Part shown: in pieces, positions 1 through 64,000 of the stretch | Numbering within the stretch: the stretch's first letter is position 1 | Layout: every line of letters starts with the position of its first letter | DNA from: Aquimarina sp. MAR_2010_214 | GTDB lineage: Bacteria > Bacteroidota > Bacteroidia > Flavobacteriales > Flavobacteriaceae | Length of the DNA stretch: 64,000 bases | Assembly (NCBI RefSeq): GCF_002846555.1 | Contig: NZ_PJMS01000001.1 | Span: forward strand, 1,860,001-1,924,000 | Direction of reading: 5' to 3' | Notes under the pieces: generated by a model | The model's input: the letters and a program-made list of their open reading frames with translations, nothing else | Databases searched by the model: none | Told to the model about the DNA's origin: nothing | Translations under genes and position numbers: made by a program

Positions 1-501
1 AATTATGACACTCAGGGTAATGTGATTGCTACCTATAAGCATCATAAAGGGCAATCTACTTATCAACCTGCTGTAGGTCATATCCCTTCGGATTATGAAT
101 TATATCAGGAGTTTAAGCTTGAAGCAGGAAAACCAATAGAAGTGCAACGCAAAGACGGGCTTCCTATCGCGATCTTATGGGATACAACACATACCTATGT
201 TTTGGCACAATTGATAGGAGTCACCAAAACTGAATTGGAAGGAGTTAGCGGAGCTGTTAATTTAAAAACGACAACCGATAGTCAGCTCAATACACTCTAT
301 AGTAATTTACGAAATACTTTTACAAATGGGCAGATCACCACTTTTATTCATGAACCGCTAAAAGGAGTGGTGCAGGCTACCGATGCCAGGGGATATACTA
401 CCCAATATGATTATGACGGTCTGAGCCGATTGATATCGGTAAAAGATGCCGATAACCATCTGATCTCAGAGAATAAGTACCATTATAAAAACCAACAGTA
501 A
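1..501 (+). CDS. C-terminal end of an RHS/YD-repeat companion protein (5' truncated by window)
   Basis: The reading frame is open from base 1, so this is the 3' end of a longer gene; the GTG at position 22 is not the true start. The visible residues include GKPIEVQRKDG, a Thr/Asn-rich middle and a last YD-type repeat (ATDARGYTTQYDYDGLSRL). Bacteroidetes RHS-type proteins often end in this way, with a short NKYHYKN tail and no toxin tip. It stops 12 bp before the start of the complete RHS gene, so the two are probably co-transcribed. I infer that it is a non-toxin RHS partner encoded next to the effector. Its N-terminus cannot be seen. Confidence 0.8.
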   Translation, partial: NYDTQGNVIATYKHHKGQSTYQPAVGHIPSDYELYQEFKLEAGKPIEVQRKDGLPIAILWDTTHTYVLAQLIGVTKTELEGVSGAVNLKTTTDSQLNTLYSNLRNTFTNGQITTFIHEPLKGVVQATDARGYTTQYDYDGLSRLISVKDADNHLISENKYHYKNQQ

Positions 502-513
502 GCACTACAGAAA

Positions 514-3500
514 ATGAAAAATATAAAGTTAAAAAATATTGTATTCCTTGCCACTTTGTTTTGTGTTCTACAAGGATATGCCCAAGTACCTATTGGTGAT
601 GGGAATGGAAATAATGCTTATTTTCGAGATGGTGATGGCGATGGATATGGTAATCCTAACCAACGTGTTGTGCAAAGTACACAGCCTTCGGGTTATGTAA
701 CCAATAACCTGGATCGTGATGACGGTAATGCTTTAATTACCAATGTAGCCCCTAAATATTTCTATAGAGATGGCGATGGCGATGGGTTTGGCAACCCAAA
801 CAATAAGAAGTATCAAAGTGCTCGACCTTCAGGATATATACTCTCTTCGGGAGATTGTAACGATGGTAATGCAAGTTTACATCCCAATACGGTATGGTAC
901 CGTGATGGTGATGGAGATACCTGGGGAAATCCTGGTGTAACCAAAAAGCAATGTGCTCAACCCTCGGGTTATATTCTTAGAGCAGGAGATTATGATGATG
1001 GTACTGGACTGATCATTAATATCGCACCCAAGAACTTCTATCGTGATGTCGATGGAGACAGTTTTGGAAACCCTAATGTTAAAACCTATCGTAGTATTCA
1101 GCCTTCGGGTTATGTAACCAAGAGTGGTGATTGTTATGATAATGATCCTGCGATACACCCCAATACGATCTGGTATCGTGATGTCGATGGTGATGACTGG
1201 GGGAGCGATCAAGGTATAGGTAATGATGACCCTCCGACATTACAACAGTGTGAACAACCTATAGGATATGCTATTAAGAAGGGTGATTGTAATGATTACA
1301 ATGAAAACATGCATCCGGAAACCGTTTGGTATAAGAACGGTGATGGCGATGGTTTTGCAGAGACAACTACAATTCAGTGTGTAAGCCCAGGAACAGGGTA
1401 TACCTATGAAGTGTTACCCTTAGGAGATTGTAATGATGGTAATGCTGCGATACACCCTAATACAGTTTGGTATAAAAATAGTGATGGCGATGGTTTTGCA
1501 GAAACAACAAAAACTCAGTGTGCTAATCCGGGGTTAGGTTACAGCTTAACAGTAAAACCTTTAGGGGATTGTAATGATGGTAACGCTGCAATACATCCTA
1601 ATACGGTTTGGTATAAAAATAGCGATGGCGATGGTTTTGCAGAAACAACGAGAACTCAGTGTACCAATCCCGGAGTAGGTTACAGCCTAACAGTAAAACC
1701 CCTGGGGGATTGTAATGATAATGATGCAACGATCCACCCTAATACAGAATGGTATGCAGATACTGAAGGTGATGGTTTTGGAGATCCAAATACTACCAAA
1801 AAACAATGTGGACAACCTACGGGATATGTATTGAATAATAATGATCAATGTCCGGAAGAATCAGGAACACAACAAGGGTGTGTTTTTTCTAATGAGAATT
1901 ATGTCTTTACAAGGGCGTATCAAGAACCTATGACCTCACCAGGTCAGATAGGCGATAGCAAAGATGTGATTGAGAGTATCACCTATTTTGATGGTTTGGG
2001 AAGATCGATCCAGCAAACAGCTATTATGGCTTCACCAAATGAAAAGGATATCATCACCCATATCGAATATGATGCCTATGGCAGGCAGTCGAAACAATAC
2101 CTGCCTTTTGAATCAACCAATACAACGGGGAGCTATAAAACAGTAAGTATTACTGATGATATCAACCCATACTATAAAGCTAGGTATCCAAAGGATTTTA
2201 TAGATGTAGATGCAAACCATCAAGGTTTTAATGCGTATTCAGAAAGCGTGTTCGAAGCTTCTCCTCTTAATCGAGTGTTAGAACAGGGAGCTCCAGGAAA
2301 ATCCTGGAAAGCCGATAAAGAAATCGATATCGATCATACTATCAAATTTGAATATAGCGGTAATACAGCGGCAGAGCATATAGTTTACTTTAAGGTGAGT
2401 TTTGCAAATCCTGATAATACAGCAACACCTACTTTAACAAAAGTAAGGAGTTATGTTTCTGGAGAACTTTTTGTCACCATCACCAAAGATGAGAACTGGA
2501 CTCCGACGGATGGGAATCTACATACCACCCGAGAGTATAAAGACAAACAAGGACAGGTCGTATTAAAGAGAACCTATGCTTCGACAAGCTCAGCAACAGG
2601 AGCACCGAGCGTAGTCGAGGCACATGACACGTATTATGTATATGATAAATATGGTAACCTTACTTATGTGATTCCACCCAAAGTAACTACTGCTGATGGT
2701 ATCTCTGCTACTGAGCTTGCCGAATTGTGCTATCAGTACACATATGATTACCGTAACCGATTGATCGAAAAGAAGATTCCTAGTAAAGATTGGGAGTCTA
2801 TTGTATATAACAAACTAGATCAACCGATCTTAACTCAGGATGCAAACCTAAAAGCAGACAATACCTGGCTCTTTACCAAATATGATGCTTTTGGAAGAGT
2901 AGCCTACACTGGTAAAATCAGTATCACAGGAAAAGATCGCAAACAACTACAAACCGAAGCAAATGCCTATGTAGATGAGCTATGGGTAACCAGAGGAGTT
3001 AGGGTTAGCATCGGAGGAGTAGATATGTACTATACTGATGGTGGTTATCCAAAAGCACTTGCAGGTGAAGTATTAAGTATTACTTACTATGATGATTATG
3101 GATTTTTGGGAGCTACTCCACAGCAAGCTTTTATAAAGCCGAATACTATTTATGGTGAAGCAGTTTCAGATCAAACCAAAACATTGGCAACCGGAAGTTT
3201 AGTAAAAATACTAGATACCTCATATTGGACAACTACAGTTACCTATTATGATAAAAAAGCAAGGCCGATTTATATCGCCAGTAAAAATGAATATCTCAAC
3301 ACTACTGATATTATAGAGAGCAAGCTTGATTTTGTAGGTAAAGTAGAAGAAACCAAAACCAGCCATACCAAAGACAGCAACGCTGCAATTGTAACGATAG
3401 ATACATTTACTTATGATCATATGGGTAGACTAAAAGAGCAAACCCAAAAGATCAATACCCAAACCCCAGAAGTTATTGTGGCTAATACCTATGACAACTT

Positions 3501-5196
3501 AGGACAATTGAAATCTAAGACTACAGGAGGAGGATTGCAAGAGATAGATTACACCTATAATGTACGAGGTTGGCTGACTAAGATTAACGATCCTAATACT
3601 GCTCTTGGAAACAAACTGTTTGCTTTTGGGATTAATTACAATACCCCACAACACGGGGCTACCGCATTGTTTAATGGTAATATTGCAGAAACAAAGTGGA
3701 AAACTGCCAATGATAATGTAGAGCGATATTACAAATATGGGTACGATGCGCTAAACCGAATCACTAGTGGGAGTAGTAAAGACAATAACTACAACTTAAG
3801 TGATGTTACCTATGATAAGATGGGTAATATTATGAGTCTTACTCGTAGTGGTTTTCAGAACTCAAGCACATTTACGGGTATGGATATATTGGGATATACC
3901 TATGACAGTGGTAATAAGCTACAAAAAGTAACCGATACCGGTAATAAAGGATATGGATTTAAGGATGGTATCAACACCACTGGTAATGATTATGCGTATG
4001 ATACTAGTGGGAACATGATCAAAGATCAAAACAAAGGGATTACAGGGATTACTTACAATCATTTAAATCTGCCTAAAACAGTTACCATAAATAATGCAGA
4101 TCATACCGGAAATATTACCTATATTTACGATGCCACTGGAGTGAAATTAAAGAAGATCACAACAGAGGGAAGTTCATTAACAACAGAGTATGCCGGTAAT
4201 TACATCTATAAAAATGGTAATCTAGAGTTCTTTAACCATCCTGAAGGGTATGTAGAGAAAGAAGCAGATGGGTATAAATATGTATACCAGTTTAAAGACC
4301 ATCTGGGGAATATTAGGTTATCCTATAAAGATGCTGACAAGAATGGCTCTATCTCTCAAAGTGAGATTATAGAAGAGAAGAATTATTATCCTTTCGGTAT
4401 GACTCATTCTGGATATAATAGTATACTACGAGGAAGAAATCATAATTATGGTTTTGGTGGGAAAGAAGAACAATCAGAACTTAGTCTAGAATGGTTAGAT
4501 TTCTCAGCAAGAAACTATGATTCTGCATTAGGTAGGTGGATGAACATTGATCCATTGGCAGAAGCCTACTATGAGTGGTCTCCATATAATTATTCATATA
4601 ATAGTCCTTTGAAATTTACTGACCCTACTGGTATGGGACCAGAGGATTGGGTTGACAAAAATGGTAATCTTGTTTATGACCCAAGTTTAAATGATGGCAA
4701 AGGAGGTTTTACTGAACACGCTACGAATACCGATAAAAATATAGCGAGATCGCTAAGACAAACAGAAGAAGGAGAAGCTCAATTTCAAGAATTAGTAACT
4801 TCTGAAGCCCAAATACAAGTTGAGTTAGACTCAGACTCACCCATAAAGACAGATAAGAAAACTGGCAATGTTATTGCTGGAGAAACAAATAACAGCGAGG
4901 TTGAACAAGACTTAAAAACGGGAGATGTTAAAGTTTTAAAGTCAAAAATAGTTTTATTTGAAAAAACTATTGATGCAGTTGTAGATGCTACCGAAAACCA
5001 AACGGTCGAAGTTGGAGGAGAATCAATAAATGGTTTAAACTTTAGTGAGGTTTTAGGTTCCGTTTTTGGTCACGAAATTGAACATACTACAAATGAAAAT
5101 GAAAAAACGGCTAGAACAAATGGTAATACAGAAACTAAGCCTGTGCAAATTCAAGTCAAGATAATACAACAATTAAAAAAGAATAAAAAGAATTAA
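514..5196 (+). CDS. Secreted RHS-repeat polymorphic toxin with MopE/TSP3-like N-terminal repeats and a zincin-motif tip
   Basis: This 1,560-residue protein starts with a signal peptide (MKNIKLKNIVFLATLFCVLQGYAQ). Residues about 28-445 are Asp/Gly-rich repeats (DGDGDGYGNP, DCNDGNAAIHPNTVWY) of the MopE or thrombospondin-3 calcium-binding style. From about residue 462 there is a DUF6443-like segment (YFDGLGRSIQQ), then YD repeats. The RHS-associated core runs from about 1228 (GNYIYKNG) to DPTGM near 1370. The variable tip of about 185 residues contains GHEIEH at 1519-1524, an HExxH zinc-peptidase motif. Known RHS proteins encapsulate and deliver C-terminal toxins; a peptidase activity for this tip is inferred from the motif only. 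A candidate immunity gene follows 1 bp downstream. The 3' part from 4195 onward is repeated exactly at 10911, which marks the element boundary. Confidence 0.9.
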   Translation: MKNIKLKNIVFLATLFCVLQGYAQVPIGDGNGNNAYFRDGDGDGYGNPNQRVVQSTQPSGYVTNNLDRDDGNALITNVAPKYFYRDGDGDGFGNPNNKKYQSARPSGYILSSGDCNDGNASLHPNTVWYRDGDGDTWGNPGVTKKQCAQPSGYILRAGDYDDGTGLIINIAPKNFYRDVDGDSFGNPNVKTYRSIQPSGYVTKSGDCYDNDPAIHPNTIWYRDVDGDDWGSDQGIGNDDPPTLQQCEQPIGYAIKKGDCNDYNENMHPETVWYKNGDGDGFAETTTIQCVSPGTGYTYEVLPLGDCNDGNAAIHPNTVWYKNSDGDGFAETTKTQCANPGLGYSLTVKPLGDCNDGNAAIHPNTVWYKNSDGDGFAETTRTQCTNPGVGYSLTVKPLGDCNDNDATIHPNTEWYADTEGDGFGDPNTTKKQCGQPTGYVLNNNDQCPEESGTQQGCVFSNENYVFTRAYQEPMTSPGQIGDSKDVIESITYFDGLGRSIQQTAIMASPNEKDIITHIEYDAYGRQSKQYLPFESTNTTGSYKTVSITDDINPYYKARYPKDFIDVDANHQGFNAYSESVFEASPLNRVLEQGAPGKSWKADKEIDIDHTIKFEYSGNTAAEHIVYFKVSFANPDNTATPTLTKVRSYVSGELFVTITKDENWTPTDGNLHTTREYKDKQGQVVLKRTYASTSSATGAPSVVEAHDTYYVYDKYGNLTYVIPPKVTTADGISATELAELCYQYTYDYRNRLIEKKIPSKDWESIVYNKLDQPILTQDANLKADNTWLFTKYDAFGRVAYTGKISITGKDRKQLQTEANAYVDELWVTRGVRVSIGGVDMYYTDGGYPKALAGEVLSITYYDDYGFLGATPQQAFIKPNTIYGEAVSDQTKTLATGSLVKILDTSYWTTTVTYYDKKARPIYIASKNEYLNTTDIIESKLDFVGKVEETKTSHTKDSNAAIVTIDTFTYDHMGRLKEQTQKINTQTPEVIVANTYDNLGQLKSKTTGGGLQEIDYTYNVRGWLTKINDPNTALGNKLFAFGINYNTPQHGATALFNGNIAETKWKTANDNVERYYKYGYDALNRITSGSSKDNNYNLSDVTYDKMGNIMSLTRSGFQNSSTFTGMDILGYTYDSGNKLQKVTDTGNKGYGFKDGINTTGNDYAYDTSGNMIKDQNKGITGITYNHLNLPKTVTINNADHTGNITYIYDATGVKLKKITTEGSSLTTEYAGNYIYKNGNLEFFNHPEGYVEKEADGYKYVYQFKDHLGNIRLSYKDADKNGSISQSEIIEEKNYYPFGMTHSGYNSILRGRNHNYGFGGKEEQSELSLEWLDFSARNYDSALGRWMNIDPLAEAYYEWSPYNYSYNSPLKFTDPTGMGPEDWVDKNGNLVYDPSLNDGKGGFTEHATNTDKNIARSLRQTEEGEAQFQELVTSEAQIQVELDSDSPIKTDKKTGNVIAGETNNSEVEQDLKTGDVKVLKSKIVLFEKTIDAVVDATENQTVEVGGESINGLNFSEVLGSVFGHEIEHTTNENEKTARTNGNTETKPVQIQVKIIQQLKKNKKN
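1282..1704 (+). repeat. Three tandem 141-bp coding repeats in the RHS N-terminal region
   Basis: GG-GATTGTAATGA begins at 1282, 1423, 1564 and 1705, exactly 141 bp apart. Each unit encodes 47 residues of the form GDCND..., HPNTVWYKN.DGDGFAETT and a Cys-containing turn. The second and third copies are nearly identical in DNA, so copy number could change by slippage or recombination. Confidence 0.85.
4188..4211 (+). other. Candidate recombination site 1 (inside the expressed RHS gene)
   Basis: The centre is the perfect palindrome GTAATTAC, followed by ATC and TATAA; the left arm here is GTATG. It encodes EYAGNYIY. This is the exact left boundary of the 6.7-kb repeat unit. A crossover here keeps the RHS reading frame. 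Site function is inferred from the repeat boundaries and the nearby tyrosine recombinases. Confidence 0.6.
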
Positions 5197-5197
5197 A

Positions 5198-5662
5198 ATG
5201 ATGAAGAATATTGTAAAAATGATTTGCTTGTTATTTGTATTAAGTGGTACATCTAATGCTCAGGATAGTGATATTAACTTATCAAATAATTTAAAAAAAG
5301 ATATTGCTGAATTTTTAATATCTAAGGATGTTTTAAAAGAGACAGAAGATATAACAAGGTATTTTAAAACCATCTATATCACCAATTTAAATAATAATGA
5401 TTTTAAAATTGATGAAGAAATAGGTGTATATGCTGTTGGAGCTTCTATAAGTCATACACCAACTTTTTTATTGTTACAAAATAAAAATCAATATGATATC
5501 TATGAAATAAACAACCTTAAATCACTTCTAAATAAAGTATTAGAATTATTAGAGAAAAAAGAAGATTTAGAGGATCAAACTATTGTTAATTATATCAATA
5601 ATATATTTAAAGCATACAATAATAATCTAGCAAAATCACAACAAGGTTTTGTGATTAAATAA
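5198..5662 (+). CDS. Candidate exported immunity protein of the zincin tip
   Basis: This 154-residue protein has an N-terminal signal peptide ending near SGTSNAQ, followed by a Lys/Asp/Asn-rich, probably helical body with no recognised domain. It starts 1 bp after the toxin stop codon, the usual place for a cognate immunity gene, and an identical copy follows the duplicated tip in unit 2. Export would suit protection against a toxin acting in the periplasm. That role is inferred from position and signal peptide; no immunity family is recognised. A bidirectional terminator lies 60 bp downstream. Confidence 0.65.
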   Translation: MMKNIVKMICLLFVLSGTSNAQDSDINLSNNLKKDIAEFLISKDVLKETEDITRYFKTIYITNLNNNDFKIDEEIGVYAVGASISHTPTFLLLQNKNQYDIYEINNLKSLLNKVLELLEKKEDLEDQTIVNYINNIFKAYNNNLAKSQQGFVIK

Positions 5663-5722
5663 AAACGGATGCTCTACGAATGTCTCTGACTTCGTAACGG
5701 TAAGAGTAAAATAAATGATAAG

Positions 5723-5757
5723 AAACAGTCATCTAGAAATAGGTGGCTGTTTTTTTA
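5723..5757. terminator. Bidirectional terminator between immunity and XRE genes (unit 1)
   Basis: The stem AAACAGTCATCT / AGGTGGCTGTTT (G-U pairs allowed) has loop AGAAAT and a T tract on the plus strand. It sits between two convergent genes. Confidence 0.75.
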
Positions 5758-6102
5758 TTGTGCTAGTTTTTGAGTAAGGTCTGCTTTAAGTACAAATGCA
5801 GATAGAAAATCTTTTACGGTCTCTTTTTGTTTATCAGAAAGGTTCTGTGCTTTATTAAAAAGACTTAGTAAATCTTGGTCGTCAATAGTTGTTTGTGCCT
5901 TATTCTCTCCATGAACTAATCGATCTAATGACACTTCTAATATATCAGCCATCCTATTGGCAACTTCTAGAGAAGGTATAGAAATATTACGCTCATACTT
6001 AGAAAGGTTCGTTACATGTACTCCTACCTTTTTGGCAAAAGCTTCTTGTGAAAACCCTTTTTGACTTCTTAACTCTTTAAGATTATTACTAAAACTATCC
6101 AT
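5755..6102 (-). CDS. XRE-family transcriptional regulator (unit 1)
   Basis: This 115-residue protein has an N-terminal helix-turn-helix of the Cro/C1 type at about residues 7-62 (LKELRSQKGFSQEAFAKKVG, then the NLSKYERN recognition region). A C-terminal helix of about 40 residues may dimerise. It is divergent from the ATPase-recombinase operon and shares a 171-bp intergenic region rich in repeats, so it probably represses recombination functions and itself. That control is inferred. Its copy in unit 2 is identical. Unit 3 has a different, shorter XRE protein in the equivalent place after the immunity gene. Confidence 0.85.
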   Translation of the reverse strand: MDSFSNNLKELRSQKGFSQEAFAKKVGVHVTNLSKYERNISIPSLEVANRMADILEVSLDRLVHGENKAQTTIDDQDLLSLFNKAQNLSDKQKETVKDFLSAFVLKADLTQKLAQ

Positions 6103-6164
6103 AGTCTAAACACTAGTTAAAAGCACTATATATACTTATAATGCTGTACAAATCTACAAATCAT

Positions 6165-6273
6165 ATAGCGAATAATATCTATGACATGTAAAAAACATAT
6201 CGAAAAGGATTAGTTAAATAAATCAAATTCGCTATGTTTGTAATCGAAAACGATTAGTAAAAACTTTTCAACA
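6165..6273 (+). promoter_or_regulatory. Divergent promoter/operator region of the ATPase-recombinase operon (unit 1)
   Basis: TATGTTTG at 6233-6240 matches the Bacteroidetes -7 element TAnnTTTG, 33 bp before the ATPase start. It is overlapped by the inverted pair ATAGCGAAT (6165-6173) and ATTCGCTAT (6227-6235). ATCGAAAAGGATTAGT (about 6199) and ATCGAAAACGATTAGT (about 6243) form a direct repeat around the promoter. These are candidate XRE operators. Confidence 0.6.
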
Positions 6274-7821
6274 ATGTTAGACACCACCAACCCACATAAC
6301 TACAGTTACATCACAAAACAGTTAGAAATCCACATTCTAGGAGGTATTAAGTTTAATAATCTAGAACGTATGCGAGTTACACTAAGCATACAGAAACCAG
6401 AAAATCACAATGTGTTGCGTCATAGTATTGATTTATATAATGATAATACAATAGAGAGATTAGTTAGAAAAGTGGCAGAACGTATAGAAATAGGTACATC
6501 AATAGTGAGGCAGTGCCTCCAAGAGCTTACCGCAGCACTAGAGCAATACCGTATCGATCAGATTAATAAAGAGCAAGAAGTTCCTGTACTTAAATCATTA
6601 TCTAATAAAGAACTGCAAGCCGCAGAAACCTTTTTGCGAAACAAAGACTTACTAAAAAACACCAATGAACTCATCGGTAAATCTGGTGTGATTGGTGAAG
6701 AAACTAACCGATTATTAATGTACCTGATCTTTACGAGCCGTAAAACATCAAATCCATTACATTGTATCAGTCTTGGTAGTTCGGGAGTTGGCAAAACACA
6801 CCTGCAATCTAAAGTAGCAGAATTAATCCCTGATGAAGATAAAGTAGAAATCACAGTATTATCGGCAAATGCCTTTTACTATTTTAATAGAACAGAATTA
6901 CAACACAAGTTAATCTTAATCGAGGATCTGGACGGAGCAGAAAGTGTACTCTACCCATTACGGGAGTTACAATCTAAAAAGAGGATTACCAAAACAGTAG
7001 TTCATAAAGACAAAAAAGGAACAACCAAAACTATACACCTTACTGTAGAAGGTCCTGTATCTGTTGCAGGATGTACTACTCAGGAATCTATTTATGAGGA
7101 CAACAGCAACAGGAGTTTCCTGCTCTATATCGATGAATCTAGTGAGCAGGATAAAAAGATCATGCACTACCAGCGCGCCGAGTCGGCGGGACGAGTAAAT
7201 AAACAAGAGGAGTTTATCGCAGCTAGGTTTTTACGAGATGTACAACGAATCTTAAAACCTATCAAAGTGATCAATCCATATGCAGAATACTTAGAGCTTC
7301 CCGAATCTGTATTTAAACCTAGAAGAACCAATAGCCACTATTTACAATTTATAGAAGCTGTTACTTTTTATTGCCAGTATCAAAGAGAGCGTAAATATGA
7401 TAAGCAAACGGGCGAAGAATATATAGAAACTACCATCGAAGATATACAAGAAGCCAACGAAATTATCAAAGAGGTTTTACTACGTAAAAGTGATACCATA
7501 ACAGGAGCGGTACGAAACCACCTAGAAAGGCTCAAAGCCTACTTAAAAGAAAATACTCAAACTACGTTTACCAATACTGAAATCCGAAGAAACCTACGGG
7601 TAAAAGAAACCACCCTACGCAGATACAATACACAATTACTGGAAGAAGGCTATATCAAACGGGTAAAGAAAGCTAAGACCAAAAGCTACTGTTTTGAGAT
7701 TATAGATATCAATGAATATACAAACCTTAAAACCCAAATAGACAATGCATTAAATACTTGTCTGCATCGACTCGATACCGCCAGTTCGCCACCAAGTCGC
7801 CACCAAGTCGCCACACCCTAA
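6274..7821 (+). CDS. P-loop ATPase with C-terminal winged helix, recombinase-associated (unit 1)
   Basis: In this 515-residue protein, Walker A is GSSGVGKTH at about residue 168 and a Walker B-like LILIEDLDG lies near 213. AGCTTQESIYEDNSNRS near 265 may be a sensor region. A winged helix lies near 430-475 (FTNTEIRRNLRVKETTLRRY). The middle resembles ATPase segments of primase/helicase-type proteins on Bacteroidetes mobile elements, but no primase or Toprim motif is visible. It is first in the operon with two tyrosine recombinases, so a role in recombination or in replication of an excised circle is likely. The exact role is unknown. The last codons lie inside the TCGCCA repeat array, and the stop is in a hairpin loop. 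Unit 3 carries a 510-residue homologue with Walker A GSSAMGKSH. Confidence 0.75.
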   Translation: MLDTTNPHNYSYITKQLEIHILGGIKFNNLERMRVTLSIQKPENHNVLRHSIDLYNDNTIERLVRKVAERIEIGTSIVRQCLQELTAALEQYRIDQINKEQEVPVLKSLSNKELQAAETFLRNKDLLKNTNELIGKSGVIGEETNRLLMYLIFTSRKTSNPLHCISLGSSGVGKTHLQSKVAELIPDEDKVEITVLSANAFYYFNRTELQHKLILIEDLDGAESVLYPLRELQSKKRITKTVVHKDKKGTTKTIHLTVEGPVSVAGCTTQESIYEDNSNRSFLLYIDESSEQDKKIMHYQRAESAGRVNKQEEFIAARFLRDVQRILKPIKVINPYAEYLELPESVFKPRRTNSHYLQFIEAVTFYCQYQRERKYDKQTGEEYIETTIEDIQEANEIIKEVLLRKSDTITGAVRNHLERLKAYLKENTQTTFTNTEIRRNLRVKETTLRRYNTQLLEEGYIKRVKKAKTKSYCFEIIDINEYTNLKTQIDNALNTCLHRLDTASSPPSRHQVATP

Positions 7822-7870
7822 ATGGCGAGGTTAAAACAAAGAAAGCTAGTTAATTAACTACTTCTCGCCA
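7786..7870 (+). promoter_or_regulatory. TCGCCA repeat array with alternative hairpins (unit 1)
   Basis: TCGCCA occurs at 7786, 7797 and 7808 (11-bp period), its inverse TGGCGA at 7823 and TCGCCA again at 7865. The third copy and the inverse can form a hairpin with a 9-nt loop, and the inverse with the last copy a competing hairpin. Unit 3 has the same plan with GTTCCA/TGGAAC. It lies between the ATPase and recombinase genes. Regulatory or binding role inferred. Confidence 0.6.
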
Positions 7871-7895
7871 CTAAACCTTAAAAAACACATACCGT

Positions 7896-8812
7896 ATGAA
7901 AAAATTAAAGCTACAAAACGATAGCTATAAGATACTATTGTCTGATTTTAAGGACTGGTTAGATATCTTAGGCTATAATGAAAAAGCAGTGTATTACACT
8001 CCCATCTTTATACAGGAGTTCTTCTATTGGTTAGAAAACCATGATATCCAACGTTTAGAACAAATTACTATCGATACTGTAAAAGCCTATTATAAATATT
8101 TAGGAGAACGCAGTAACCAACGTACAAGTGGAGGACTAAGCAAAGCCTATCTGAACAAACATCAAAATGCCCTTAGAAAGTTCAGGGAATACCTAAAAAA
8201 ACATGGAGCCAGAACCTTTAAAATACATCTTCGCTTAGAAAAGAAAGAAAGTGCCATAAAAGATATCCTTACCCAGTCAGAGGTCAAACAACTCTTTGAA
8301 GTGACCAGTTACAGTAGTAAGTATCAGCGTACCCGATTAAGAGATAGAGCAATCCTTGTTATATTATACAGTTGTGGTTTACGCAGAAAAGAAGCCGTTA
8401 GCCTTGATATTGGTGATATCCTTTTTGATGCAGGACGTGTGTTTGTTAGACAAGGTAAAAACTATAAAGAACGTTACGTACCCATCAACAAACACAACTT
8501 ACGAATCTTAGAAGATTATATCTACGAAGCACGCCCCATGTATAACGGTAGTCATGGTACAGAAGCTTTACTTATCAATAAATATGGTAACCGTATGCAC
8601 GGTCAGGGTATGAGCAGAAGGTTACAGCATTTATTAACCCTTGTAGATGATCAAACCCTAAAGGAAAAACATATTACTCCACATTGTCTTAGGCATAGTA
8701 TTGCAACCCATCTATTGCAACAAGGTATGCGTATAGAAGACATACAACAGTTCTTGGGCATAGTTCTTTAAAATCAACACAGATATACACACATTTACTC
8801 GAATTATTATGA
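7896..8812 (+). pseudogene. Tyrosine recombinase A, frameshifted near its C-terminus (unit 1)
   Basis: It is identical to the 305-residue recombinase of unit 2 up to codon 287, where GGG (8756-8758) replaces GGGG. The frame then ends at 8771 after 291 residues. The lost part contains the last catalytic His and the nucleophilic Tyr (QIYTH). Arg I (CGLRRKEA) and HxxR (HCLRH) remain. Unless the base is a sequencing error or frameshifting occurs, this copy cannot cleave DNA. Unit 2 could supply the activity in trans. Confidence 0.8.
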
Positions 8813-9699
8813 AAGATTATTATACCTATTTAGAAGAATTACAGCATAGTGAGCAAACCATAAAAACCAACCTTTACAATATTAATAAACTGAAACAGTG
8901 GTGCAGATCAAAACGTACCAAACCAGAAAATCTAACCTACAAACAAGTACTTAACTATATCAACCACCTAAAAACTACGAATCAACCCCAAACCATCAAT
9001 AGACATATTTGGGCAATCAAACATTATTGTACCTATCTGATAGAACAAGGGTATCGAACAGATAATATTGCAGATGATCTTAAAGTAAGAGGAGAACGTA
9101 AAAAGGTCTTCCACAACTTGCTTACTAGTGATGAACTCGAAGACCTGTTTTACAGTTATGAAACCGATAAGATATGGAAGGGTAATTTTTATTACAAAGC
9201 CACTGCAAAACGTAATAAAATGGTAGTAGGATTATTGGTCTACCAAGGAGTATTAAGCAATAACTTTAAATCGTTAGAAGTTGAGCATGTAGACTTACGC
9301 AAAGGAACTATCTATATCCCAAGTACTCGACGTAATGCATGGAGAAAGTTAGCCTTAAAACCCTGGCAGATTATAGAACTCAAAGAATATATAGAAGAAA
9401 TACGACCTATCCTGCAAGATCACATAGGTACAAATGATGAAAAGCTGTTCCCTCTAAATACTCCACAGTTCAATACCATTTTACACCCGATCTTAAAAAA
9501 GCTAAAAACCTATAATCAAAAGGTCACTAACAATACTCATATCAGAGCAAGTGTTATTGTAAACTGGTTAGGACAATACAATATCAGGAAAGTACAACAA
9601 ATGGCAGGACATAGGCATATTAACTCTACAGAATCTTACAAACAAGATAATTTAGAGAGTCTGCATGAAGCTATAGACAAGTTCCATCCAATACATTAA
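8809..9699 (+). CDS. Tyrosine recombinase B, with atypical catalytic residues (unit 1)
   Basis: This 296-residue protein has an N-terminal SAM-like/core-binding domain (about 1-95: TYLEELQHSEQTIKTNLYN) and a phage-integrase-type C-terminal domain. It keeps the second Arg (HIRAS), the GH motif (MAGHRH) and the Tyr (STESYKQ). The usual GLRxxE Arg I is replaced in YQGVLSNN, and the His of HxxR is Thr. The unit 3 homologue has the same changes. Its start overlaps the intact reading frame of recombinase A by 4 bp (ATGA), so the two are translationally coupled and may act as a heteromer, as XerC/XerD do. It could be a catalytically limited subunit; that is inference. Confidence 0.85.
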   Translation: MKDYYTYLEELQHSEQTIKTNLYNINKLKQWCRSKRTKPENLTYKQVLNYINHLKTTNQPQTINRHIWAIKHYCTYLIEQGYRTDNIADDLKVRGERKKVFHNLLTSDELEDLFYSYETDKIWKGNFYYKATAKRNKMVVGLLVYQGVLSNNFKSLEVEHVDLRKGTIYIPSTRRNAWRKLALKPWQIIELKEYIEEIRPILQDHIGTNDEKLFPLNTPQFNTILHPILKKLKTYNQKVTNNTHIRASVIVNWLGQYNIRKVQQMAGHRHINSTESYKQDNLESLHEAIDKFHPIH

Positions 9700-9717
9700 A
9701 CTACAAAATCCATCCTT

Positions 9718-9870
9718 ATGAAAATAGAACTTATCATTACCGACAAAGAAGAATTAAGTTATTTACAAAGTTCCTTAGCCGTAGCGATACATGAGTTAAG
9801 TGCATCAGAAAAAAACCATGAAGATAGTATTTATTGGTTATCACAAATCTTGCTTTTATCTTACGAGTAG
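9718..9870 (+). CDS. Small 50-residue ORF after the recombinases (unit 1)
   Basis: ATG at 9718 opens a 50-codon frame, MKIELIITDKEELSY..., with a charged start and a hydrophobic end (SQILLLSYE). It lies 18 bp after recombinase B and could be its third operon member, for example a directionality factor, but it has no recognised motif. The corresponding place in unit 3 has only a 3-codon ATG frame, so it is not conserved across the family. Moderate to low confidence that it is a gene. Confidence 0.4.
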   Translation: MKIELIITDKEELSYLQSSLAVAIHELSASEKNHEDSIYWLSQILLLSYE

Positions 9871-10362
9871 TATAATAACCAAGTGTCTCCTTACAGTCGA
9901 AATATTATTATGGGCGCAGCAAGAAAAATGCTTTGCCCATAAGCTGTTATAAGGTGTTCCTTCGTCACGCCACAAGCTATTTTTTGTTATTCCACAAGTG
10001 CAGAAAAAGCACTTGCTCCATACCGTTCCAACTTCCTCATCTTCGGTCGTCAGTTTACACTACAAACAAATAGCCTTGCTCTGTTCCTCTCTCACCCGTA
10101 GCTACTTTTTTGCTTAAAAACGATAAAGAACGCTATCGCTGAATACTAAATTAAGCAAAACCGCTACTTCATGGGCTACGCCGCTTGGTCGCAACCTAGC
10201 CGATTATTTATGTTGAAGTTAATATCTGATAAAGCTGAAAACATAAAAATCGTCTGGCACACAAAACCGTTACACTCCTTTTTGTGTGTCGGTTGCTCCT
10301 CTCCGCTAGGCTCTCGCCTTGTTCTGCGTACACGCAGTTATCTTCAATCGCCAGATGGCTAT

Positions 10363-10426
10363 GATTAATCTTGAAGCTGAAGGTCAGCCGCAACAGCAGT
10401 TGCGCACTTCAGCTTCAAGATCAATC
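10363..10426 (+). repeat. Long hairpin with nested stem (unit 1)
   Basis: The 20-nt arms at 10363-10382 and 10407-10426 differ at one position. Inside is a second stem, CGCAAC (10389-10394) / GTTGCG (10399-10404), with loop AGCA. A copy lies 6,717 bp downstream. Confidence 0.8.
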
Positions 10427-10447
10427 GTTCTTACTCAGACGGTAAAC

Positions 10448-10510
10448 TATTTTAGTAAAAAGCGGAATGCGGTGGGTGATGTAGTAGGTCTTCCGCTTTT
10501 TATTAAAATA
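10448..10510 (+). repeat. 20-bp hairpin with 23-nt loop (unit 1)
   Basis: Arms 10448-10467 and 10491-10510 pair with a single G-U. The stem centre is AAAAAGCGGAA/TTCCGCTTTTT. It is too long and distant from a gene end for a routine terminator, though it could stop transcription. Copied in unit 2. Confidence 0.8.
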
Positions 10511-10883
10511 CTAGCCAAATGGCGACTGAATGCCACGCAAAGAGCATAAAAACAGCCTAAAATGCCTCTAAACCCTTCCAAATCACGTCTACGACACGAT
10601 TATATAGGTGTAATATTATAATATCTTCCGTAAAAATAGCTCGTTAGAAGTCAGATTTTTTAATGATAGCAGCTTGTGCGCGGCTATTTTACATAGTTGC
10701 GTTATAGGCCCTGACGGCAGGAAGAGCGACTATAACTACCAATTATGTAAAGATAGCTTTGACTATGCGGCTGGCATTAACAGTAAATTACTATTTTAGC
10801 TTAGCAGAGGGATAGATGACAGGTAGAACGTTCTTATTTTTTGCTCAATAGCAAGGTAACCGTGTAAAAAAAGGGTATACCGC

Positions 10884-11912
10884 TTGTTTTTTTACGTAAC
10901 TGATTATACAGGTAATTACATCTATAAAAATGGTAATCTAGAGTTCTTTAACCATCCTGAAGGGTATGTAGAGAAAGAAGCAGATGGGTATAAATATGTA
11001 TACCAGTTTAAAGACCATCTGGGGAATATTAGGTTATCCTATAAAGATGCTGACAAGAATGGCTCTATCTCTCAAAGTGAGATTATAGAAGAGAAGAATT
11101 ATTATCCTTTCGGTATGACTCATTCTGGATATAATAGTATACTACGAGGAAGAAATCATAATTATGGTTTTGGTGGGAAAGAAGAACAATCAGAACTTAG
11201 TCTAGAATGGTTAGATTTCTCAGCAAGAAACTATGATTCTGCATTAGGTAGGTGGATGAACATTGATCCATTGGCAGAAGCCTACTATGAGTGGTCTCCA
11301 TATAATTATTCATATAATAGTCCTTTGAAATTTACTGACCCTACTGGTATGGGACCAGAGGATTGGGTTGACAAAAATGGTAATCTTGTTTATGACCCAA
11401 GTTTAAATGATGGCAAAGGAGGTTTTACTGAACACGCTACGAATACCGATAAAAATATAGCGAGATCGCTAAGACAAACAGAAGAAGGAGAAGCTCAATT
11501 TCAAGAATTAGTAACTTCTGAAGCCCAAATACAAGTTGAGTTAGACTCAGACTCACCCATAAAGACAGATAAGAAAACTGGCAATGTTATTGCTGGAGAA
11601 ACAAATAACAGCGAGGTTGAACAAGACTTAAAAACGGGAGATGTTAAAGTTTTAAAGTCAAAAATAGTTTTATTTGAAAAAACTATTGATGCAGTTGTAG
11701 ATGCTACCGAAAACCAAACGGTCGAAGTTGGAGGAGAATCAATAAATGGTTTAAACTTTAGTGAGGTTTTAGGTTCCGTTTTTGGTCACGAAATTGAACA
11801 TACTACAAATGAAAATGAAAAAACGGCTAGAACAAATGGTAATACAGAAACTAAGCCTGTGCAAATTCAAGTCAAGATAATACAACAATTAAAAAAGAAT
11901 AAAAAGAATTAA
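10884..11912 (+). CDS. Orphan RHS core plus zincin tip (unit 2), no proper start
   Basis: From GNYIYKNG (10911) to the stop this is identical to the last 333 residues of the complete RHS gene, including the GHEIEH motif. There is no signal peptide and no plausible start; the TTG at 10884 lies at the end of non-coding DNA. It is therefore probably silent. Deletion between the core sites at 4195 and 10911 would fuse it in frame to the expressed N-terminus (junction EYA to GNYIY). It is a duplicate of the active tip, so such an exchange would not change the toxin. Confidence 0.8.
   Translation: MFFYVTDYTGNYIYKNGNLEFFNHPEGYVEKEADGYKYVYQFKDHLGNIRLSYKDADKNGSISQSEIIEEKNYYPFGMTHSGYNSILRGRNHNYGFGGKEEQSELSLEWLDFSARNYDSALGRWMNIDPLAEAYYEWSPYNYSYNSPLKFTDPTGMGPEDWVDKNGNLVYDPSLNDGKGGFTEHATNTDKNIARSLRQTEEGEAQFQELVTSEAQIQVELDSDSPIKTDKKTGNVIAGETNNSEVEQDLKTGDVKVLKSKIVLFEKTIDAVVDATENQTVEVGGESINGLNFSEVLGSVFGHEIEHTTNENEKTARTNGNTETKPVQIQVKIIQQLKKNKKN
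10904..10927 (+). other. Candidate recombination site 2 (unit 1/2 junction)
   Basis: TTATA-CAG-GTAATTAC-ATC-TATAA is a 24-bp near palindrome with 20 of 24 positions symmetric. A hairpin (about 10864-10895) lies just upstream. It encodes DYTGNYIY, so the site mimics RHS coding sequence. Confidence 0.6.
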
Positions 11913-11913
11913 A

Positions 11914-12378
11914 ATGATGAAGAATATTGTAAAAATGATTTGCTTGTTATTTGTATTAAGTGGTACATCTAATGCTCAGGATAGTGATATTAACTTATCA
12001 AATAATTTAAAAAAAGATATTGCTGAATTTTTAATATCTAAGGATGTTTTAAAAGAGACAGAAGATATAACAAGGTATTTTAAAACCATCTATATCACCA
12101 ATTTAAATAATAATGATTTTAAAATTGATGAAGAAATAGGTGTATATGCTGTTGGAGCTTCTATAAGTCATACACCAACTTTTTTATTGTTACAAAATAA
12201 AAATCAATATGATATCTATGAAATAAACAACCTTAAATCACTTCTAAATAAAGTATTAGAATTATTAGAGAAAAAAGAAGATTTAGAGGATCAAACTATT
12301 GTTAATTATATCAATAATATATTTAAAGCATACAATAATAATCTAGCAAAATCACAACAAGGTTTTGTGATTAAATAA
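11914..12378 (+). CDS. Candidate exported immunity protein (unit 2 copy)
   Basis: It is identical in protein sequence to the 154-residue immunity candidate at 5198-5662, with the same signal peptide and the same 1-bp gap after the tip. Unlike the orphan toxin it has its own ATG and could be expressed if transcribed from within the element. No promoter is evident next to it. Confidence 0.6.
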   Translation: MMKNIVKMICLLFVLSGTSNAQDSDINLSNNLKKDIAEFLISKDVLKETEDITRYFKTIYITNLNNNDFKIDEEIGVYAVGASISHTPTFLLLQNKNQYDIYEINNLKSLLNKVLELLEKKEDLEDQTIVNYINNIFKAYNNNLAKSQQGFVIK

Positions 12379-12438
12379 AAACGGATGCTCTACGAATGTC
12401 TCTGACTTCGTAACGGTAAGAGTAAAATAAATGATAAG

Positions 12439-12473
12439 AAACAGTCATCTAGAAATAGGTGGCTGTTTTTTTA
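12439..12473. terminator. Bidirectional terminator (unit 2)
   Basis: Copy of the unit 1 terminator: AAACAGTCATCT/AGGTGGCTGTTT stem, 6-nt loop, T tract. Confidence 0.75.
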
Positions 12474-12818
12474 TTGTGCTAGTTTTTGAGTAAGGTCTGC
12501 TTTAAGTACAAATGCAGATAGAAAATCTTTTACGGTCTCTTTTTGTTTATCAGAAAGGTTCTGTGCTTTATTAAAAAGACTTAGTAAATCTTGGTCGTCA
12601 ATAGTTGTTTGTGCCTTATTCTCTCCATGAACTAATCGATCTAATGACACTTCTAATATATCAGCCATCCTATTGGCAACTTCTAGAGAAGGTATAGAAA
12701 TATTACGCTCATACTTAGAAAGGTTCGTTACATGTACTCCTACCTTTTTGGCAAAAGCTTCTTGTGAAAACCCTTTTTGACTTCTTAACTCTTTAAGATT
12801 ATTACTAAAACTATCCAT
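12471..12818 (-). CDS. XRE-family transcriptional regulator (unit 2 copy)
   Basis: This is the same 115-residue Cro/C1-type protein as at 5755-6102, with its helix-turn-helix near residues 7-62. Two identical repressors act on two identical divergent promoter regions, so the regulatory state of units 1 and 2 should be coupled. Confidence 0.85.
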   Translation of the reverse strand: MDSFSNNLKELRSQKGFSQEAFAKKVGVHVTNLSKYERNISIPSLEVANRMADILEVSLDRLVHGENKAQTTIDDQDLLSLFNKAQNLSDKQKETVKDFLSAFVLKADLTQKLAQ

Positions 12819-12880
12819 AGTCTAAACACTAGTTAAAAGCACTATATATACTTATAATGCTGTACAAATCTACAAATCAT

Positions 12881-12989
12881 ATAGCGAATAATATCTATGA
12901 CATGTAAAAAACATATCGAAAAGGATTAGTTAAATAAATCAAATTCGCTATGTTTGTAATCGAAAACGATTAGTAAAAACTTTTCAACA
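12881..12989 (+). promoter_or_regulatory. Divergent promoter/operator region (unit 2)
   Basis: Copy of the region at 6165-6273. The -7 element TATGTTTG lies at 12949-12956, the inverted pair ATAGCGAAT/ATTCGCTAT at 12881-12889 and 12943-12951, with the ATCGAAAA-type direct repeats around it. Confidence 0.6.
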
Positions 12990-14537
12990 ATGTTAGACAC
13001 CACCAACCCACATAACTACAGTTACATCACAAAACAGTTAGAAATCCACATTCTAGGAGGTATTAAGTTTAATAATCTAGAACGTATGCGAGTTACACTA
13101 AGCATACAGAAACCAGAAAATCACAATGTGTTGCGTCATAGTATTGATTTATATAATGATAATACAATAGAGAGATTAGTTAGAAAAGTGGCAGAACGTA
13201 TAGAAATAGGTACATCAATAGTGAGGCAGTGCCTCCAAGAGCTTACCGCAGCACTAGAGCAATACCGTATCGATCAGATTAATAAAGAGCAAGAAGTTCC
13301 TGTACTTAAATCATTATCTAATAAAGAACTGCAAGCCGCAGAAACCTTTTTGCGAAACAAAGACTTACTAAAAAACACCAATGAACTCATCGGTAAATCT
13401 GGTGTGATTGGTGAAGAAACTAACCGATTATTAATGTACCTGATCTTTACGAGCCGTAAAACATCAAATCCATTACATTGTATCAGTCTTGGTAGTTCGG
13501 GAGTTGGCAAAACACACCTGCAATCTAAAGTAGCAGAATTAATCCCTGATGAAGATAAAGTAGAAATCACAGTATTATCGGCAAATGCCTTTTACTATTT
13601 TAATAGAACAGAATTACAACACAAGTTAATCTTAATCGAGGATCTGGACGGAGCAGAAAGTGTACTCTACCCATTACGGGAGTTACAATCTAAAAAGAGG
13701 ATTACCAAAACAGTAGTTCATAAAGACAAAAAAGGAACAACCAAAACTATACACCTTACTGTAGAAGGTCCTGTATCTGTTGCAGGATGTACTACTCAGG
13801 AATCTATTTATGAGGACAACAGCAACAGGAGTTTCCTGCTCTATATCGATGAATCTAGTGAGCAGGATAAAAAGATCATGCACTACCAGCGCGCCGAGTC
13901 GGCGGGACGAGTAAATAAACAAGAGGAGTTTATCGCAGCTAGGTTTTTACGAGATGTACAACGAATCTTAAAACCTATCAAAGTGATCAATCCATATGCA
14001 GAATACTTAGAGCTTCCCGAATCTGTATTTAAACCTAGAAGAACCAATAGCCACTATTTACAATTTATAGAAGCTGTTACTTTTTATTGCCAGTATCAAA
14101 GAGAGCGTAAATATGATAAGCAAACGGGCGAAGAATATATAGAAACTACCATCGAAGATATACAAGAAGCCAACGAAATTATCAAAGAGGTTTTACTACG
14201 TAAAAGTGATACCATAACAGGAGCGGTACGAAACCACCTAGAAAGGCTCAAAGCCTACTTAAAAGAAAATACTCAAACTACGTTTACCAATACTGAAATC
14301 CGAAGAAACCTACGGGTAAAAGAAACCACCCTACGCAGATACAATACACAATTACTGGAAGAAGGCTATATCAAACGGGTAAAGAAAGCTAAGACCAAAA
14401 GCTACTGTTTTGAGATTATAGATATCAATGAATATACAAACCTTAAAACCCAAATAGACAATGCATTAAATACTTGTCTGCATCGACTCGATACCGCCAG
14501 TTCGCCACCAAGTCGCCACCAAGTCGCCACACCCTAA
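12990..14537 (+). CDS. P-loop ATPase with C-terminal winged helix (unit 2 copy)
   Basis: It is identical to the 515-residue protein at 6274-7821: Walker A GSSGVGKTH, Walker B-like LILIEDLDG and a C-terminal winged helix. In this unit it heads an intact operon with both recombinases, so this is the copy most likely to support recombination. Confidence 0.75.
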   Translation: MLDTTNPHNYSYITKQLEIHILGGIKFNNLERMRVTLSIQKPENHNVLRHSIDLYNDNTIERLVRKVAERIEIGTSIVRQCLQELTAALEQYRIDQINKEQEVPVLKSLSNKELQAAETFLRNKDLLKNTNELIGKSGVIGEETNRLLMYLIFTSRKTSNPLHCISLGSSGVGKTHLQSKVAELIPDEDKVEITVLSANAFYYFNRTELQHKLILIEDLDGAESVLYPLRELQSKKRITKTVVHKDKKGTTKTIHLTVEGPVSVAGCTTQESIYEDNSNRSFLLYIDESSEQDKKIMHYQRAESAGRVNKQEEFIAARFLRDVQRILKPIKVINPYAEYLELPESVFKPRRTNSHYLQFIEAVTFYCQYQRERKYDKQTGEEYIETTIEDIQEANEIIKEVLLRKSDTITGAVRNHLERLKAYLKENTQTTFTNTEIRRNLRVKETTLRRYNTQLLEEGYIKRVKKAKTKSYCFEIIDINEYTNLKTQIDNALNTCLHRLDTASSPPSRHQVATP

Positions 14538-14586
14538 ATGGCGAGGTTAAAACAAAGAAAGCTAGTTAATTAACTACTTCTCGCCA
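14502..14586 (+). promoter_or_regulatory. TCGCCA repeat array with alternative hairpins (unit 2)
   Basis: Copy of the array at 7786-7870: three direct TCGCCA at 11-bp spacing, one inverted TGGCGA and a final TCGCCA 42 bp after the inverted copy. Confidence 0.6.
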
Positions 14587-14611
14587 CTAAACCTTAAAAA
14601 ACACATACCGT

Positions 14612-15529
14612 ATGAAAAAATTAAAGCTACAAAACGATAGCTATAAGATACTATTGTCTGATTTTAAGGACTGGTTAGATATCTTAGGCTATAATGAAAA
14701 AGCAGTGTATTACACTCCCATCTTTATACAGGAGTTCTTCTATTGGTTAGAAAACCATGATATCCAACGTTTAGAACAAATTACTATCGATACTGTAAAA
14801 GCCTATTATAAATATTTAGGAGAACGCAGTAACCAACGTACAAGTGGAGGACTAAGCAAAGCCTATCTGAACAAACATCAAAATGCCCTTAGAAAGTTCA
14901 GGGAATACCTAAAAAAACATGGAGCCAGAACCTTTAAAATACATCTTCGCTTAGAAAAGAAAGAAAGTGCCATAAAAGATATCCTTACCCAGTCAGAGGT
15001 CAAACAACTCTTTGAAGTGACCAGTTACAGTAGTAAGTATCAGCGTACCCGATTAAGAGATAGAGCAATCCTTGTTATATTATACAGTTGTGGTTTACGC
15101 AGAAAAGAAGCCGTTAGCCTTGATATTGGTGATATCCTTTTTGATGCAGGACGTGTGTTTGTTAGACAAGGTAAAAACTATAAAGAACGTTACGTACCCA
15201 TCAACAAACACAACTTACGAATCTTAGAAGATTATATCTACGAAGCACGCCCCATGTATAACGGTAGTCATGGTACAGAAGCTTTACTTATCAATAAATA
15301 TGGTAACCGTATGCACGGTCAGGGTATGAGCAGAAGGTTACAGCATTTATTAACCCTTGTAGATGATCAAACCCTAAAGGAAAAACATATTACTCCACAT
15401 TGTCTTAGGCATAGTATTGCAACCCATCTATTGCAACAAGGTATGCGTATAGAAGACATACAACAGTTCTTGGGGCATAGTTCTTTAAAATCAACACAGA
15501 TATACACACATTTACTCGAATTATTATGA
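14612..15529 (+). CDS. Tyrosine recombinase A, intact (unit 2)
   Basis: This 305-residue Xer/integrase-type recombinase has an N-terminal core-binding domain at about 10-105 and a catalytic domain at about 120-305. Visible catalytic residues are Arg163 (CGLRRKEA), His263 and Arg266 (HCLRHSIATHLL), His289 (GHSS) and Tyr298 (QIYTH). The protein ends soon after the Tyr, as XerC/XerD proteins do. It overlaps recombinase B by 4 bp. I infer that it cuts the core site in RHS genes. It is the only intact copy of this allele; unit 3 has a diverged 305-residue homologue. Confidence 0.92.
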   Translation: MKKLKLQNDSYKILLSDFKDWLDILGYNEKAVYYTPIFIQEFFYWLENHDIQRLEQITIDTVKAYYKYLGERSNQRTSGGLSKAYLNKHQNALRKFREYLKKHGARTFKIHLRLEKKESAIKDILTQSEVKQLFEVTSYSSKYQRTRLRDRAILVILYSCGLRRKEAVSLDIGDILFDAGRVFVRQGKNYKERYVPINKHNLRILEDYIYEARPMYNGSHGTEALLINKYGNRMHGQGMSRRLQHLLTLVDDQTLKEKHITPHCLRHSIATHLLQQGMRIEDIQQFLGHSSLKSTQIYTHLLELL

Positions 15530-16416
15530 AAGATTATTATACCTATTTAGAAGAATTACAGCATAGTGAGCAAACCATAAAAACCAACCTTTACAATATT
15601 AATAAACTGAAACAGTGGTGCAGATCAAAACGTACCAAACCAGAAAATCTAACCTACAAACAAGTACTTAACTATATCAACCACCTAAAAACTACGAATC
15701 AACCCCAAACCATCAATAGACATATTTGGGCAATCAAACATTATTGTACCTATCTGATAGAACAAGGGTATCGAACAGATAATATTGCAGATGATCTTAA
15801 AGTAAGAGGAGAACGTAAAAAGGTCTTCCACAACTTGCTTACTAGTGATGAACTCGAAGACCTGTTTTACAGTTATGAAACCGATAAGATATGGAAGGGT
15901 AATTTTTATTACAAAGCCACTGCAAAACGTAATAAAATGGTAGTAGGATTATTGGTCTACCAAGGAGTATTAAGCAATAACTTTAAATCGTTAGAAGTTG
16001 AGCATGTAGACTTACGCAAAGGAACTATCTATATCCCAAGTACTCGACGTAATGCATGGAGAAAGTTAGCCTTAAAACCCTGGCAGATTATAGAACTCAA
16101 AGAATATATAGAAGAAATACGACCTATCCTGCAAGATCACATAGGTACAAATGATGAAAAGCTGTTCCCTCTAAATACTCCACAGTTCAATACCATTTTA
16201 CACCCGATCTTAAAAAAGCTAAAAACCTATAATCAAAAGGTCACTAACAATACTCATATCAGAGCAAGTGTTATTGTAAACTGGTTAGGACAATACAATA
16301 TCAGGAAAGTACAACAAATGGCAGGACATAGGCATATTAACTCTACAGAATCTTACAAACAAGATAATTTAGAGAGTCTGCATGAAGCTATAGACAAGTT
16401 CCATCCAATACATTAA
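15526..16416 (+). CDS. Tyrosine recombinase B, atypical catalytic set (unit 2)
   Basis: It is identical to the 296-residue protein at 8809-9699. It retains HIRAS, MAGHRH and the candidate nucleophile in STESYKQ, but has YQGVLSNN where GLRxxE is expected. The ATGA overlap with recombinase A points to coupled translation and a paired function. Confidence 0.85.
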   Translation: MKDYYTYLEELQHSEQTIKTNLYNINKLKQWCRSKRTKPENLTYKQVLNYINHLKTTNQPQTINRHIWAIKHYCTYLIEQGYRTDNIADDLKVRGERKKVFHNLLTSDELEDLFYSYETDKIWKGNFYYKATAKRNKMVVGLLVYQGVLSNNFKSLEVEHVDLRKGTIYIPSTRRNAWRKLALKPWQIIELKEYIEEIRPILQDHIGTNDEKLFPLNTPQFNTILHPILKKLKTYNQKVTNNTHIRASVIVNWLGQYNIRKVQQMAGHRHINSTESYKQDNLESLHEAIDKFHPIH

Positions 16417-16434
16417 ACTACAAAATCCATCCTT

Positions 16435-16587
16435 ATGAAAATAGAACTTATCATTACCGACAAAGAAGAATTAAGTTATTTACAAAGTTCCTTAGCCGTA
16501 GCGATACATGAGTTAAGTGCATCAGAAAAAAACCATGAAGATAGTATTTATTGGTTATCACAAATCTTGCTTTTATCTTACGAGTAG
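16435..16587 (+). CDS. Small 50-residue ORF (unit 2 copy)
   Basis: Same frame as 9718-9870 (MKIELIITDKEELSY...), 18 bp after recombinase B. No recognised family. Coding status is uncertain because unit 3 lacks it. Confidence 0.4.
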   Translation: MKIELIITDKEELSYLQSSLAVAIHELSASEKNHEDSIYWLSQILLLSYE

Positions 16588-17600
16588 TATAATAACCAAG
16601 TGTCTCCTTACAGTCGAAATATTATTATGGGCGCAGCAAGAAAAATGCTTTGCCCATAAGCTGTTATAAGGTGTTCCTTCGTCACGCCACAAGCTATTTT
16701 TTGTTATTCCACAAGTGCAGAAAAAGCACTTGCTCCATACCGTTCCAACTTCCTCATCTTCGGTCGTCAGTTTACACTACAAACAAATAGCCTTGCTCTG
16801 TTCCTCTCTCACCCGTAGCTACTTTTTTGCTTAAAAACGATAAAGAACGCTATCGCTGAATACTAAATTAAGCAAAACCGCTACTTCATGGGCTACGCCG
16901 CTTGGTCGCAACCTAGCCGATTATTTATGTTGAAGTTAATATCTGATAAAGCTGAAAACATAAAAATCGTCTGGCACACAAAACCGTTACACTCCTTTTT
17001 GTGTGTCGGTTGCTCCTCTCCGCTAGGCTCTCGCCTTGTTCTGCGTACACGCAGTTATCTTCAATCGCCAGATGGCTATGATTAATCTTGAAGCTGAAGG
17101 TCAGCCGCAACAGCAGTTGCGCACTTCAGCTTCAAGATCAATCGTTCTTACTCAGACGGTAAACTATTTTAGTAAAAAGCGGAATGCGGTGGGTGATGTA
17201 GTAGGTCTTCCGCTTTTTATTAAAATACTAGCCAAATGGCGACTGAATGCCACGCAAAGAGCATAAAAACAGCCTAAAATGCCTCTAAACCCTTCCAAAT
17301 CACGTCTACGACACGATTATATAGGTGTAATATTATAATATCTTCCGTAAAAATAGCTCGTTAGAAGTCAGATTTTTTAATGATAGCAGCTTGTGCGCGG
17401 CTATTTTACATAGTTGCGTTATAGGCCCTGACGGCAGGAAGAGCGACTATAACTACCAATTATGTAAAGATAGCTTTGACTATGCGGCTGGCATTAACAG
17501 TAAATTACTATTTTAGCTTAGCAGAGGGATAGATGACAGGTAGAACGTTCTTATTTTTTGCTCAATAGCAAGGTAACCGTGTAAAAAAAGGGTATACCGC
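16588..17600 (+). ncRNA. Structured non-coding region at the right end of unit 2
   Basis: Copy of 9871-10883, with the same series of hairpins including the two 20-bp stems (17080-17143 and 17165-17227). It directly precedes the core site of unit 3. No supported gene. Confidence 0.6.
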
Positions 17601-18806
17601 TTGTTTTTTTACGTAACTGATTATACAGGTAATTACATCTATAAGAATGGTACACTAGAGTTCTTTAACCATGCAGAAGGCTATGTAGAGAAAGAAGCTG
17701 ATGGGTATAAGTATGTATACCAGTTTAAAGATCACCTTCAAAATGTAAGACTCTCGTACTCAGATAAAAACAAAGATGGTTCTATCTCGCAAGATGAAAT
17801 CATACAAGAGAATAATTATTATCCCTTCGGTCTGCAACATAAAGGGTACAATTTTGCCGTGAATGGTCGAAAACATCAATGGGGTTTTGTAGGAAAAGAA
17901 GAACAGAATGAACTTGGTTTGGGTTGGATTGATATAGATGCACGTAATTATAACCCTGAACTTGGACGATGGATGAATATTGATCAGAAATCAGAATTGT
18001 TTTACGGTTGGACACCATATAAATATGGCATGAATAATCCAATACTCTTATCTGATCCAGACGGTAATTGTGAGTTCTGTAAAAAAGTTTTAAAAAGTGC
18101 TGTGAATGCTTACAAAACTACTCTCTCCAATACTTATGAAGGAGCAAAACAACTTGTTAATAGTCCAATACAGACAGTTAAGAAAGCTGCGAGTAATCAC
18201 TTTAGCAAATTAAGCAGTCCACAGGGATTAGTAAGCTTGGCAAAAGATGCTGCATCAGTAGCAACGGCTGGAATGACAAATGTAGCAAGTGATGTAGTAG
18301 AATCTGCTTTATCTCAAGACTCAGCCTCTACAATAGGAAATAAAATAGGAGAAAGAGCCGCTGATGTGACAGTTGAAGCAGCCGCTATAGCTACAGGTGA
18401 GTTAGTAGGTAAAGGACTAAAAAGTGCTGTTAAAGCACTTAAAAATGTTGGTAAAGCGAAAACTAGCAAATCATTTGCTACGAAAACTTTTGACGAATCT
18501 AGATCATTAGTTAATGATATTGAATTCTCGGGTACAATTTCTGGAGAAGGTGGTGCAATGACTGTTGAGATAGAATTAATTCTTGCAGATGTTACAAATA
18601 CAAATACGATGAATCAGAAATTAATAAAATCTTTTGAATCTATAGCTTCAGAGAACGGGATGTCTAATATTAAAGTGATCGGAACTGTTGTTAATGAAAC
18701 TTCTGCAGCAAAGGCTGCAAAAGCTTATATTGAAGCAGGGTACAACGTTTCTACAAAAACTGTTAATGGAGCAACGGAACTTACAAGGACAAAAACATTA
18801 AAGTAA
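17601..18806 (+). CDS. Orphan RHS core with a second, unrelated tip (unit 3)
   Basis: The RHS core starts at GNYIYKNG (17628) and runs through FKDHLQNVRLSYSDKNKDGS to LSDPDGN. A pre-toxin region follows, with CEFCKK and Ala/Lys-rich amphipathic stretches (AADVTVEAAAIATGELVGKGLKSA split around residues 250-275). The last 110 or so residues form a mixed Thr/Glu-rich domain that I do not recognise; no nuclease or HExxH motif is visible. There is no signal peptide or credible start, and the TTG at 17601 is in element-end DNA. It would be expressed only after fusion to the RHS N-terminus at 4195. A candidate immunity gene follows 2 bp later. Confidence 0.8.
   Translation: MFFYVTDYTGNYIYKNGTLEFFNHAEGYVEKEADGYKYVYQFKDHLQNVRLSYSDKNKDGSISQDEIIQENNYYPFGLQHKGYNFAVNGRKHQWGFVGKEEQNELGLGWIDIDARNYNPELGRWMNIDQKSELFYGWTPYKYGMNNPILLSDPDGNCEFCKKVLKSAVNAYKTTLSNTYEGAKQLVNSPIQTVKKAASNHFSKLSSPQGLVSLAKDAASVATAGMTNVASDVVESALSQDSASTIGNKIGERAADVTVEAAAIATGELVGKGLKSAVKALKNVGKAKTSKSFATKTFDESRSLVNDIEFSGTISGEGGAMTVEIELILADVTNTNTMNQKLIKSFESIASENGMSNIKVIGTVVNETSAAKAAKAYIEAGYNVSTKTVNGATELTRTKTLK
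17621..17644 (+). other. Candidate recombination site 3 (unit 2/3 junction)
   Basis: TTATA-CAG-GTAATTAC-ATC-TATAA, identical in 24 bp to site 2. After it the sequence diverges from units 1/2 (AAGAATGGTACA rather than AAAAATGGTAAT). Confidence 0.6.
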
Positions 18807-18808
18807 AC

Positions 18809-19264
18809 ATGGATGATATAAGGAAACATGAATTAATTATTGAAAAACTTAAAGAAGTTTATGGTGATTTAGATAATCTTAAAACTAATAATGAGGTTTT
18901 ACATACAAGAATTTTTACAGATATAAGTGATTTTAGAATTAATTCTATATTTAAATTGAAAGATAGCGAATTACCTGTTTTAGAATGTGGATTAAATAAA
19001 AACTATATTTTAGCTACTACTAAATCATTATATAGTATATATAATAATACTAAGTATGAAATGGAGTATCAGGATTTTTTAAAAAGTGACAGAAAATATT
19101 TTTTTAAAAATGCTGATATAGCAGCAGGTAACACTCGTGTATTTAAATACTATTTAAAAGATGGGAGTGTTTTTTTTTATGAAATAGATTCTCTTTATCC
19201 AGCAGATATTATACACAATACAATTGTTCTTAGTAAGCGTTTTCAAAAATATGATGAAACATGA
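18809..19264 (+). CDS. Candidate immunity protein for the unit 3 tip
   Basis: This 151-residue, acidic, Tyr/Lys-rich protein has no signal peptide, so it is probably cytoplasmic; the exported unit 1 protein differs in this. No known family is recognised. Position is the evidence: it begins 2 bp after the tip stop codon and is followed by a strong terminator. If cognate, it implies that the unit 3 tip acts in the cytoplasm. Confidence 0.6.
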   Translation: MDDIRKHELIIEKLKEVYGDLDNLKTNNEVLHTRIFTDISDFRINSIFKLKDSELPVLECGLNKNYILATTKSLYSIYNNTKYEMEYQDFLKSDRKYFFKNADIAAGNTRVFKYYLKDGSVFFYEIDSLYPADIIHNTIVLSKRFQKYDET

Positions 19265-19390
19265 TAATGGGTAATGGGTCAAATTGGTGCTTTTGAAAAA
19301 AAAGCAATATAAAGATTGATTATCAAATAAATTATATAATTAAAAAAGAGTTGTAGAAATACGACTCTTTTTTTTATGCTATAAAGTGAA
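19264..19390 (+). repeat. Shared sequence downstream of immunity genes (unit 3 copy)
   Basis: GGTCAAATTGGTGCTTTT followed by TTGATTATCAAATAAATTA and a terminator is repeated, with few changes, after the unit 4 immunity gene (30910-31030). Units 1/2 lack it. Confidence 0.75.
19343..19377 (+). terminator. Terminator after the unit 3 immunity gene
   Basis: AAAGAGTTGTA/TACGACTCTTT stem with GAAA loop, then a T tract. Confidence 0.85.
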
Positions 19391-19408
19391 TGAAACACAC
19401 AGAAGTAC

Positions 19409-19627
19409 TTATATCTCAAAGAATTCTTTTACTTCTACACCAATAGCTTTTGCTATTTTCAATAAAGTAAGAGAAGTTACATTTTGTCTGCCATTTTCTA
19501 TACTAGAGAGGTTAGGTTTCTCCATTTTGATTTCTGCGCATACATCAAGCTGGCTTAATCCTTTTTTTCTGCGGAGTTTAGCTATGTTTCTTCCTATTGA
19601 GTATAAAAAAGTATTTTCTTCTGTCAT
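19409..19627 (-). CDS. Small XRE-family regulator (unit 3)
   Basis: This 72-residue protein is almost entirely a Cro/C1 helix-turn-helix (IAKLRRKKGLSQLDVCAEIK, then KPNLSSIENGRQN), with no dimerisation tail. It is a different subfamily from the 115-residue regulators of units 1/2 but occupies the same place, on the minus strand after the immunity gene terminator. A 21-bp palindrome covers its start codon, which suggests autoregulation. Confidence 0.85.
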   Translation of the reverse strand: MTEENTFLYSIGRNIAKLRRKKGLSQLDVCAEIKMEKPNLSSIENGRQNVTSLTLLKIAKAIGVEVKEFFEI

Positions 19628-19642
19628 AGTATAGTTATGACA
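19622..19642. promoter_or_regulatory. Candidate autoregulatory operator
   Basis: TGTCATA (19622-19628), 7-nt spacer, TATGACA (19636-19642): a perfect inverted repeat overlapping the XRE start codon. Confidence 0.55.
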
Positions 19643-19741
19643 AGTTGCACAATATAAAAGCTCAATAGGTTATGATATATAATAACTATTATTATATTTA
19701 TACCAGATTTGTTAAAGAATTAGAATATTGATTTATCTACA

Positions 19742-20242
19742 ATGAGAAAGCTAATCCTGATAATATTATTATATGTACTTTTTGTTAGTTGTGTTTCTCA
19801 ATCCAAATATGAGAAACTAGAAGCCAGAGAAGAATATGCCAGAGAAACAGCTAAAGAGTATATACATCTATATGATTCCCTTATATATGTAGTGATCCCC
19901 AAGCTTGAAGAAAAAATAAAACAACAAAATAAATCTCGCAGACGAACTAAAACAAAATCTAAATTTTATACCGAACAACAAGCATTAAACTTTGTTAAAG
20001 ACTGGTATGGTTTCTATAACGCTGAATGGATCTATAGAAACCCTAGAATTAGAAGAAGCGCGAATAATGTATTTGTTGTTTCTCTCGAAGAGGCCACTAA
20101 GAGCACAGGAAGAAGGACGATTAAAATTAATAAAGACCTAACTACTACAGAAACTGGAGAAATGATATATACATGGTACTCAAATGTGTATGAGCTAACT
20201 ATAGCAAATAATGGAAAATACAATTTTAAACCAAAATTTTAA
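19742..20242 (+). CDS. Putative lipoprotein of unknown function (unit 3 cargo)
   Basis: This 166-residue protein has a signal sequence ending in a lipobox-like LFVSC (Cys17). A charged helical region follows (EKLEAREEYARETAKEY, then KLEEKIKQQNKSRRRTKTKS), and then a Trp/Tyr-rich C-terminal half (FVKDWYGFYNAEWIY) that may be a small globular domain. I recognise no family. It is the first gene of the unit 3 cargo, 17 bp upstream of a second lipoprotein, so the two probably form an operon. Confidence 0.65.
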   Translation: MRKLILIILLYVLFVSCVSQSKYEKLEAREEYARETAKEYIHLYDSLIYVVIPKLEEKIKQQNKSRRRTKTKSKFYTEQQALNFVKDWYGFYNAEWIYRNPRIRRSANNVFVVSLEEATKSTGRRTIKINKDLTTTETGEMIYTWYSNVYELTIANNGKYNFKPKF

Positions 20243-20259
20243 TTTAACACCGTAACAAA

Positions 20260-21078
20260 ATGAAAAAACTTTTTGCATTTTTTCTAGTCATACTACTATA
20301 TGCGTGTAGTAGTGATAATAATGAAACGCCAGAAACTAATAATCCTGACACTCCTCCTATCACAGGAACAACAAAACTTATAAAACAGGTTGTTTCACAG
20401 AAATTCGAACAAGAACATAATGGATATTATCCTGATCAGTTCGTATATACTGATAAAAAACTTGTTAAAGCCTTATTTTATGGATGCTCTGGTATGATGT
20501 ATCAGTTTGAGTATGGTAGTAATGGAAAAATAGAAACATATTACAGAAAAACAGGATTCAAACCAGAAGATTTGTCCACAGATATTTCAGGTGCAGAATT
20601 TGTTGTAGTTGGCTCTCTTAAATATGACAGTCAAAATCGAGTAATTGAACAGAGTGATTCTAGAGGCTTTAAAATAGATATCGAATATGATCAGAATAGC
20701 AGAATTACTAAAATGTTAGTTAAAGAAGATGAGTTAAGAGCCCCTATATCACTAGTTGTAGAAGAGTTTGACGAAAATGGTAATCCTATTAAAATAAATT
20801 CAGATATATGCAATTATGACGATAAAGTAAATCCTATGTATGTGTTATTCAATAAATTTGGGATCTTCTATCTAGAAACTTGCAATTCATTAGATAATCT
20901 AAATACACGATCTTATTTCAATTCTCCTTCAAATCCTAAAGAACATTTTGAGGATGGAAAACTTACATTTTCAGCAATCTATGAGTATGATCAAGATGGA
21001 TACCCTACAAAAGCAACATATACAGATAGTAACAGTAGCATTCCTTTCTCAGATATAGATACTTTTTCTTATAATTAA
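20260..21078 (+). CDS. Putative lipoprotein with YD-like strands (unit 3 cargo)
   Basis: This 272-residue protein has a lipobox LLYACSS at the end of the signal peptide, then a Asn/Pro/Thr linker. The rest has short repeats such as YDSQNRVIEQ, YDQNSRITKM and YDQDGYPTKATY, like the DUF4595-type or single YD-repeat lipoproteins of Bacteroidetes. It is likely tethered to the outer membrane or surface. Function is unknown. It follows the lipoprotein at 19742 and ends at a terminator. Confidence 0.7.
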   Translation: MKKLFAFFLVILLYACSSDNNETPETNNPDTPPITGTTKLIKQVVSQKFEQEHNGYYPDQFVYTDKKLVKALFYGCSGMMYQFEYGSNGKIETYYRKTGFKPEDLSTDISGAEFVVVGSLKYDSQNRVIEQSDSRGFKIDIEYDQNSRITKMLVKEDELRAPISLVVEEFDENGNPIKINSDICNYDDKVNPMYVLFNKFGIFYLETCNSLDNLNTRSYFNSPSNPKEHFEDGKLTFSAIYEYDQDGYPTKATYTDSNSSIPFSDIDTFSYN

Positions 21079-21115
21079 GCATAAACAAAACGTACCTAAA
21101 TCATAAAAATTCATG

Positions 21116-21141
21116 ACCCATCAATTTTGATGGGTTTTCTT
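21116..21141 (+). terminator. Terminator of the lipoprotein pair
   Basis: ACCCATCA/TGATGGGT stem, ATTT loop, TTTCTT tail. Confidence 0.8.
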
Positions 21142-21151
21142 ATATAATGCA

Positions 21152-21190
21152 CCTCTGGTAACCCGAAGCGTGGTGTTAGTATACCAGAGG
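21152..21190 (+). repeat. CCTCTGGTA/TACCAGAGG inverted repeat
   Basis: Perfect 9-bp arms at 21152-21160 and 21182-21190 around a 21-nt loop. The right arm is also the start of the first CCAGAGG repeat. Confidence 0.7.
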
Positions 21191-21225
21191 AGGAGAAAAC
21201 TAGTAAATTACAATCAAATAATACG
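21183..21225 (+). repeat. CCAGAGG-N17-TTACA repeat, copy A
   Basis: ACCAGAGG, 17 nt of purine-rich sequence, TTACA, then an AT-rich tail. It matches copies at 22043 and 24073 in spacing. Confidence 0.6.
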
Positions 21226-21490
21226 AGCACAGAAAAAACAGATAAATTCATTAAATCATAATTATTTTGATCTGCTTATTACTTTTTGTTTCTAAGAGCA
21301 CTAAATACGAATAATTGCACTAAATCACTTAGATCAATATAGGTAAATAAGAGCACTTTAACAGTTGTAAGATTAGTAAGTGAGTTCTAAAAGTATGAGG
21401 TTGGTTTTTTTAAAGATAAATACTTGAAAAACAGTTAGTTATTAACAATTTTTGTTAATAAAACTTATAGGAAAAAAGTGTCTATTTTTG

Positions 21491-21960
21491 TATATTTGTA
21501 TTGTTGTTTTTGGTGAAGCATGAACTTAGAAAACATAAGTAAGAGATTAAAAATCTCCATATATAAAACTCTAATTGTAGCTTCACCAAAAGTATAGCAA
21601 TTAGGGTTTTTCTTTTTATAAACCTTTACAATTCAAATCTATATGATTTGTAGACCTTATACACAAAGTAAAGTGTATAACAGCCTAGAGGATGCCAACA
21701 GCACAGTTATAGGTTCAGACGTCGGGTTGTAAAGCTCTATCATTTTTACATAAGAGCTTGAGATCTCCCCGATAGGGTTGAAAAATTGCCAACATATAAT
21801 GTTGTGGGAGAACTACTTAGAGAAGTTCTTGGAGGTGGGGTGATCTTAGGATCATTAGCGTACGGCACAATGGAAATTGTTGGTTAATATCGCATCATAG
21901 TAATATGATGTCAAAGTAGTAAGAGTCTTTTCTTGGTGCTAAGGGGTAACTTATGTTTAA
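21491..21960 (+). ncRNA. Candidate structured RNA with leader ORF and attenuator-like 5' end (unit 3)
   Basis: The -7 promoter element TATATTTG lies at 21491-21498. Downstream, TTTTGGTGAAGC (21508-21519) pairs with GCTTCACCAAAA (21580-21591). An overlapping competing hairpin, CTAATTG (21571-21577)/CAATTAG (21598-21604), is followed by a T-rich run. Further perfect stems follow: TATACAC/GTGTATA, AAGCTCT/AGAGCTT, AGAACT.CTT/AG.AGTTCT, TGATC/GATCA and CATCATA/ATATGATG. No long ORF fits. I do not recognise a known RNA family. Confidence 0.5.
21520..21597 (+). CDS. Possible 25-residue leader peptide
   Basis: An ATG 22 bp after a good -7 element opens a 25-codon Lys/Ile-rich frame (MNLENISKRLKISIYKTLI...). 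The ORF spans one arm of each of two competing hairpins, the layout of an attenuator. No Shine-Dalgarno-like sequence is evident. Translation is unproven. Confidence 0.35.
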   Translation: MNLENISKRLKISIYKTLIVASPKV

Positions 21961-22393
21961 ATCTGAGATAATAAATATTGTAAAGTATATGAAGGTCAGT
22001 AATTTGTGCAGTCGTGCTATAATGTAAAACATCGCCTAGTCTACCAGAGGTAGAGGAAAAGTAAAAGTTACATTCTATAATCATAACCAGATAAAAATCT
22101 ACAGATTAGTAATTTGATTTTGAAATGATTATTGTTTTACCAGAAAGGGCAAGAATTAGTAAAATATTGATATCTGTAATAGAATTTTGAACTTTAGGTA
22201 CAAAAATCGGGATTCTGAGAATTAGTATTAATCTCTGAATAAATACTACTCCTTTTTGTCTCCTCTGGCAACAGCAAACTACTGAATACAGGTAGAATAA
22301 CTTAATTTTAGAAATCAGGAATATTGCTGCTAAAGTATCTTTAACTAATAGGATTTATTAAATTAGTTCTTCATAAAAGAAATATAGTTGTAA
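21961..22393. other. Gene-free stretch in unit 3 cargo
   Basis: No ORF is supported. It holds the second CCAGAGG repeat (22043-22085), two weaker CCAGA/TCTGG relatives (near 22140 and 22261) and AT-rich sequence leading to the next gene. Confidence 0.6.
22043..22085 (+). repeat. CCAGAGG-N17-TTACA repeat, copy B
   Basis: Same spacing as copies A and C. The 5' part also forms a small hairpin, TCTACC-AGA-GGTAGA. Confidence 0.6.
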
Positions 22394-22996
22394 ATGGGAA
22401 CTATATTGGAATTGTTAAGCATAATACTAATGGATTCACTAGATAAATTTTGTAAAATACTTAGGAACAGATCAGAGGAAAATAAAAAATCTTTTGATGT
22501 ATTGTTTCGAAATCAGTTATATGGTAATTGTTTCTCAATTCTAAGGCAAGAATTGGATTCAATGATAAGAGTGATCTACTTGTTAAATATTTCAAATTTA
22601 AATCAGAGAGGGTCTTTTATTCAAAAAACTCTCAGTGGGGAGAAATGGTCATTTATTAATCATAATAATAAAAAACAAAATGTGACGGATAAAAATATGG
22701 TAGATTTAGCTGATAATCTGAATGGTTGGACACAAAGCGTTTATAAATTTGGTTGTGCATTTATTCATTTGTCTAATTTTCATGATTATCTAACAGAGGA
22801 TCCTTTTAAATCATTACCAGATCTAGAAAAAGACGCTATAATTCATCAAATGAAAAATTATCACTCTGCAAATTTGAATAGAGGATCTTCTTTAAATGAA
22901 ATTATTGTTCATCTACCTTTTGTTATGGAGAAAATTACCTCAAATTTTGAATGCGAAATAAAATCACTAGAAGAGAAGAGGATAAAAAGTACTTAA
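22394..22996 (+). CDS. Hypothetical protein, possible partner of the AbiV-like gene
   Basis: This 200-residue, mostly helical protein has no signal peptide. Visible segments are FRNQLYGNCFSILRQELDSM, FIHLSNFHDY and a Glu/Lys-rich end. An ATG at 22430 is an alternative start. I recognise no domain; a HEPN-like helical fold is possible but no clear RxxxxH motif is seen. It precedes the AbiV-like gene by 164 bp on the same strand. Any joint role in defence is speculation from position. Confidence 0.6.
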   Translation: MGTILELLSIILMDSLDKFCKILRNRSEENKKSFDVLFRNQLYGNCFSILRQELDSMIRVIYLLNISNLNQRGSFIQKTLSGEKWSFINHNNKKQNVTDKNMVDLADNLNGWTQSVYKFGCAFIHLSNFHDYLTEDPFKSLPDLEKDAIIHQMKNYHSANLNRGSSLNEIIVHLPFVMEKITSNFECEIKSLEEKRIKST

Positions 22997-23160
22997 CAAA
23001 ATAATCTATAAAATCATGGTTGGCTAGTAACTTACTAATTTTGTTTTTGTATATGTGTAACAACATATTTTTGAAAGATTAATAGAGTAAAAACTAATGC
23101 AAAATCATTATTTACTTTTATTATATTTCTAGTATACACTGAACATTGTATTAAAAAGAA

Positions 23161-23835
23161 ATGAGAGGAAAACAATATAAAAATAAGTTAGATGCTAAAT
23201 CTGCTTCGGAAGGAATACAATTGGCTAAGGAAAATGCAAAATCGTTATTGATTGATGCAGAATTACTTTTTGAGAATGGAAGATTTGAAAGAAGCGTTTC
23301 TCTTGCGATACTATCTATCGAAGAATCTGGTAAATCCAGTATCATTAGGACAATTCTTATTACGGATGACCCGAAAGAGCTAAAAAAAGAATGGCAAAAC
23401 TATCGAAAACACACTGCAAAAAATCTCTCTTGGATATTACCTGAATTGGTAACTAAAGGAGCAAGAAATATAGAAAACTTTAGACCAATATTTGATTCTC
23501 AAAGTGATCACGGTCAGATATTAGATAATTTAAAACAATTATCATTCTATACAGATGTTTTTTTATCAAAAAAATGGAGTATTCCGAAGAATGTAATTGA
23601 TAAGGAAATTGCAGAAATGATATTATTATCTGCTAGAATATTAACAGATAAAGGTGATAATGACGGAATAGATTCAGAAGAGGGATTAAAACTATGGATT
23701 AAACATATAAAACCAGTTTGGCAAACAAGCATGAGTAAAATGAAATACGCTATAATAGGGTGTTATAAAGAAGCAGCAGAACTTGGAATTATATCTCATA
23801 AAAAAGTTACAGAAATGACAGAATTTTTAAAATAG
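23161..23835 (+). CDS. AbiV-family abortive-infection-like protein
   Basis: This 224-residue protein has an N-terminal part typical of AbiV-like proteins: an Ala-rich helix (QLAKENAKSLLIDAELLFE), then GRFERSVSLAILSIEESGK near residues 40-60, where EESGK is the recognisable motif, and Trp/Lys-rich helices after it. AbiV proteins stop phage multiplication in lactococci by interfering with phage protein production. The family call is from motif memory, not alignment. It is unit 3 cargo, so the toxin-tip element may also carry phage defence. Confidence 0.65.
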   Translation: MRGKQYKNKLDAKSASEGIQLAKENAKSLLIDAELLFENGRFERSVSLAILSIEESGKSSIIRTILITDDPKELKKEWQNYRKHTAKNLSWILPELVTKGARNIENFRPIFDSQSDHGQILDNLKQLSFYTDVFLSKKWSIPKNVIDKEIAEMILLSARILTDKGDNDGIDSEEGLKLWIKHIKPVWQTSMSKMKYAIIGCYKEAAELGIISHKKVTEMTEFLK

Positions 23836-24263
23836 CAATAGTAGCACTAGAATCCTACATAAGTCATAGGTAATTCACCGTATATAACTTTCTCCTTCTC
23901 TGGTAAACTAATGATCTGTGTACTGCATTAGTTACAACTTGCTAGTATTTCTGGTTTAAATATATTTTTCAAGGTGGGGTGATACAATTATTACATATCC
24001 ATAAGCGTGTGATAATTAACAAGTCACCCTGCCTTTTGTTTGATAATATCGTAAGTCTGTTATTTATGTATTGCCAGAGGAAGGCAAAATAATGATGTTA
24101 CAATTAGCTACACTTCTTATTAGTACAGGTACAGTAAGATTTTTATAATTTTTTTGAGAAAATTTTCATAGAGCTGTATGAGGTTGATAATTAGCAAGAC
24201 ACCCCTCCCTTTTTTGAGGAAGGGGAAGTACCCCCACCTTGTTAATTATTAAATATCAAGCTT
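23836..24263. other. Gene-free, repeat-rich stretch between cargo genes
   Basis: CAAGGTGGGGT (23970-23980) is inverted at 24230-24241 (ACCCCCACCTTG). GATAATTAACAAG (24011) and GATAATTAGCAAG (24186) begin 30-bp direct repeats. AGGTGGGGTGAT at 23972 also occurs at 21833. It also holds the third CCAGAGG repeat. No ORF is supported. Confidence 0.6.
24073..24110 (+). repeat. CCAGAGG-N17-TTACA repeat, copy C
   Basis: Third copy with the exact spacing. The 5' part forms TTGCC/GGCAA. Confidence 0.6.
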
Positions 24264-24605
24264 ATGGTAACTGTATCAGATTACAAAAAAAGAATCACTC
24301 AAGAAGGAGATGAATTTCTAGTACTTATTCTACAAGGTGGCGTAGAAGCTGTGAAGAGCAATACTACAGGCAAAATGTATTTTACAGCAAAACAATGCTC
24401 TGTGCCAACTACATTTGATGAGCTAACCTGTCAAAGTATTATAGGAAGTCAGTTTCCTGGTACTATTGAGAAAATACAATGTGATCCCTATGAATACATT
24501 TCGGAATCAGGGGATACACTTACACTAGAGCATAGATGGCAATATGTAGATAATACAGAAGAAATGATAGCAGAGCATCTTGTAGAAGATGTCGAAGTGA
24601 TTTAG
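24264..24605 (+). CDS. Conserved-looking hypothetical protein (unit 3 cargo)
   Basis: This 113-residue acidic protein has no signal or membrane segment. Residues 15-40 look beta-rich (EFLVLILQGGVEAVKSNTTGK), with Cys pairs later (KQCSVP, LTCQS) and an acidic C-terminus (HLVEDVEVI). The single domain is reminiscent of small proteins on Bacteroidetes plasmids and conjugative elements, but I cannot name it. It ends at a strong terminator and is the penultimate cargo gene before the ATPase-recombinase operon. Confidence 0.6.
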   Translation: MVTVSDYKKRITQEGDEFLVLILQGGVEAVKSNTTGKMYFTAKQCSVPTTFDELTCQSIIGSQFPGTIEKIQCDPYEYISESGDTLTLEHRWQYVDNTEEMIAEHLVEDVEVI

Positions 24606-24616
24606 GATTTTAATTA

Positions 24617-24656
24617 AAACAGGAGTTTGCACACGTAAGCTCCTGTTTGTTTTTAT
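24617..24656 (+). terminator. Terminator after the 113-residue ORF
   Basis: AAACAGGAG (24617-24625) / CTCCTGTTT (24640-24648), then GTTTTTATA. Confidence 0.8.
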
Positions 24657-24736
24657 ATATAAAGATCTCCCTCTTTTTCAGCTAAAATCAAATCCAGCCA
24701 AACTACTCCTATTACTAATATATAGCTATAATACAC

Positions 24737-24988
24737 ATGACCCAGAAAAAATCAACCAATAGATTAATGTATTGCAATCCCTACAGAATTATGATTTTAA
24801 ACAAATACAACAAACTTCAAGAGCTGCATTGTCCATTTCTGGTAGCAGTAAAATATAACATTTCTGGATTATCAGAAGGGCAAAAGGTACAGGTAGAATT
24901 AGTAAAACTATCTCATAATAGTAAAATAGTTTATATCATACAGAACAAGTGTTATTATTACTACCATTTTAATATTATGGACAGCTGA
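24737..24988 (+). CDS. Small hypothetical ORF upstream of the unit 3 ATPase
   Basis: This 83-residue basic, Tyr-rich protein (KYNKLQELHCPFLVAVKYN, then SEGQKVQVELVKLS) could be a small beta-barrel-type domain. It is 37 bp upstream of the ATPase gene on the same strand. Nothing comparable lies before the ATPase in units 1/2, where an XRE gene is divergent. Coding status is moderate. Confidence 0.45.
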   Translation: MTQKKSTNRLMYCNPYRIMILNKYNKLQELHCPFLVAVKYNISGLSEGQKVQVELVKLSHNSKIVYIIQNKCYYYYHFNIMDS

Positions 24989-25025
24989 AACAGGCTATAA
25001 ACACTCACTTTTTTAAAAATGAAAC

Positions 25026-26558
25026 ATGCTAGACACTACAAATCCTCAAAACTATGAGTACATCACTGATACGTTAGAAATTCATATTCTAGGAGGTATC
25101 AAATTCAACAATCTAGAAAGAATGCGAGTTACTATGAGTATACAAAAACCTAAAGAGAATAATGTATTACGCCATAGTATCGACCTGTATAATGATACGA
25201 TGGTAGAGAAACTGGTACGTAAGATTGCAGAACGCATTGAGATTGGTACAATAATCACCAGAAAGACACTGCAAGAACTTACAGCAGCCCTAGAACAATA
25301 TCGTATTGATACGCTAGAAAAAGAAAATGCAGCTACACAGCAACAGATCAAAGTATTATCAGATAAAGAACAACAGGAAGCTATTAAATTCTTAGAATCA
25401 AGTAACCTACTACAAAAGACTAATGAACTCATAGGTATATCTGGTGTTATTAGAGAAGAAACCAACAGATTATTGATGTATCTGATCTTTACGAGTAGGA
25501 AAACAAACAATCCTTTACATTGTATTAGTTTAGGTTCCAGTGCTATGGGGAAGAGTCATTTACAAAGCAAAGTAGCAGAACTGATACCAGAGGAAGATAA
25601 AATAGAGATCACAGTACTCTCTGCAAATGCCTTCTATTACTTTAACAGAACGGAGCTTAGAAATAAACTGATTCTTATTGAAGACATGGATGGTGCAGAA
25701 TCTGTATTATATCCGCTTAGAGAATTACAGTCTAAAAAGAGAATCACTAAAACTGTAGTGCATAAAGATTCACGTGGTCAGAGCAAGACCATTCATTTAG
25801 TTGTAGAAGGGCCAGTATCTATTGCAGGCTGTACAACACAAGAATCTATTTATGAAGATAATAGTAATAGAAGCTTCTTACTGTATATGGATGAATCAGA
25901 GGTGCAAGATCAAAAGATCATGCAGTATCAACGTAGATCCTCCGCAGGTAAAATTGATAAGAATGAAGAATATGAAGCAGCAAGATTTTTACGAGATGTG
26001 CAGCGTGTATTACAACCTGTTAAAGTGATCAATCCATATGCAGAATATTTATCCCTCCCTCTGGCTGTATTTAAGCCCAGAAGGACTAATACACATTACT
26101 TGCAATTTATCGAAGCTGTTACTTTCTATTGCCAGAGGAAGAGAAAAAGAAAGTATGATCAGCAGACAGGAGAGGAATACATCGAAACTACTATTGAGGA
26201 TATTAGAATGGCTAATCATCTGATAAAAGAGGTGTTGTTACGTAAAAGTGATACCATTACAGGAGCATGTAGAAACTATCTAGAAAGATTAAAATCTTAT
26301 TTAGAAGAAAACAAGAAAAACTATTTTACTGCATTAGAAATCAGAAGAGTATTAAAAATAAAGAAAACAACACAATGGAGATACCACAAGCAGCTAATTG
26401 AAAATTATTATATTAGAACACAGAAAAATGAAAAAGGAGATACAATAATACGATATGAAATTACTAATCTTGATGAATACAAGGACTTAGAATCTTCTAT
26501 AGCGCAAGCACTACAAGATTGTATTACTAAGATTAATAACATTTCCTTACCAGAATAA
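25026..26558 (+). CDS. P-loop ATPase with C-terminal winged helix (unit 3)
   Basis: This 510-residue homologue of the unit 1/2 ATPase is clearly related throughout. Walker A is GSSAMGKSH, Walker B-like LILIEDMDG, the conserved segment AGCTTQESIYEDNSNRS, and a C-terminal winged helix (FTALEIRRVLKIKKTTQWRY). The N-terminus (MLDTTNP.NY.YIT) and the core are conserved, while the last 60 residues diverge. It heads the intact recombinase operon of unit 3. Divergence from units 1/2 shows that units 3 and 1/2 arrived separately. Confidence 0.75.
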   Translation: MLDTTNPQNYEYITDTLEIHILGGIKFNNLERMRVTMSIQKPKENNVLRHSIDLYNDTMVEKLVRKIAERIEIGTIITRKTLQELTAALEQYRIDTLEKENAATQQQIKVLSDKEQQEAIKFLESSNLLQKTNELIGISGVIREETNRLLMYLIFTSRKTNNPLHCISLGSSAMGKSHLQSKVAELIPEEDKIEITVLSANAFYYFNRTELRNKLILIEDMDGAESVLYPLRELQSKKRITKTVVHKDSRGQSKTIHLVVEGPVSIAGCTTQESIYEDNSNRSFLLYMDESEVQDQKIMQYQRRSSAGKIDKNEEYEAARFLRDVQRVLQPVKVINPYAEYLSLPLAVFKPRRTNTHYLQFIEAVTFYCQRKRKRKYDQQTGEEYIETTIEDIRMANHLIKEVLLRKSDTITGACRNYLERLKSYLEENKKNYFTALEIRRVLKIKKTTQWRYHKQLIENYYIRTQKNEKGDTIIRYEITNLDEYKDLESSIAQALQDCITKINNISLPE

Positions 26559-26562
26559 AGGT

Positions 26563-26644
26563 GTTCCACCGTTCCAATCCTGTTCCATTGTATAAATGGA
26601 ACGGATAATTTGTAGAAATACAATAGCTTAACTGAGCTGTTCCA
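26563..26644 (+). promoter_or_regulatory. GTTCCA repeat array with alternative hairpins (unit 3)
   Basis: GTTCCA lies at 26563, 26571 and 26582, the inverse TGGAAC at 26597 and GTTCCA at 26639. The hairpin of the third copy with the inverse has a 9-nt loop, and the inverse-to-last spacing is 42 bp, exactly as in units 1/2 where the word is TCGCCA. Confidence 0.6.
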
Positions 26645-26709
26645 CAAGATTCATAAAAACACATACCGGATGAAAAAAAATAAGTCATGAGCATTGACAG
26701 GCATTACCT

Positions 26710-27627
26710 ATGAAAAAACTGAAATTAGAAAATAGAAGTTATAAGAAGATTTTAGAGGATTTTGAGCAGTGGTTGGATATCTTAGGATATAATGAAAAGG
26801 CAGTATACTACACACCAATATTTATACAAGAATTCTTTTATTGGCTAGAACAACGGGATATCCAAAGATTAGAGCAGATTACTATAGACACTGTAAAAAG
26901 CTATTACAAATACCTGAATGAAAGAAGCAATCAAAGAAGAGATGGAGGATTAAGTAAAGCATACCTAAACAAACATCAAAATGCACTTAGAAAGTTCAGG
27001 GAATACCTGAAAAAGCAAGGAGGTATAGCTTTTAAAATACACTTACGCTTAGAAAAAAGAGAAAGTGCTATAAAAGATGTGCTCACCCAATCCGAAATTA
27101 AACAACTTTTCGAAGTAACCAGTTACAGTAGTAAACACAGACATACAAGAATACGAGACAGAGCTATTCTTGTAGCATTATACAGTTGTGGATTAAGAAG
27201 AACAGAGGCAACCAGTTTAGATATTGGTGATATTCTTTTTGATGCAAGACGTGTATTTGTACGGCAAGGAAAGAATTATAAAGAACGCTATGTACCTATC
27301 AATACATATAATTTGCAGATTCTGGAAGATTACATTTTTGAGGCAAGACCAATATATACTGGCAGTAAAGCAACAGAAGCATTGTTTATTAATAAATATG
27401 GGAACAGATTGCACGGTCAAGATATGGGCAGAAGACTACACCATTTATTAACTCTTATTGATAATGAAATATTAAGGGAAAAACATATTACACCGCACTG
27501 TTTACGACATAGTATTGCTACTCATTTACTACAACAGGGAATGAAGATTGAAGATATACAGCAGTTTCTGGGGCATAGCTCTTTAAAATCAACACAGGTT
27601 TACACTCACTTACTCGAATTATTATGA
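26710..27627 (+). CDS. Tyrosine recombinase A (unit 3)
   Basis: This 305-residue, full-length homologue of the unit 2 recombinase has all catalytic motifs present: CGLRRTEA, HCLRHSIATHLL, GHSS and QVYTH. It overlaps recombinase B by 4 bp. An upstream ATG at about 26670 (after ACACATACCGG) begins a short frame, MKKNKS then a stop. This looks like a relic of the start used in units 1/2, with the present start displaced by a small insertion. Confidence 0.92.
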   Translation: MKKLKLENRSYKKILEDFEQWLDILGYNEKAVYYTPIFIQEFFYWLEQRDIQRLEQITIDTVKSYYKYLNERSNQRRDGGLSKAYLNKHQNALRKFREYLKKQGGIAFKIHLRLEKRESAIKDVLTQSEIKQLFEVTSYSSKHRHTRIRDRAILVALYSCGLRRTEATSLDIGDILFDARRVFVRQGKNYKERYVPINTYNLQILEDYIFEARPIYTGSKATEALFINKYGNRLHGQDMGRRLHHLLTLIDNEILREKHITPHCLRHSIATHLLQQGMKIEDIQQFLGHSSLKSTQVYTHLLELL

Positions 27628-28514
27628 AAAATTATTATACATATTTAGAAAAACTAAATCATAGTCAAAGTACTATAAAACGGAATGTTTACAACATTGG
27701 TAAGCTACAAGAATGGTGCAGATCAAAACGTACCAAACCTGAAAACCTAACATATAAACAATTCCTGAATTATATGAATCATCTGAAAACTACAAACAAA
27801 CCAGAAACTATTAACAGGCATATCTGGGCAGCTAAACATTATTTTACGTATCTGATAGCGCAGGGAGTTCGAGCAGATAATATTGCAGAGGATTTAAAAG
27901 TACGAGGAGAACGTAAAAGAGTATTTCATAATTTACTTACAGGTGATGAACTGGAAGATTTGTTTTACAGTTTTGAAACAGGTAAGATTTGGAAGAATAA
28001 CTTTTATTACAGAGCTACAGCTAAGCGTAATAAAGTAATAGTGGGATTATTAGTATATCAAGGTTTGATCAGTAATAATTTAAGATCACTAATACTAGAG
28101 CATGTTGATTTACGCAGAGGGACAATATATATACCAAGTACAAGAAGAAATGCACAGAGAACACTAACTCTAAAATCTTGGCAAATTATAGAACTCAAAG
28201 AATATATTGAAGAAATACGCCCAATCCTACAAGATCATATAGATACATATGATGAAAAGTTGTTTCCTCTTAATACACCACAGTTTAATGTGATTTTAAG
28301 GCCTACTCTAAAGAAATTGAAAACTTATAATCAGAAGGTTATTAATAACAACCACATCAGAACAAGTGTAATTGTAAATTGGTTAGGGCAATACAATATT
28401 AGAAAGGTACAGCAAATGGCAGGTCATAGATTTATTAGCTCTACAGAATCTTATAAACAAGATAATCTAGAAAATCTGCATGAAGCTATTAATCAATTTC
28501 ATCCATTGAATTAA
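27624..28514 (+). CDS. Tyrosine recombinase B, atypical catalytic set (unit 3)
   Basis: This 296-residue homologue of the unit 1/2 protein shares YQGLISNN in place of the Arg I motif, HIRTSVIVNWLG in place of HxxR, and MAGHRF plus STESYKQ. The same departures in two diverged elements argue that they are functional features and not decay. It probably works in a complex with recombinase A. Confidence 0.85.
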   Translation: MKNYYTYLEKLNHSQSTIKRNVYNIGKLQEWCRSKRTKPENLTYKQFLNYMNHLKTTNKPETINRHIWAAKHYFTYLIAQGVRADNIAEDLKVRGERKRVFHNLLTGDELEDLFYSFETGKIWKNNFYYRATAKRNKVIVGLLVYQGLISNNLRSLILEHVDLRRGTIYIPSTRRNAQRTLTLKSWQIIELKEYIEEIRPILQDHIDTYDEKLFPLNTPQFNVILRPTLKKLKTYNQKVINNNHIRTSVIVNWLGQYNIRKVQQMAGHRFISSTESYKQDNLENLHEAINQFHPLN

Positions 28515-29230
28515 CAATAATATGAAATCATAAGGTTCAGGAGTTGTAGAGCAAAAGCCAGTGATTACCCCAGATTACGGGCTGATCAAAGGAGTTCTTC
28601 AATCAGGCATGCACAGCTACACAAGTTGCTATGCACCGTAACAGCTTCCTCACCTTTGGTCGTCAGCAATTACTACTTGTCTTCACGTGATGCCTTCAAT
28701 CATCACCCGTAGCTACTCTTTTGCTTAAAAACAATAAGGTACGCTATCGCTATACTTTTTATTAAGCAAAACCGCTACTACATTGGCTACGCCGCTATCT
28801 CGCAGCTTAGCTAAAATATTGTGAAGGAGCTATTATCAAATTATGGTCACAATATTTTATCTGGCACACAAGTCACTACGTTCCCTCTTGTGTGTCAGCT
28901 GCTCCACTTCGCAAGGCTACGCCCAGTTTTGCATGCATGCAGCTCATCTTCAATCACCAGATAGGCTAGGATTACTATTAAAGCAGAAGATCAGGCACAT
29001 AATCTCATGCAACTTCTATTTTAATAGAAATCACAATTATTTCTTATGTTTTCATTACTGCTCTCTCTGGTAAACTAACATAGCACTACATAGTAAAGCA
29101 AATACTGTTTTGTTAATGTGGTAGAGAATATAGATTTTACTATTTTAGCTATGAAGATTGATAGATGAGAGAGGACGTTCTTAAATTTTACATTTTAGCA
29201 ATAGTAGACCAGAAAATAGGTTCAAAAAGC
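28515..29230 (+). ncRNA. Structured non-coding region at the right end of unit 3
   Basis: It is the diverged counterpart of 9871-10883. Conserved blocks include CACCCGTAGCTACT, TTTTGCTTAAAAAC, ACGCTATCGCT, TTAAGCAAAACCGCTACT and GGCTACGCCGCT. The stem GGCACACAAG/CTTGTGTGTC replaces GGCACACAAAA/TTTTGTGTGTC, and TTGCAT/ATGCAG replaces CTGCGT/ACGCAG; both are compensatory. CAAAAA/TTTTTG just before the core site (29223-29241) replaces the poly-A hairpin of units 1/2. Confidence 0.6.
29065..29078 (-). repeat. CTCTGGTAAACTAA motif
   Basis: The same 14 bases occur at 23898-23911. The reverse complement resembles the start of the CCAGAGG repeats. Confidence 0.5.
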
Positions 29231-29250
29231 TAGATTTTTTGTATAAAGGA

Positions 29251-29274
29251 GTATGCCGGTAATTACATCTATAA
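29251..29274 (+). other. Candidate recombination site 4 (right end of unit 3)
   Basis: GAGTATGCC-GGTAATTACATC-TATAA. Its left side matches site 1 in the expressed RHS gene (EYAGNYIY), not sites 2 and 3 (DYTGNYIY). Confidence 0.6.
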
Positions 29275-30421
29275 GAATGGTGTATTAGAGTTCTTTAATC
29301 ACCCAGAAGGCTATGTAGAAAAAGAAGCAGATGGATATAAGTATGTATACCAGTTTAAAGACCACCTTGGTAATATCAGATTATCCTATAAAGATGCGGA
29401 TAAGAATGGTTCTATATCGCAAAGTGAGATTGTGCAGGAGAAGAATTATTATCCTTTTGGACTCCAACATCAATATGGTGGAAATGATCCTAGATCAGCT
29501 GTAAATGGTAGAAAGCATAATTATGGGTTTAATGGGATAGAACTTACCGAAAGTTTAGACCTGAACCTTTATGAAATGGATTTACGACAATACGATCCTG
29601 CAATTGCAAGGTGGACAAGTATTGATCCTGTTACACATCATTCTAACTCTACTTATAATGGTTTTGATAATAATCCTGTGTTTTGGGCAGACCCCAGCGG
29701 TGCATCGGTTGAACAAATTAATGGAGGTGTTCGATATACTGGAGAACATGCAAAACTTGCTTTTGGAGCATTACAAAAACAATATGGAGGAACAGATCCA
29801 AAAAAGAAGAAGAAAGGAGAAAAGAAAAAAGCTACAGTAACTACAGGAGATCCCGTAGCCTACGGTATTGAAGGAGATAACAACAGAAGTGAAATGCCAG
29901 ATTTTATAAAAAGTGCGGATGTTGGCCATTATAACACTTCATTTACAGGGACGACAGAAGAATATAACTTGCAATATGGTACGGATTATGTAGCAGGAGA
30001 ACAGAATTACAATAAATACTATTATGATTTCTATTACAGGCCAAGATTAAGTGCATTAAGAGGTAGTATTCAAGCATCACAAGCAGAAGCAGCAGAAATG
30101 TTGATGTATATATTACCAACAGGTCCTACAGCTGCAGTTGGAGCAGTAAAGGGAGCTATGTCTTTAGGTAGATTTTCAAAACACCTAAAAACTACTTATC
30201 AAGTGATCACTAAAGGGGTTAGAAGAGCTAAAACTGGAGATATTATGTTTTCAGTGGGAGTAAGGAATAGAGTAACTAATTATATGATTCGTCTAGAAAG
30301 AGGGAGTTTTAATACCAGGAAAGGGGTTCCTATTTTTACAACACATATTAATTATGGTTTAGGTGGCGGCAAGAAACATTTATTTTTGAACCGTATTAAA
30401 AAAGCAAAAATAAAACTATGA
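29258..30421 (+). CDS. Terminal orphan RHS core with a third tip (unit 4)
   Basis: From GNYIYKNG this frame runs through the core (FKDHLGNIRLSYKDADKNGS, YPFGLQHQYGG, DPSGAS) to a Lys-rich linker (DPKKKKKGEKKKATV). A hydrophobic, helix-forming segment is next (AEMLMYILPTGPTAAVGAV), then a basic C-terminal domain with RLERGSFNTRKG and FTTHINYGLGGGKKH. The tip family is not recognised; the basic His/Lys-rich end would suit a nuclease, but that is a guess. There is no start codon of its own; the GTG at 29432 is internal. No recombinase module follows, so this may be the original tip of the RHS gene. Confidence 0.75.
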   Translation, partial: GNYIYKNGVLEFFNHPEGYVEKEADGYKYVYQFKDHLGNIRLSYKDADKNGSISQSEIVQEKNYYPFGLQHQYGGNDPRSAVNGRKHNYGFNGIELTESLDLNLYEMDLRQYDPAIARWTSIDPVTHHSNSTYNGFDNNPVFWADPSGASVEQINGGVRYTGEHAKLAFGALQKQYGGTDPKKKKKGEKKKATVTTGDPVAYGIEGDNNRSEMPDFIKSADVGHYNTSFTGTTEEYNLQYGTDYVAGEQNYNKYYYDFYYRPRLSALRGSIQASQAEAAEMLMYILPTGPTAAVGAVKGAMSLGRFSKHLKTTYQVITKGVRRAKTGDIMFSVGVRNRVTNYMIRLERGSFNTRKGVPIFTTHINYGLGGGKKHLFLNRIKKAKIKL

Positions 30422-30912
30422 TATCGATAAAAAATATTATTAAAGAGCTTAATGTTTTTTTGCAAAAACAAACTACTGAGAATAATTATATAATAGTTGT
30501 TAGTTATTTATTAGACAATTATATGTCACTAATATCAGATTTAATTATAGTTGATTTTTCAGTAACAGAAAAGGAACATCACTTATCATTTAAAAAAAGT
30601 AGTGAAGATTTTATTTTCTTAGCTTTAACTAGAAAATATATTGAATTGCGTTTTCTTTCCCATGAACAAATGGTCTTCTTTGATGAGACTGAAAAATTTG
30701 AAAAGCTAGAGGTTTTATTAAGATCTTTTTTTAAGGGAGAATATCAAATTGAAATTCAACGGAACAAGAATGGAAAATCAATTTATAAACAAATTAAGTG
30801 GTTAAATAAGGATTTGGAACTTTTTAATGAAGAATACGAACTTAGTAGTTCTAAAGAAGTCGAAACTATTGATAACCTAAAGGGTATAGATTTCACGAGT
30901 GATGCTCGGTAA
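30418..30912 (+). CDS. Candidate immunity protein for the unit 4 tip
   Basis: This 164-residue acidic, Glu/Lys/Phe-rich protein has no signal peptide. Its ATG overlaps the tip stop codon (ATGA), so translation is coupled. No family is recognised. It is followed by a sequence block and terminator nearly identical to those after the unit 3 immunity gene. Confidence 0.65.
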   Translation: MISIKNIIKELNVFLQKQTTENNYIIVVSYLLDNYMSLISDLIIVDFSVTEKEHHLSFKKSSEDFIFLALTRKYIELRFLSHEQMVFFDETEKFEKLEVLLRSFFKGEYQIEIQRNKNGKSIYKQIKWLNKDLELFNEEYELSSSKEVETIDNLKGIDFTSDAR

Positions 30913-31030
30913 TAGGTCAAACTGGTGCTTTTAAAAAAGAGTATTATAAAGTTTGATTATCAAATAAATTATATAAGTAAAAAAGAGCTGTAGAAATGCA
31001 GCTCTTTTTTTATGCTCTAGAGTGAACTAA
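30910..31030 (+). repeat. Shared sequence downstream of immunity genes (unit 4 copy)
   Basis: GGTCAAACTGGTGCTTTT, then TTGATTATCAAATAAATTA and a terminator, matches 19264-19390. The unrelated genes upstream make this a conserved cassette boundary. Confidence 0.75.
30982..31012 (+). terminator. Terminator after the unit 4 immunity gene
   Basis: AAAGAGCTGTA/TGCAGCTCTTT stem, GAAA-type loop, T tract. Confidence 0.85.
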
Positions 31031-31096
31031 GAAAACAGTTCTCTAGCCTACCAGAAAGTAGAAAAATAATAATACAACCCTATTAAAACCAAATCT

Positions 31097-31306
31097 ATGC
31101 TAACAAACAACATTGCTGAGATACAGATCAGCTACTCATCTCATATCACTAAAAAGAACAGAACAAAAATTAAGAGTTCTACAGATGCTTATAACGTATT
31201 TCTCAATACTTGGAATCAAAAAACTATAGAGCTACAAGAAGAATTTATTAGACTACAGGTACAAATTATCGTAATAGCCCTAGATAGATTTCCAAAAATA
31301 TTCTAA
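31097..31306 (+). pseudogene. Remnant of a RadC/JAB-domain protein
   Basis: The 69 codons resemble the N-terminus of RadC-like JAB proteins of Bacteroidetes mobile elements (EIQISYSSHITKKNRTKIKSSTDAYN, NTWNQKTIELQEEF, shown in parts). After ELQEEF the expected continuation is lost and the frame soon stops. The metal-binding HxH...D part is absent. It is probably a relic at the edge of the accessory region. Confidence 0.55.
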
Positions 31307-31388
31307 AAATACCCTAAAGATTTCTTAAAGTAAAATAAAAAATAGGGTCTTCTAAAAGTTAGCTGTTGTTAGAAATGAAATAAGACTT

Positions 31389-31444
31389 TATCACGTTGAT
31401 GTGAGACCTTTAATTTCATACCATGATTTCATATCAACATGATA
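31389..31444 (+). repeat. 15-bp imperfect hairpin upstream of the anchor-repeat lipoprotein
   Basis: TATCACGTTGATGTG (31389-31403) and CATATCAACATGATA (31430-31444) pair with two G-U. It ends 27 bp before the ATG at 31472 and could affect expression. Confidence 0.5.
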
Positions 31445-31471
31445 GAACAACAACAAACAAACAATAAAATT

Positions 31472-33007
31472 ATGAAAATGTTTAAAAGCAAATTAATTAT
31501 TAGTGTATTAGTGGTTTTATTTACCATAAGTATCACTAGCTGTGATAAGGACGATGATGCCACTCCTCCAGTAGTAAATGAGGTATCGATTAAGTTAGAT
31601 AAGTCTAGTGTTGATTTTGAAAAAGTAAAACAAGGTGATAGTAAAGAAGTAATTTTAAAACTTACAAACAGTTCTAAAGCAACTATAAATAGTTTGTCAT
31701 CTAAGGTTACTATTTCTGGAGGAGCTATAGGTGTTTCTTTTAAATTTTCACCTTTAGCGCCAGGAAAATCAATAAATATTCCTGTTAAATTCACATCAGC
31801 AAAAACTACTAAATTAGGGATTTATCAAGGTAAATTAATTTTAACACCTTCAAATGGAAAACCGGTAGAAGTAAGCCTGTCTGTTAATGTAGTTAAAGCA
31901 GATGATAAACCTGTTGAAGGTAAAGTTGTAGTAGATAAAAATGCTATAAACTTTGGAAGTTTACCAAAGGGAACAGGAACAGAATCTATGAAAGAAGTAA
32001 TTGTTAAATTAACTAACAATACAAATAAAACTCTAGAAGGGCTTACACAAAAGCTTTCTACTTCAGGTGTTGGTTCTGTGAAAGCAACTCTTGTTAATTT
32101 TTCTTCATTAGCACCAGGGAAATCAATTAATATCCCTGTTAAGTTTACTTCTGGAGATACAGACCCAGGTAGTTTTAAAGGTACATTGACTTTAACTCCA
32201 TCTATAGGAGAACCTATTATAGTAAATCTTTCTGCTATGGTAATTGCTGCTAATGTTACAGGTTCTATTGTAGTGGACAAAAATTCTATTGACTTTGGAA
32301 GCTTACCAAAAGGAACAGGAACAGCATCTATGAAAGAAGTAATTGTTAAATTAACTAACAATACAAATAAAACTCTAGAAGGACTTACACACAAGCTTTC
32401 TACTTCACCAGGTGTTGTTGGTTCTGTGGAAGCGACCCTTGTTAATTTTTCTTCATTAGCTCCTGGGAAATCAATTAATATCCCTGTTAAGTTTACTTCG
32501 GGTAATACAGATCCAGGTAGTTTTAAAGGTACATTAACTTTGACACCATCAATAGGAAACCCTATCGAAATAAAACTTTCTGCTACCGTAACCGATTCTG
32601 GAACTGTGACAGGACCTACTACAGGTAAGGTAGTTGTCGATAAACAGTCTGTTAATTTTGGAAGCTTTTCAAAACCAGGCTTAGCGAAGAAAGTAACTAT
32701 TAAATTAACCAATAATACCAATAAGACCATTAACAGCATTAAACTAGACTTCTTTACTTCAAGTACTAATGGGTCTTCTTCTAGCAGTATTACTCTTTCT
32801 GGTAATAGTTCTACTAGCCGTACACATCTTACTAATAATGGTTCTATAAAATTAGGTTCAAAATTTTCACCTTTAGCACCAGGAAAAGATGTATTTATTA
32901 CTCTTGATTTTACTTCAGGTAATTCTGGGAATTTTAATGGTAAATTGACTATAACTCCATCTATAGGAGCACCTATTGATGTACTTTTATCTTCTTCTGT
33001 GAAGTAA
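31472..33007 (+). CDS. Lipoprotein with four immunoglobulin-like anchor repeats (choice-of-anchor D/ASPM-SPD2-Hydin type)
   Basis: I chose the ATG at 31472 because the next residues (MKMFKSKLIISVLVVLFT) form a normal signal peptide ending in the lipobox SITSC; the frame is also open from 31439. About 511 residues. After an Asp-rich linker come four repeats of about 110-120 residues with the pattern VDKxxxxFGSLPKGT, VKLTNNTNKTL, FSSLAPGKSINIPVKFTSG and GxLTLTPSIG. Repeats 2 and 3 are nearly identical in DNA, which shows recent duplication. It is likely a surface-exposed lipoprotein; ligand unknown. Confidence 0.8.
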   Translation: MKMFKSKLIISVLVVLFTISITSCDKDDDATPPVVNEVSIKLDKSSVDFEKVKQGDSKEVILKLTNSSKATINSLSSKVTISGGAIGVSFKFSPLAPGKSINIPVKFTSAKTTKLGIYQGKLILTPSNGKPVEVSLSVNVVKADDKPVEGKVVVDKNAINFGSLPKGTGTESMKEVIVKLTNNTNKTLEGLTQKLSTSGVGSVKATLVNFSSLAPGKSINIPVKFTSGDTDPGSFKGTLTLTPSIGEPIIVNLSAMVIAANVTGSIVVDKNSIDFGSLPKGTGTASMKEVIVKLTNNTNKTLEGLTHKLSTSPGVVGSVEATLVNFSSLAPGKSINIPVKFTSGNTDPGSFKGTLTLTPSIGNPIEIKLSATVTDSGTVTGPTTGKVVVDKQSVNFGSFSKPGLAKKVTIKLTNNTNKTINSIKLDFFTSSTNGSSSSSITLSGNSSTSRTHLTNNGSIKLGSKFSPLAPGKDVFITLDFTSGNSGNFNGKLTITPSIGAPIDVLLSSSVK

Positions 33008-33104
33008 TTCGCAATGTAGAGTTGGGATAAAAGCAGGCTAAATATCGGCTAGGTAATACCCTACTGATTTAGCAGAATGACCAAAATAAAAATGATAAAT
33101 TAGT

Positions 33105-33136
33105 AAAAATCCACAGCAGTGATGTTGTGGATTTTT
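33105..33136 (+). terminator. Terminator after the anchor-repeat lipoprotein
   Basis: AAAAATCCACA/TGTGGATTTTT stem with a 10-nt loop. Confidence 0.8.
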
Positions 33137-33189
33137 ATATGATTATGAAGAGAGTATTTTTAGTTTTATTGTAAAAATAAGGATAAGTA

Positions 33190-33933
33190 CTACTTACTTG
33201 TTTTAACTTCCCCTATAATGACACCAAAGTTTCCTTCTAATTGATGCTGATTTTTAGAGGGTAAATATACTCTGGAGACAAATCCATCCAGATATAATGC
33301 ATTTTTACAACCATGTTGTTTAAAAAAGAAAGCAAAATCATAAAAATTAGTTTTCTCTTTAGAAATTGCAAAAAGAAGATTTCCATTGGGTAAAATTCCT
33401 ACTCCGTTTCTAATATGAACATTAGAAGACCCTTCTCTAAATTTGGAATGGATTTTTCCGTCAATCACGAGCATAGGACCAGATTGTGTGGCATATTTGA
33501 TGTTCTTACTACCCATAAACATCTTTGTGGTGCAAATGACAGCTTTGTTTTTTTTAGTCAAATAAAATATCCCATTAGGCTGAAGATAAAAATTACCATA
33601 TCCACTTTGAGATGTATCAATCCTGGTTTTGATTTCTTCATTTTCAATATAAAGCCCTTGCGGAGATAAGTCTTTGTTATACATCCCTCCATTCATTGCA
33701 AAAACCAATTCCTTGTTTTGTTTTTCTAGTTCTGATTTTAAATTTTGAAAGCTTTTGTAATTACTGAGATTTTTATTTTTCCAATAGAAATGTAACTCTT
33801 GTTGCAAGGGATTTATCTCGTAGCTTAAAAATCGAGATTTTTCAACCTGGGTTTCTGATTTTTCAACAAAAAAGAAACTGGTGAATAGTATCAGAGCTCC
33901 AAGTATTATGATAGAGCTAATGAGTTTTTTCAT
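33190..33933 (-). CDS. Phosphodiester glycosidase family protein (NAGPA/DUF2233-like)
   Basis: This 247-residue protein has an N-terminal hydrophobic anchor (LISSIIILGALILFTSFFF). Family signatures are FAMNGGMYNKD, NGIFYL, ATQSGPMLV, RNGVGILPNG and the end LYLDGFVSRVY. The human uncovering-enzyme domain family cleaves GlcNAc-phosphodiesters; bacterial substrates are mostly unknown, possibly sugar-phosphate links in the envelope. It lies 6 bp downstream of the amidohydrolase gene on the same strand, so the two are likely co-transcribed. Confidence 0.85.
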   Translation of the reverse strand: MKKLISSIIILGALILFTSFFFVEKSETQVEKSRFLSYEINPLQQELHFYWKNKNLSNYKSFQNLKSELEKQNKELVFAMNGGMYNKDLSPQGLYIENEEIKTRIDTSQSGYGNFYLQPNGIFYLTKKNKAVICTTKMFMGSKNIKYATQSGPMLVIDGKIHSKFREGSSNVHIRNGVGILPNGNLLFAISKEKTNFYDFAFFFKQHGCKNALYLDGFVSRVYLPSKNQHQLEGNFGVIIGEVKTSK

Positions 33934-33939
33934 TATTTG

Positions 33940-35214
33940 TTAGTTCTTATATATTTTTCCATCTTTCATTACAAATACGACATTCTCCATCGCATTAATT
34001 TTTTGAGTAGGATCATCATTTACTGCTATGATATCGGCTAAGAAACCAGGAGTAATTTGTCCGATCTGATCTTGCATATTCAGGATTTTGGCGTTGGTGG
34101 TGGTAGCACTTTGTATAGTTACCATTGCAGGCATACCAGCTTCGACCATAAAACCAAATTCTTTTCCGTTTTGTCCGTGTTTAAATACTCCTGCATCGGT
34201 ACCAAAAGCGATACCTACACCGCGATCATATGCTTTTTTAAATGTATTTTGAATTTTTGGACCGATCTCCAAGGCCTTAGGAACAATAATAGCAGGGTAA
34301 TACCCGTCAATAGCTGCTTTTTCGGTAACCTCTTTTCCTGCGGTAATGGTAGGTACTAAATATGCATCATGCTGCTTCATTAAATCCATAGTCTTTTCAC
34401 TCATTAATGTGCCATGCTCAATCGTTTTTACACCACCCAAAATGGCACGTTGCATTCCTTCGTCACCATGAGCATGTGCTGCTACATGAAATCCATAATC
34501 TTTAGCAGTTTTGCATATTGCTTTAATCTCTTCTACAGTAAACTGTGGATTAGAGCTACTTTTTGCAACACTTAATACGCCACCAGTAGCTGTAATTTTA
34601 ATGAGATCTGCCCCATTTTTATAGCGTTGTCGTACTGCTTTTTTTGCATCTTCGATACTATTTACTACACCTTCTTTAGGGCCTGGATCACCGATTAAAG
34701 ATCTTTTACTTCCGTTAGTGGGGTCTGCATGTCCACCAGTGGTAGCTAGAGATTTGCCAGCTGTAAATATTCTGGGTCCTTTAATTTTACCTCTTTTAAT
34801 TGCTTTTTTTAGTGAAATATTGACTCCGCTTCCTCCCAGATCCCGCACTGTAGTAAAACCTGCCATTAATGTTTTCTTTGCAAAATCAACAGAATTATAA
34901 GCAACATCTGCTTCACTATCTGTATATTTTTGCAGATAAGCCTTAGGGTTTGTTTCCATTTCAAGGTGTACGTGCATATCAATCAAACCGGGCATCACTG
35001 TTTTGTTTTTAAGATCAATAGTGATGTCATTTTTTTTGCCAGTTACAAAACCATTTTCGACTGTAATAATTTTATTTCCGGAAACGACAATTGTTTTTTC
35101 TGTTAGAACTGTACCTGTTTTGGTATCAATTAATTTCCCGCATTGTAGGTAAGTATTTTGAGCTAAAATGGTCGTGCTAATCAATGCAAAAAGTACTGTG
35201 TATAGATATTTCAT
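33940..35214 (-). CDS. Secreted amidohydrolase family protein (imidazolonepropionase-like)
   Basis: This 424-residue protein has a signal peptide (MKYLYTVLFALISTTILAQ). The metal ligands of the amidohydrolase fold are visible: MHVHLEM (HxH) near residue 80, HAAHAHGD near 245, the preceding TATGGVLS with IEHGT after it, and AFGTDAGVF near 340. The C-terminal ILNMQDQIGQITPGFLADI returns to the beta-sandwich domain. Such enzymes hydrolyse cyclic amides or dipeptides; the substrate cannot be told here. It probably forms an operon with the glycosidase that follows. Confidence 0.9.
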   Translation of the reverse strand: MKYLYTVLFALISTTILAQNTYLQCGKLIDTKTGTVLTEKTIVVSGNKIITVENGFVTGKKNDITIDLKNKTVMPGLIDMHVHLEMETNPKAYLQKYTDSEADVAYNSVDFAKKTLMAGFTTVRDLGGSGVNISLKKAIKRGKIKGPRIFTAGKSLATTGGHADPTNGSKRSLIGDPGPKEGVVNSIEDAKKAVRQRYKNGADLIKITATGGVLSVAKSSSNPQFTVEEIKAICKTAKDYGFHVAAHAHGDEGMQRAILGGVKTIEHGTLMSEKTMDLMKQHDAYLVPTITAGKEVTEKAAIDGYYPAIIVPKALEIGPKIQNTFKKAYDRGVGIAFGTDAGVFKHGQNGKEFGFMVEAGMPAMVTIQSATTTNAKILNMQDQIGQITPGFLADIIAVNDDPTQKINAMENVVFVMKDGKIYKN

Positions 35215-35334
35215 ATGTGATGGTGTGTGAAAAATTACTATAAATTAAAATATACAAAAAGAACAATTTAAAATAAATTGTTGTGATTGAGGGAGAGATT
35301 ATGATTTCTTTTAGAAATAGAAGGTAAGTTTTAA

Positions 35335-35365
35335 AGCCTCATAAGCTTTTAAAACTTGTGAGGCT
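35335..35365 (-). terminator. Terminator of the SNF2-type helicase gene
   Basis: AGCCTCATAAG / CTTGTGAGGCT with a 9-nt loop. On the minus strand the stem is followed by TTAAAACTT. Confidence 0.6.
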
Positions 35366-35394
35366 ATAGAGTTTTTATAAATGATATAATCAAG

Positions 35395-38295
35395 TTATTC
35401 TAATAACTCTTCTAGATTTTGTTCTATATACTGTGGTATAGCATTTATATCAATAATCTCATCAGACAGACCTTTTTTCTTTTCCTGTAGTTGCAATATT
35501 TTTTCTTCGATAGTATTCTTGGTAATAAATCGAGTTACCATTACATTATTGGTTTGTCCTATACGATGGGATCTGGCAATTGCTTGCTTTTCAATAAACG
35601 GATTCCACCATGGGTCTAATAATACTACATAAGATGCTTTGGTGAGGTTGAGTCCTACACCGCCAGCTTTTAGAGAAATAAAGAATAAAGATACCGCATC
35701 GTTTTTCTGAAACTCATATACCACCGCTTCTCTATCTGTACCTTTGGTCTGGCCAGTTAAGGTTACATAAGAAATATTATGTTCCCTGCACCATTCCTGG
35801 TATAAGTCAAGGTGAGATACAAAAGAACTGAATACAAGTACTTTTTTATTGGCTTTGACCAGTGTCTCAAGGTAATGTGTAACATCCTGAAATTTTCCTG
35901 ATGGATCTTTTGTTTTATTGTCTATAAGTTTAGGATGATTTACAATCTGTCGAAGTTTGGTGAGTGTATTAAGAATATGGATCTTATTTGTTGATTCAGC
36001 ATCAATACCTAGTAGTAGATTTCTGGCTGCTGATTTCTGAGATTCGTATTGCTTCTCCTGTTCAGGAAGCATTTCTGTATATATCGTTTGTTCTGATAAT
36101 TTGGGAAGGTCTTTGGCAACCTGCTCTTTAGTTCTTCTCAGTATAAAAGGATCTATCAATGTTTTTAGCTCTTTGATACATTCTGGATCCTGATGTTTTT
36201 CTATCGGAATTTTAAAGCGATCCTTAAAAAATGGATAACTACCTAACATTCCCGGGTTAATAAATTCCATCTGAGACCAAAGATCAGATAATGAATTTTC
36301 TATTGGTGTACCACTCAGAGAAATCTTATGGGTAGTATGTATATTATTTATCGCCTGAAATATTTTAGACTCTTTGTTTTTGATTTGTTGACTCTCATCT
36401 GTGATCAGATAGGTGAAATTTATTTTTTCTAAAGCAGTAATATCTTTTGATACTGTAGTATAGGTAGTGAGAATAATATCGTAAGTCTCTAGATATGGAG
36501 TAATTTTTTTACGATCAGGGCCTATGTATTTAACAATATTAAGATGTGGAGCAAATTTTATTATTTCCTGTGCCCAATTAAATACCAAAGAAGAGGGGAG
36601 TACAATCAAAGCTTTGAGGTAGGTTTTTACTTCTAGAGGATCGATAAATAAGTCTAACCGAATTTTTTCAACCTTTTTATCTATGGGCTCTAGTTGTTCT
36701 TTTGCATAAACGAGCATCGCAATAGTTTGCAAGGTTTTCCCTAATCCCATATCATCTGCTAAGCAGGCACCTAATTTATTGTAATGATGATTGACCAACC
36801 ATTGCACTCCTTTTTCCTGATATGGTCGTAATGTCGCTTTAAGTTTAGATGATGGTTCATAATGATGACTGGTAGCATCTTCAATACTAATTTCTTCTGG
36901 CGGAATGATATCCTTTAACAGGATGTAGTTACTTTTAGTAATACGTATGTTTTTATCTTGTATCTGCCCAAAATCTACAAGTTTTTTATATCGTGTCATC
37001 CACTCTTTTGGGATAATGAAAACTTCATCATCACCGATTGGGAAAAAACGATTATTTTGCTTGATATGTGTTATAAATTTTGAAAAAGGAATTTCTTGAT
37101 TTCCAATAGCAACAACTCCTTTAATATCAAACCAATCATTCTCTTGTTGACTGCCAATCTCGATGGTATATGCATCAATATTGACTGTTCTATCATCTAA
37201 TAAAGGTAGTTTTATCTCAAATTCATCTGCTTCTAATTGTTCCTTGTTCAGTGTTAACCAGTTTAGGATTTCAAAAGGATCATCAGAAACTTTAGTTTCT
37301 AGTAATAGATTGTTATTTACCTGTAACCCTTTTGATATTAGTAGGTCAATAATCTCTTGCTCAGCTTCTGGATTACGTTTGGTTTGGATAATTTGAATTT
37401 GATCATCATCTTTAAAATGCACATTAGAAACCGTAGTTTTTGTGCTATTATAGTCAAAAAGTATAGTGTCATATTCAAAAATAACCTTAATCACATAGGT
37501 ATCTTGTATAAAATCCCGGATAATTTCTATTCCATAAGATGCTATATCTTGATGTGTAATAATATCAAAACCATGGGTTATAACATCTACATTTTTAATT
37601 ATGGGTATGATTACTTTTTCTAAGTAAATTTTGATATGCTTTTGGGCAATGGTAATTTTTTCTTTATCAAAAAAAGGTTTTAATTTATTGGCATTTAGAT
37701 TTTCAATTTGGTACAAGTATTTATCTACTATAATCCACGAAGGCTCGTTAAGTAATATTTGGATATCATTATTTTTAGGAATAATGAGAGTGTCTTTGTT
37801 TTTTAGAGAAAAAGCATATTCAATGCCTTCATCTATCTTAGTGAATTCTAGAATGGGCTTCAGTATAGTGTTGCCAATCGATAATTTATGGTTTTCGAAA
37901 GGATCTTTTCTTTGAGCATTACTAGTTATTGCATATTGATTAGTAACAATCAGGGAATAGAAAACAGATAATTTTTTGCTTATATAACTAAGTACAACTT
38001 CGTTTATTTTTGGATCTTTTAATACATCTGAAAAGGTTAAGCTTTTTCTCCTTTTTACAGGCATAAATTGTTGTTCTAATGCTTTGATTTTTAAGGATGA
38101 GCATATCTCTAGTAATTGCTCATGAGGAGTGTCATGAAATATGATTTCGTAGCTTTCTAAAGTTTCAGGGGTTGCTTGTTTTTCTACATAGCCAAGATGG
38201 CCATTCGTTATTGGTACAACATATGCTTCTGGTAAAAGGGGAATTTTAGAAAGACTGTGATCAACAAGGTTATAACAAATGCAAAGGGAATCCAT
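35395..38295 (-). CDS. SNF2-family DEAD/DEAH-box helicase
   Basis: 966 residues. The first 500 or so are family-specific and contain no domain I recognise. Motif I is ADDMGLGKTLQT near 520, motif II is DESQQIKN near 645, SGTPIENSLSDLWSQMEF follows as motif III, and the C-terminal helicase half has LSLKAGGVGLNL-like FISLKAGGVGLNLTKA and ARSHRIGQTNNV near 920. Bacterial SNF2 proteins translocate on double-stranded DNA or, as RapA-type proteins, recycle RNA polymerase. No zinc-finger SWIM motif is evident. It is a single-gene unit. Confidence 0.9.
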   Translation of the reverse strand: MDSLCICYNLVDHSLSKIPLLPEAYVVPITNGHLGYVEKQATPETLESYEIIFHDTPHEQLLEICSSLKIKALEQQFMPVKRRKSLTFSDVLKDPKINEVVLSYISKKLSVFYSLIVTNQYAITSNAQRKDPFENHKLSIGNTILKPILEFTKIDEGIEYAFSLKNKDTLIIPKNNDIQILLNEPSWIIVDKYLYQIENLNANKLKPFFDKEKITIAQKHIKIYLEKVIIPIIKNVDVITHGFDIITHQDIASYGIEIIRDFIQDTYVIKVIFEYDTILFDYNSTKTTVSNVHFKDDDQIQIIQTKRNPEAEQEIIDLLISKGLQVNNNLLLETKVSDDPFEILNWLTLNKEQLEADEFEIKLPLLDDRTVNIDAYTIEIGSQQENDWFDIKGVVAIGNQEIPFSKFITHIKQNNRFFPIGDDEVFIIPKEWMTRYKKLVDFGQIQDKNIRITKSNYILLKDIIPPEEISIEDATSHHYEPSSKLKATLRPYQEKGVQWLVNHHYNKLGACLADDMGLGKTLQTIAMLVYAKEQLEPIDKKVEKIRLDLFIDPLEVKTYLKALIVLPSSLVFNWAQEIIKFAPHLNIVKYIGPDRKKITPYLETYDIILTTYTTVSKDITALEKINFTYLITDESQQIKNKESKIFQAINNIHTTHKISLSGTPIENSLSDLWSQMEFINPGMLGSYPFFKDRFKIPIEKHQDPECIKELKTLIDPFILRRTKEQVAKDLPKLSEQTIYTEMLPEQEKQYESQKSAARNLLLGIDAESTNKIHILNTLTKLRQIVNHPKLIDNKTKDPSGKFQDVTHYLETLVKANKKVLVFSSFVSHLDLYQEWCREHNISYVTLTGQTKGTDREAVVYEFQKNDAVSLFFISLKAGGVGLNLTKASYVVLLDPWWNPFIEKQAIARSHRIGQTNNVMVTRFITKNTIEEKILQLQEKKKGLSDEIIDINAIPQYIEQNLEELLE

Positions 38296-38436
38296 GAAAA
38301 ATGAATAAGTTTAAGAGATTAAATTAGGTTTAGAGAAGATAGATTTCTTTTCCTTCTTCCATTTAAAACAAAACCAAAAACATCAAAGAAACTCTTCTTC
38401 AATGTTTTTCGACTTCGTCTTATTTTTTTAAATACT

Positions 38437-39582
38437 TCAGATGGTTACAGATTTGCCTACAAAATCAATAACAGTTTTAGTGATAAAACCAATTTGTTCA
38501 TCATCTAATTCTGTATGCATTGGTAAAGAAATGACTTCTTTGATTAATTGATTGGTTATAGGAAAATCAGCTTCGTTATAGCGTTCATCCTGATATGCTT
38601 TTTGACTGTGCAGAGGGATAGGGTAATAAACACCACAAGGAATTCCATTATCATTTAAATGTTTAGCCAGAGCATCACGATCTACATCGATTACTCTAAG
38701 TGTATATTGATGAAACACATGAGTGTCTTCTTTGTCAATAATAGTTGGAGTAATGATATGTTCCTGATCGGCAAAAGCCGCTGTATATTTTTTTGCTGCC
38801 TCTCGTCGGGCACTATTATAGCGATCCAAATTAGGAAGCTTTATCCTTAGTACTGCAGCTTGTATCGAATCTAAACGAGAATTTACCCCCACAACATCAT
38901 GATGATATCTCTTATACATTCCATGATTTACTACTCCACGTAGGGTATGTGCCAGATCATCATCATTAGTAAAGATAGCACCACCATCTCCATAACACCC
39001 TAAGTTTTTAGAAGGGAAAAAAGAAGTAGACGCTACATGACCTATGGTTCCGGATTTTGAAGTATTTCCGTCTTTAGAATGATAACTTCCTCCAATACCT
39101 TGAGCATTATCTTCGATTACATATAAATCATGCTCTTTGGCGATAGCCATAATAGCATCCATATTGGCAGATTGTCCAAATAGATGTACAGGTACAATAG
39201 CCTTCGTTTTTGGAGTAATTGCTTTTTTTATGGCTTCGGGATCAATATTAAAAGAATCAGGTTCTACATCTACCAGAACAGGAGTAAGTTGTAACAATGC
39301 AATTACTTCTACTGTTGCAGCAAAAGTAAAATCCGCAGTAATTACTTCATCCCCAGGTTTTAGGCCTAATCCCATCATTGCAATCTGTAATGCATCTGTA
39401 CCATTAGCACAAGGGATGACATGTTTTACTCCAAGATAATCCTCTAGTTCTTTTTGAAAACTATGTACTTCAGGACCATTAATAAAAGCTGTGGATTGTA
39501 TAACATCAAGAACAGATGAATCTATATGTTCTTTGATTTGTTCATATTGACCCTTAAGGTCAACCATTTGTATCTTCTTCAT
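38437..39582 (-). CDS. DegT/DnrJ/EryC1/StrS aminotransferase
   Basis: This 381-residue PLP enzyme of the sugar-aminotransferase family begins MVDLKGQYEQIKEHID, and the PLP lysine lies in TSFFPSKNLGCYGDGGA near residue 190. CANGTDALQIAMM near 60 and ADFTFAATVEV near 85 are family blocks, and HVFHQYTLRV marks the C-terminal domain. These enzymes make amino sugars for surface polysaccharides; WlbE/WecE-like activity is plausible. It is divergent from kdtA, an envelope gene. Confidence 0.9.
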   Translation of the reverse strand: MKKIQMVDLKGQYEQIKEHIDSSVLDVIQSTAFINGPEVHSFQKELEDYLGVKHVIPCANGTDALQIAMMGLGLKPGDEVITADFTFAATVEVIALLQLTPVLVDVEPDSFNIDPEAIKKAITPKTKAIVPVHLFGQSANMDAIMAIAKEHDLYVIEDNAQGIGGSYHSKDGNTSKSGTIGHVASTSFFPSKNLGCYGDGGAIFTNDDDLAHTLRGVVNHGMYKRYHHDVVGVNSRLDSIQAAVLRIKLPNLDRYNSARREAAKKYTAAFADQEHIITPTIIDKEDTHVFHQYTLRVIDVDRDALAKHLNDNGIPCGVYYPIPLHSQKAYQDERYNEADFPITNQLIKEVISLPMHTELDDEQIGFITKTVIDFVGKSVTI

Positions 39583-39687
39583 AAATGTTTTATTGTAACC
39601 TCACGAAAGTACAAAATATTGATACTATTGCCAATGGAATTTTAGATAAAAGAAATGTATTTTAGCAATTCATAAAAATTATCATTT

Positions 39688-40929
39688 TTGAACATTTTAT
39701 ATAACATCTTTATTGCAATATTTAGTGGCGTACTTCCTATAATAGGTTTGTTAAGCCCTAAGCTTAAATTATTTGTTAATGGAAGGAAAACAGTTTTTGA
39801 AACTCTTGAGAAATATTTTCCTTCTCAAGATCGTGTTATCTGGTTTCATTGTGCATCTTTAGGAGAATATGAGCAAGGTGTTCCTGTAATGGAGGCCCTA
39901 AAGAAAAAGCATCCTGATCATAAAATAGTAGTCACTTTTTTTTCCCCGTCAGGTTATGAAGCCAAGAAGAACAGTGCTTTGGCTGATATTATTGTGTATC
40001 TACCTATGGATACAAATGCAAATGCCATTCGGTTTATACAACTTGTAAAACCCGAACTTGCTGTCTTTGTAAAATATGAGTTTTGGCCTAATTACCTGAA
40101 AATATTACAAAGCAAAAATATTCCAGCAGTATTTATATCTGCAACATTTAGAGAAGATCAGGCATTTTTTAAATGGTATGGTGGTTTTATGAGAAAAACT
40201 TTGCAGACCATAGATCACTTTTTTGTTCAGGATAAAATATCCCAAACACTAATAGAAAAACAAGGTTTTACTAATGTTACTTTGAGTGGAGATACACGTT
40301 TTGATCGGGTGTCTCATCAAATAGAAATGGATAATCATGTTGGTTTTATTTCAGATTTCATTAATGAGCGACTTTGTATAGTGATAGGAAGCTCATGGCC
40401 AGAAGATGAAGAAATTTTTATAGAGTATATAAACGATGCTCCTAATGAGATTTGTTTTATTGTTGCTCCTCACGAAATAAAAGATAGTAGCGCAAATGCA
40501 TTGAAACAAAAGATCAAAAAGAAAACCGTTTTATATTCTGAAAAAGAAGGAATAGTGCTAAAAGATCAACAGGTATTTATTATGAATACTATTGGGTATT
40601 TATCTCGAATATATAGTTATGGCGATATAGCATATGTAGGTGGAGCTATGGGAACGGGGGGATTACATAATATTTTAGAGCCGGCAACTTTTGGAATCCC
40701 AATCATTATTGGTAAGAATTTTGAAAAATTTAGAGAGGCTAAGCAACTTCAGAAATTGGCAGGCTTATTTTCGGTTTCGAGTGCGAATGAATTTAGCCAA
40801 ATACTAAATAAACTTGTCGAGGATAAAAAACTTAGAGAAAAAACAGGAATGATTTCTGGACATTTTATCAATAGTAATACAGGGGCTACTGGAATGATTA
40901 TGGCGTATTTAAATAAGAAAATTAATTAG
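39688..40929 (+). CDS. kdtA: 3-deoxy-D-manno-octulosonic-acid (Kdo) transferase
   Basis: This 413-residue GT30 enzyme transfers Kdo from CMP-Kdo to lipid A precursor at the inner membrane. An N-terminal hydrophobic segment (IFIAIFSGVLPIIGLLS) is followed by WFHCASLGEYEQ, PELAVFVKYEFWPNYL, the FRED block and a C-terminal nucleotide-sugar site (VGGAMGTGGLHNILEPATFGIP). The start is the TTG at 39688: the only nearby upstream ATG (39655) runs into a stop after seven codons. The waaA name is equivalent. Confidence 0.92.
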   Translation: MNILYNIFIAIFSGVLPIIGLLSPKLKLFVNGRKTVFETLEKYFPSQDRVIWFHCASLGEYEQGVPVMEALKKKHPDHKIVVTFFSPSGYEAKKNSALADIIVYLPMDTNANAIRFIQLVKPELAVFVKYEFWPNYLKILQSKNIPAVFISATFREDQAFFKWYGGFMRKTLQTIDHFFVQDKISQTLIEKQGFTNVTLSGDTRFDRVSHQIEMDNHVGFISDFINERLCIVIGSSWPEDEEIFIEYINDAPNEICFIVAPHEIKDSSANALKQKIKKKTVLYSEKEGIVLKDQQVFIMNTIGYLSRIYSYGDIAYVGGAMGTGGLHNILEPATFGIPIIIGKNFEKFREAKQLQKLAGLFSVSSANEFSQILNKLVEDKKLREKTGMISGHFINSNTGATGMIMAYLNKKIN

Positions 40930-40971
40930 AATAGTAGTAAAATGACAAAGAATCGTGATGATTTTTAACTA

Positions 40972-41628
40972 CTACACAGTGACAGCCTGATTAAAATATC
41001 GTCTAAACGGAAGCATTTCTTTGTATACAGTAATCACCTTGTCCATAAAATCTTCTCTAAGAATATCTTCTTTGGTTAAAGGATGTATTACAGCAAATGT
41101 TCTATGGCGTAGCAGATCGATATATTCATGATCAGAAGGATAGCCTTTGGGAGTAGTTTTTAGTTTATCTTTATCCAGGTACATTCCTCCAAAGGTCTGT
41201 TTAAAGCTTTTTTTGTTTAAAACCTTGATTAATTCATCTCCATTATAATCAATCGCTTCTCGAATACTATTCAGCATTTTGTTCTCTGGTCTCCAATAAC
41301 CACCAGCCAATTCGCACTCGTTAACCCCAATTTGGATATAAAAATCACCTTGCTTGGTACGTTGATCCAATCCTGCAGCAAAATGATCCTTATATACAGG
41401 CTTATTAGGATGAAAAAGTAAGTTGTTATTAATACGATTAATTCCTTTTTTACCTGATGTAGGATAGTAATTGGGGTCGATTGTAGCTAATTTTGCATCC
41501 AATTCATCTAGCCATTGAATAAATGACTTGCGAATAGTTTGATACTGTTTTCTGTTAGCATCCATCCATTCTTTATGATTATTGGCCTGTAAATCCTGTA
41601 GAAACCGAAAGAGTGCATTAAAATCCAT
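40972..41628 (-). CDS. DUF2461 domain-containing protein
   Basis: This 218-residue protein matches the TIGR02453/DUF2461 pattern over its whole length: LFRFLQDLQANNHKEWMD at the start, RINNNLLFHPNKPVYKDHFAAG, GDFYIQIG and ECELAGGYWRPE. Biochemical role unknown. It follows the deoxynucleoside kinase gene by 16 bp on the same strand and is likely co-transcribed with it. Confidence 0.9.
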   Translation of the reverse strand: MDFNALFRFLQDLQANNHKEWMDANRKQYQTIRKSFIQWLDELDAKLATIDPNYYPTSGKKGINRINNNLLFHPNKPVYKDHFAAGLDQRTKQGDFYIQIGVNECELAGGYWRPENKMLNSIREAIDYNGDELIKVLNKKSFKQTFGGMYLDKDKLKTTPKGYPSDHEYIDLLRHRTFAVIHPLTKEDILREDFMDKVITVYKEMLPFRRYFNQAVTV

Positions 41629-41644
41629 CTTGACTAAAAAAAGA

Positions 41645-42259
41645 TTAGAATAACCCGTTTAACTCTGCATCGATTCGATTTATAATACTCCCCAGATCTT
41701 CTGGATTATCCACAAAATTGACATTGTCTACATCTACAATAAGAAGATTGCCTTTATCATAATTATGTGCCCATGCCTCATATCGTTCATTAAGTCTACT
41801 TAGATAATCAATACTAATTGTATTTTCATATTCACGTCCACGTTTATGAATCTGATTGACCAGATTTGGAATACTACTTCTAAGGTAAATCAATAAATCA
41901 GGACCTTCGACTACATTTTCCATAAGATCAAAAAGTGATCTGTAGTTTTCAAAATCACGATTGGTCATAAGCCCCATTGCATGTAAGTTTGGAGCAAAAA
42001 TATAAGCATCTTCATAGATCGTTCTATCCTGGATAATATCTTTTCCGCTTTCACGAATATCTAATATCTGTCTAAAACGACTATTAAGGAAATAAATCTG
42101 AAGGTTAAAAGACCAACGCTCCATTTTATTATAAAAATCCTCTAGGTAAGGGTTCTCTAATACATCTTCAAAATGAGCTTCCCATTTATAATGTTTAGCA
42201 AGTAATCGGGTCAATGTTGTTTTTCCGGCGCCGATATTTCCAGCTATTGCTATATGCAT
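41645..42259 (-). CDS. Deoxynucleoside kinase
   Basis: This 204-residue protein has a P-loop GNIGAGKTTLTRLL at residues 7-20, DRTIYEDAYIFA as the ERS-type motif region and LRSSIPNLVNQIHKRGREYE as the lid. It is the thymidine kinase 2/deoxyguanosine kinase fold and phosphorylates deoxynucleosides for salvage; substrate choice cannot be read from the sequence. It overlaps no gene and leads the pair with DUF2461. Confidence 0.9.
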   Translation of the reverse strand: MHIAIAGNIGAGKTTLTRLLAKHYKWEAHFEDVLENPYLEDFYNKMERWSFNLQIYFLNSRFRQILDIRESGKDIIQDRTIYEDAYIFAPNLHAMGLMTNRDFENYRSLFDLMENVVEGPDLLIYLRSSIPNLVNQIHKRGREYENTISIDYLSRLNERYEAWAHNYDKGNLLIVDVDNVNFVDNPEDLGSIINRIDAELNGLF

Positions 42260-42485
42260 AGTTGATTGTTTTTCTTGAGGTGTTTTGTAAAAATGTACGT
42301 TAAAGTTCGGGCGTAAATATAGTGGATTTTATGAGTAACATAAAAAGGATAGAAAAGAATTTCAGTAAGATGTGTATTTTAAAACTTAAGTACTCCCTTG
42401 ATCAAGGTAAATAACTTGTAAAATATGACCTGTAATTATAGAGTAGATTATTACGACTAATTGAGTGCAACCTAAAAAAACTATA

Positions 42486-43004
42486 ATGACAACATATAAA
42501 ATATTGGGAGTTTCATTGCTAATAGTGATAATGTCATGTAATCAAAATCAAAACGATACGTCCAAAGATGTACAAACGAATTCACAACAAAAAATGGAAA
42601 TTATCAAAGCGCAGGGTGTAATTACAAAAGTTAGTTCTAAAAACTTTGAAGATACTTATAATACATTAGTAGAAATCATTACGAATAATCCGAACCTAAA
42701 GATTGTAGCACAATTGGATCATCAAGCAAATGCGGCATCAGTAGATCTAGAATTAAATCCAACACGAGTAATTATGTTTGGTAATCCTAAATTGGGAACT
42801 CCTTTGATGCAGAATTCTCAAATTACAGGATTAGATCTTCCGCAAAAGATTCTAATATGGCAAGATGATAAAGGTGTTGTTAATGTTTCATACAATGATC
42901 CCGGGTTTTTAAAACTTCGTCATGAGATTAATGGTAAAGATGATGTCTTAGCCATCATTTCTAAAGCTTTAGATAATCTTTCAAAAGGAGCTACAGGAGT
43001 ATGA
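42486..43004 (+). CDS. DUF302 domain lipoprotein
   Basis: I chose the ATG at 42486, giving 172 residues, because it begins a signal peptide (MTTYKILGVSLLIVIMSC) with lipobox IMSC. The ORF can extend to a GTG at 42465. The DUF302 domain is shown by NFEDTYNTLVEIITNNPNLKI and RVIMFGNPKLGTPLM, DLPQKILIWQD. Function of DUF302 is not established. It ends at a bidirectional terminator. Confidence 0.85.
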   Translation: MTTYKILGVSLLIVIMSCNQNQNDTSKDVQTNSQQKMEIIKAQGVITKVSSKNFEDTYNTLVEIITNNPNLKIVAQLDHQANAASVDLELNPTRVIMFGNPKLGTPLMQNSQITGLDLPQKILIWQDDKGVVNVSYNDPGFLKLRHEINGKDDVLAIISKALDNLSKGATGV

Positions 43005-43033
43005 TAACTAATTAGGTGATGTTTAATAGAAAT

Positions 43034-43063
43034 AAAAAAGATGCCTAAGAAGGCATCTTTTTT
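43034..43063. terminator. Bidirectional terminator
   Basis: AAAAAAGATGCCT / AGGCATCTTTTTT with AAGA loop, between convergent genes. Confidence 0.9.
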
Positions 43064-43074
43064 ATTTCTATTTG

Positions 43075-43455
43075 TTATTGTGTTTTTAGGAGTTCTTTGT
43101 AGTGATCTTTATAGATATATAGCATAAAGATGTTTAGGGCTAAGAACACAACACCGATGATCCAATTTTCGGTATCAAGTTTAATGTGATATAAAAATGC
43201 ATTGACTGATACACTCATTAGAATGACCATCATTAAGGGAGCAAATCTATTGGTTAGTAAGGCAACTCCTGCGCAGATTTCTACAATGGCTACCAGCATC
43301 ATAGTTTTAGAGGATACTAAAACTTTTAAAAAACTTATAGCTATTTTGGTTGAAGGAGCTGGAGGATCCATAAAATAAAACAATTTATTACATCCAAAAA
43401 ATAAAATGGCAAGTCCAAAAACTATTCTAATTCCTAAAATTACTTTTGTATTCAT
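43075..43455 (-). CDS. DoxX-like membrane protein
   Basis: These 126 residues have four predicted membrane helices (GIRIVFGLAILFFGCNKLFYF; MMLVAIVEICAGVALLT; LMMVILMSVSVNAFLY; WIIGVVFLALNIFMLYIY in parts). The length and helix plan fit the DoxX/DoxD family. Role unknown. It is convergent with the DUF302 gene. Confidence 0.75.
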   Translation of the reverse strand: MNTKVILGIRIVFGLAILFFGCNKLFYFMDPPAPSTKIAISFLKVLVSSKTMMLVAIVEICAGVALLTNRFAPLMMVILMSVSVNAFLYHIKLDTENWIIGVVFLALNIFMLYIYKDHYKELLKTQ

Positions 43456-43672
43456 AGATTGAAAATTTTGGTTATTAGTACTATTGTTTAACGTATTAAC
43501 CTTTTTAAAATTGCCGGGATGCAGATGAGATCTAAGTGATTATATGGGTTTAAAGTATTAAAACTGCCGATATAGAACACTTATATGAGTTTTTCTTTTA
43601 CGTAAAATCCCACAAATATATAGGCTCAGAGATAAACGCCTTAAAATCAACACGAAACCCATAAAAATTACC

Positions 43673-43680
43673 TAGATTTG
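43673..43680 (+). promoter_or_regulatory. -7 promoter element of the acyltransferase gene
   Basis: TAGATTTG matches TAnnTTTG, about 70 bp before the chosen start. Confidence 0.55.
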
Positions 43681-43749
43681 CGCTTTTTTAAGCAATAATA
43701 CAACTCGAAAACTCGTTTTTTGGAAACAACCCAACCAAAGACTACAATA

Positions 43750-44934
43750 ATGACCAAACGTACTAGTCGATTGCACTTTCTTGATGCAATTCGAGCATTT
43801 GCTATTCTTATGATGCTTCAAGGGCATTTTGTACATTCTCTTTTAGGTGATGTGTATAGGGATAAAAATAATATTGTGTATACGATCTGGGAGTATTTTA
43901 GAGGAATGACTGCCCCAACGTTTTTTACGATAACAGGCTTTATTTTTACGTATTTATTACTAAAGCAAAACACGAAAGGAATTGATAATCCAAGAGTTTT
44001 GAAAGGTATAAAACGTGCTACTAAGGTTATTTTTTGGGGATATTTATTGCGATTAAGTTTTTATGCAGTCTTTACCGGAACAGTAAACCCTTCATTTTTC
44101 TATGTAGATGTATTGCAATGTATTGGTACATCATTGTTGCTGTTGATAGGAGTGTATCTTATTTTGAGTCAAATTAATGAAGCGTGGTTTCAAAATGTAA
44201 TACTGGGTATTGGAGTGATTATTTTTCTTCTGCAACCAATATACGGTAGTTGTATACTAGAGTTTTTACCACAAACAGTTGCTAATTATTTTACAAATAG
44301 AAACGGATCTATTTTTACATTACTACCTTGGTTTGGATATGTGTGTATAGGTAGTTTTATGGCTAGTTTGTTTTTGAAATACGGAAAACAAAAGATGTTT
44401 TACCCTTATGCTGCTATAATGCTTTTATCCATAGGAGTAGTATTGGTGTTCTATTCTTCAACTATGTTAATGGTAGTTTATAGAATGACAGGTGTGGGCA
44501 TTTTTAAATCAGTAGCTTATAACAACTTCTTGTTTATAAGATTGGGAAATGTGTGTATGCTTTTTTCTGTATTTATTATGATGAAAAATTATTTTACAAA
44601 TCATATGATAACCAAAATAGGAGGGAGCACACTATCTATCTATATAGTCCACTTTTTTGTGCTTTACGGAAGTTGGTTTGGATTAGGGCTTAGTCGCTTT
44701 TTTTATCACAGTTTAACCCCGATACAAACTTTTATTGGAGCATTATTATTTATAATTGGTGTATGTGCAATAGTTTTATGTTATTATAAATATGAAGAAG
44801 AACTGAAGCTTCAAACACATCATGTATTTAAATCGACAAACCAGAAGATAAAAGCTGTTTTACCAGAAGCTTTTATACTGTTTAGAAATACTATTATTCG
44901 CACCTATCGAAACATTAGATATACAAGACGGTAG
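43750..44934 (+). CDS. Acyltransferase-type membrane protein (heparan-alpha-glucosaminide N-acetyltransferase-like)
   Basis: The ATG at 43750 gives 394 residues; the frame is open from a TTG at 43720. The start RLHFLDAIRAFAILMMLQGHFVHS has the DAxRxxAxxxMxxxH pattern of multi-spanning acetyltransferases (HGSNAT/DUF1624-like). About ten hydrophobic helices follow, with PTFFTITGFIFTYLL near residue 60. It likely modifies an envelope sugar. The C-terminal 40 residues are basic and cytoplasmic. Confidence 0.75.
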   Translation: MTKRTSRLHFLDAIRAFAILMMLQGHFVHSLLGDVYRDKNNIVYTIWEYFRGMTAPTFFTITGFIFTYLLLKQNTKGIDNPRVLKGIKRATKVIFWGYLLRLSFYAVFTGTVNPSFFYVDVLQCIGTSLLLLIGVYLILSQINEAWFQNVILGIGVIIFLLQPIYGSCILEFLPQTVANYFTNRNGSIFTLLPWFGYVCIGSFMASLFLKYGKQKMFYPYAAIMLLSIGVVLVFYSSTMLMVVYRMTGVGIFKSVAYNNFLFIRLGNVCMLFSVFIMMKNYFTNHMITKIGGSTLSIYIVHFFVLYGSWFGLGLSRFFYHSLTPIQTFIGALLFIIGVCAIVLCYYKYEEELKLQTHHVFKSTNQKIKAVLPEAFILFRNTIIRTYRNIRYTRR

Positions 44935-45020
44935 TATTGTAGTCTTTGTATTGGCAGTTGGTTTTTTTATTGTATTAAAAATCAGTACCTTATAGTGGTC
45001 TAATCAATACTCATTTTGTC

Positions 45021-45443
45021 ATGCCAACAATAAAATCGTTAAACAAATGGGCTAATGCACATACGTATTATCCGTTAGATTTGTTAAGAATTGCCTTAGG
45101 AGTTTTTTTATTTATAAAAGGAATAAATTTTATTAGTAATAGCCAGATTCTTGTAGACCTTATTAAGCCTGTTCAAAACCTTGCAGGTGCTATGATTATA
45201 ATTCATTATGTAGCTCCGGCACATTTAATAGGGGGCGTGCTTATTTCTTTTGGATTACTGACACGATGGTCAGTTACAGCTCAACTTCCATTATTAATAG
45301 GGGCAGTACTCATTAATTTTATAGGAGAGATGAATGTGGCAAATCTTATTATTGCCAGTATAATTCTATTACTATGTGTATTTTTCTTGTTCTACGGTTC
45401 GGGGAAACACTCTGTAGATTACTATTTAAAAATGGAACAGTGA
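45021..45443 (+). CDS. DoxX family membrane protein
   Basis: This 140-residue, four-helix membrane protein includes LLRIALGVFLFIKGINFIS at the start, APAHLIGGVLISFGLLTRW in the middle and IIASIILLLCVFFLFYGSG at the end, a DoxX pattern. Same strand as the acyltransferase, 86 bp downstream. Confidence 0.8.
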   Translation: MPTIKSLNKWANAHTYYPLDLLRIALGVFLFIKGINFISNSQILVDLIKPVQNLAGAMIIIHYVAPAHLIGGVLISFGLLTRWSVTAQLPLLIGAVLINFIGEMNVANLIIASIILLLCVFFLFYGSGKHSVDYYLKMEQ

Positions 45444-45485
45444 AGCTGTAAAGATAGAATAAGATTTAATACATTATTAAAAATA

Positions 45486-45520
45486 AAAAAACCGCTCAAT
45501 GAACGGTTTTTTTATTTTTT
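45486..45520. terminator. Terminator between convergent genes
   Basis: AAAAAACCG-CTCAATGAA-CGGTTTTTTT hairpin. Confidence 0.8.
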
Positions 45521-45521
45521 T

Positions 45522-45878
45522 TTACCATCCCGATAAACGAGATTTTCCGCTATAGGTTGGAATATCTAGATATACAGTGTCTATCTTTTTTGAAGCATAG
45601 ACACTATTTTTATATTTAAAAAGCCTCTTTTTATTCTTTTGAATTTGTTTTCTTATTTTTTTCCACTTCTTTTCACTGTATATACTGGTGTTTTTTGATC
45701 GCTGGGCTACATTTTTGTTTGCCTCTATTGGATTAGTATTAGTGTGAGAAAGGTTTTGTTTTTGTAACGTATTATTAGTGATAGTAATAGGTTTGAAGTC
45801 AGTTGTATTACTTTGTCCTATTGATGAATACGATATACATATCAATATCACTGTAGTCGTAGCGATTCTCATTTTCAT
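45522..45878 (-). CDS. Small secreted protein ending in GKSRLSGW, paralogue 1
   Basis: The start MKMRIATTTVILICISYSSIGQ forms a signal peptide, giving about 118 residues; upstream in-frame ATG (45908) gives a non-signal extension. A low-complexity middle leads to a basic region (KKWKKIRKQIQKNKKRLF) and the end KIDTVYLDIPTYSGKSRLSGW (in parts). The paralogue at 46383-46748 shares the basic block and the last 8 residues. No family is recognised. Confidence 0.65.
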   Translation of the reverse strand: MKMRIATTTVILICISYSSIGQSNTTDFKPITITNNTLQKQNLSHTNTNPIEANKNVAQRSKNTSIYSEKKWKKIRKQIQKNKKRLFKYKNSVYASKKIDTVYLDIPTYSGKSRLSGW

Positions 45879-46382
45879 TTTTTTAGATTTTTGGGGGTTA
45901 GTAATCATAAGTATAAAATTGAAGTTATTTATAGAAATTTGGATAAGGTTAATTTTTACAATCCAAAAAATAAATAAATGACTGATATTCAGTTACTAAG
46001 ATAGTTATACTAATTCAATTTTGAATACGGAAAAACCGCAACACAGTATGGGGATTTTTCCCCTAAATAGAGCTGGTAAGTACCGTGGTTATTCGTATTT
46101 TTTTCTAAATGTTGGGTGAAAATTTTATTTTATTTTTTTCTCAAAAAAACATAAAATACTGGGCCAGTTAAGCTAGAATAGGGGTTGAACGCTGTTTTTT
46201 TAAATATTAAATAAATGTACTAATCTTCTTGAAAACAGTTTTTTTTCAAGAAAACACACTTATTTTAATCTCAAAAGAAGATAAAAACGTCAAGTTTTGG
46301 ATATGATAGAGGTAATAATATGCTATTAAAGAGAAATAGGATAATTAATTGAAAAAGAAATACTTTTGACTTAATTATAAAT
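45879..46382. other. Gene-free stretch with an element shared upstream of both GKSRLSGW genes
   Basis: No ORF is supported. AATACGGAAAAACC (46024) followed by GGGATTTTTC (46051) lies about 145 bp upstream of paralogue 1. A similar pair lies upstream of paralogue 2 (46890 and 46927). Candidate shared regulatory site. Confidence 0.5.
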
Positions 46383-46748
46383 TTACCAACCTGATAAACG
46401 AGATTTGCCTCTAACAGTATTAAAAGACGGTATATCTATATATATAGTATCAATAACCTTATAAGTGTACACACTATTTTTTGTGTTAGAAACTCTCCTT
46501 TTATTTTTTTTGAGTTGTTTTTTGATTTTTCGCCACTCTTTTTTGCTATAAAAATCTTTACTTTTAGTTTTTATAGGAGTTTGTATTATTAAACGATCCG
46601 TCATAGCAATTTCATCAGTACTATATTGCTCTTGTTGAATTTGATTATCAATGGTTTTTACTGAAGAAAGATCATTTTTAAAATCTTGACCAAAAGAGAT
46701 GCTACACACTAATAAAAAAGCGATGCTTAATGCAAATTTTAATTTCAT
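46383..46748 (-). CDS. Small secreted protein ending in GKSRLSGW, paralogue 2
   Basis: The start MKLKFALSIAFLLVCSISFGQ is a signal peptide, giving about 121 residues; the frame is open further upstream. The basic block KEWRKIKKQLKKNKRR and the tail IDTIYIDIPSF...GKSRLSGW match paralogue 1. The conserved last residues suggest a binding or processing tag; unproven. It lies downstream of metK on the same strand. Confidence 0.65.
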   Translation of the reverse strand: MKLKFALSIAFLLVCSISFGQDFKNDLSSVKTIDNQIQQEQYSTDEIAMTDRLIIQTPIKTKSKDFYSKKEWRKIKKQLKKNKRRVSNTKNSVYTYKVIDTIYIDIPSFNTVRGKSRLSGW

Positions 46749-46961
46749 TTCCCTAAATTTAAATGTATTAATCAATTGTGATACACTAAAATTTTTAAAA
46801 AAACATATCAAAATTATTCCCCCCGAATAGATATGTTATGTATCTTATAACGTTTATGGGGTAAATGTAATGATAATACTTGATTTTGTAATACGGGAAA
46901 ACCTCATTTCTTCAGGGCTGCACCTGATTTTTCGATGAATAACTATAAAATCAGATAAACG

Positions 46962-48218
46962 TTAAATCTTAAACGCCTTTTTTACTTTTTCTACATAATC
47001 AAGTTTCTCCCAGGTAAATAGTTCTACTTCTTTTTCTATTTTACCAGAATACGGGCTTTCAAAAACTTTAGTAATCGTTTGCGGTTCTTTACCCATATGT
47101 CCATAAGCAGCTGTTTCCTGATAGATGGGATTACGTAATTTAAGACGTTTCTCAATCGCAGCTGGACGCATATCGAAGATTTCACCTACTATTTCGGCAA
47201 TTTCTCCATCTGTTAATCCCAGAGTACCAGTTCCATAAGTGTCTACAAAAATAGAGGTGGGTTCAACAACACCAATCGCATATGATACTTGTACTAATAC
47301 TTCATTTGCTACTCCTGCAGCTACAAGATTTTTAGCAATATGCCTAGAAGCATATGCAGCAGATCGATCTACTTTACTTGGGTCTTTACCTGAAAATGCA
47401 CCTCCACCGTGAGCTCCTTTACCACCATAAGTGTCGACTATAATTTTTCTTCCAGTAAGACCAGTGTCACCATGTGGTCCACCAATCACAAATTTTCCAG
47501 TCGGATTAATATGATATGTAATCTGATCATTAAACAATTGTTGGATATAACTAGGTAATTGAGCAATTACCCTAGGCATTAAAATAGAAATAATATCATT
47601 TTTTATTTTACTCAACATTGCATCATCATTGCTGTCAAAATCATCATGCTGTGTAGATACAACGATGGCAACAATACGTTGAGGTATATTATCATCACTA
47701 TACTCAATAGTTACCTGACTTTTAGAATCAGGACGCAAATAAGGGATTTCTGTACCTTCACGTCTTAGCTTGGCTAATTCAATTAATATTTTATGTGAAA
47801 TATCAAGAGCCAAAGGCATATAATTAGCAGTTTCTTTGGTGGCATACCCAAACATCATTCCTTGGTCACCAGCACCTTGCTCTTCTTTATTTTCACGATC
47901 AACCCCTTGATTTATATCTTGCGATTGTTCATGGATAAGAGAGATTACTCCACAAGAGTCACCACTAAACTGATATGCCCCTTTAGTATATCCAATCGTA
48001 TTGATGACATCCCTTGCTATATGTTGTACATCAAGATATGTTTTGGATTTTACTTCTCCGGCAAGTACTACCTGACCAGTAGTTACAAGCGTTTCGCAAG
48101 CTACCTTAGAGTCAGCATCAAAAGCTAAAAAGTTATCTAATAATGCATCACTTATCTGATCTGCTACTTTATCCGGATGTCCTTCGGATACACTTTCCGA
48201 AGTAAATAAATATGCCAT
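46962..48218 (-). CDS. metK: S-adenosylmethionine synthetase
   Basis: These 418 residues start with [20 protein letters not shown], the MAT N-terminal signature. [12 protein letters not shown], the Rossmann-less three-domain order and [16 protein letters not shown] near residue 270 are diagnostic. The enzyme makes S-adenosylmethionine from methionine and ATP. It is divergent from the methionine operon, whose leader senses its product. Confidence 0.97.
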
Positions 48219-48376
48219 TCTTTATTGTTTTATAGAAAATGCTTTAGACGTAATTGCAATGCGAAGCTTTCGACAGAATATCTAAATCGAACTGCTTTAG
48301 CATTTTTGTACTGTAAAAAAGTTATTTCAGTACTTGGGTTGCAATCAGTCAAATCTTTCCCTGAAAAATATTTCGG

Positions 48377-48384
48377 CAAAGGTA
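48377..48384 (-). promoter_or_regulatory. -7 promoter element of metK
   Basis: On the minus strand TACCTTTG matches TAnnTTTG, about 160 bp before the metK start. The leader contains GTACTG/CAGTAC but no recognisable S-box. Confidence 0.5.
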
Positions 48385-48515
48385 AAAAAAATGATAACAC
48401 TTAAAAGCATTTAACGTATCATTAATTTTTGATTAGTAAAGAACATTTTTGGTTAGGTGTTTTTCAAAACAAAATAATTTTCGAGAGAAAGACGATGTTG
48501 TTAAAAAATAATTAC

Positions 48516-48523
48516 TAGATTTG
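48516..48523 (+). promoter_or_regulatory. -7 promoter element of the methionine operon
   Basis: TAGATTTG matches TAnnTTTG and ends 27 bp before the riboswitch P1 stem. Confidence 0.65.
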
Positions 48524-48549
48524 CCACGAAGTTTCTTATACATATTAGT

Positions 48550-48657
48550 AAGTTATTAAGAAAGGTGGAGGGAATAGACCCTGTGAAACCTTAGCAACCC
48601 TTTAATTATTAAAGAAGGTGCTAAATTCTATCTCGATTAAGCGAGAGAAGATAACTC
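48550..48657 (+). promoter_or_regulatory. SAM-I (S-box) riboswitch
   Basis: The conserved S-box blocks appear in order: TTATTAAGAAAGGTGGAGG, GACCCTGTGAAACCT, TAGCAACC, GGTGCTAAATTC and GAGAGAAGATAAC. P1 is AGTTAT/ATAACT. It lies 118 bp before metY. High S-adenosylmethionine should lower operon expression; the expression platform may be the ACAATT/AATTGT hairpin near 48660. Confidence 0.92.
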
Positions 48658-48775
48658 GATACAATTTCAATTTTGTAATTGTCGTTTTCCTTTCTTTTTA
48701 ATTTTCTATTTACATACACTATAATCGAGTGTTTGATGTATTTGAATTTTGTTTAAAAATTTAAAATAGAAAATT

Positions 48776-50062
48776 ATGAGTACACAAAAATTTGCAACAG
48801 GAGCTTTACATGCAGGTCATGATGTGTCTGCCAATGGAGGAACAAGAGCAGTGCCAATTTATCAAACAACATCGTATGTTTTTAATAATTCTGATCATGC
48901 TGCCAATCTATTCAATTTATCCGAAACAGGATTTATTTATACTAGATTAAATAATCCAACAAATGATATTCTGGAACAACGCCTTGCAGCATTAGAGGGA
49001 GGTATTGCGGCGGTAGTAACGTCTTCGGGTACAGCGGCGATCAATACAACCTTACTAACCTTATTAAAAACGGGAGACCATATAGTTGCATCTAGTAGTT
49101 TATATGGAGGAACGTATAATTTGTTAAACGTTACATTACCTAGATTTGGGATTACAACAACTTTTGTAGATCCTTCAGATCAAAATAATTTTAAAGATGC
49201 TATACAAGAGAATACACGTGTATTCTTTGTAGAATCATTAGGAAATCCAAAGTTGGATGTATTAGATTTAAAAGCAATTTCATCTGAAGCCAAAGCCAAT
49301 AAAGTGCCTTTGATAGTTGATAATACAGTTGCTACGCCAGCACTACTTAACCCTATTGAGTATGGAGCAAATATTGTAATTCATTCACTTACAAAATATA
49401 TTAGTGGTAATGGTACATCTCTTGGAGGAGCGATTATCGATGCAGGAACTTTTGATTGGTCTAGTGGTAAGTTTCCTGAGTTTACAGAACCTTCACCAGG
49501 ATATCACGGATTAGTATATCACGATGCATTAGGGCCAGCAGCATTTATAGCAAAAGCAAGAATAGAAGGACTACGAGATCATGGAGCTGCACTAAGTCCG
49601 TTTAACGCATTTCAAATTCTACAAGGTCTGGAAACTTTAGAAATCAGAATAAAAAAGCATAGCGAAAACGCATTACAGCTTGCTAAATGGTTAGAAGAAC
49701 AAGAAGAAGTAAGTTGGGTAAAGTATCCGGGACTCAAAAATAATACGTACTACGAATTAGCTCAGGAATATTTACCAAAAGGGCAAAGTGGGATCATTAC
49801 ATTTGGAGTGAAAGGTGGTTTTGATTCGGCTAAAACAGTAGCTGATGAAACAAAAATCTTCTCTTTACTGGCAAATATTGGGGATTCTAAATCTTTAATT
49901 ATACATCCCGCTAGTACTACACACCAACAATTAGATTCTGCGCAGCAAGCATCTACTGGAGTAACTCAGGATTTGATTAGGTTATCAGTTGGACTCGAGG
50001 ATATTGAAGATCTAAAAGAAGACCTGAAAGAAGCTTTTAGTAAAGTAAAAGTCAAAATTTAA
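48776..50062 (+). CDS. metY: O-acetylhomoserine sulfhydrylase (Cys/Met PLP enzyme)
   Basis: These 428 residues show GTRAVPIYQTTSYVF near the start, YTRLNNPTNDILEQRLAALEGG, and the PLP lysine in VIHSLTKYISGNGTSLGG near residue 210. Length and the GTRA start fit MetY, which makes homocysteine from O-acetylhomoserine and sulfide. It is first after the riboswitch. Confidence 0.92.
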   Translation: MSTQKFATGALHAGHDVSANGGTRAVPIYQTTSYVFNNSDHAANLFNLSETGFIYTRLNNPTNDILEQRLAALEGGIAAVVTSSGTAAINTTLLTLLKTGDHIVASSSLYGGTYNLLNVTLPRFGITTTFVDPSDQNNFKDAIQENTRVFFVESLGNPKLDVLDLKAISSEAKANKVPLIVDNTVATPALLNPIEYGANIVIHSLTKYISGNGTSLGGAIIDAGTFDWSSGKFPEFTEPSPGYHGLVYHDALGPAAFIAKARIEGLRDHGAALSPFNAFQILQGLETLEIRIKKHSENALQLAKWLEEQEEVSWVKYPGLKNNTYYELAQEYLPKGQSGIITFGVKGGFDSAKTVADETKIFSLLANIGDSKSLIIHPASTTHQQLDSAQQASTGVTQDLIRLSVGLEDIEDLKEDLKEAFSKVKVKI

Positions 50063-50142
50063 AAGATCAAAAAAACGCTATCCTTTCTAAAAGGATTTAT
50101 AATAAGAGGGTGACCAAAATAGCCTCAAAGAAATTATAAATA

Positions 50143-51105
50143 ATGCTTCAAAAATTAGACATCTTAAATTATATCACGATAAAGGGAAGATCTATTGATC
50201 AGATTCATCTCACGTACGAAGTGTTTGGAAAACCGCTTTATACGGCACCAATTGTTCTGGTTAATCACGCTCTTACCGGTAATTCTGCAGTGTGTGGAGA
50301 GCATGGTTGGTGGAATAGTTTGATAGGGAAAGATAAGTGCATTGATACCAATAGATATACCGTTTTGTCTTTTAATATTCCAGGAAATGGATATGATGGA
50401 AAAGAAGAAAACTTAATTGAAGAATATAAAATATTTAATGCACGTGATATCGCTGCGATCTTTTCTGAAGGCTTAAAACTATTAAAAATTAACGAATTAT
50501 ATGCTGTGATTGGTGGATCTGTTGGTGGTGGAATTGCATGGGAATTAGCTGCTTTTAATCCCAGTTTAATTAAGAATTTAATCCCGGTGGCTACAGATTG
50601 GAAATCTACCGATTGGTTGAAGGCTAATTGTTTGGTGCAAGAGCAGATTTTATTAAATTCTAAAAACCCAGTTCATGATGCCAGACTACATGCGATGTTA
50701 GTCTATAGGTCTCCAGAATCATTTAGGCAAAAATTTGATCGCACATATAATGATGAAAAAGATATGTATAATATAGAAAGCTGGCTATTGTATCATGGAG
50801 AAAGATTAGACAGTAGATTTGCGCTTTCTGCTTACAAAGAATTAAATCATATCCTAGCAAATATCGATATAACTGAAGGGCGTGGAGATTTTAATGAAGT
50901 AGCCGCATCGATTCAATCTAGTATTCATATTATAAGTATAGACTCTGATATGTTTTTTACAGCAGCAGAAGATAAGATTACATTCAAAAAACTGAAAGAA
51001 GTAAAACAAAATGTTACTCACAAAATAATTAATTCGGTTCATGGTCATGATGCCTTTTTAATAGAATTTGAACAATTGAATGCATTGTTAAAAGATGTGT
51101 TTTAA
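50143..51105 (+). CDS. metX: Homoserine O-acetyltransferase-like alpha/beta hydrolase
   Basis: 320 residues, shorter than classical MetX (about 370). The oxyanion region is NHALTGNSAVCGE, the nucleophile Ser lies in IGGSVGGGIAWEL, and the catalytic His in VHGHDAFLIEF at the end. The short form is common in Bacteroidetes. It should provide O-acetylhomoserine for MetY/MetZ. Situated between metY and the aspartokinase gene. Confidence 0.82.
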   Translation: MLQKLDILNYITIKGRSIDQIHLTYEVFGKPLYTAPIVLVNHALTGNSAVCGEHGWWNSLIGKDKCIDTNRYTVLSFNIPGNGYDGKEENLIEEYKIFNARDIAAIFSEGLKLLKINELYAVIGGSVGGGIAWELAAFNPSLIKNLIPVATDWKSTDWLKANCLVQEQILLNSKNPVHDARLHAMLVYRSPESFRQKFDRTYNDEKDMYNIESWLLYHGERLDSRFALSAYKELNHILANIDITEGRGDFNEVAASIQSSIHIISIDSDMFFTAAEDKITFKKLKEVKQNVTHKIINSVHGHDAFLIEFEQLNALLKDVF

Positions 51106-51118
51106 AGAAAAAGAAAAA

Positions 51119-53533
51119 ATGAAAATTTTAAAATTTGGAGGGAAATCACTCGCTAATGGAAAAGGAATTCATGCGGTGATAGATATAATTGAAGATAAGG
51201 TGAAAAATGGCGAAAAGATAACCGTTGTCCTTTCTGCTCGTGGTAATACAACCGATGAACTCGAAGAAATTCTTGAAAAGGCTGTCAATGGCAAAAATTA
51301 TCAATCACAGCTAGAAGCATTTAAAACATACCAAATTGCCGATTTTGATAATGTCGATTTTACCCAGGAGTTCGAAACATTAGACAAACTTTTTGAAGGA
51401 GTTTCACTTTTAGAAGACTATAGCAAGAGGATAAAAGATCAGGTGTTATCGCAAGGTGAAGTTATTTCGGCCAAATTGGTAACGCAACTCCTAAAAGAGA
51501 AAAATATCAATGCTAATTTTACAGATAGTAGAACTCTTATCATAACAGATGCTCAGTTTGGAGATGCTCAACCTCTCGATAAATTATCTAAAGAAAATGT
51601 AATTAATCATTTTCAAAAGTATAATGGCACTACAGTAAATATCGTTACTGGTTTTATAGCATCGAATACCAAAAATGAAACAACTACTTTAGGAAGAAAC
51701 GGTAGTAACTATACAGCATCATTATTAGCTAATTATCTTGAAGCAGAAGAATTACAAAATTTCACTCATGTAAATGGGATCTATACTGCTGATCCAGACC
51801 TGGTACCTAATGCTATAAAAATTGAAAAATTGTCATTTACAGAAGCTAATGAATTGGCATATTTTGGAGCTAATATTTTACATGCGAAAACTATAATTCC
51901 TTTAATTGAAAAGAATATCCCGCTTAGGATTTTGAATACTTTTGATCATCAAAATAAAGGAACCTTGATTACATCGGAAGCGAGTGAAAAAGGAATTAAA
52001 TCTCTTTCAGTTTTAGAGAATGTGGCTCTAATAAACCTAGAAGGAAGAGGTCTATTGGGAAAAGTAGGAGTGGATGCGAGAATATTTAAAGCACTAGCCG
52101 ATAAAAATATTAGTGTTAGTATCATTTCACAAGGGTCATCAGAACGTGGTATTGGTTTTGTTGTCGAAGCTGATAAAGCAAAAGAAGCTAAATCTATATT
52201 AGAAGAAGAGTTCGAATCAGATTTTTATAAACGCGATGTTAGTGGTATTTCAATAGAAAAAGATGTATCTGTGATTTCTATTATTGGTCAGGACTTAAGC
52301 ACGTTTCATAAACCGTATAATGCATTGATTAAAAATCAAGTAATTCCATTATTGTTTAATAACACAGTTACAGGAAAGAATGTGAGTCTAGTGGTGCGAA
52401 AAGAACAGTTGCATCGTGCTTTAAATGTGATTCATGGTGAGATTTTCGAAATTTCTAAAAAAATCAACATAGCTATATTTGGCCATGGTCTGGTTGGAGG
52501 TACTTTGATAGATCAAATTTTAAAATCTTCAGAACAGATTGAGAAACGAAAAAAAATCAACCTCAATATTTTTGCAGTCGCAAATTCAAGAAAAGTACTC
52601 TTGGATAAAAACGGGGTAGCTCAAGATTGGAAAAATGCTATCAATGAAAAAGGAGTTTCGTATACAGTTGAGGATGTGATTCGATATGCAGATGATCATC
52701 ATTTAGAAAACCTAATAGCTATTGATAATACAGCTAGTCAGGTGTTTACCGAAAATTACATAAATTTGGTAGAACATGGTTTCGATTTGGTATCTTCTAA
52801 TAAAGTTGCCAATACATTAAGTTTTGACTTTTATAAGGAGTTAAGAATTAAGCTAGAAGAGAATCAAAAACAATATCTGTATGAAACTAACGTAGGAGCT
52901 GGATTACCGTTGATTGATACTATTAAGTTATTGCATTTGTCTGGAGAAAATATAACTCGAATCAAAGGAGTTTTCTCTGGATCACTAAGTTATTTATTCA
53001 ATACTTTTTCTGTAGAAGAACGACCTTTTAGCGAAGTGTTGCAAGAGGCAATTGATAAAGGGTTTACAGAACCCGATCCAAGAGAAGATCTCTGTGGTAA
53101 TGATGTAGGTCGAAAATTATTAATTCTCGCAAGAGAGTTGGATCTAAGTAACGAATTTGAAGATATTAATATTCATAATCTAATTCCTGAAGAATTACGA
53201 GCTGGAGAAGCAAAAGAATTTTTAGGAAGACTGAAAGAGTTGGATGTCGTTTATAAAAAAGTTAAAGAAGAGCAAAAACCTGATCATGTATTGCGATATA
53301 TTGGTGATCTTTGGGGTGATTTGTCACAAGAGAAAGGAAATCTGGATGTTAAATTAGTTTCTGTACCTCAAAGTAGTGCGTTAGGACAAGTAAAAGGTTC
53401 CGACTCTATATTCGAGATTTATACAGAATCATATGGTGATCAACCTATTGTAATTCAAGGAGCCGGCGCTGGAGCTGCAGTAACGGCAAGAGGTGTGTTT
53501 GGAGATGTGTTGCGATTGACAGAAAAAGGATAA
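51119..53533 (+). CDS. thrA: Bifunctional aspartokinase/homoserine dehydrogenase
   Basis: The ATG at 51119 (804 residues) follows the run AAGAAAAA and begins MKILKFGGKSLANGKG, the aspartokinase start. Kinase about 1-290, ACT regulatory region about 310-450 (GKVGVDARIFKALADKNISV), dehydrogenase from FGHGLVGGTL near 465 with NVGAGLPLIDTIKLL near 600. It makes aspartyl phosphate and homoserine, the branch to methionine and threonine. Position inside the S-box operon suggests that this copy serves methionine synthesis. Confidence 0.95.
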   Translation: MKILKFGGKSLANGKGIHAVIDIIEDKVKNGEKITVVLSARGNTTDELEEILEKAVNGKNYQSQLEAFKTYQIADFDNVDFTQEFETLDKLFEGVSLLEDYSKRIKDQVLSQGEVISAKLVTQLLKEKNINANFTDSRTLIITDAQFGDAQPLDKLSKENVINHFQKYNGTTVNIVTGFIASNTKNETTTLGRNGSNYTASLLANYLEAEELQNFTHVNGIYTADPDLVPNAIKIEKLSFTEANELAYFGANILHAKTIIPLIEKNIPLRILNTFDHQNKGTLITSEASEKGIKSLSVLENVALINLEGRGLLGKVGVDARIFKALADKNISVSIISQGSSERGIGFVVEADKAKEAKSILEEEFESDFYKRDVSGISIEKDVSVISIIGQDLSTFHKPYNALIKNQVIPLLFNNTVTGKNVSLVVRKEQLHRALNVIHGEIFEISKKINIAIFGHGLVGGTLIDQILKSSEQIEKRKKINLNIFAVANSRKVLLDKNGVAQDWKNAINEKGVSYTVEDVIRYADDHHLENLIAIDNTASQVFTENYINLVEHGFDLVSSNKVANTLSFDFYKELRIKLEENQKQYLYETNVGAGLPLIDTIKLLHLSGENITRIKGVFSGSLSYLFNTFSVEERPFSEVLQEAIDKGFTEPDPREDLCGNDVGRKLLILARELDLSNEFEDINIHNLIPEELRAGEAKEFLGRLKELDVVYKKVKEEQKPDHVLRYIGDLWGDLSQEKGNLDVKLVSVPQSSALGQVKGSDSIFEIYTESYGDQPIVIQGAGAGAAVTARGVFGDVLRLTEKG

Positions 53534-53543
53534 AATTATAATT

Positions 53544-53672
53544 GCGTTAGGGATTGAAGCGACATCCTTTTATAATCCTGTCACCCCGAGCGAAGTCGAA
53601 GGGTTTCTGACAGGTTATAAAAGATATAGCCGAAAGCCCGACCCTGATTGGTCAGGGGAGCGCCCAAAACAA
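53544..53672 (+). repeat. REP-like structured element inside the methionine operon
   Basis: CTTTTATAATCCTGTCA (53567-53583) pairs with TGACAGG.TTATAAAAG (53608-53623), with one bulge. Inside is CACCCCGAGCGAAGTCGAAG. A second hairpin is CCCTGA-TTGG-TCAGGG (53642-53657). GC content is above the surroundings. Such elements are dispersed in many Flavobacteriia genomes; family membership would need a search. Confidence 0.6.
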
Positions 53673-53678
53673 TATAAA

Positions 53679-54104
53679 ATGAAAATACAACTCAAAAGAA
53701 TAGATAGTGATTATCATTTCGAATTAAAAAACGAAAGAGGTCATGTAACCTATATAGATAGTACAGCCAAGGTTGGAGGACACGATCTGGCTCCAAGTCC
53801 AATGGAATATGTTTTAATGGGAGTAGCGGGGTGTAGTGCTATTGATGTGATCTCTATTTTAAAAAAACAACGACAAGAAATTACTGACTATAGAGCAGAA
53901 GTAGATGGTGCTCGCGAAGAAATTGATGGAGCAAAACCGTTTAAAAAAATAACAGTAACTGTTTACCTCGAAGGAGATATAATTCCAGAAAAAGCACAGA
54001 GGGCAGCGCAATTGTCTTTTGAGAAATATTGTTCGGTATCCAAAACATTAGAACCTACAGCTACAATAGAGTACAAGGTTGTGGTTAATAATAAAGAAAT
54101 ATGA
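53679..54104 (+). CDS. OsmC family protein
   Basis: This 141-residue protein has a resistance-protein fold with VGGHDLAPSPMEYVLMGVAGC, whose Cys is the peroxidatic residue, and SFEKYCSVSKTLE, with the second Cys. Family members reduce organic peroxides; in methionine or sulfur clusters they may handle sulfur-containing products, which is inference. Its stop overlaps metZ by 4 bp. Confidence 0.9.
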   Translation: MKIQLKRIDSDYHFELKNERGHVTYIDSTAKVGGHDLAPSPMEYVLMGVAGCSAIDVISILKKQRQEITDYRAEVDGAREEIDGAKPFKKITVTVYLEGDIIPEKAQRAAQLSFEKYCSVSKTLEPTATIEYKVVVNNKEI

Positions 54105-55279
54105 GTCTGGAAAGTTTAAATTTTGAAACGCAAGCGGTAAGAACGCAAACTGATAAAACACAGTTTTTAGAGCATTCTACACCAATGTATTTAACCTCTG
54201 GCTTTGTTTTTGAAGATGCCGAAGAAATGAGAGCTGCTTTTGCAGAAGAGAAAGAACGAAATCTATATAGCCGTTTTAGTAATCCTAATACAACAGAATT
54301 TGTAGACAAGATCTGCAAGTTAGAAGGAGCAGAAGAAGGGTATGCATTTGCGACAGGTATGGCGGCAGTGTTTTCTACATTTGCAGCATTATTAGATGCT
54401 GGTGATCATATTGTTTCTGCTCGATCTGTATTTGGTTCTACTCATACTTTATTTACCAAATATTTTCCAAAATGGAATATCGAAACTAGCTATTTTAGGG
54501 TAGATGAAGTGGATAAAGTAGAAAGTTTAATCCAGTCCAATACAAAAATTATATATGCCGAATCTCCAACAAATCCTGGTGTAGATGTTTTAGATTTAGA
54601 ATTATTGGGAGCGATAGCAAAAAAGCATAATTTACTTTTAATTATTGATAACTGTTTTGCGACTCCATACCTTCAAAACCCAATTAAGTTTGGTGCAGAT
54701 TTAGTAATCCATTCTGCAACTAAGCTAATTGATGGCCAGGGAAGAGTTTTGGGAGGAGTCACTGTTGGTAAAAAAGAGCTGATAAGAGAAATTTACCTCT
54801 TTTCACGTAATACTGGGCCGTCACTATCACCTTTTAATGCATGGGTGTTGTCAAAAAGTTTAGAAACTCTGGCTGTTCGGGTAGATCGTCATTGTGAGAA
54901 TGCTCTAAAATTAGCAGAATTTTTAGAATCACACCCTAAAATAAACTGGGTAAAATACCCATTCTTGAAATCTCATCCACAATATGAAGTTGCCAAAAAG
55001 CAAATGAAAATGGGAGGTAATGTTGTTGCTTTTGAGGTAAAAGGAGGAGTACAAGGTGGTAAAACTTTTTTTAATAGTGTGCAAATGTGTTCTCTATCTG
55101 CTAACCTTGGTGATACCAGAACCATAATTACGCATCCTGCTTCGACAACACATAGTAAACTAGCCGATGAAGATAAGCTTGTTGTAGGGATTACAGATGG
55201 AATGGTACGTTGTTCTGTGGGACTAGAACATATTGATGATATTATATTGGATCTAGAACAAGCGCTGGAAAAAATTTAA
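54101..55279 (+). CDS. metZ: O-succinylhomoserine sulfhydrylase-like PLP enzyme
   Basis: 392 residues with FETQAVRTQTDKTQFLEHSTPMY in parts at the start, YSRFSNPNTTEFVDKICKLEGAE and the PLP lysine in VIHSATKLIDGQGRVLGG near residue 210. It belongs to the MetZ group of Cys/Met-metabolism enzymes and should form homocysteine. A second sulfhydrylase beside MetY in one operon is notable; a substrate difference or partial redundancy is possible. Confidence 0.88.
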   Translation: MSLESLNFETQAVRTQTDKTQFLEHSTPMYLTSGFVFEDAEEMRAAFAEEKERNLYSRFSNPNTTEFVDKICKLEGAEEGYAFATGMAAVFSTFAALLDAGDHIVSARSVFGSTHTLFTKYFPKWNIETSYFRVDEVDKVESLIQSNTKIIYAESPTNPGVDVLDLELLGAIAKKHNLLLIIDNCFATPYLQNPIKFGADLVIHSATKLIDGQGRVLGGVTVGKKELIREIYLFSRNTGPSLSPFNAWVLSKSLETLAVRVDRHCENALKLAEFLESHPKINWVKYPFLKSHPQYEVAKKQMKMGGNVVAFEVKGGVQGGKTFFNSVQMCSLSANLGDTRTIITHPASTTHSKLADEDKLVVGITDGMVRCSVGLEHIDDIILDLEQALEKI

Positions 55280-56097
55280 TTTAAAAGTATTGTTCCTTCG
55301 ATAAAAAATATGATAGGTTACGGTTGTTAGAATTAAGAAATATTTTTATAAATGCAACGTAGTAAACAGTTTAAAATGGATATATAGGGGTGCTGTGTGA
55401 TATTTTTTCATGGTATATTCCCTTTTGTAATCATATACGCTGCTTGTTCGGTTGAAAGGATTTTGACCAGTTTTTATTGTAGTTGAACCCTTTCATAACA
55501 AAGTTCTATTCTATAAATTTTCTATCATATAACCCTAGTTTTAATTCAGTTTAGAAATTCACTTACTTTGCAGGTTGTTATGTTCTGATGGCTATGCCCC
55601 TATAATTGTTCTCTGGGTAAAATATAAGAAATTAAGCCATGTAGTTTATAAGTGTAATTATCATCTAGTTTCTGTTCCTCCAAAAGTTTCAATTTCGAAA
55701 TTGATGGGTGTTTTGAAAGGCAAAATCTCGATCAAGTTATTCAAGAGTTACACAACATTGAAACAAAAACCTTATTGAGGAATCATTTTTGGGCTGGTAG
55801 AGGGTATTTTGTAAGTATGGTAGGTTTAGATAAAGATATGATAAAGAAGTATATTAAGTAAGTATCAGTAGAAAGAAGAGAAGGTAATTGAAGATGAATA
55901 ATTTAGTACCAGTCCAACTGCCCCCTATGATGGTTAGCCAAAGCCACTTTCTAAAAAGGTGTGATTTTTAATTGATTTGGCTTTTTGCTATTATTTTTTC
56001 AGTTTGTTGTTATATTTTATTGGAATATGAGCCTGCTCATCAAAAACTAATGCATAATTCAGGTTAAAGAAAGAAACTTCAAAAGCATACTCTTTTC
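55280..56097. other. 818-bp region with an IS200-type relic and no intact gene
   Basis: No complete ORF is supported. It contains the transposase relic below and AT-rich flanks. GTGATTTTTAATTGATTTGGCTTT near 55960 is AT-rich sequence with no clear terminator. Confidence 0.6.
55611..55861 (+). pseudogene. tnpA: Decayed IS200/IS605-type transposase (TnpA)
   Basis: One frame encodes LSHVVYKCNYHLVSVPPK, ISKLMGVLKGKISIKLF and ends at 55778. The next frame continues with RNHFWAGRGYFVSMVGLDKD to 55861. Both match the usual TnpA order, but the central HUH motif between YHLV and VPPK is missing and a frameshift splits the end, so it is inactive. Confidence 0.75.
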
Positions 56098-57831
56098 TTA
56101 GCGAATTTTAAAGTAATGCTTTAGTAGCTTATAATCACCTTTATTAGTGTATCCTTCTAATGTAATCTCATAAGTACCTGTGATATCTGAAGCATAAAAA
56201 TATTTTACTGTTTTTTTTGAAGTAAGTGTTATATCCGGTTGCCAGTATAGTTGAACTCTATAATCTGGAATTCTATCAAGAGATGTATTAGAATAATCAG
56301 GAGAATATAACTCGTTATATACTAGAGATTTTTCTATTTTCAATTCTTTAATATAATCCCCTTGCATTTTAGGTCTAAAATTTTGTTTTATTGTTTTGAT
56401 ATCAATAATACCACCGTATACTTTTGGGCCATACCGATAGGGTTTTTCTAATACATTAATGCTTTTAATATTTTTTGCATCATAGTCTAAAATTTCGTCT
56501 GCCTCTTGTATTAATATACCATCCATTAAAACCAATGGATCTAATGAACTAAATAATGTTTTTCCTTCTAGATCCCGAGTAGGAAATATTACAAATTTGT
56601 TTTTTTTTCTTTTTTTTCTTACCCCAGCAAGCTTTACTATCTCTACAAAGGTTTCTTTCATTGTGTTAAAACGGTTATAATCATCTAACACGTATTTTGT
56701 CCCCATAGTGTTATAAAAAGAAGGAATGTAGTGTTCTTTTAAAGTAGTTTTTGTAGAAGGGTTAAAGTATGCGTTTTTAATTTGTAACTGAATACTACGT
56801 TCTTGTAACCAGTTTTTTATACTCGGATCAAGTTGTAGATTAGTATTTGCTGTTTTTTTCTTAAGGCTAAGCTCTTTTTTGTCTAAAATAAGTTTGTACT
56901 TGTCTCTATCGGGCTCATTGATCTGGACAATACTATTGCTAGTTTGATGTATTTCAGGAATTGAAAAGAAGAAATGGCCATTATTATTTGTTTTTGATAC
57001 CTTGAAGATATAATTCTCTCCTAATATTGTAAGTGTTATTATCTTGTTTTTTATGGGTGTTTTTTCTTCTACAGGTATTATTTTACCTGAGATAAGCTCT
57101 CCACGAAGTTCAGGAAGATAAAAAATAGATTCATTTTGTGTATGATTAGTATTTTGTACAGATGAATCTAAAACCAGAACAGAATCTGTTTTTCGAACAG
57201 ATAATACATAATCTCCATGTCCCGCTTTTTTTATAAAATTATCAATACTTAAAGTGATTTTTTCTCTGGTTTTGTATGTCTCTTTATCTGTCTTGATTAA
57301 AATATCATTTTGTGATTTTTTGACACCTGTAGTATCAGTAGTGACAATTGATCGTACAGTAATAGATTCTGAAGAGTTTATTTTTTTCGGAAAATTAGTA
57401 GTCTTGATAAACGGATTTATGATATATATAGTTTTGGAAGAAAACGGTTTTTTAAAATTGTTACGAGAAAAATTAGTATACCCCAGAAGTCTATATACTC
57501 CGGTTTTAAGTGTAGATGGGATAAAGAATGCTCCTTGTTGAGTTCCTTTCTGATTCAATACTAATTTATGATTAAATATTATAGAATCTCTTTCATTGCG
57601 TAATGAAACATAACTAATCTTACTTAATAAACTTTTGGAGTTAGAATTAGTGTGATTGTATATTTTATATAAGAGTGACTCTCCTGATAGTAGTATGCTG
57701 TTGTTGAGTGTTATATTGATTTTTTCTTTTATGAAAATTTGCGTATCAACAGAAGTTTTATCAGTGTACATCTGCCCTTTTGCAGTAATGCAAAAACATA
57801 TAAATATTAAAAATACGATTTCTTTACACAT
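56098..57831 (-). CDS. TonB-receptor plug-like exported protein
   Basis: I chose the ATG at 57831 (577 residues), two bases after the upstream stop, because it begins the signal peptide MCKEIVFLIFICFCITAKGQ; the frame extends further upstream. An MG2-like beta-sandwich region follows (SGESLLYKIYNHTNSNSKS, GVYRLLGYTNFSR). The C-terminal part, PLVLMDGILIQEADEILDYDAKNIKS with YGPKVYGGIIDIKT, resembles the TonB plug. No barrel is present. Last gene of a four-gene operon. Confidence 0.7.
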   Translation of the reverse strand: MCKEIVFLIFICFCITAKGQMYTDKTSVDTQIFIKEKINITLNNSILLSGESLLYKIYNHTNSNSKSLLSKISYVSLRNERDSIIFNHKLVLNQKGTQQGAFFIPSTLKTGVYRLLGYTNFSRNNFKKPFSSKTIYIINPFIKTTNFPKKINSSESITVRSIVTTDTTGVKKSQNDILIKTDKETYKTREKITLSIDNFIKKAGHGDYVLSVRKTDSVLVLDSSVQNTNHTQNESIFYLPELRGELISGKIIPVEEKTPIKNKIITLTILGENYIFKVSKTNNNGHFFFSIPEIHQTSNSIVQINEPDRDKYKLILDKKELSLKKKTANTNLQLDPSIKNWLQERSIQLQIKNAYFNPSTKTTLKEHYIPSFYNTMGTKYVLDDYNRFNTMKETFVEIVKLAGVRKKRKKNKFVIFPTRDLEGKTLFSSLDPLVLMDGILIQEADEILDYDAKNIKSINVLEKPYRYGPKVYGGIIDIKTIKQNFRPKMQGDYIKELKIEKSLVYNELYSPDYSNTSLDRIPDYRVQLYWQPDITLTSKKTVKYFYASDITGTYEITLEGYTNKGDYKLLKHYFKIR

Positions 57832-57833
57832 AA

Positions 57834-59063
57834 TTAATCTTCCCAGAAATCGGGTTTTACATTTGATGAAATAGAAGTACATACGCTACATTCTTGTTTG
57901 ATGATATGATAAAATGGATGATGAAAATATATAATCTGATAATTATAACGCCGTATACTTATTCTTATGTTAGCACGATCATTTGGTTCTAAAGAACCAT
58001 CTTCATTTCTTTTCGTACCTGTTTTACGATAGTCCAATCTAAGAGGAGATTCACAATCTTCTATAAGATATGGAGGTTTTTCTACACCAAAATCAGTATA
58101 ATTAAAATAAATTCTTTTTGAAGTTACTGAGGATACTTCAAAAAAACCTAAAACCTTTTCATCGGAATTTGTTACCATATTAATGTTACCCACAATATAA
58201 CCAGGTTGATTTTGAGATAATAAGCTTTCGGTATTTCCTAATTCTTTAATAGTTTTGTAGAAAATATAGGCCTCAGGGCTTTGTACATATTGTTTTACCA
58301 AAATACTGTAGCGATCTCGTAACATACCACTGTTTTTATTCATAAACCGAATTGGAAAACGAAATACCTCATTTTCATTTAGATTGGAGGTGGCTATTTG
58401 TAAAATACCTTCCGATTTTACAGTCGAATAACAAACTTCTTCTGGTGTTCTAGAGGTAGTATGAACGTCATATTTTTCATCACCGTTAATTATCTCGAAA
58501 TTTACTATTTCAGCAAGATAAGATGAAGGAAAAGGAGCTACTACTTTATACGTTTCTTCATATTCATATTTAAAATATTTTGTCTTTTTTGTTGGATCAG
58601 ATGTGTTTACAAACACTTGAACACCTTCTTGATCATCCTTTGAGATTAACTCAGAATATAGACTGTCTATCTCAATAGTTGGAGGCAATGTAACCGCAGA
58701 CGAAATGTAATTTTTGCCTTCTTTAGTAGTGATGTGTAGTGTATAAGTGACATCTTTTAGTGCCTGAAATTCTATGTCAGAAAGGTATTCTCCTGTTGTA
58801 AGATCTTGTGAAAAATTAAAAACATTTCCATTACTAGCTTTAACAGTTACTGAAGCATTGTTTTCTATAACTACATTTAGATTTTCTAGAGTTGTTGTGC
58901 GGGATAATTTAATTATTTGTTGTTTTAGTTCGTTGGTAAGAGTGCTTTCTACAACTAAAATATTTTCAAAATCAATAGTTTTGATATCAAAAGGTTCTGT
59001 ACAGCCTATTTGTATGAGGAGTATAGAAAATATCTGAATGTATAGTATTGCTGCCTTTTTCAT
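57834..59063 (-). CDS. DUF4249 domain lipoprotein
   Basis: This 409-residue protein has signal peptide and lipobox (IFSILLIQIGC). DUF4249 features are TIDFENILVVESTLTNELKQQ, beta-rich NGNVFNFSQDLTTGEYLS and a late Cys cluster (EDCES, ECSVCTS). DUF4249 lipoproteins travel with TonB-dependent receptors and are thought to be surface-exposed partners. It lies 7 bp after the receptor gene. Confidence 0.88.
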   Translation of the reverse strand: MKKAAILYIQIFSILLIQIGCTEPFDIKTIDFENILVVESTLTNELKQQIIKLSRTTTLENLNVVIENNASVTVKASNGNVFNFSQDLTTGEYLSDIEFQALKDVTYTLHITTKEGKNYISSAVTLPPTIEIDSLYSELISKDDQEGVQVFVNTSDPTKKTKYFKYEYEETYKVVAPFPSSYLAEIVNFEIINGDEKYDVHTTSRTPEEVCYSTVKSEGILQIATSNLNENEVFRFPIRFMNKNSGMLRDRYSILVKQYVQSPEAYIFYKTIKELGNTESLLSQNQPGYIVGNINMVTNSDEKVLGFFEVSSVTSKRIYFNYTDFGVEKPPYLIEDCESPLRLDYRKTGTKRNEDGSLEPNDRANIRISIRRYNYQIIYFHHPFYHIIKQECSVCTSISSNVKPDFWED

Positions 59064-59070
59064 AAATTTT

Positions 59071-61845
59071 CTAAAACTTAAAATTATACGTTATAGTTGG
59101 TATCGGAATCGAAAATATGGAAGTTTTATAGGCTTTTATTTGCTGATCATCGTTCACAAAAAATACTGAGTATGGATTATTTCTTCCTAATACATTATAA
59201 ACAGATATATTAATAAAGCTATGCCCTAATTTTTTTAACTTATGATTCCCTTCTATATTGATACCTATATCTAGGCGGTAATAATCAGGAATTCGATATT
59301 GATTTCTATCACTATAAACTACTTGCTCTTGACCAGCTATTGTATATCTGCCAACGGGATAAGTAACCGGTCGTCCAGTTTGATATGTGAAATTGGTAGA
59401 AATGCTATATCGCTTTGTAAGTTTGTAATTTGCAACAAGTGAAAAATCATGTGGCTTATCATAATTTGCAGAAAAGAACTTGCCATTGTTAACTCGTTCT
59501 TGATAAATTTCACTGTCCAATTTAATTAATGCTCTAGAATAACTATAGCCAAAATATCCATTTAGTTTTCCTTTTGTTTTTTTAAATAAAAATTCTATTC
59601 CGTACGCCTTTCCTTCTCCTTGTAATAATTCAGTTTCAATATTTTTGTTGAGAATTAATTCTGCTCCAATTTTATAATCCAATATGTCATTCATTTTTTT
59701 ATAATACCCCTCAAGACTAAATTCTAGGTTTTTATTTGTAATATTTTTGAATACTCCCAAAGAATATTGATTTGCTTGTTGTGGTCTTATATTACGATCA
59801 GAAAGTTTCCATATATCTGTAGGAGACATAGTCGTATTAGTAGATAGTAAATGTATATATTGAGAAGTTTTATTATAACTGCCTTTTATAGAAAATTCAT
59901 TTCCTAGAAGATATCTTCCCGAAATACGATATTCTGGCATCCCATAAGTCTTTATGATTTCATTGTTGCCATATTCTTTAACTTCGATTATAGAGTTTTC
60001 ATTAATAGGTTGATTAGCAGCATATATATTCTGAGTCGATTTTCCTAAAGCAGCATATAAAGAATATCTAAATCCAATTTCTAATAACAGTTTATCAGTT
60101 GCCTTATAAAGGTCTGAAAAATAAAATGCAGATTCCAACCCTTTTTCTCGTTCTATTATTTGTAGTTTGATATCAGAATTAACTCCTACAGGTTTGATTG
60201 TTCCAGGGTCTATAGTGTATAACTTACTACTCAATCCATAACTAAATTTATGTTTATTGTTTAAGGTGTAATTAAAATTCAATTTAGCTTGACTTTCATT
60301 AAGTTTATACCCAAAATCAAAATCCAAATTAGCATTAGCTTTATAAAGGATTTCATACTTATATTCACTGTTAACTAGAATTAAATTAGCTTTGCTTTTT
60401 TCGCTAAAACTACGATTCCATTTTAGAGAAATAAGCCTATTATTGTATTTGAAAATAGAATCTGAAGTAATACTAAACTTATCTTTGCTATAATAGAAAG
60501 TCCCTTGTAGAGAATTATTGGTGTTAATTTTGTGGTTATATTTTATAATACCATCATAAAAAGAAGCTTCGCTATTTTTTAAGGACTCTTCATCTAGATT
60601 CTTTAAAATATAATCAGAATACGTAGCACGTACACCTACAATCACTGAAGCTTTTTTCTTTACTATAGGGATTTCTCCCGCAAGATTAGCCGTAATAGGA
60701 CCAATAGAGCCTTCTGCTGAAAGTTTTTCAGGAGTGTCCGATTTTGTTTCTATATCAAAAACTGATGACAATCGACCTCCATATTCTATGGGGATACTTG
60801 CTTTATAAATATTGATGTTTTTTGTTGTGAATGGATTAACAGCAGAAAAAAAACCTAAAAAATGTGATGGATTATATAGTACGGCATCATCGAGTAAAAT
60901 AAGGTTTTGATCTGCTCGACCTCCTCGTACATTAAAGCCACTAGCTCCTTCACCTACTGTTTTTATACCGGGTAAAGTGGTAGCTACTTTTAAGATATCT
61001 CGTTCGCCTAATACTAGTGGTATTGTTTTAATAGATTCGGCTTCAATTTGGTTAGTTCCCATTAAAACTTCTTTTACATTGCTCCCTTTTTTGGATTCAA
61101 TAAGTACTTCATCAAGAGTTTCAGTGTTTTCTTCTATTTTTAGATTGAAGGTACCATCATTGTATACGATCATATCTTGAATTGTTTTTCTATACCCTAA
61201 TAAATTTGTTTCAAGTTGATTAAAACCATAGGATAGTTTAATAGAATAGAATCCGTTAGAATCAGATGTGGTATAAATAGATCTGTTAACAGTAAAAATA
61301 GATACTTCCTCAATAGGAACGTTGGTTTTTGAATCTTTAACATATCCAGAGACAGTAAAGGTTTTATTTCTTGTATTTGTATTTTGTTTTCCAATAGCAA
61401 TCAAGTTTTTACTTTGTTTTGTAGCTTGAGATATGTATTCTTCTTGAAAAATAGGAGTGTTATTATCTAATGTTTTTTTTTCGTCAAATAAGCTATTGGG
61501 TAATTCTTGATAAATTATATTATTAAATAATAAAATAACTTTCTTGCCTTTTATAAAAAAGTTGATATTGGTTTTTTCTAGTATTCCTTTTAAAATGGTT
61601 TTTAGATCTGTCTGATCATATTTTTTTGATACAGTATGATTCTTAAGCCATTCTTCTTCAAAGTAAAAAAAAGTGTCAGTGGATCTTTCTAGATGTAAAA
61701 TAGCTTCTTTTAAAGTTATGTTGTCGAATTCTATTGTTATAGCAGAATGATCTTGACCATTCATAGAATAAATAGACATCAAAAAAATAATTGTTAGTAT
61801 ACTTTTTTTCGTAATAGAAGATATGATTAATAAGTACTTATTCAT
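59071..61845 (-). CDS. TonB-dependent receptor with STN and carboxypeptidase-like domains
   Basis: This 924-residue outer-membrane receptor has a signal peptide, then an STN region at about 30-85 (ITLKEAILHLERSTDTFFYFEE in parts), a carboxypeptidase-regulatory-like repeat at about 165-240 (FTVSGYVKDSKTNVPIEEVS), a plug (GFNVRGGRADQNLILLDDAVLYNP) and a 22-strand barrel to the end. The STN domain may link the receptor to signalling or secretin-type contacts; no sigma/anti-sigma pair is next to it. Substrate unknown. Confidence 0.92.
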   Translation of the reverse strand: MNKYLLIISSITKKSILTIIFLMSIYSMNGQDHSAITIEFDNITLKEAILHLERSTDTFFYFEEEWLKNHTVSKKYDQTDLKTILKGILEKTNINFFIKGKKVILLFNNIIYQELPNSLFDEKKTLDNNTPIFQEEYISQATKQSKNLIAIGKQNTNTRNKTFTVSGYVKDSKTNVPIEEVSIFTVNRSIYTTSDSNGFYSIKLSYGFNQLETNLLGYRKTIQDMIVYNDGTFNLKIEENTETLDEVLIESKKGSNVKEVLMGTNQIEAESIKTIPLVLGERDILKVATTLPGIKTVGEGASGFNVRGGRADQNLILLDDAVLYNPSHFLGFFSAVNPFTTKNINIYKASIPIEYGGRLSSVFDIETKSDTPEKLSAEGSIGPITANLAGEIPIVKKKASVIVGVRATYSDYILKNLDEESLKNSEASFYDGIIKYNHKINTNNSLQGTFYYSKDKFSITSDSIFKYNNRLISLKWNRSFSEKSKANLILVNSEYKYEILYKANANLDFDFGYKLNESQAKLNFNYTLNNKHKFSYGLSSKLYTIDPGTIKPVGVNSDIKLQIIEREKGLESAFYFSDLYKATDKLLLEIGFRYSLYAALGKSTQNIYAANQPINENSIIEVKEYGNNEIIKTYGMPEYRISGRYLLGNEFSIKGSYNKTSQYIHLLSTNTTMSPTDIWKLSDRNIRPQQANQYSLGVFKNITNKNLEFSLEGYYKKMNDILDYKIGAELILNKNIETELLQGEGKAYGIEFLFKKTKGKLNGYFGYSYSRALIKLDSEIYQERVNNGKFFSANYDKPHDFSLVANYKLTKRYSISTNFTYQTGRPVTYPVGRYTIAGQEQVVYSDRNQYRIPDYYRLDIGINIEGNHKLKKLGHSFINISVYNVLGRNNPYSVFFVNDDQQIKAYKTSIFSIPIPTITYNFKF

Positions 61846-62563
61846 TTAAATTCTCTAGTGTGCCATTTAAGTATTTTACAAATTCAATCATAAAACGTTT
61901 CCGGTTTGATTTATAGATAGATTTATAACTTTTATAGAAATTATTAATCTGTTTTTTGTTTTTGGGGAAAATTTTATTTAAATCTTTAATAGAATCAATA
62001 GGATAATAAGCGTCATTATAGAATAATAGGTACAAATTATCCTTTTTAAAACGATATTGAAAGCGTTTATTTACAATAGCGCGATTTTTCTTTTTAATAT
62101 GTTTTGTATATAAATGAATTGTATTTCCTATATATAGGATTTCAAAAAAAATATGATCAGTACGATTTAATTTGGTATCGGTCAGCTTAATAAAATTATG
62201 ACCATAGATAGAAAAAGCTGAAATATTTTCAGAAATTAACTTAATGTTAAAATAACTGAAGGTATTATTAGATTTTGTGATTACATTATCATGTAATACA
62301 TCATATTTTAAAAGAACATTTGCATAGAATTGATTATTGTAAATAATAGTTCCTTTTGTAAAGTTAAAATGACCAAAATATCGATAACTCCCATCTGTGT
62401 TGAGATAAGGGTCCTTAAATTCGACACCATTATACAAACCAGTATTTTCTATACTAACCAATTCATCATAGGCATTATATATGTTTTTAGAGTTATAGGA
62501 CTGGGAAAATGATGTGTAACCAAAAAAAATAAAAATAAATAAATTTATTTTGTAGAAGATCAT
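61838..62563 (-). CDS. Hypothetical secreted protein, first gene of the receptor operon
   Basis: This 241-residue protein has signal peptide MIFYKINLFIFIFFGYTSFSQ. It is beta-rich, with NGVEFKDPYLNTDGSYRYFG and YNNQFYANVLLKYDVL, and a Lys-rich end. It overlaps the receptor start by 8 bp. Family not recognised; a role in the same uptake system is inferred from the overlap. Confidence 0.75.
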   Translation of the reverse strand: MIFYKINLFIFIFFGYTSFSQSYNSKNIYNAYDELVSIENTGLYNGVEFKDPYLNTDGSYRYFGHFNFTKGTIIYNNQFYANVLLKYDVLHDNVITKSNNTFSYFNIKLISENISAFSIYGHNFIKLTDTKLNRTDHIFFEILYIGNTIHLYTKHIKKKNRAIVNKRFQYRFKKDNLYLLFYNDAYYPIDSIKDLNKIFPKNKKQINNFYKSYKSIYKSNRKRFMIEFVKYLNGTLENLNE

Positions 62564-63054
62564 TATTTATGTTTAAACTTTTGTTTGCCTTTAATGAAAT
62601 ACTTGCTGCGATTAATTTAGCATTAATGACTAAGATAATATAAGTATTGTGCCAACTAGAATTGATCAATGCATGCAATAAATGTATGGTATTTAGTATA
62701 GAAACCGGCTTACTTTTTTGTTTTTTTTACCTAATTACAATAAAAGCGACGAAATTAAATCCTTCATGGCTAGTCAATGTAGTGTATGCTTTTTTTTAGA
62801 TAAAAATTTATAACCAGCTAACCGATCTATTTTAATCCGTTTCATACATTCGAAAATCTATAGAAGCTTTTAATGCAATAAAAACTGATATCTCATTATA
62901 TTTTAAGACAACCTTAGCGGGTGGGTAGCTATGTTGAAACTTAGAAAATATCAATTTTTATTGCATTAAAAGCTCTATAACAAAGTTCTAATAACACCTC
63001 CTGCAAATATGAGTGTACGTTTTTTATTATTCAAAGAATTTGAGATTTACAACC
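62564..63054. other. Gene-free stretch with a long inverted repeat
   Basis: No ORF is supported. The main feature is the inverted repeat at 62859-62979. Confidence 0.65.
62859..62979. repeat. MITE-like 31-32-bp inverted repeat
   Basis: Arms 62859-62890 and 62949-62979 pair over 30 or so bases with one mismatch and one bulge (core TTTTTATTGCATTAAAAGCT), separated by 58 bp. It could be a miniature inverted-repeat element or a strong hairpin. Confidence 0.75.
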
Positions 63055-63597
63055 TTATTTTTTTGTCAAAGTAAAAATTTGACTTCCAGTTACTTCAAAA
63101 CTAATACCTTGTTGTTCAACTGTTTCTTTGATATCTTTTTTTATGCTCATGGTTTGAGCAGTTAATGCAATAATGTCAAAAGAAACTTCTTTATTCGCAA
63201 CAGTAGTAATGAGTTTAGTTCCATCTACTTTCCATTCTCCGGATCCAATAAAATCAGGAATAGCTTGTTCGTAGTCAATAGATTGAGTGGGGATCGTTAT
63301 TTTTGCTATTAATGTAAACCCTCCAGAGCTAACAAAAGTATTGGGTTTGTCGGCTTCAGAAACTTCTGTAAAAGTCGCTTTTGCAGTATAATCTTTACCT
63401 GATAAAGAATAATCACCACTCACGGGTATGTTTTCAATGGTAGCGGTAACTTTTCCATTTTCAGATTTAACTTCTGTGAGATCCCATTCACCAGGAATTA
63501 GGGATTGATTAATTTCAATAGGAGAATCATCATCACTATTACAGGAAACAAATAGTGAGGTACTTGCTAAAAATAAAAGCATTGCAAATCTTTTCAT
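63055..63597 (-). CDS. Lipocalin-like lipoprotein
   Basis: This 180-residue protein has signal peptide with lipobox LFVSCNS. The start IPGEWDLTEVKSENGKVT and repeated beta strands (YTAKATFTEV, GSGEWKVDGTKLITTV, SIKKDIKETV) fit the Bacteroidetes lipocalin-like fold. Ligand unknown. Single gene. Confidence 0.75.
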   Translation of the reverse strand: MKRFAMLLFLASTSLFVSCNSDDDSPIEINQSLIPGEWDLTEVKSENGKVTATIENIPVSGDYSLSGKDYTAKATFTEVSEADKPNTFVSSGGFTLIAKITIPTQSIDYEQAIPDFIGSGEWKVDGTKLITTVANKEVSFDIIALTAQTMSIKKDIKETVEQQGISFEVTGSQIFTLTKK

Positions 63598-63918
63598 TTT
63601 GATTATATATTTTGGGTTAATATCACTTTATCAACGAGATAGGAATTTACATATTGCCATTTTTCTATACGGAATCTCTTTTTATGAGATTTTTAAGGAC
63701 AATTAATAAAAGTTTAATAGAGTGTTTTTCAATAAATTATATAAAGAATGTAAGTTTACCTTAGTAATCTACTAAGTTACTAGGGTTTTTGTTGAAGATA
63801 TCATAATTCTTATGATTTTCTGTAAGAACTTGTGAGATTTTTATGCTATAAACAAAATATTATATATACATTTGCTTAATAATCTACTAGTCCGATAGGG
63901 TAATAGAATATTTAAAAA
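63598..63918. other. Intergenic region before the last ORF
   Basis: No gene is seen in this AT-rich stretch; its only notable feature is the promoter-like element at 63867. Confidence 0.6.
63867..63874 (+). promoter_or_regulatory. -7 promoter-like element before the last ORF
   Basis: TACATTTG matches TAnnTTTG, 45 bp before the ATG at 63919. Confidence 0.5.
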
Positions 63919-64000
63919 ATGATTGTAGATCAAATGATATTAGATAAAGTAGCTACGCAGAAAACAACGTATCAGGATGATAAAACCTCAGAAAAACCAA
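63919..64000 (+). CDS. Start of a truncated ORF at the window end
   Basis: ATG followed by an open frame (MIVDQMILDKVATQKTTYQD in part) to the last base. Too short for identification; the promoter-like element upstream supports a real start. Confidence 0.4.
   Translation, partial: MIVDQMILDKVATQKTTYQDDKTSEKP

What the first reader, a model, noticed from the sequence alone, without database searches (positions are those of the whole stretch)
4195..31012. RHS-tip integrative elements: recombinase-bearing units that swap the toxin tip of one RHS gene
One complete RHS gene is followed by three orphan tips, each beginning at the same core sequence. The three intervals each carry an ATPase, two tyrosine recombinases and a structured end. 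Frames are preserved across every junction. Insertion of such a circle at the core site would put the new tip and immunity gene on the RHS N-terminus and push the old pair downstream as a silent orphan, as seen here. The last orphan lacks a recombinase module, as expected for the ancestral tip. RHS orphan tips and C-terminal displacement are known; a tip carried by a dedicated recombinase element inserting in the core is, to my knowledge, not well described.
Basis: partly seen in the sequence, partly recalled or inferred. Interest (0 to 1): 0.88.

Follow-up and report, generated by a model that had tools for sequence, protein, structure and literature searches.

The report
Mobile elements that swap toxin tips
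Small mobile DNA elements appear to insert at one exact spot inside a bacterial weapon gene, give it a new toxin end with the matching antidote, and push the old toxin end aside, which points to a dedicated machine for changing bacterial weapons.

Summary
Three integrative elements (window 4195-29258) follow one RHS gene; each carries an RHS tip, immunity gene, ATPase, two tyrosine recombinases, a structured noncoding region and a core. The Aquimarina-like genome has 13 at four RHS loci. Recombinase clades track insertion sites (27 distinct TR2 proteins, 10 site states, 9 changes, the minimum). The same 6.7-kb element is identical at two RHS genes whose flanks differ. A displaced tip keeps an unoccupied core, placing the exchange at GG in GGTAATTAC. 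The ATPase matches part of CHC2/toprim primases that sit in the same neighbourhood at RHS and CdiA-type genes elsewhere. For the E. coli relatives, strains KKo009 (empty) and E04 (filled) show insertion within 12 bp of rhs. RHS tip displacement is known but was ascribed to homologous recombination; ten searches of open-licence papers found no such element. Not shown: recombination, a circle (two circular plasmid records fit but may be assembly products), replication, the roles of TR2 and the structured region. Homologous recombination also reshuffles units (E. coli MP1/R12), and displaced tips also occur without recombinases.

The parts
514..5196 (+). RHS gene (DUF6443, RHS repeats, Rhs_assc_core); body 514-4194 plus the currently fused tip from the core at 4195
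4195..4211 (+). class-1 core GGTAATTACATCTATAA, left end of unit 1 (codes GNYIYK)
5198..5662 (+). putative immunity gene of tip 1 (by position)
   Evidence: no Pfam family
5755..6102 (-). HTH_3 regulator of unit 1
6274..7821 (+). ATPase (P-loop, likely AAA+) with C-terminal winged-helix-like part, unit 1
7896..8771 (+). tyrosine recombinase TR1 of unit 1, reading frame shifted (291 aa against 305 in unit 2)
8809..9699 (+). tyrosine recombinase TR2 of unit 1
9869..10441 (+). conserved structured noncoding region, unit 1
10828..10927 (+). right end of unit 1: ACGTTCTTA motif (10828) to core (10911-10927)
10911..17627 (+). unit 2, copy of unit 1: tip frame 10884-11912, immunity 11914-12378, HTH 12471-12818(-), ATPase 12990-14537, TR1 14612-15529, TR2 15526-16416, noncoding 16586-17158
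17628..29257 (+). unit 3 (class 1, diverged): tip frame 17601-18806, immunity 18809-19264, cargo 19742-24988, ATPase 25026-26558, TR1 26710-27627, TR2 27624-28514, structured region within 28581-29009
23161..23835 (+). AbiV-like HEPN cargo gene in unit 3
29258..30421 (+). last displaced tip, from the core on (open frame 29234-30421)
30418..30912 (+). putative immunity gene of the last displaced tip

Best explanation
The intervals are integrative elements dedicated to exchanging the toxin tip of RHS genes. An element (tip 3' coding region, immunity gene, regulator, ATPase, TR1, TR2, structured noncoding right end) recombines by its own core with the matching conserved codons of a resident RHS gene. 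The RHS N-terminus then reads into the incoming tip and immunity gene, and the old tip is left behind the element's right end. Recombinase clades use their own cores within the RHS C-terminal region, so elements nest and the array records past tips. SHOWN: architecture, edges at cores, clade-site match, internal unoccupied core, an empty/filled strain pair for the E. coli relatives. INFERRED: TR1 catalyses the exchange with TR2 as a non-catalytic or half-catalytic partner; a circle is the intermediate; the ATPase, homologous to primase-linked ATPases, helps the free circle persist or assists recombination; orphan tips are mostly silent; tips are antibacterial toxins.
For: 13 TR pairs, each with one copy of the noncoding region, all at four RHS loci. 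Units W2 and C2 identical over 6717 nt at two RHS genes; W1/C1 79% alike in the 600 nt left of the core; 76% alike in the 300 nt right of the last core; at that core no difference for 1500 nt to the left and a first one at position +2. Class-2 element B2/D1 99.9% alike; left flanks of B1/D1 85%, sequences after the right core 45%. Junction positions in RHS are discrete; 13 of 13 own-genome elements follow the clade-site rule; 27 distinct TR2 proteins, 10 site states, 9 changes (no shuffled control). Unoccupied class-1 core inside a displaced tip: 189 nt of left flank as in the occupied gene, 113 nt from the core as in the displaced tip; empty GCC/GGG, products GCC/GGT and ACA/GGG. E. coli KKo009 (empty) against E04 (filled): right flank 99.97% over 9197 nt starting at GATCCGATAGGG, left flank 99.3% over 12 kb to the same core, insert 9498 bp including an IS66 element. 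Displaced tip type C6 occurs in G015 fused to an RHS body contiguous from reference position 887. TR1 keeps Arg-I, His-II and Arg-II in 64 of 64. Neighbourhood RHS, immunity position, HTH, primase, TR, TR, RHS tip in Aureispira and Aureibacter plasmids.
Against: No excision or recombination assay. TR2 lacks Arg-I in 61 of 61 and the box-II His in 55 of 61, so a simple two-recombinase mechanism is uncertain. E. coli MP1 and R12 differ by one unit, but the breakpoint is 705-771 nt left of the core, which is homologous recombination. E. coli PapRG-06-5 has a tip 97% like MP1's displaced at another rhs locus with no primase or XerC annotated, so tips also get displaced or survive without the module. 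Tandem neighbours with near-identical units carry identical tips (W, B, C, D), so that growth may be duplication rather than new arrivals. Of 44 units of the genus set with enough downstream sequence, 3 have no RHS tip and 3 have an RHS match only 4.5-6.3 kb away. L041 lies in another clade yet maps to the class-4 site. E. coli elements share only distant ATPase similarity with the window's (Lonsdalea type 27%) and have one recombinase, so the strain pair supports the class, not this exact subfamily. In KKo009 the RHS frame ends soon after the core and a separate ORF follows, so the pair shows insertion, not exchange between two intact toxins.
Confidence: 0.87

Rival explanations
1. Classical C-terminal displacement: RecA-dependent homologous recombination between conserved RHS cores of tips and genes, the recombinases being passengers.
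For: Proposed for enterobacterial rhs (PMC2935791, passages). MP1/R12 show that homologous recombination does delete or add units. A displaced tip without recombinase genes exists in PapRG-06-5. Tandem units are near identical.
Against: At the sites read to the base, exchange lies within 2-12 nt although the shared RHS region runs over hundreds of nt; breakpoint position follows the recombinase clade.
Confidence: 0.07
2. Ordinary integrative elements or small plasmids that use RHS genes as a safe insertion site and carry the tip only to repair the interrupted gene; toxin change is a by-product.
For: Elements that restore the 3' end of their target gene are known (recalled). Primase genes and two small circular records suggest plasmid-like life.
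Against: The restored ends differ from the displaced ones and bring their own neighbour (immunity) gene; the module lies behind the 3' end of RHS, CdiA/FHA-type or FG-GAP genes in the five annotated plasmid cases with a large gene upstream. Host benefit is not measured, so this differs from the main reading mainly in who benefits.
Confidence: 0.2
3. Reversible switching: recombination between core copies in one array loads old tips back, a phase-variation system.
For: Cores are repeated in direct orientation and genes in the immunity position behind displaced tips stay open in the cases listed.
Against: No strain with a re-loaded older tip at the same locus was looked for or seen beyond the E. 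coli cases read; one genome per Aquimarina species was searched.
Confidence: 0.25

Closest known systems
RHS C-terminal displacement (Jackson 2009, PMC2935791; passages read)
   Same: Intact rhs gene followed by displaced tips that keep core fragments; circular intermediates proposed.
   Different: [quoted passage not shown] Here recombinases travel with the tip and use fixed cores.
Orphan cdiA-CT/cdiI and rhs modules (Poole 2011, PMC3150448; passages)
   Same: Orphan toxin/immunity modules behind CdiA or Rhs genes, considered mobile.
   Different: Recombination between VENN-encoding sequences was proposed; the term integrase does not occur in the text held.
Polymorphic toxin cassettes (Zhang 2012, PMC3482391; passages)
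   Same: Standalone toxin-immunity cassettes replace the 3' toxin region in one recombination event.
   Different: In the 12 of 19 places shown, XerC/D recombinases are noted only beside polyimmunity loci; the text held is cut at 300,000 characters.
Rhs-associated integrases of bee gut bacteria (Steele 2017, PMC5727410; passages)
   Same: Integrase-like genes near Rhs tips; a role in transfer was suggested.
   Different: No element, target core or boundary in the passages seen. May be the same kind; not compared here.
Recombinase-associated immunity arrays, rAID (PMC12247911; passages)
   Same: Bacteroidota, tyrosine recombinase, toxin-related cargo.
   Different: Arrays of orphan immunity genes; no toxin tip and no insertion in the toxin gene in the passages seen.
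Gamma-mobile-trio (GmtY; NCBIfam name, otherwise recalled)
   Same: Tyrosine recombinase element with defence or offence cargo.
   Different: TR1 scores 33 bits against a cut-off of 340.

Membership tests
RHS C-terminal displacement locus | complete rhs gene followed by truncated tips with core fragments | tested here: met
RHS C-terminal displacement by homologous recombination alone | variable core-fragment length, no dedicated recombinase | tested here: not met
   discrete starts that follow the recombinase clade; but MP1/R12 and PapRG-06-5 show the classical kind too
Tyrosine-recombinase integrative element | element-borne recombinase with intact catalytic residues | tested here: met
   TR1: Arg-I, His-II, Arg-II 64 of 64, His-III and Tyr 63 of 64, Lys 59 of 64; unit 1's own copy is frameshifted
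Tyrosine-recombinase integrative element | empty and filled sites with a duplicated short core | tested here: met
   E. coli relatives; internal unoccupied core in this genome
Tyrosine-recombinase integrative element | excised circle | tested here: inconclusive
   two complete circular plasmid records made of such units, but assembly of a tandem array is possible
Integrative conjugative or mobilizable element | relaxase or conjugation genes in the element | tested here: not met
   no such Pfam match among the unit proteins scanned; the smallest ORFs and three cargo ORFs were not scanned
Integron cassette | integron integrase over the family cut-off | tested here: not met
   TR1 97 bits against 265; attC sites not modelled
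Gamma-mobile-trio | GmtY recombinase over the family cut-off | tested here: not met
   33.4 of 340 bits
Known structured RNA | match to an Rfam family | tested here: not met
   no match at E<=1 in window 1-34000

The most novel reading that the evidence does not exclude
A cross-phylum family of small plasmid-like elements lives off bacterial contact weapons. Each carries only the toxin end of a polymorphic toxin, its antidote, a recombinase and a primase-type replication gene, and inserts in the coding core of the host's RHS or CdiA gene. The host's delivery protein then carries the element's toxin, while the antidote ties the host to the element. In Aquimarina the family also carries a new ~550-nt structured RNA or DNA.
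Probability: 0.6. Interest if true: 0.93.

Novelty: new variant of a known kind. Interest (0 to 1): 0.86.

Why it matters
How polymorphic toxins change their C-terminal domains has been put down to homologous recombination. A dedicated element with a recombinase, a fixed target core and an empty/filled strain pair makes the process testable in E. coli. It would explain why orphan tips come with immunity genes and in ordered arrays, and would make toxin tips themselves mobile selfish DNA.

Tried and rejected
RNA-guided targeting: longest shared words between the structured region and core flanks are hardly longer for the own class (mean 8.27, n=253) than for others (8.03, n=559), both with maximum 11: not supported. 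A known RNA family: none in window 1-34000. Structured region as a family-wide feature: a covariance model of part of it hit 5 of 9 genus loci given and, below E 0.4, none of the 19 family-level loci given (best 0.48) nor L007 and L008; a sequence profile had found one short hit in one family-level locus (F286). ATPase fold: two AlphaFold models with mean pLDDT 34 and 43, not used. Viral contigs: no ATPase relative; phages: five Sulfolobus viruses with weak partial hits. MP1/R12 as a site-specific insertion pair: rejected, breakpoint 705-771 nt off the core. Paper searches (10 of 10) cover open-licence PMC papers only; longer lists were capped (25 of 34, 15 of 17 and 12 of 37 shown). None of the titles and abstract starts listed describes recombinase-borne tip elements; absence from print is not shown.
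Full report
WHAT IS THERE. The window is bases 1860001-1924000 of a 5.98-Mb single-contig genome. Of the eight named loci that encode a TR2 relative, six are Aquimarina. An RHS gene (514-5196; DUF6443, RHS repeats, Rhs_assc_core) is followed by three units of the order tip, putative immunity gene, HTH regulator on the other strand (units 1 and 2), 510-515-aa ATPase, two Phage_integrase-family recombinases TR1 and TR2, 0.7-1.2 kb noncoding, core, and then a last tip with its neighbour gene. The cores GGTAATTACATCTATAA lie at 4195, 10911, 17628 and 29258. Units 1 and 2 are copies (one 1-nt deletion); unit 3 is 82% alike in TR2 and carries cargo with an AbiV HEPN gene.

THE GENOME HAS 13 OF THEM. 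TR2 relatives occur 13 times, at four RHS loci: window W (3), B at 3.13 Mb (2), C at 5.14 Mb (5), D at 5.77 Mb (3). One copy of the conserved noncoding region, searched over the whole genome, matches 13 places on the same strand, one per element (the one in unit 3 partial), plus four weak self-complementary hits inside elements. In the genus, 23 of 52 genomes, this one included, have a TR2 relative at 1e-15; in the family, 18 of 397 genomes, 17 of 231 genera, at 1e-25.

RECOMBINASE CLADE AND SITE. Mapping displaced tips on the window's RHS protein gives discrete starts: 1223-1225 (Y.GNYIYK), 1262 (DHLGNIR), 1161-1162 (NGNMI), 1290-1291 (NYYPFG) and singletons. Elements of this genome obey 13 of 13: W1-W3, C1, C2, D2, D3 at the first; B1, B2, C3, D1 at the second; C4 at the third; C5 at the fourth. 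On a tree of 27 distinct TR2 proteins with a readable junction, 10 site states need 9 changes, the minimum (eight duplicate proteins dropped, units without a junction left out, no shuffled control; L041 maps to 1290 although it sits in another clade). Of 62 TR2 matches of at least 100 residues (own genome, genus loci, five named loci), 36 have an RHS match within 3.2 kb downstream; 3 have one 4.5-6.3 kb away; 23 none, of which 18 meet a contig end. Of the 5 with room, two (L044, L048) show an RHS-like tip by eye and three (L008, L032, L052) none. In the 16 family-level stretches read, 16 of 19 downstream RHS matches that I counted by eye start at 1290-1294, the others at 1166, 1276 and 1309; eight units or fragments have none.

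EDGES AT BASE LEVEL. Units W2 and C2, at different RHS genes, are identical over 6717 nt, and W1/C1 differ only by the 1-nt deletion. The 600 nt left of the core (W1/C1) are 79% alike, the 300 nt right of the second copy's right core 76%. Left of that right core W and C do not differ for 1500 nt, and the first difference to the right is at core position +2. The class-2 element B2/D1 is 99.9% alike; the left flanks of B1/D1 are 85% alike and the displaced tips 45%. Locus C also preserves an unoccupied class-1 core inside its displaced fifth tip: its left flank equals that of the occupied RHS gene for 189 nt (up to the class-3 core), and from the core rightwards it equals the displaced third tip for 113 nt (near the class-2 core). 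Empty reads GCC/GGG, left product GCC/GGT, right product ACA/GGG, so the exchange lies at the GG. Nested insertions at cores 3, 2 and 1 would leave this pattern if the incoming and resident segments between the cores were alike (inference).

THE PROTEINS. Of 88 TR1 and 91 TR2 matches, 64 and 61 distinct near-full-length sequences without stops were aligned. TR1 keeps Arg-I, His-II and Arg-II in 64 of 64, His-III and Tyr in 63 of 64, Lys in 59 of 64. TR2 lacks Arg-I in 61 of 61 (three have an Arg within two columns) and has His-II in 6, but keeps Arg-II, His-III and Tyr in 59 of 61 each (columns assigned from a joint alignment, motif names recalled). The ATPase has a P-loop and matches AAA_22 in 18 of 24 members at E up to 1, best 1.2e-5. 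tblastn links it to the C-terminal part of CHC2/toprim primases on plasmids (28 records, best 5e-73, 27-34% identity in the 20 listed).

THE NONCODING REGION. Of 27 distinct long copies, 26 were aligned (L025 left out); they give a 77-pair consensus; 28 pairs have changes on both sides against 13.0 (s.d. 1.7) in shuffles (0 of 500 reach it), and the covariation score is 0.177 against 0.080 (shuffled) and at most 0.043 (slid). The structure was derived from the same alignment. One copy folds 6.5 s.d. below shuffles, its complement 4.9. Rfam has no match. RNA or single-stranded DNA cannot be told apart here. A model of part of it finds it in 5 of 9 genus loci given, not in the 19 family-level loci given, though a sequence profile gave one short hit there. 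In E. coli the ~0.9 kb between recombinase and core folds 2.5 s.d. below shuffles, with 1 of 20 shuffles as low.

THE SAME THING ELSEWHERE. In an Aureispira plasmid and Aureibacter pAT2 the order RHS, hypothetical gene in the immunity position, HTH(-), toprim/CHC2 primase, TR, TR (the second unnamed in Aureispira), RHS tip recurs. In Enterobacter and Paraburkholderia plasmids the module with one XerC-like recombinase follows a CdiA/FHA-type gene, and in a Janthinobacterium plasmid an FG-GAP-repeat gene; in Paraburkholderia the displaced tip resumes inside the pretoxin region. In E. coli, 59 of 5426 complete genomes match the Lonsdalea primase gene at 1e-20 (196 places). Near nhoA, strains MP1, R12, E04 and A36 have RHS tip, immunity position, SymE, HTH, primase, XerC units (an IS66 element in E04, a frameshifted RHS gene in A36), and displaced tips of MP1 and E04 resume at DPIGL. 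E. coli KKo009 has the same locus without annotated primase or XerC, and the sequence displaced in E04 follows its RHS body directly; its RHS frame ends soon after the core and a separate ORF follows. Aligned, the right flank is 99.97% identical over 9197 nt from GATCCGATAGGG on and the left flank (99.3% over 12 kb) runs to the same 12 bp; the insert is 9498 bp including the IS66 element. FHI_NMBU_03 has a 99% copy of that tip fused to its RHS gene. The tip is in 86 of 5426 genomes; only E04, FHI_NMBU_03, KKo009 and, as a remnant, MP1 were read.

FREE FORMS? An 11,289-bp circular Lonsdalea populi plasmid holds two RHS-tip units, one with a decayed primase, a toxin-antitoxin pair and little else. 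An 8,758-bp circular Shigella flexneri plasmid holds a unit whose XerC, HTH and SymE have the same accessions as in the EC77 chromosomal array. Both may be excised circles or assemblies of tandem arrays.

EMPTY STATE IN RELATIVES. The toxin part of the last tip of locus C has 61% relatives in two of 51 other genus genomes. In G015 it is fused to an RHS body contiguous from reference position 887 to 1374; in G036 the shorter contig shows 1123-1374 with a frame break. For the window's last tip only partial relatives were found (3 other genomes of 52).

AGAINST. MP1 and R12 differ by one unit with a breakpoint 705-771 nt off the core, so homologous recombination between units also works. PapRG-06-5 has an MP1-like tip displaced at another rhs locus with no primase or XerC annotated. 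Tandem neighbours here have identical tips. TR2's defective catalytic set is unexplained. Toxicity is inferred: one tip of this genome matches Toxin-JAB1 and another a Hint domain below its cut-off, and the window's tips match no Pfam toxin.

PRIOR WORK. [quoted passage not shown] Poole 2011 and Zhang 2012 describe mobile orphan modules and cassettes; Steele 2017 saw integrase-like genes near Rhs and left their role open. These were seen as passages only. The element reported here would supply the recombinase that this model lacked.

Noticed in passing
L120, L122, L124, L126 (E. coli): E. coli rhs loci near nhoA carry primase-XerC tip units, with an antisense-oriented SymE gene; a strain-level system for testing tip exchange.
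   Followed up: partly
L115, L116, L113: Same primase-XerC module at CdiA/FHA-type genes of Enterobacter and Paraburkholderia plasmids and at an FG-GAP gene of a Janthinobacterium plasmid.
   Followed up: partly
L114 and further Leptospira plasmid records (13 Leptospira records in each): Leptospira plasmids hold the related primase; L114 also a tyrosine recombinase. Toxin tips were not looked for.
   Followed up: no
window 9869-10441, 16586-17158, 28581-29009: Conserved covarying structured region without Rfam match; by eye, some segments exist in alternative versions that do not follow the recombinase class.
   Followed up: partly
TR2 of the aligned units: Second recombinase lacks Arg-I in 61 of 61 yet keeps Arg-II and Tyr in 59: an unusual conserved partner.
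   Followed up: partly
L119, L123: E. coli EC77 and A36 have arrays with frameshifted genes and IS elements in or beside the tips.
   Followed up: no
L121 (E. coli PapRG-06-5): A displaced tip with SymE but no primase or XerC annotated, at a different rhs locus (between ybfA and ybgA).
   Followed up: no
window 31439-33007: ORF of 522 aa with four repeats about 350-420 nt apart just behind the array.
   Followed up: no
window 1282-1789: 141-nt repeats in the RHS N-terminal part (MopE-like metal-binding motif nearby).
   Followed up: no
L044, L048: Distant recombinase class at another RHS family with tips starting near FSGGM.MP.
   Followed up: no
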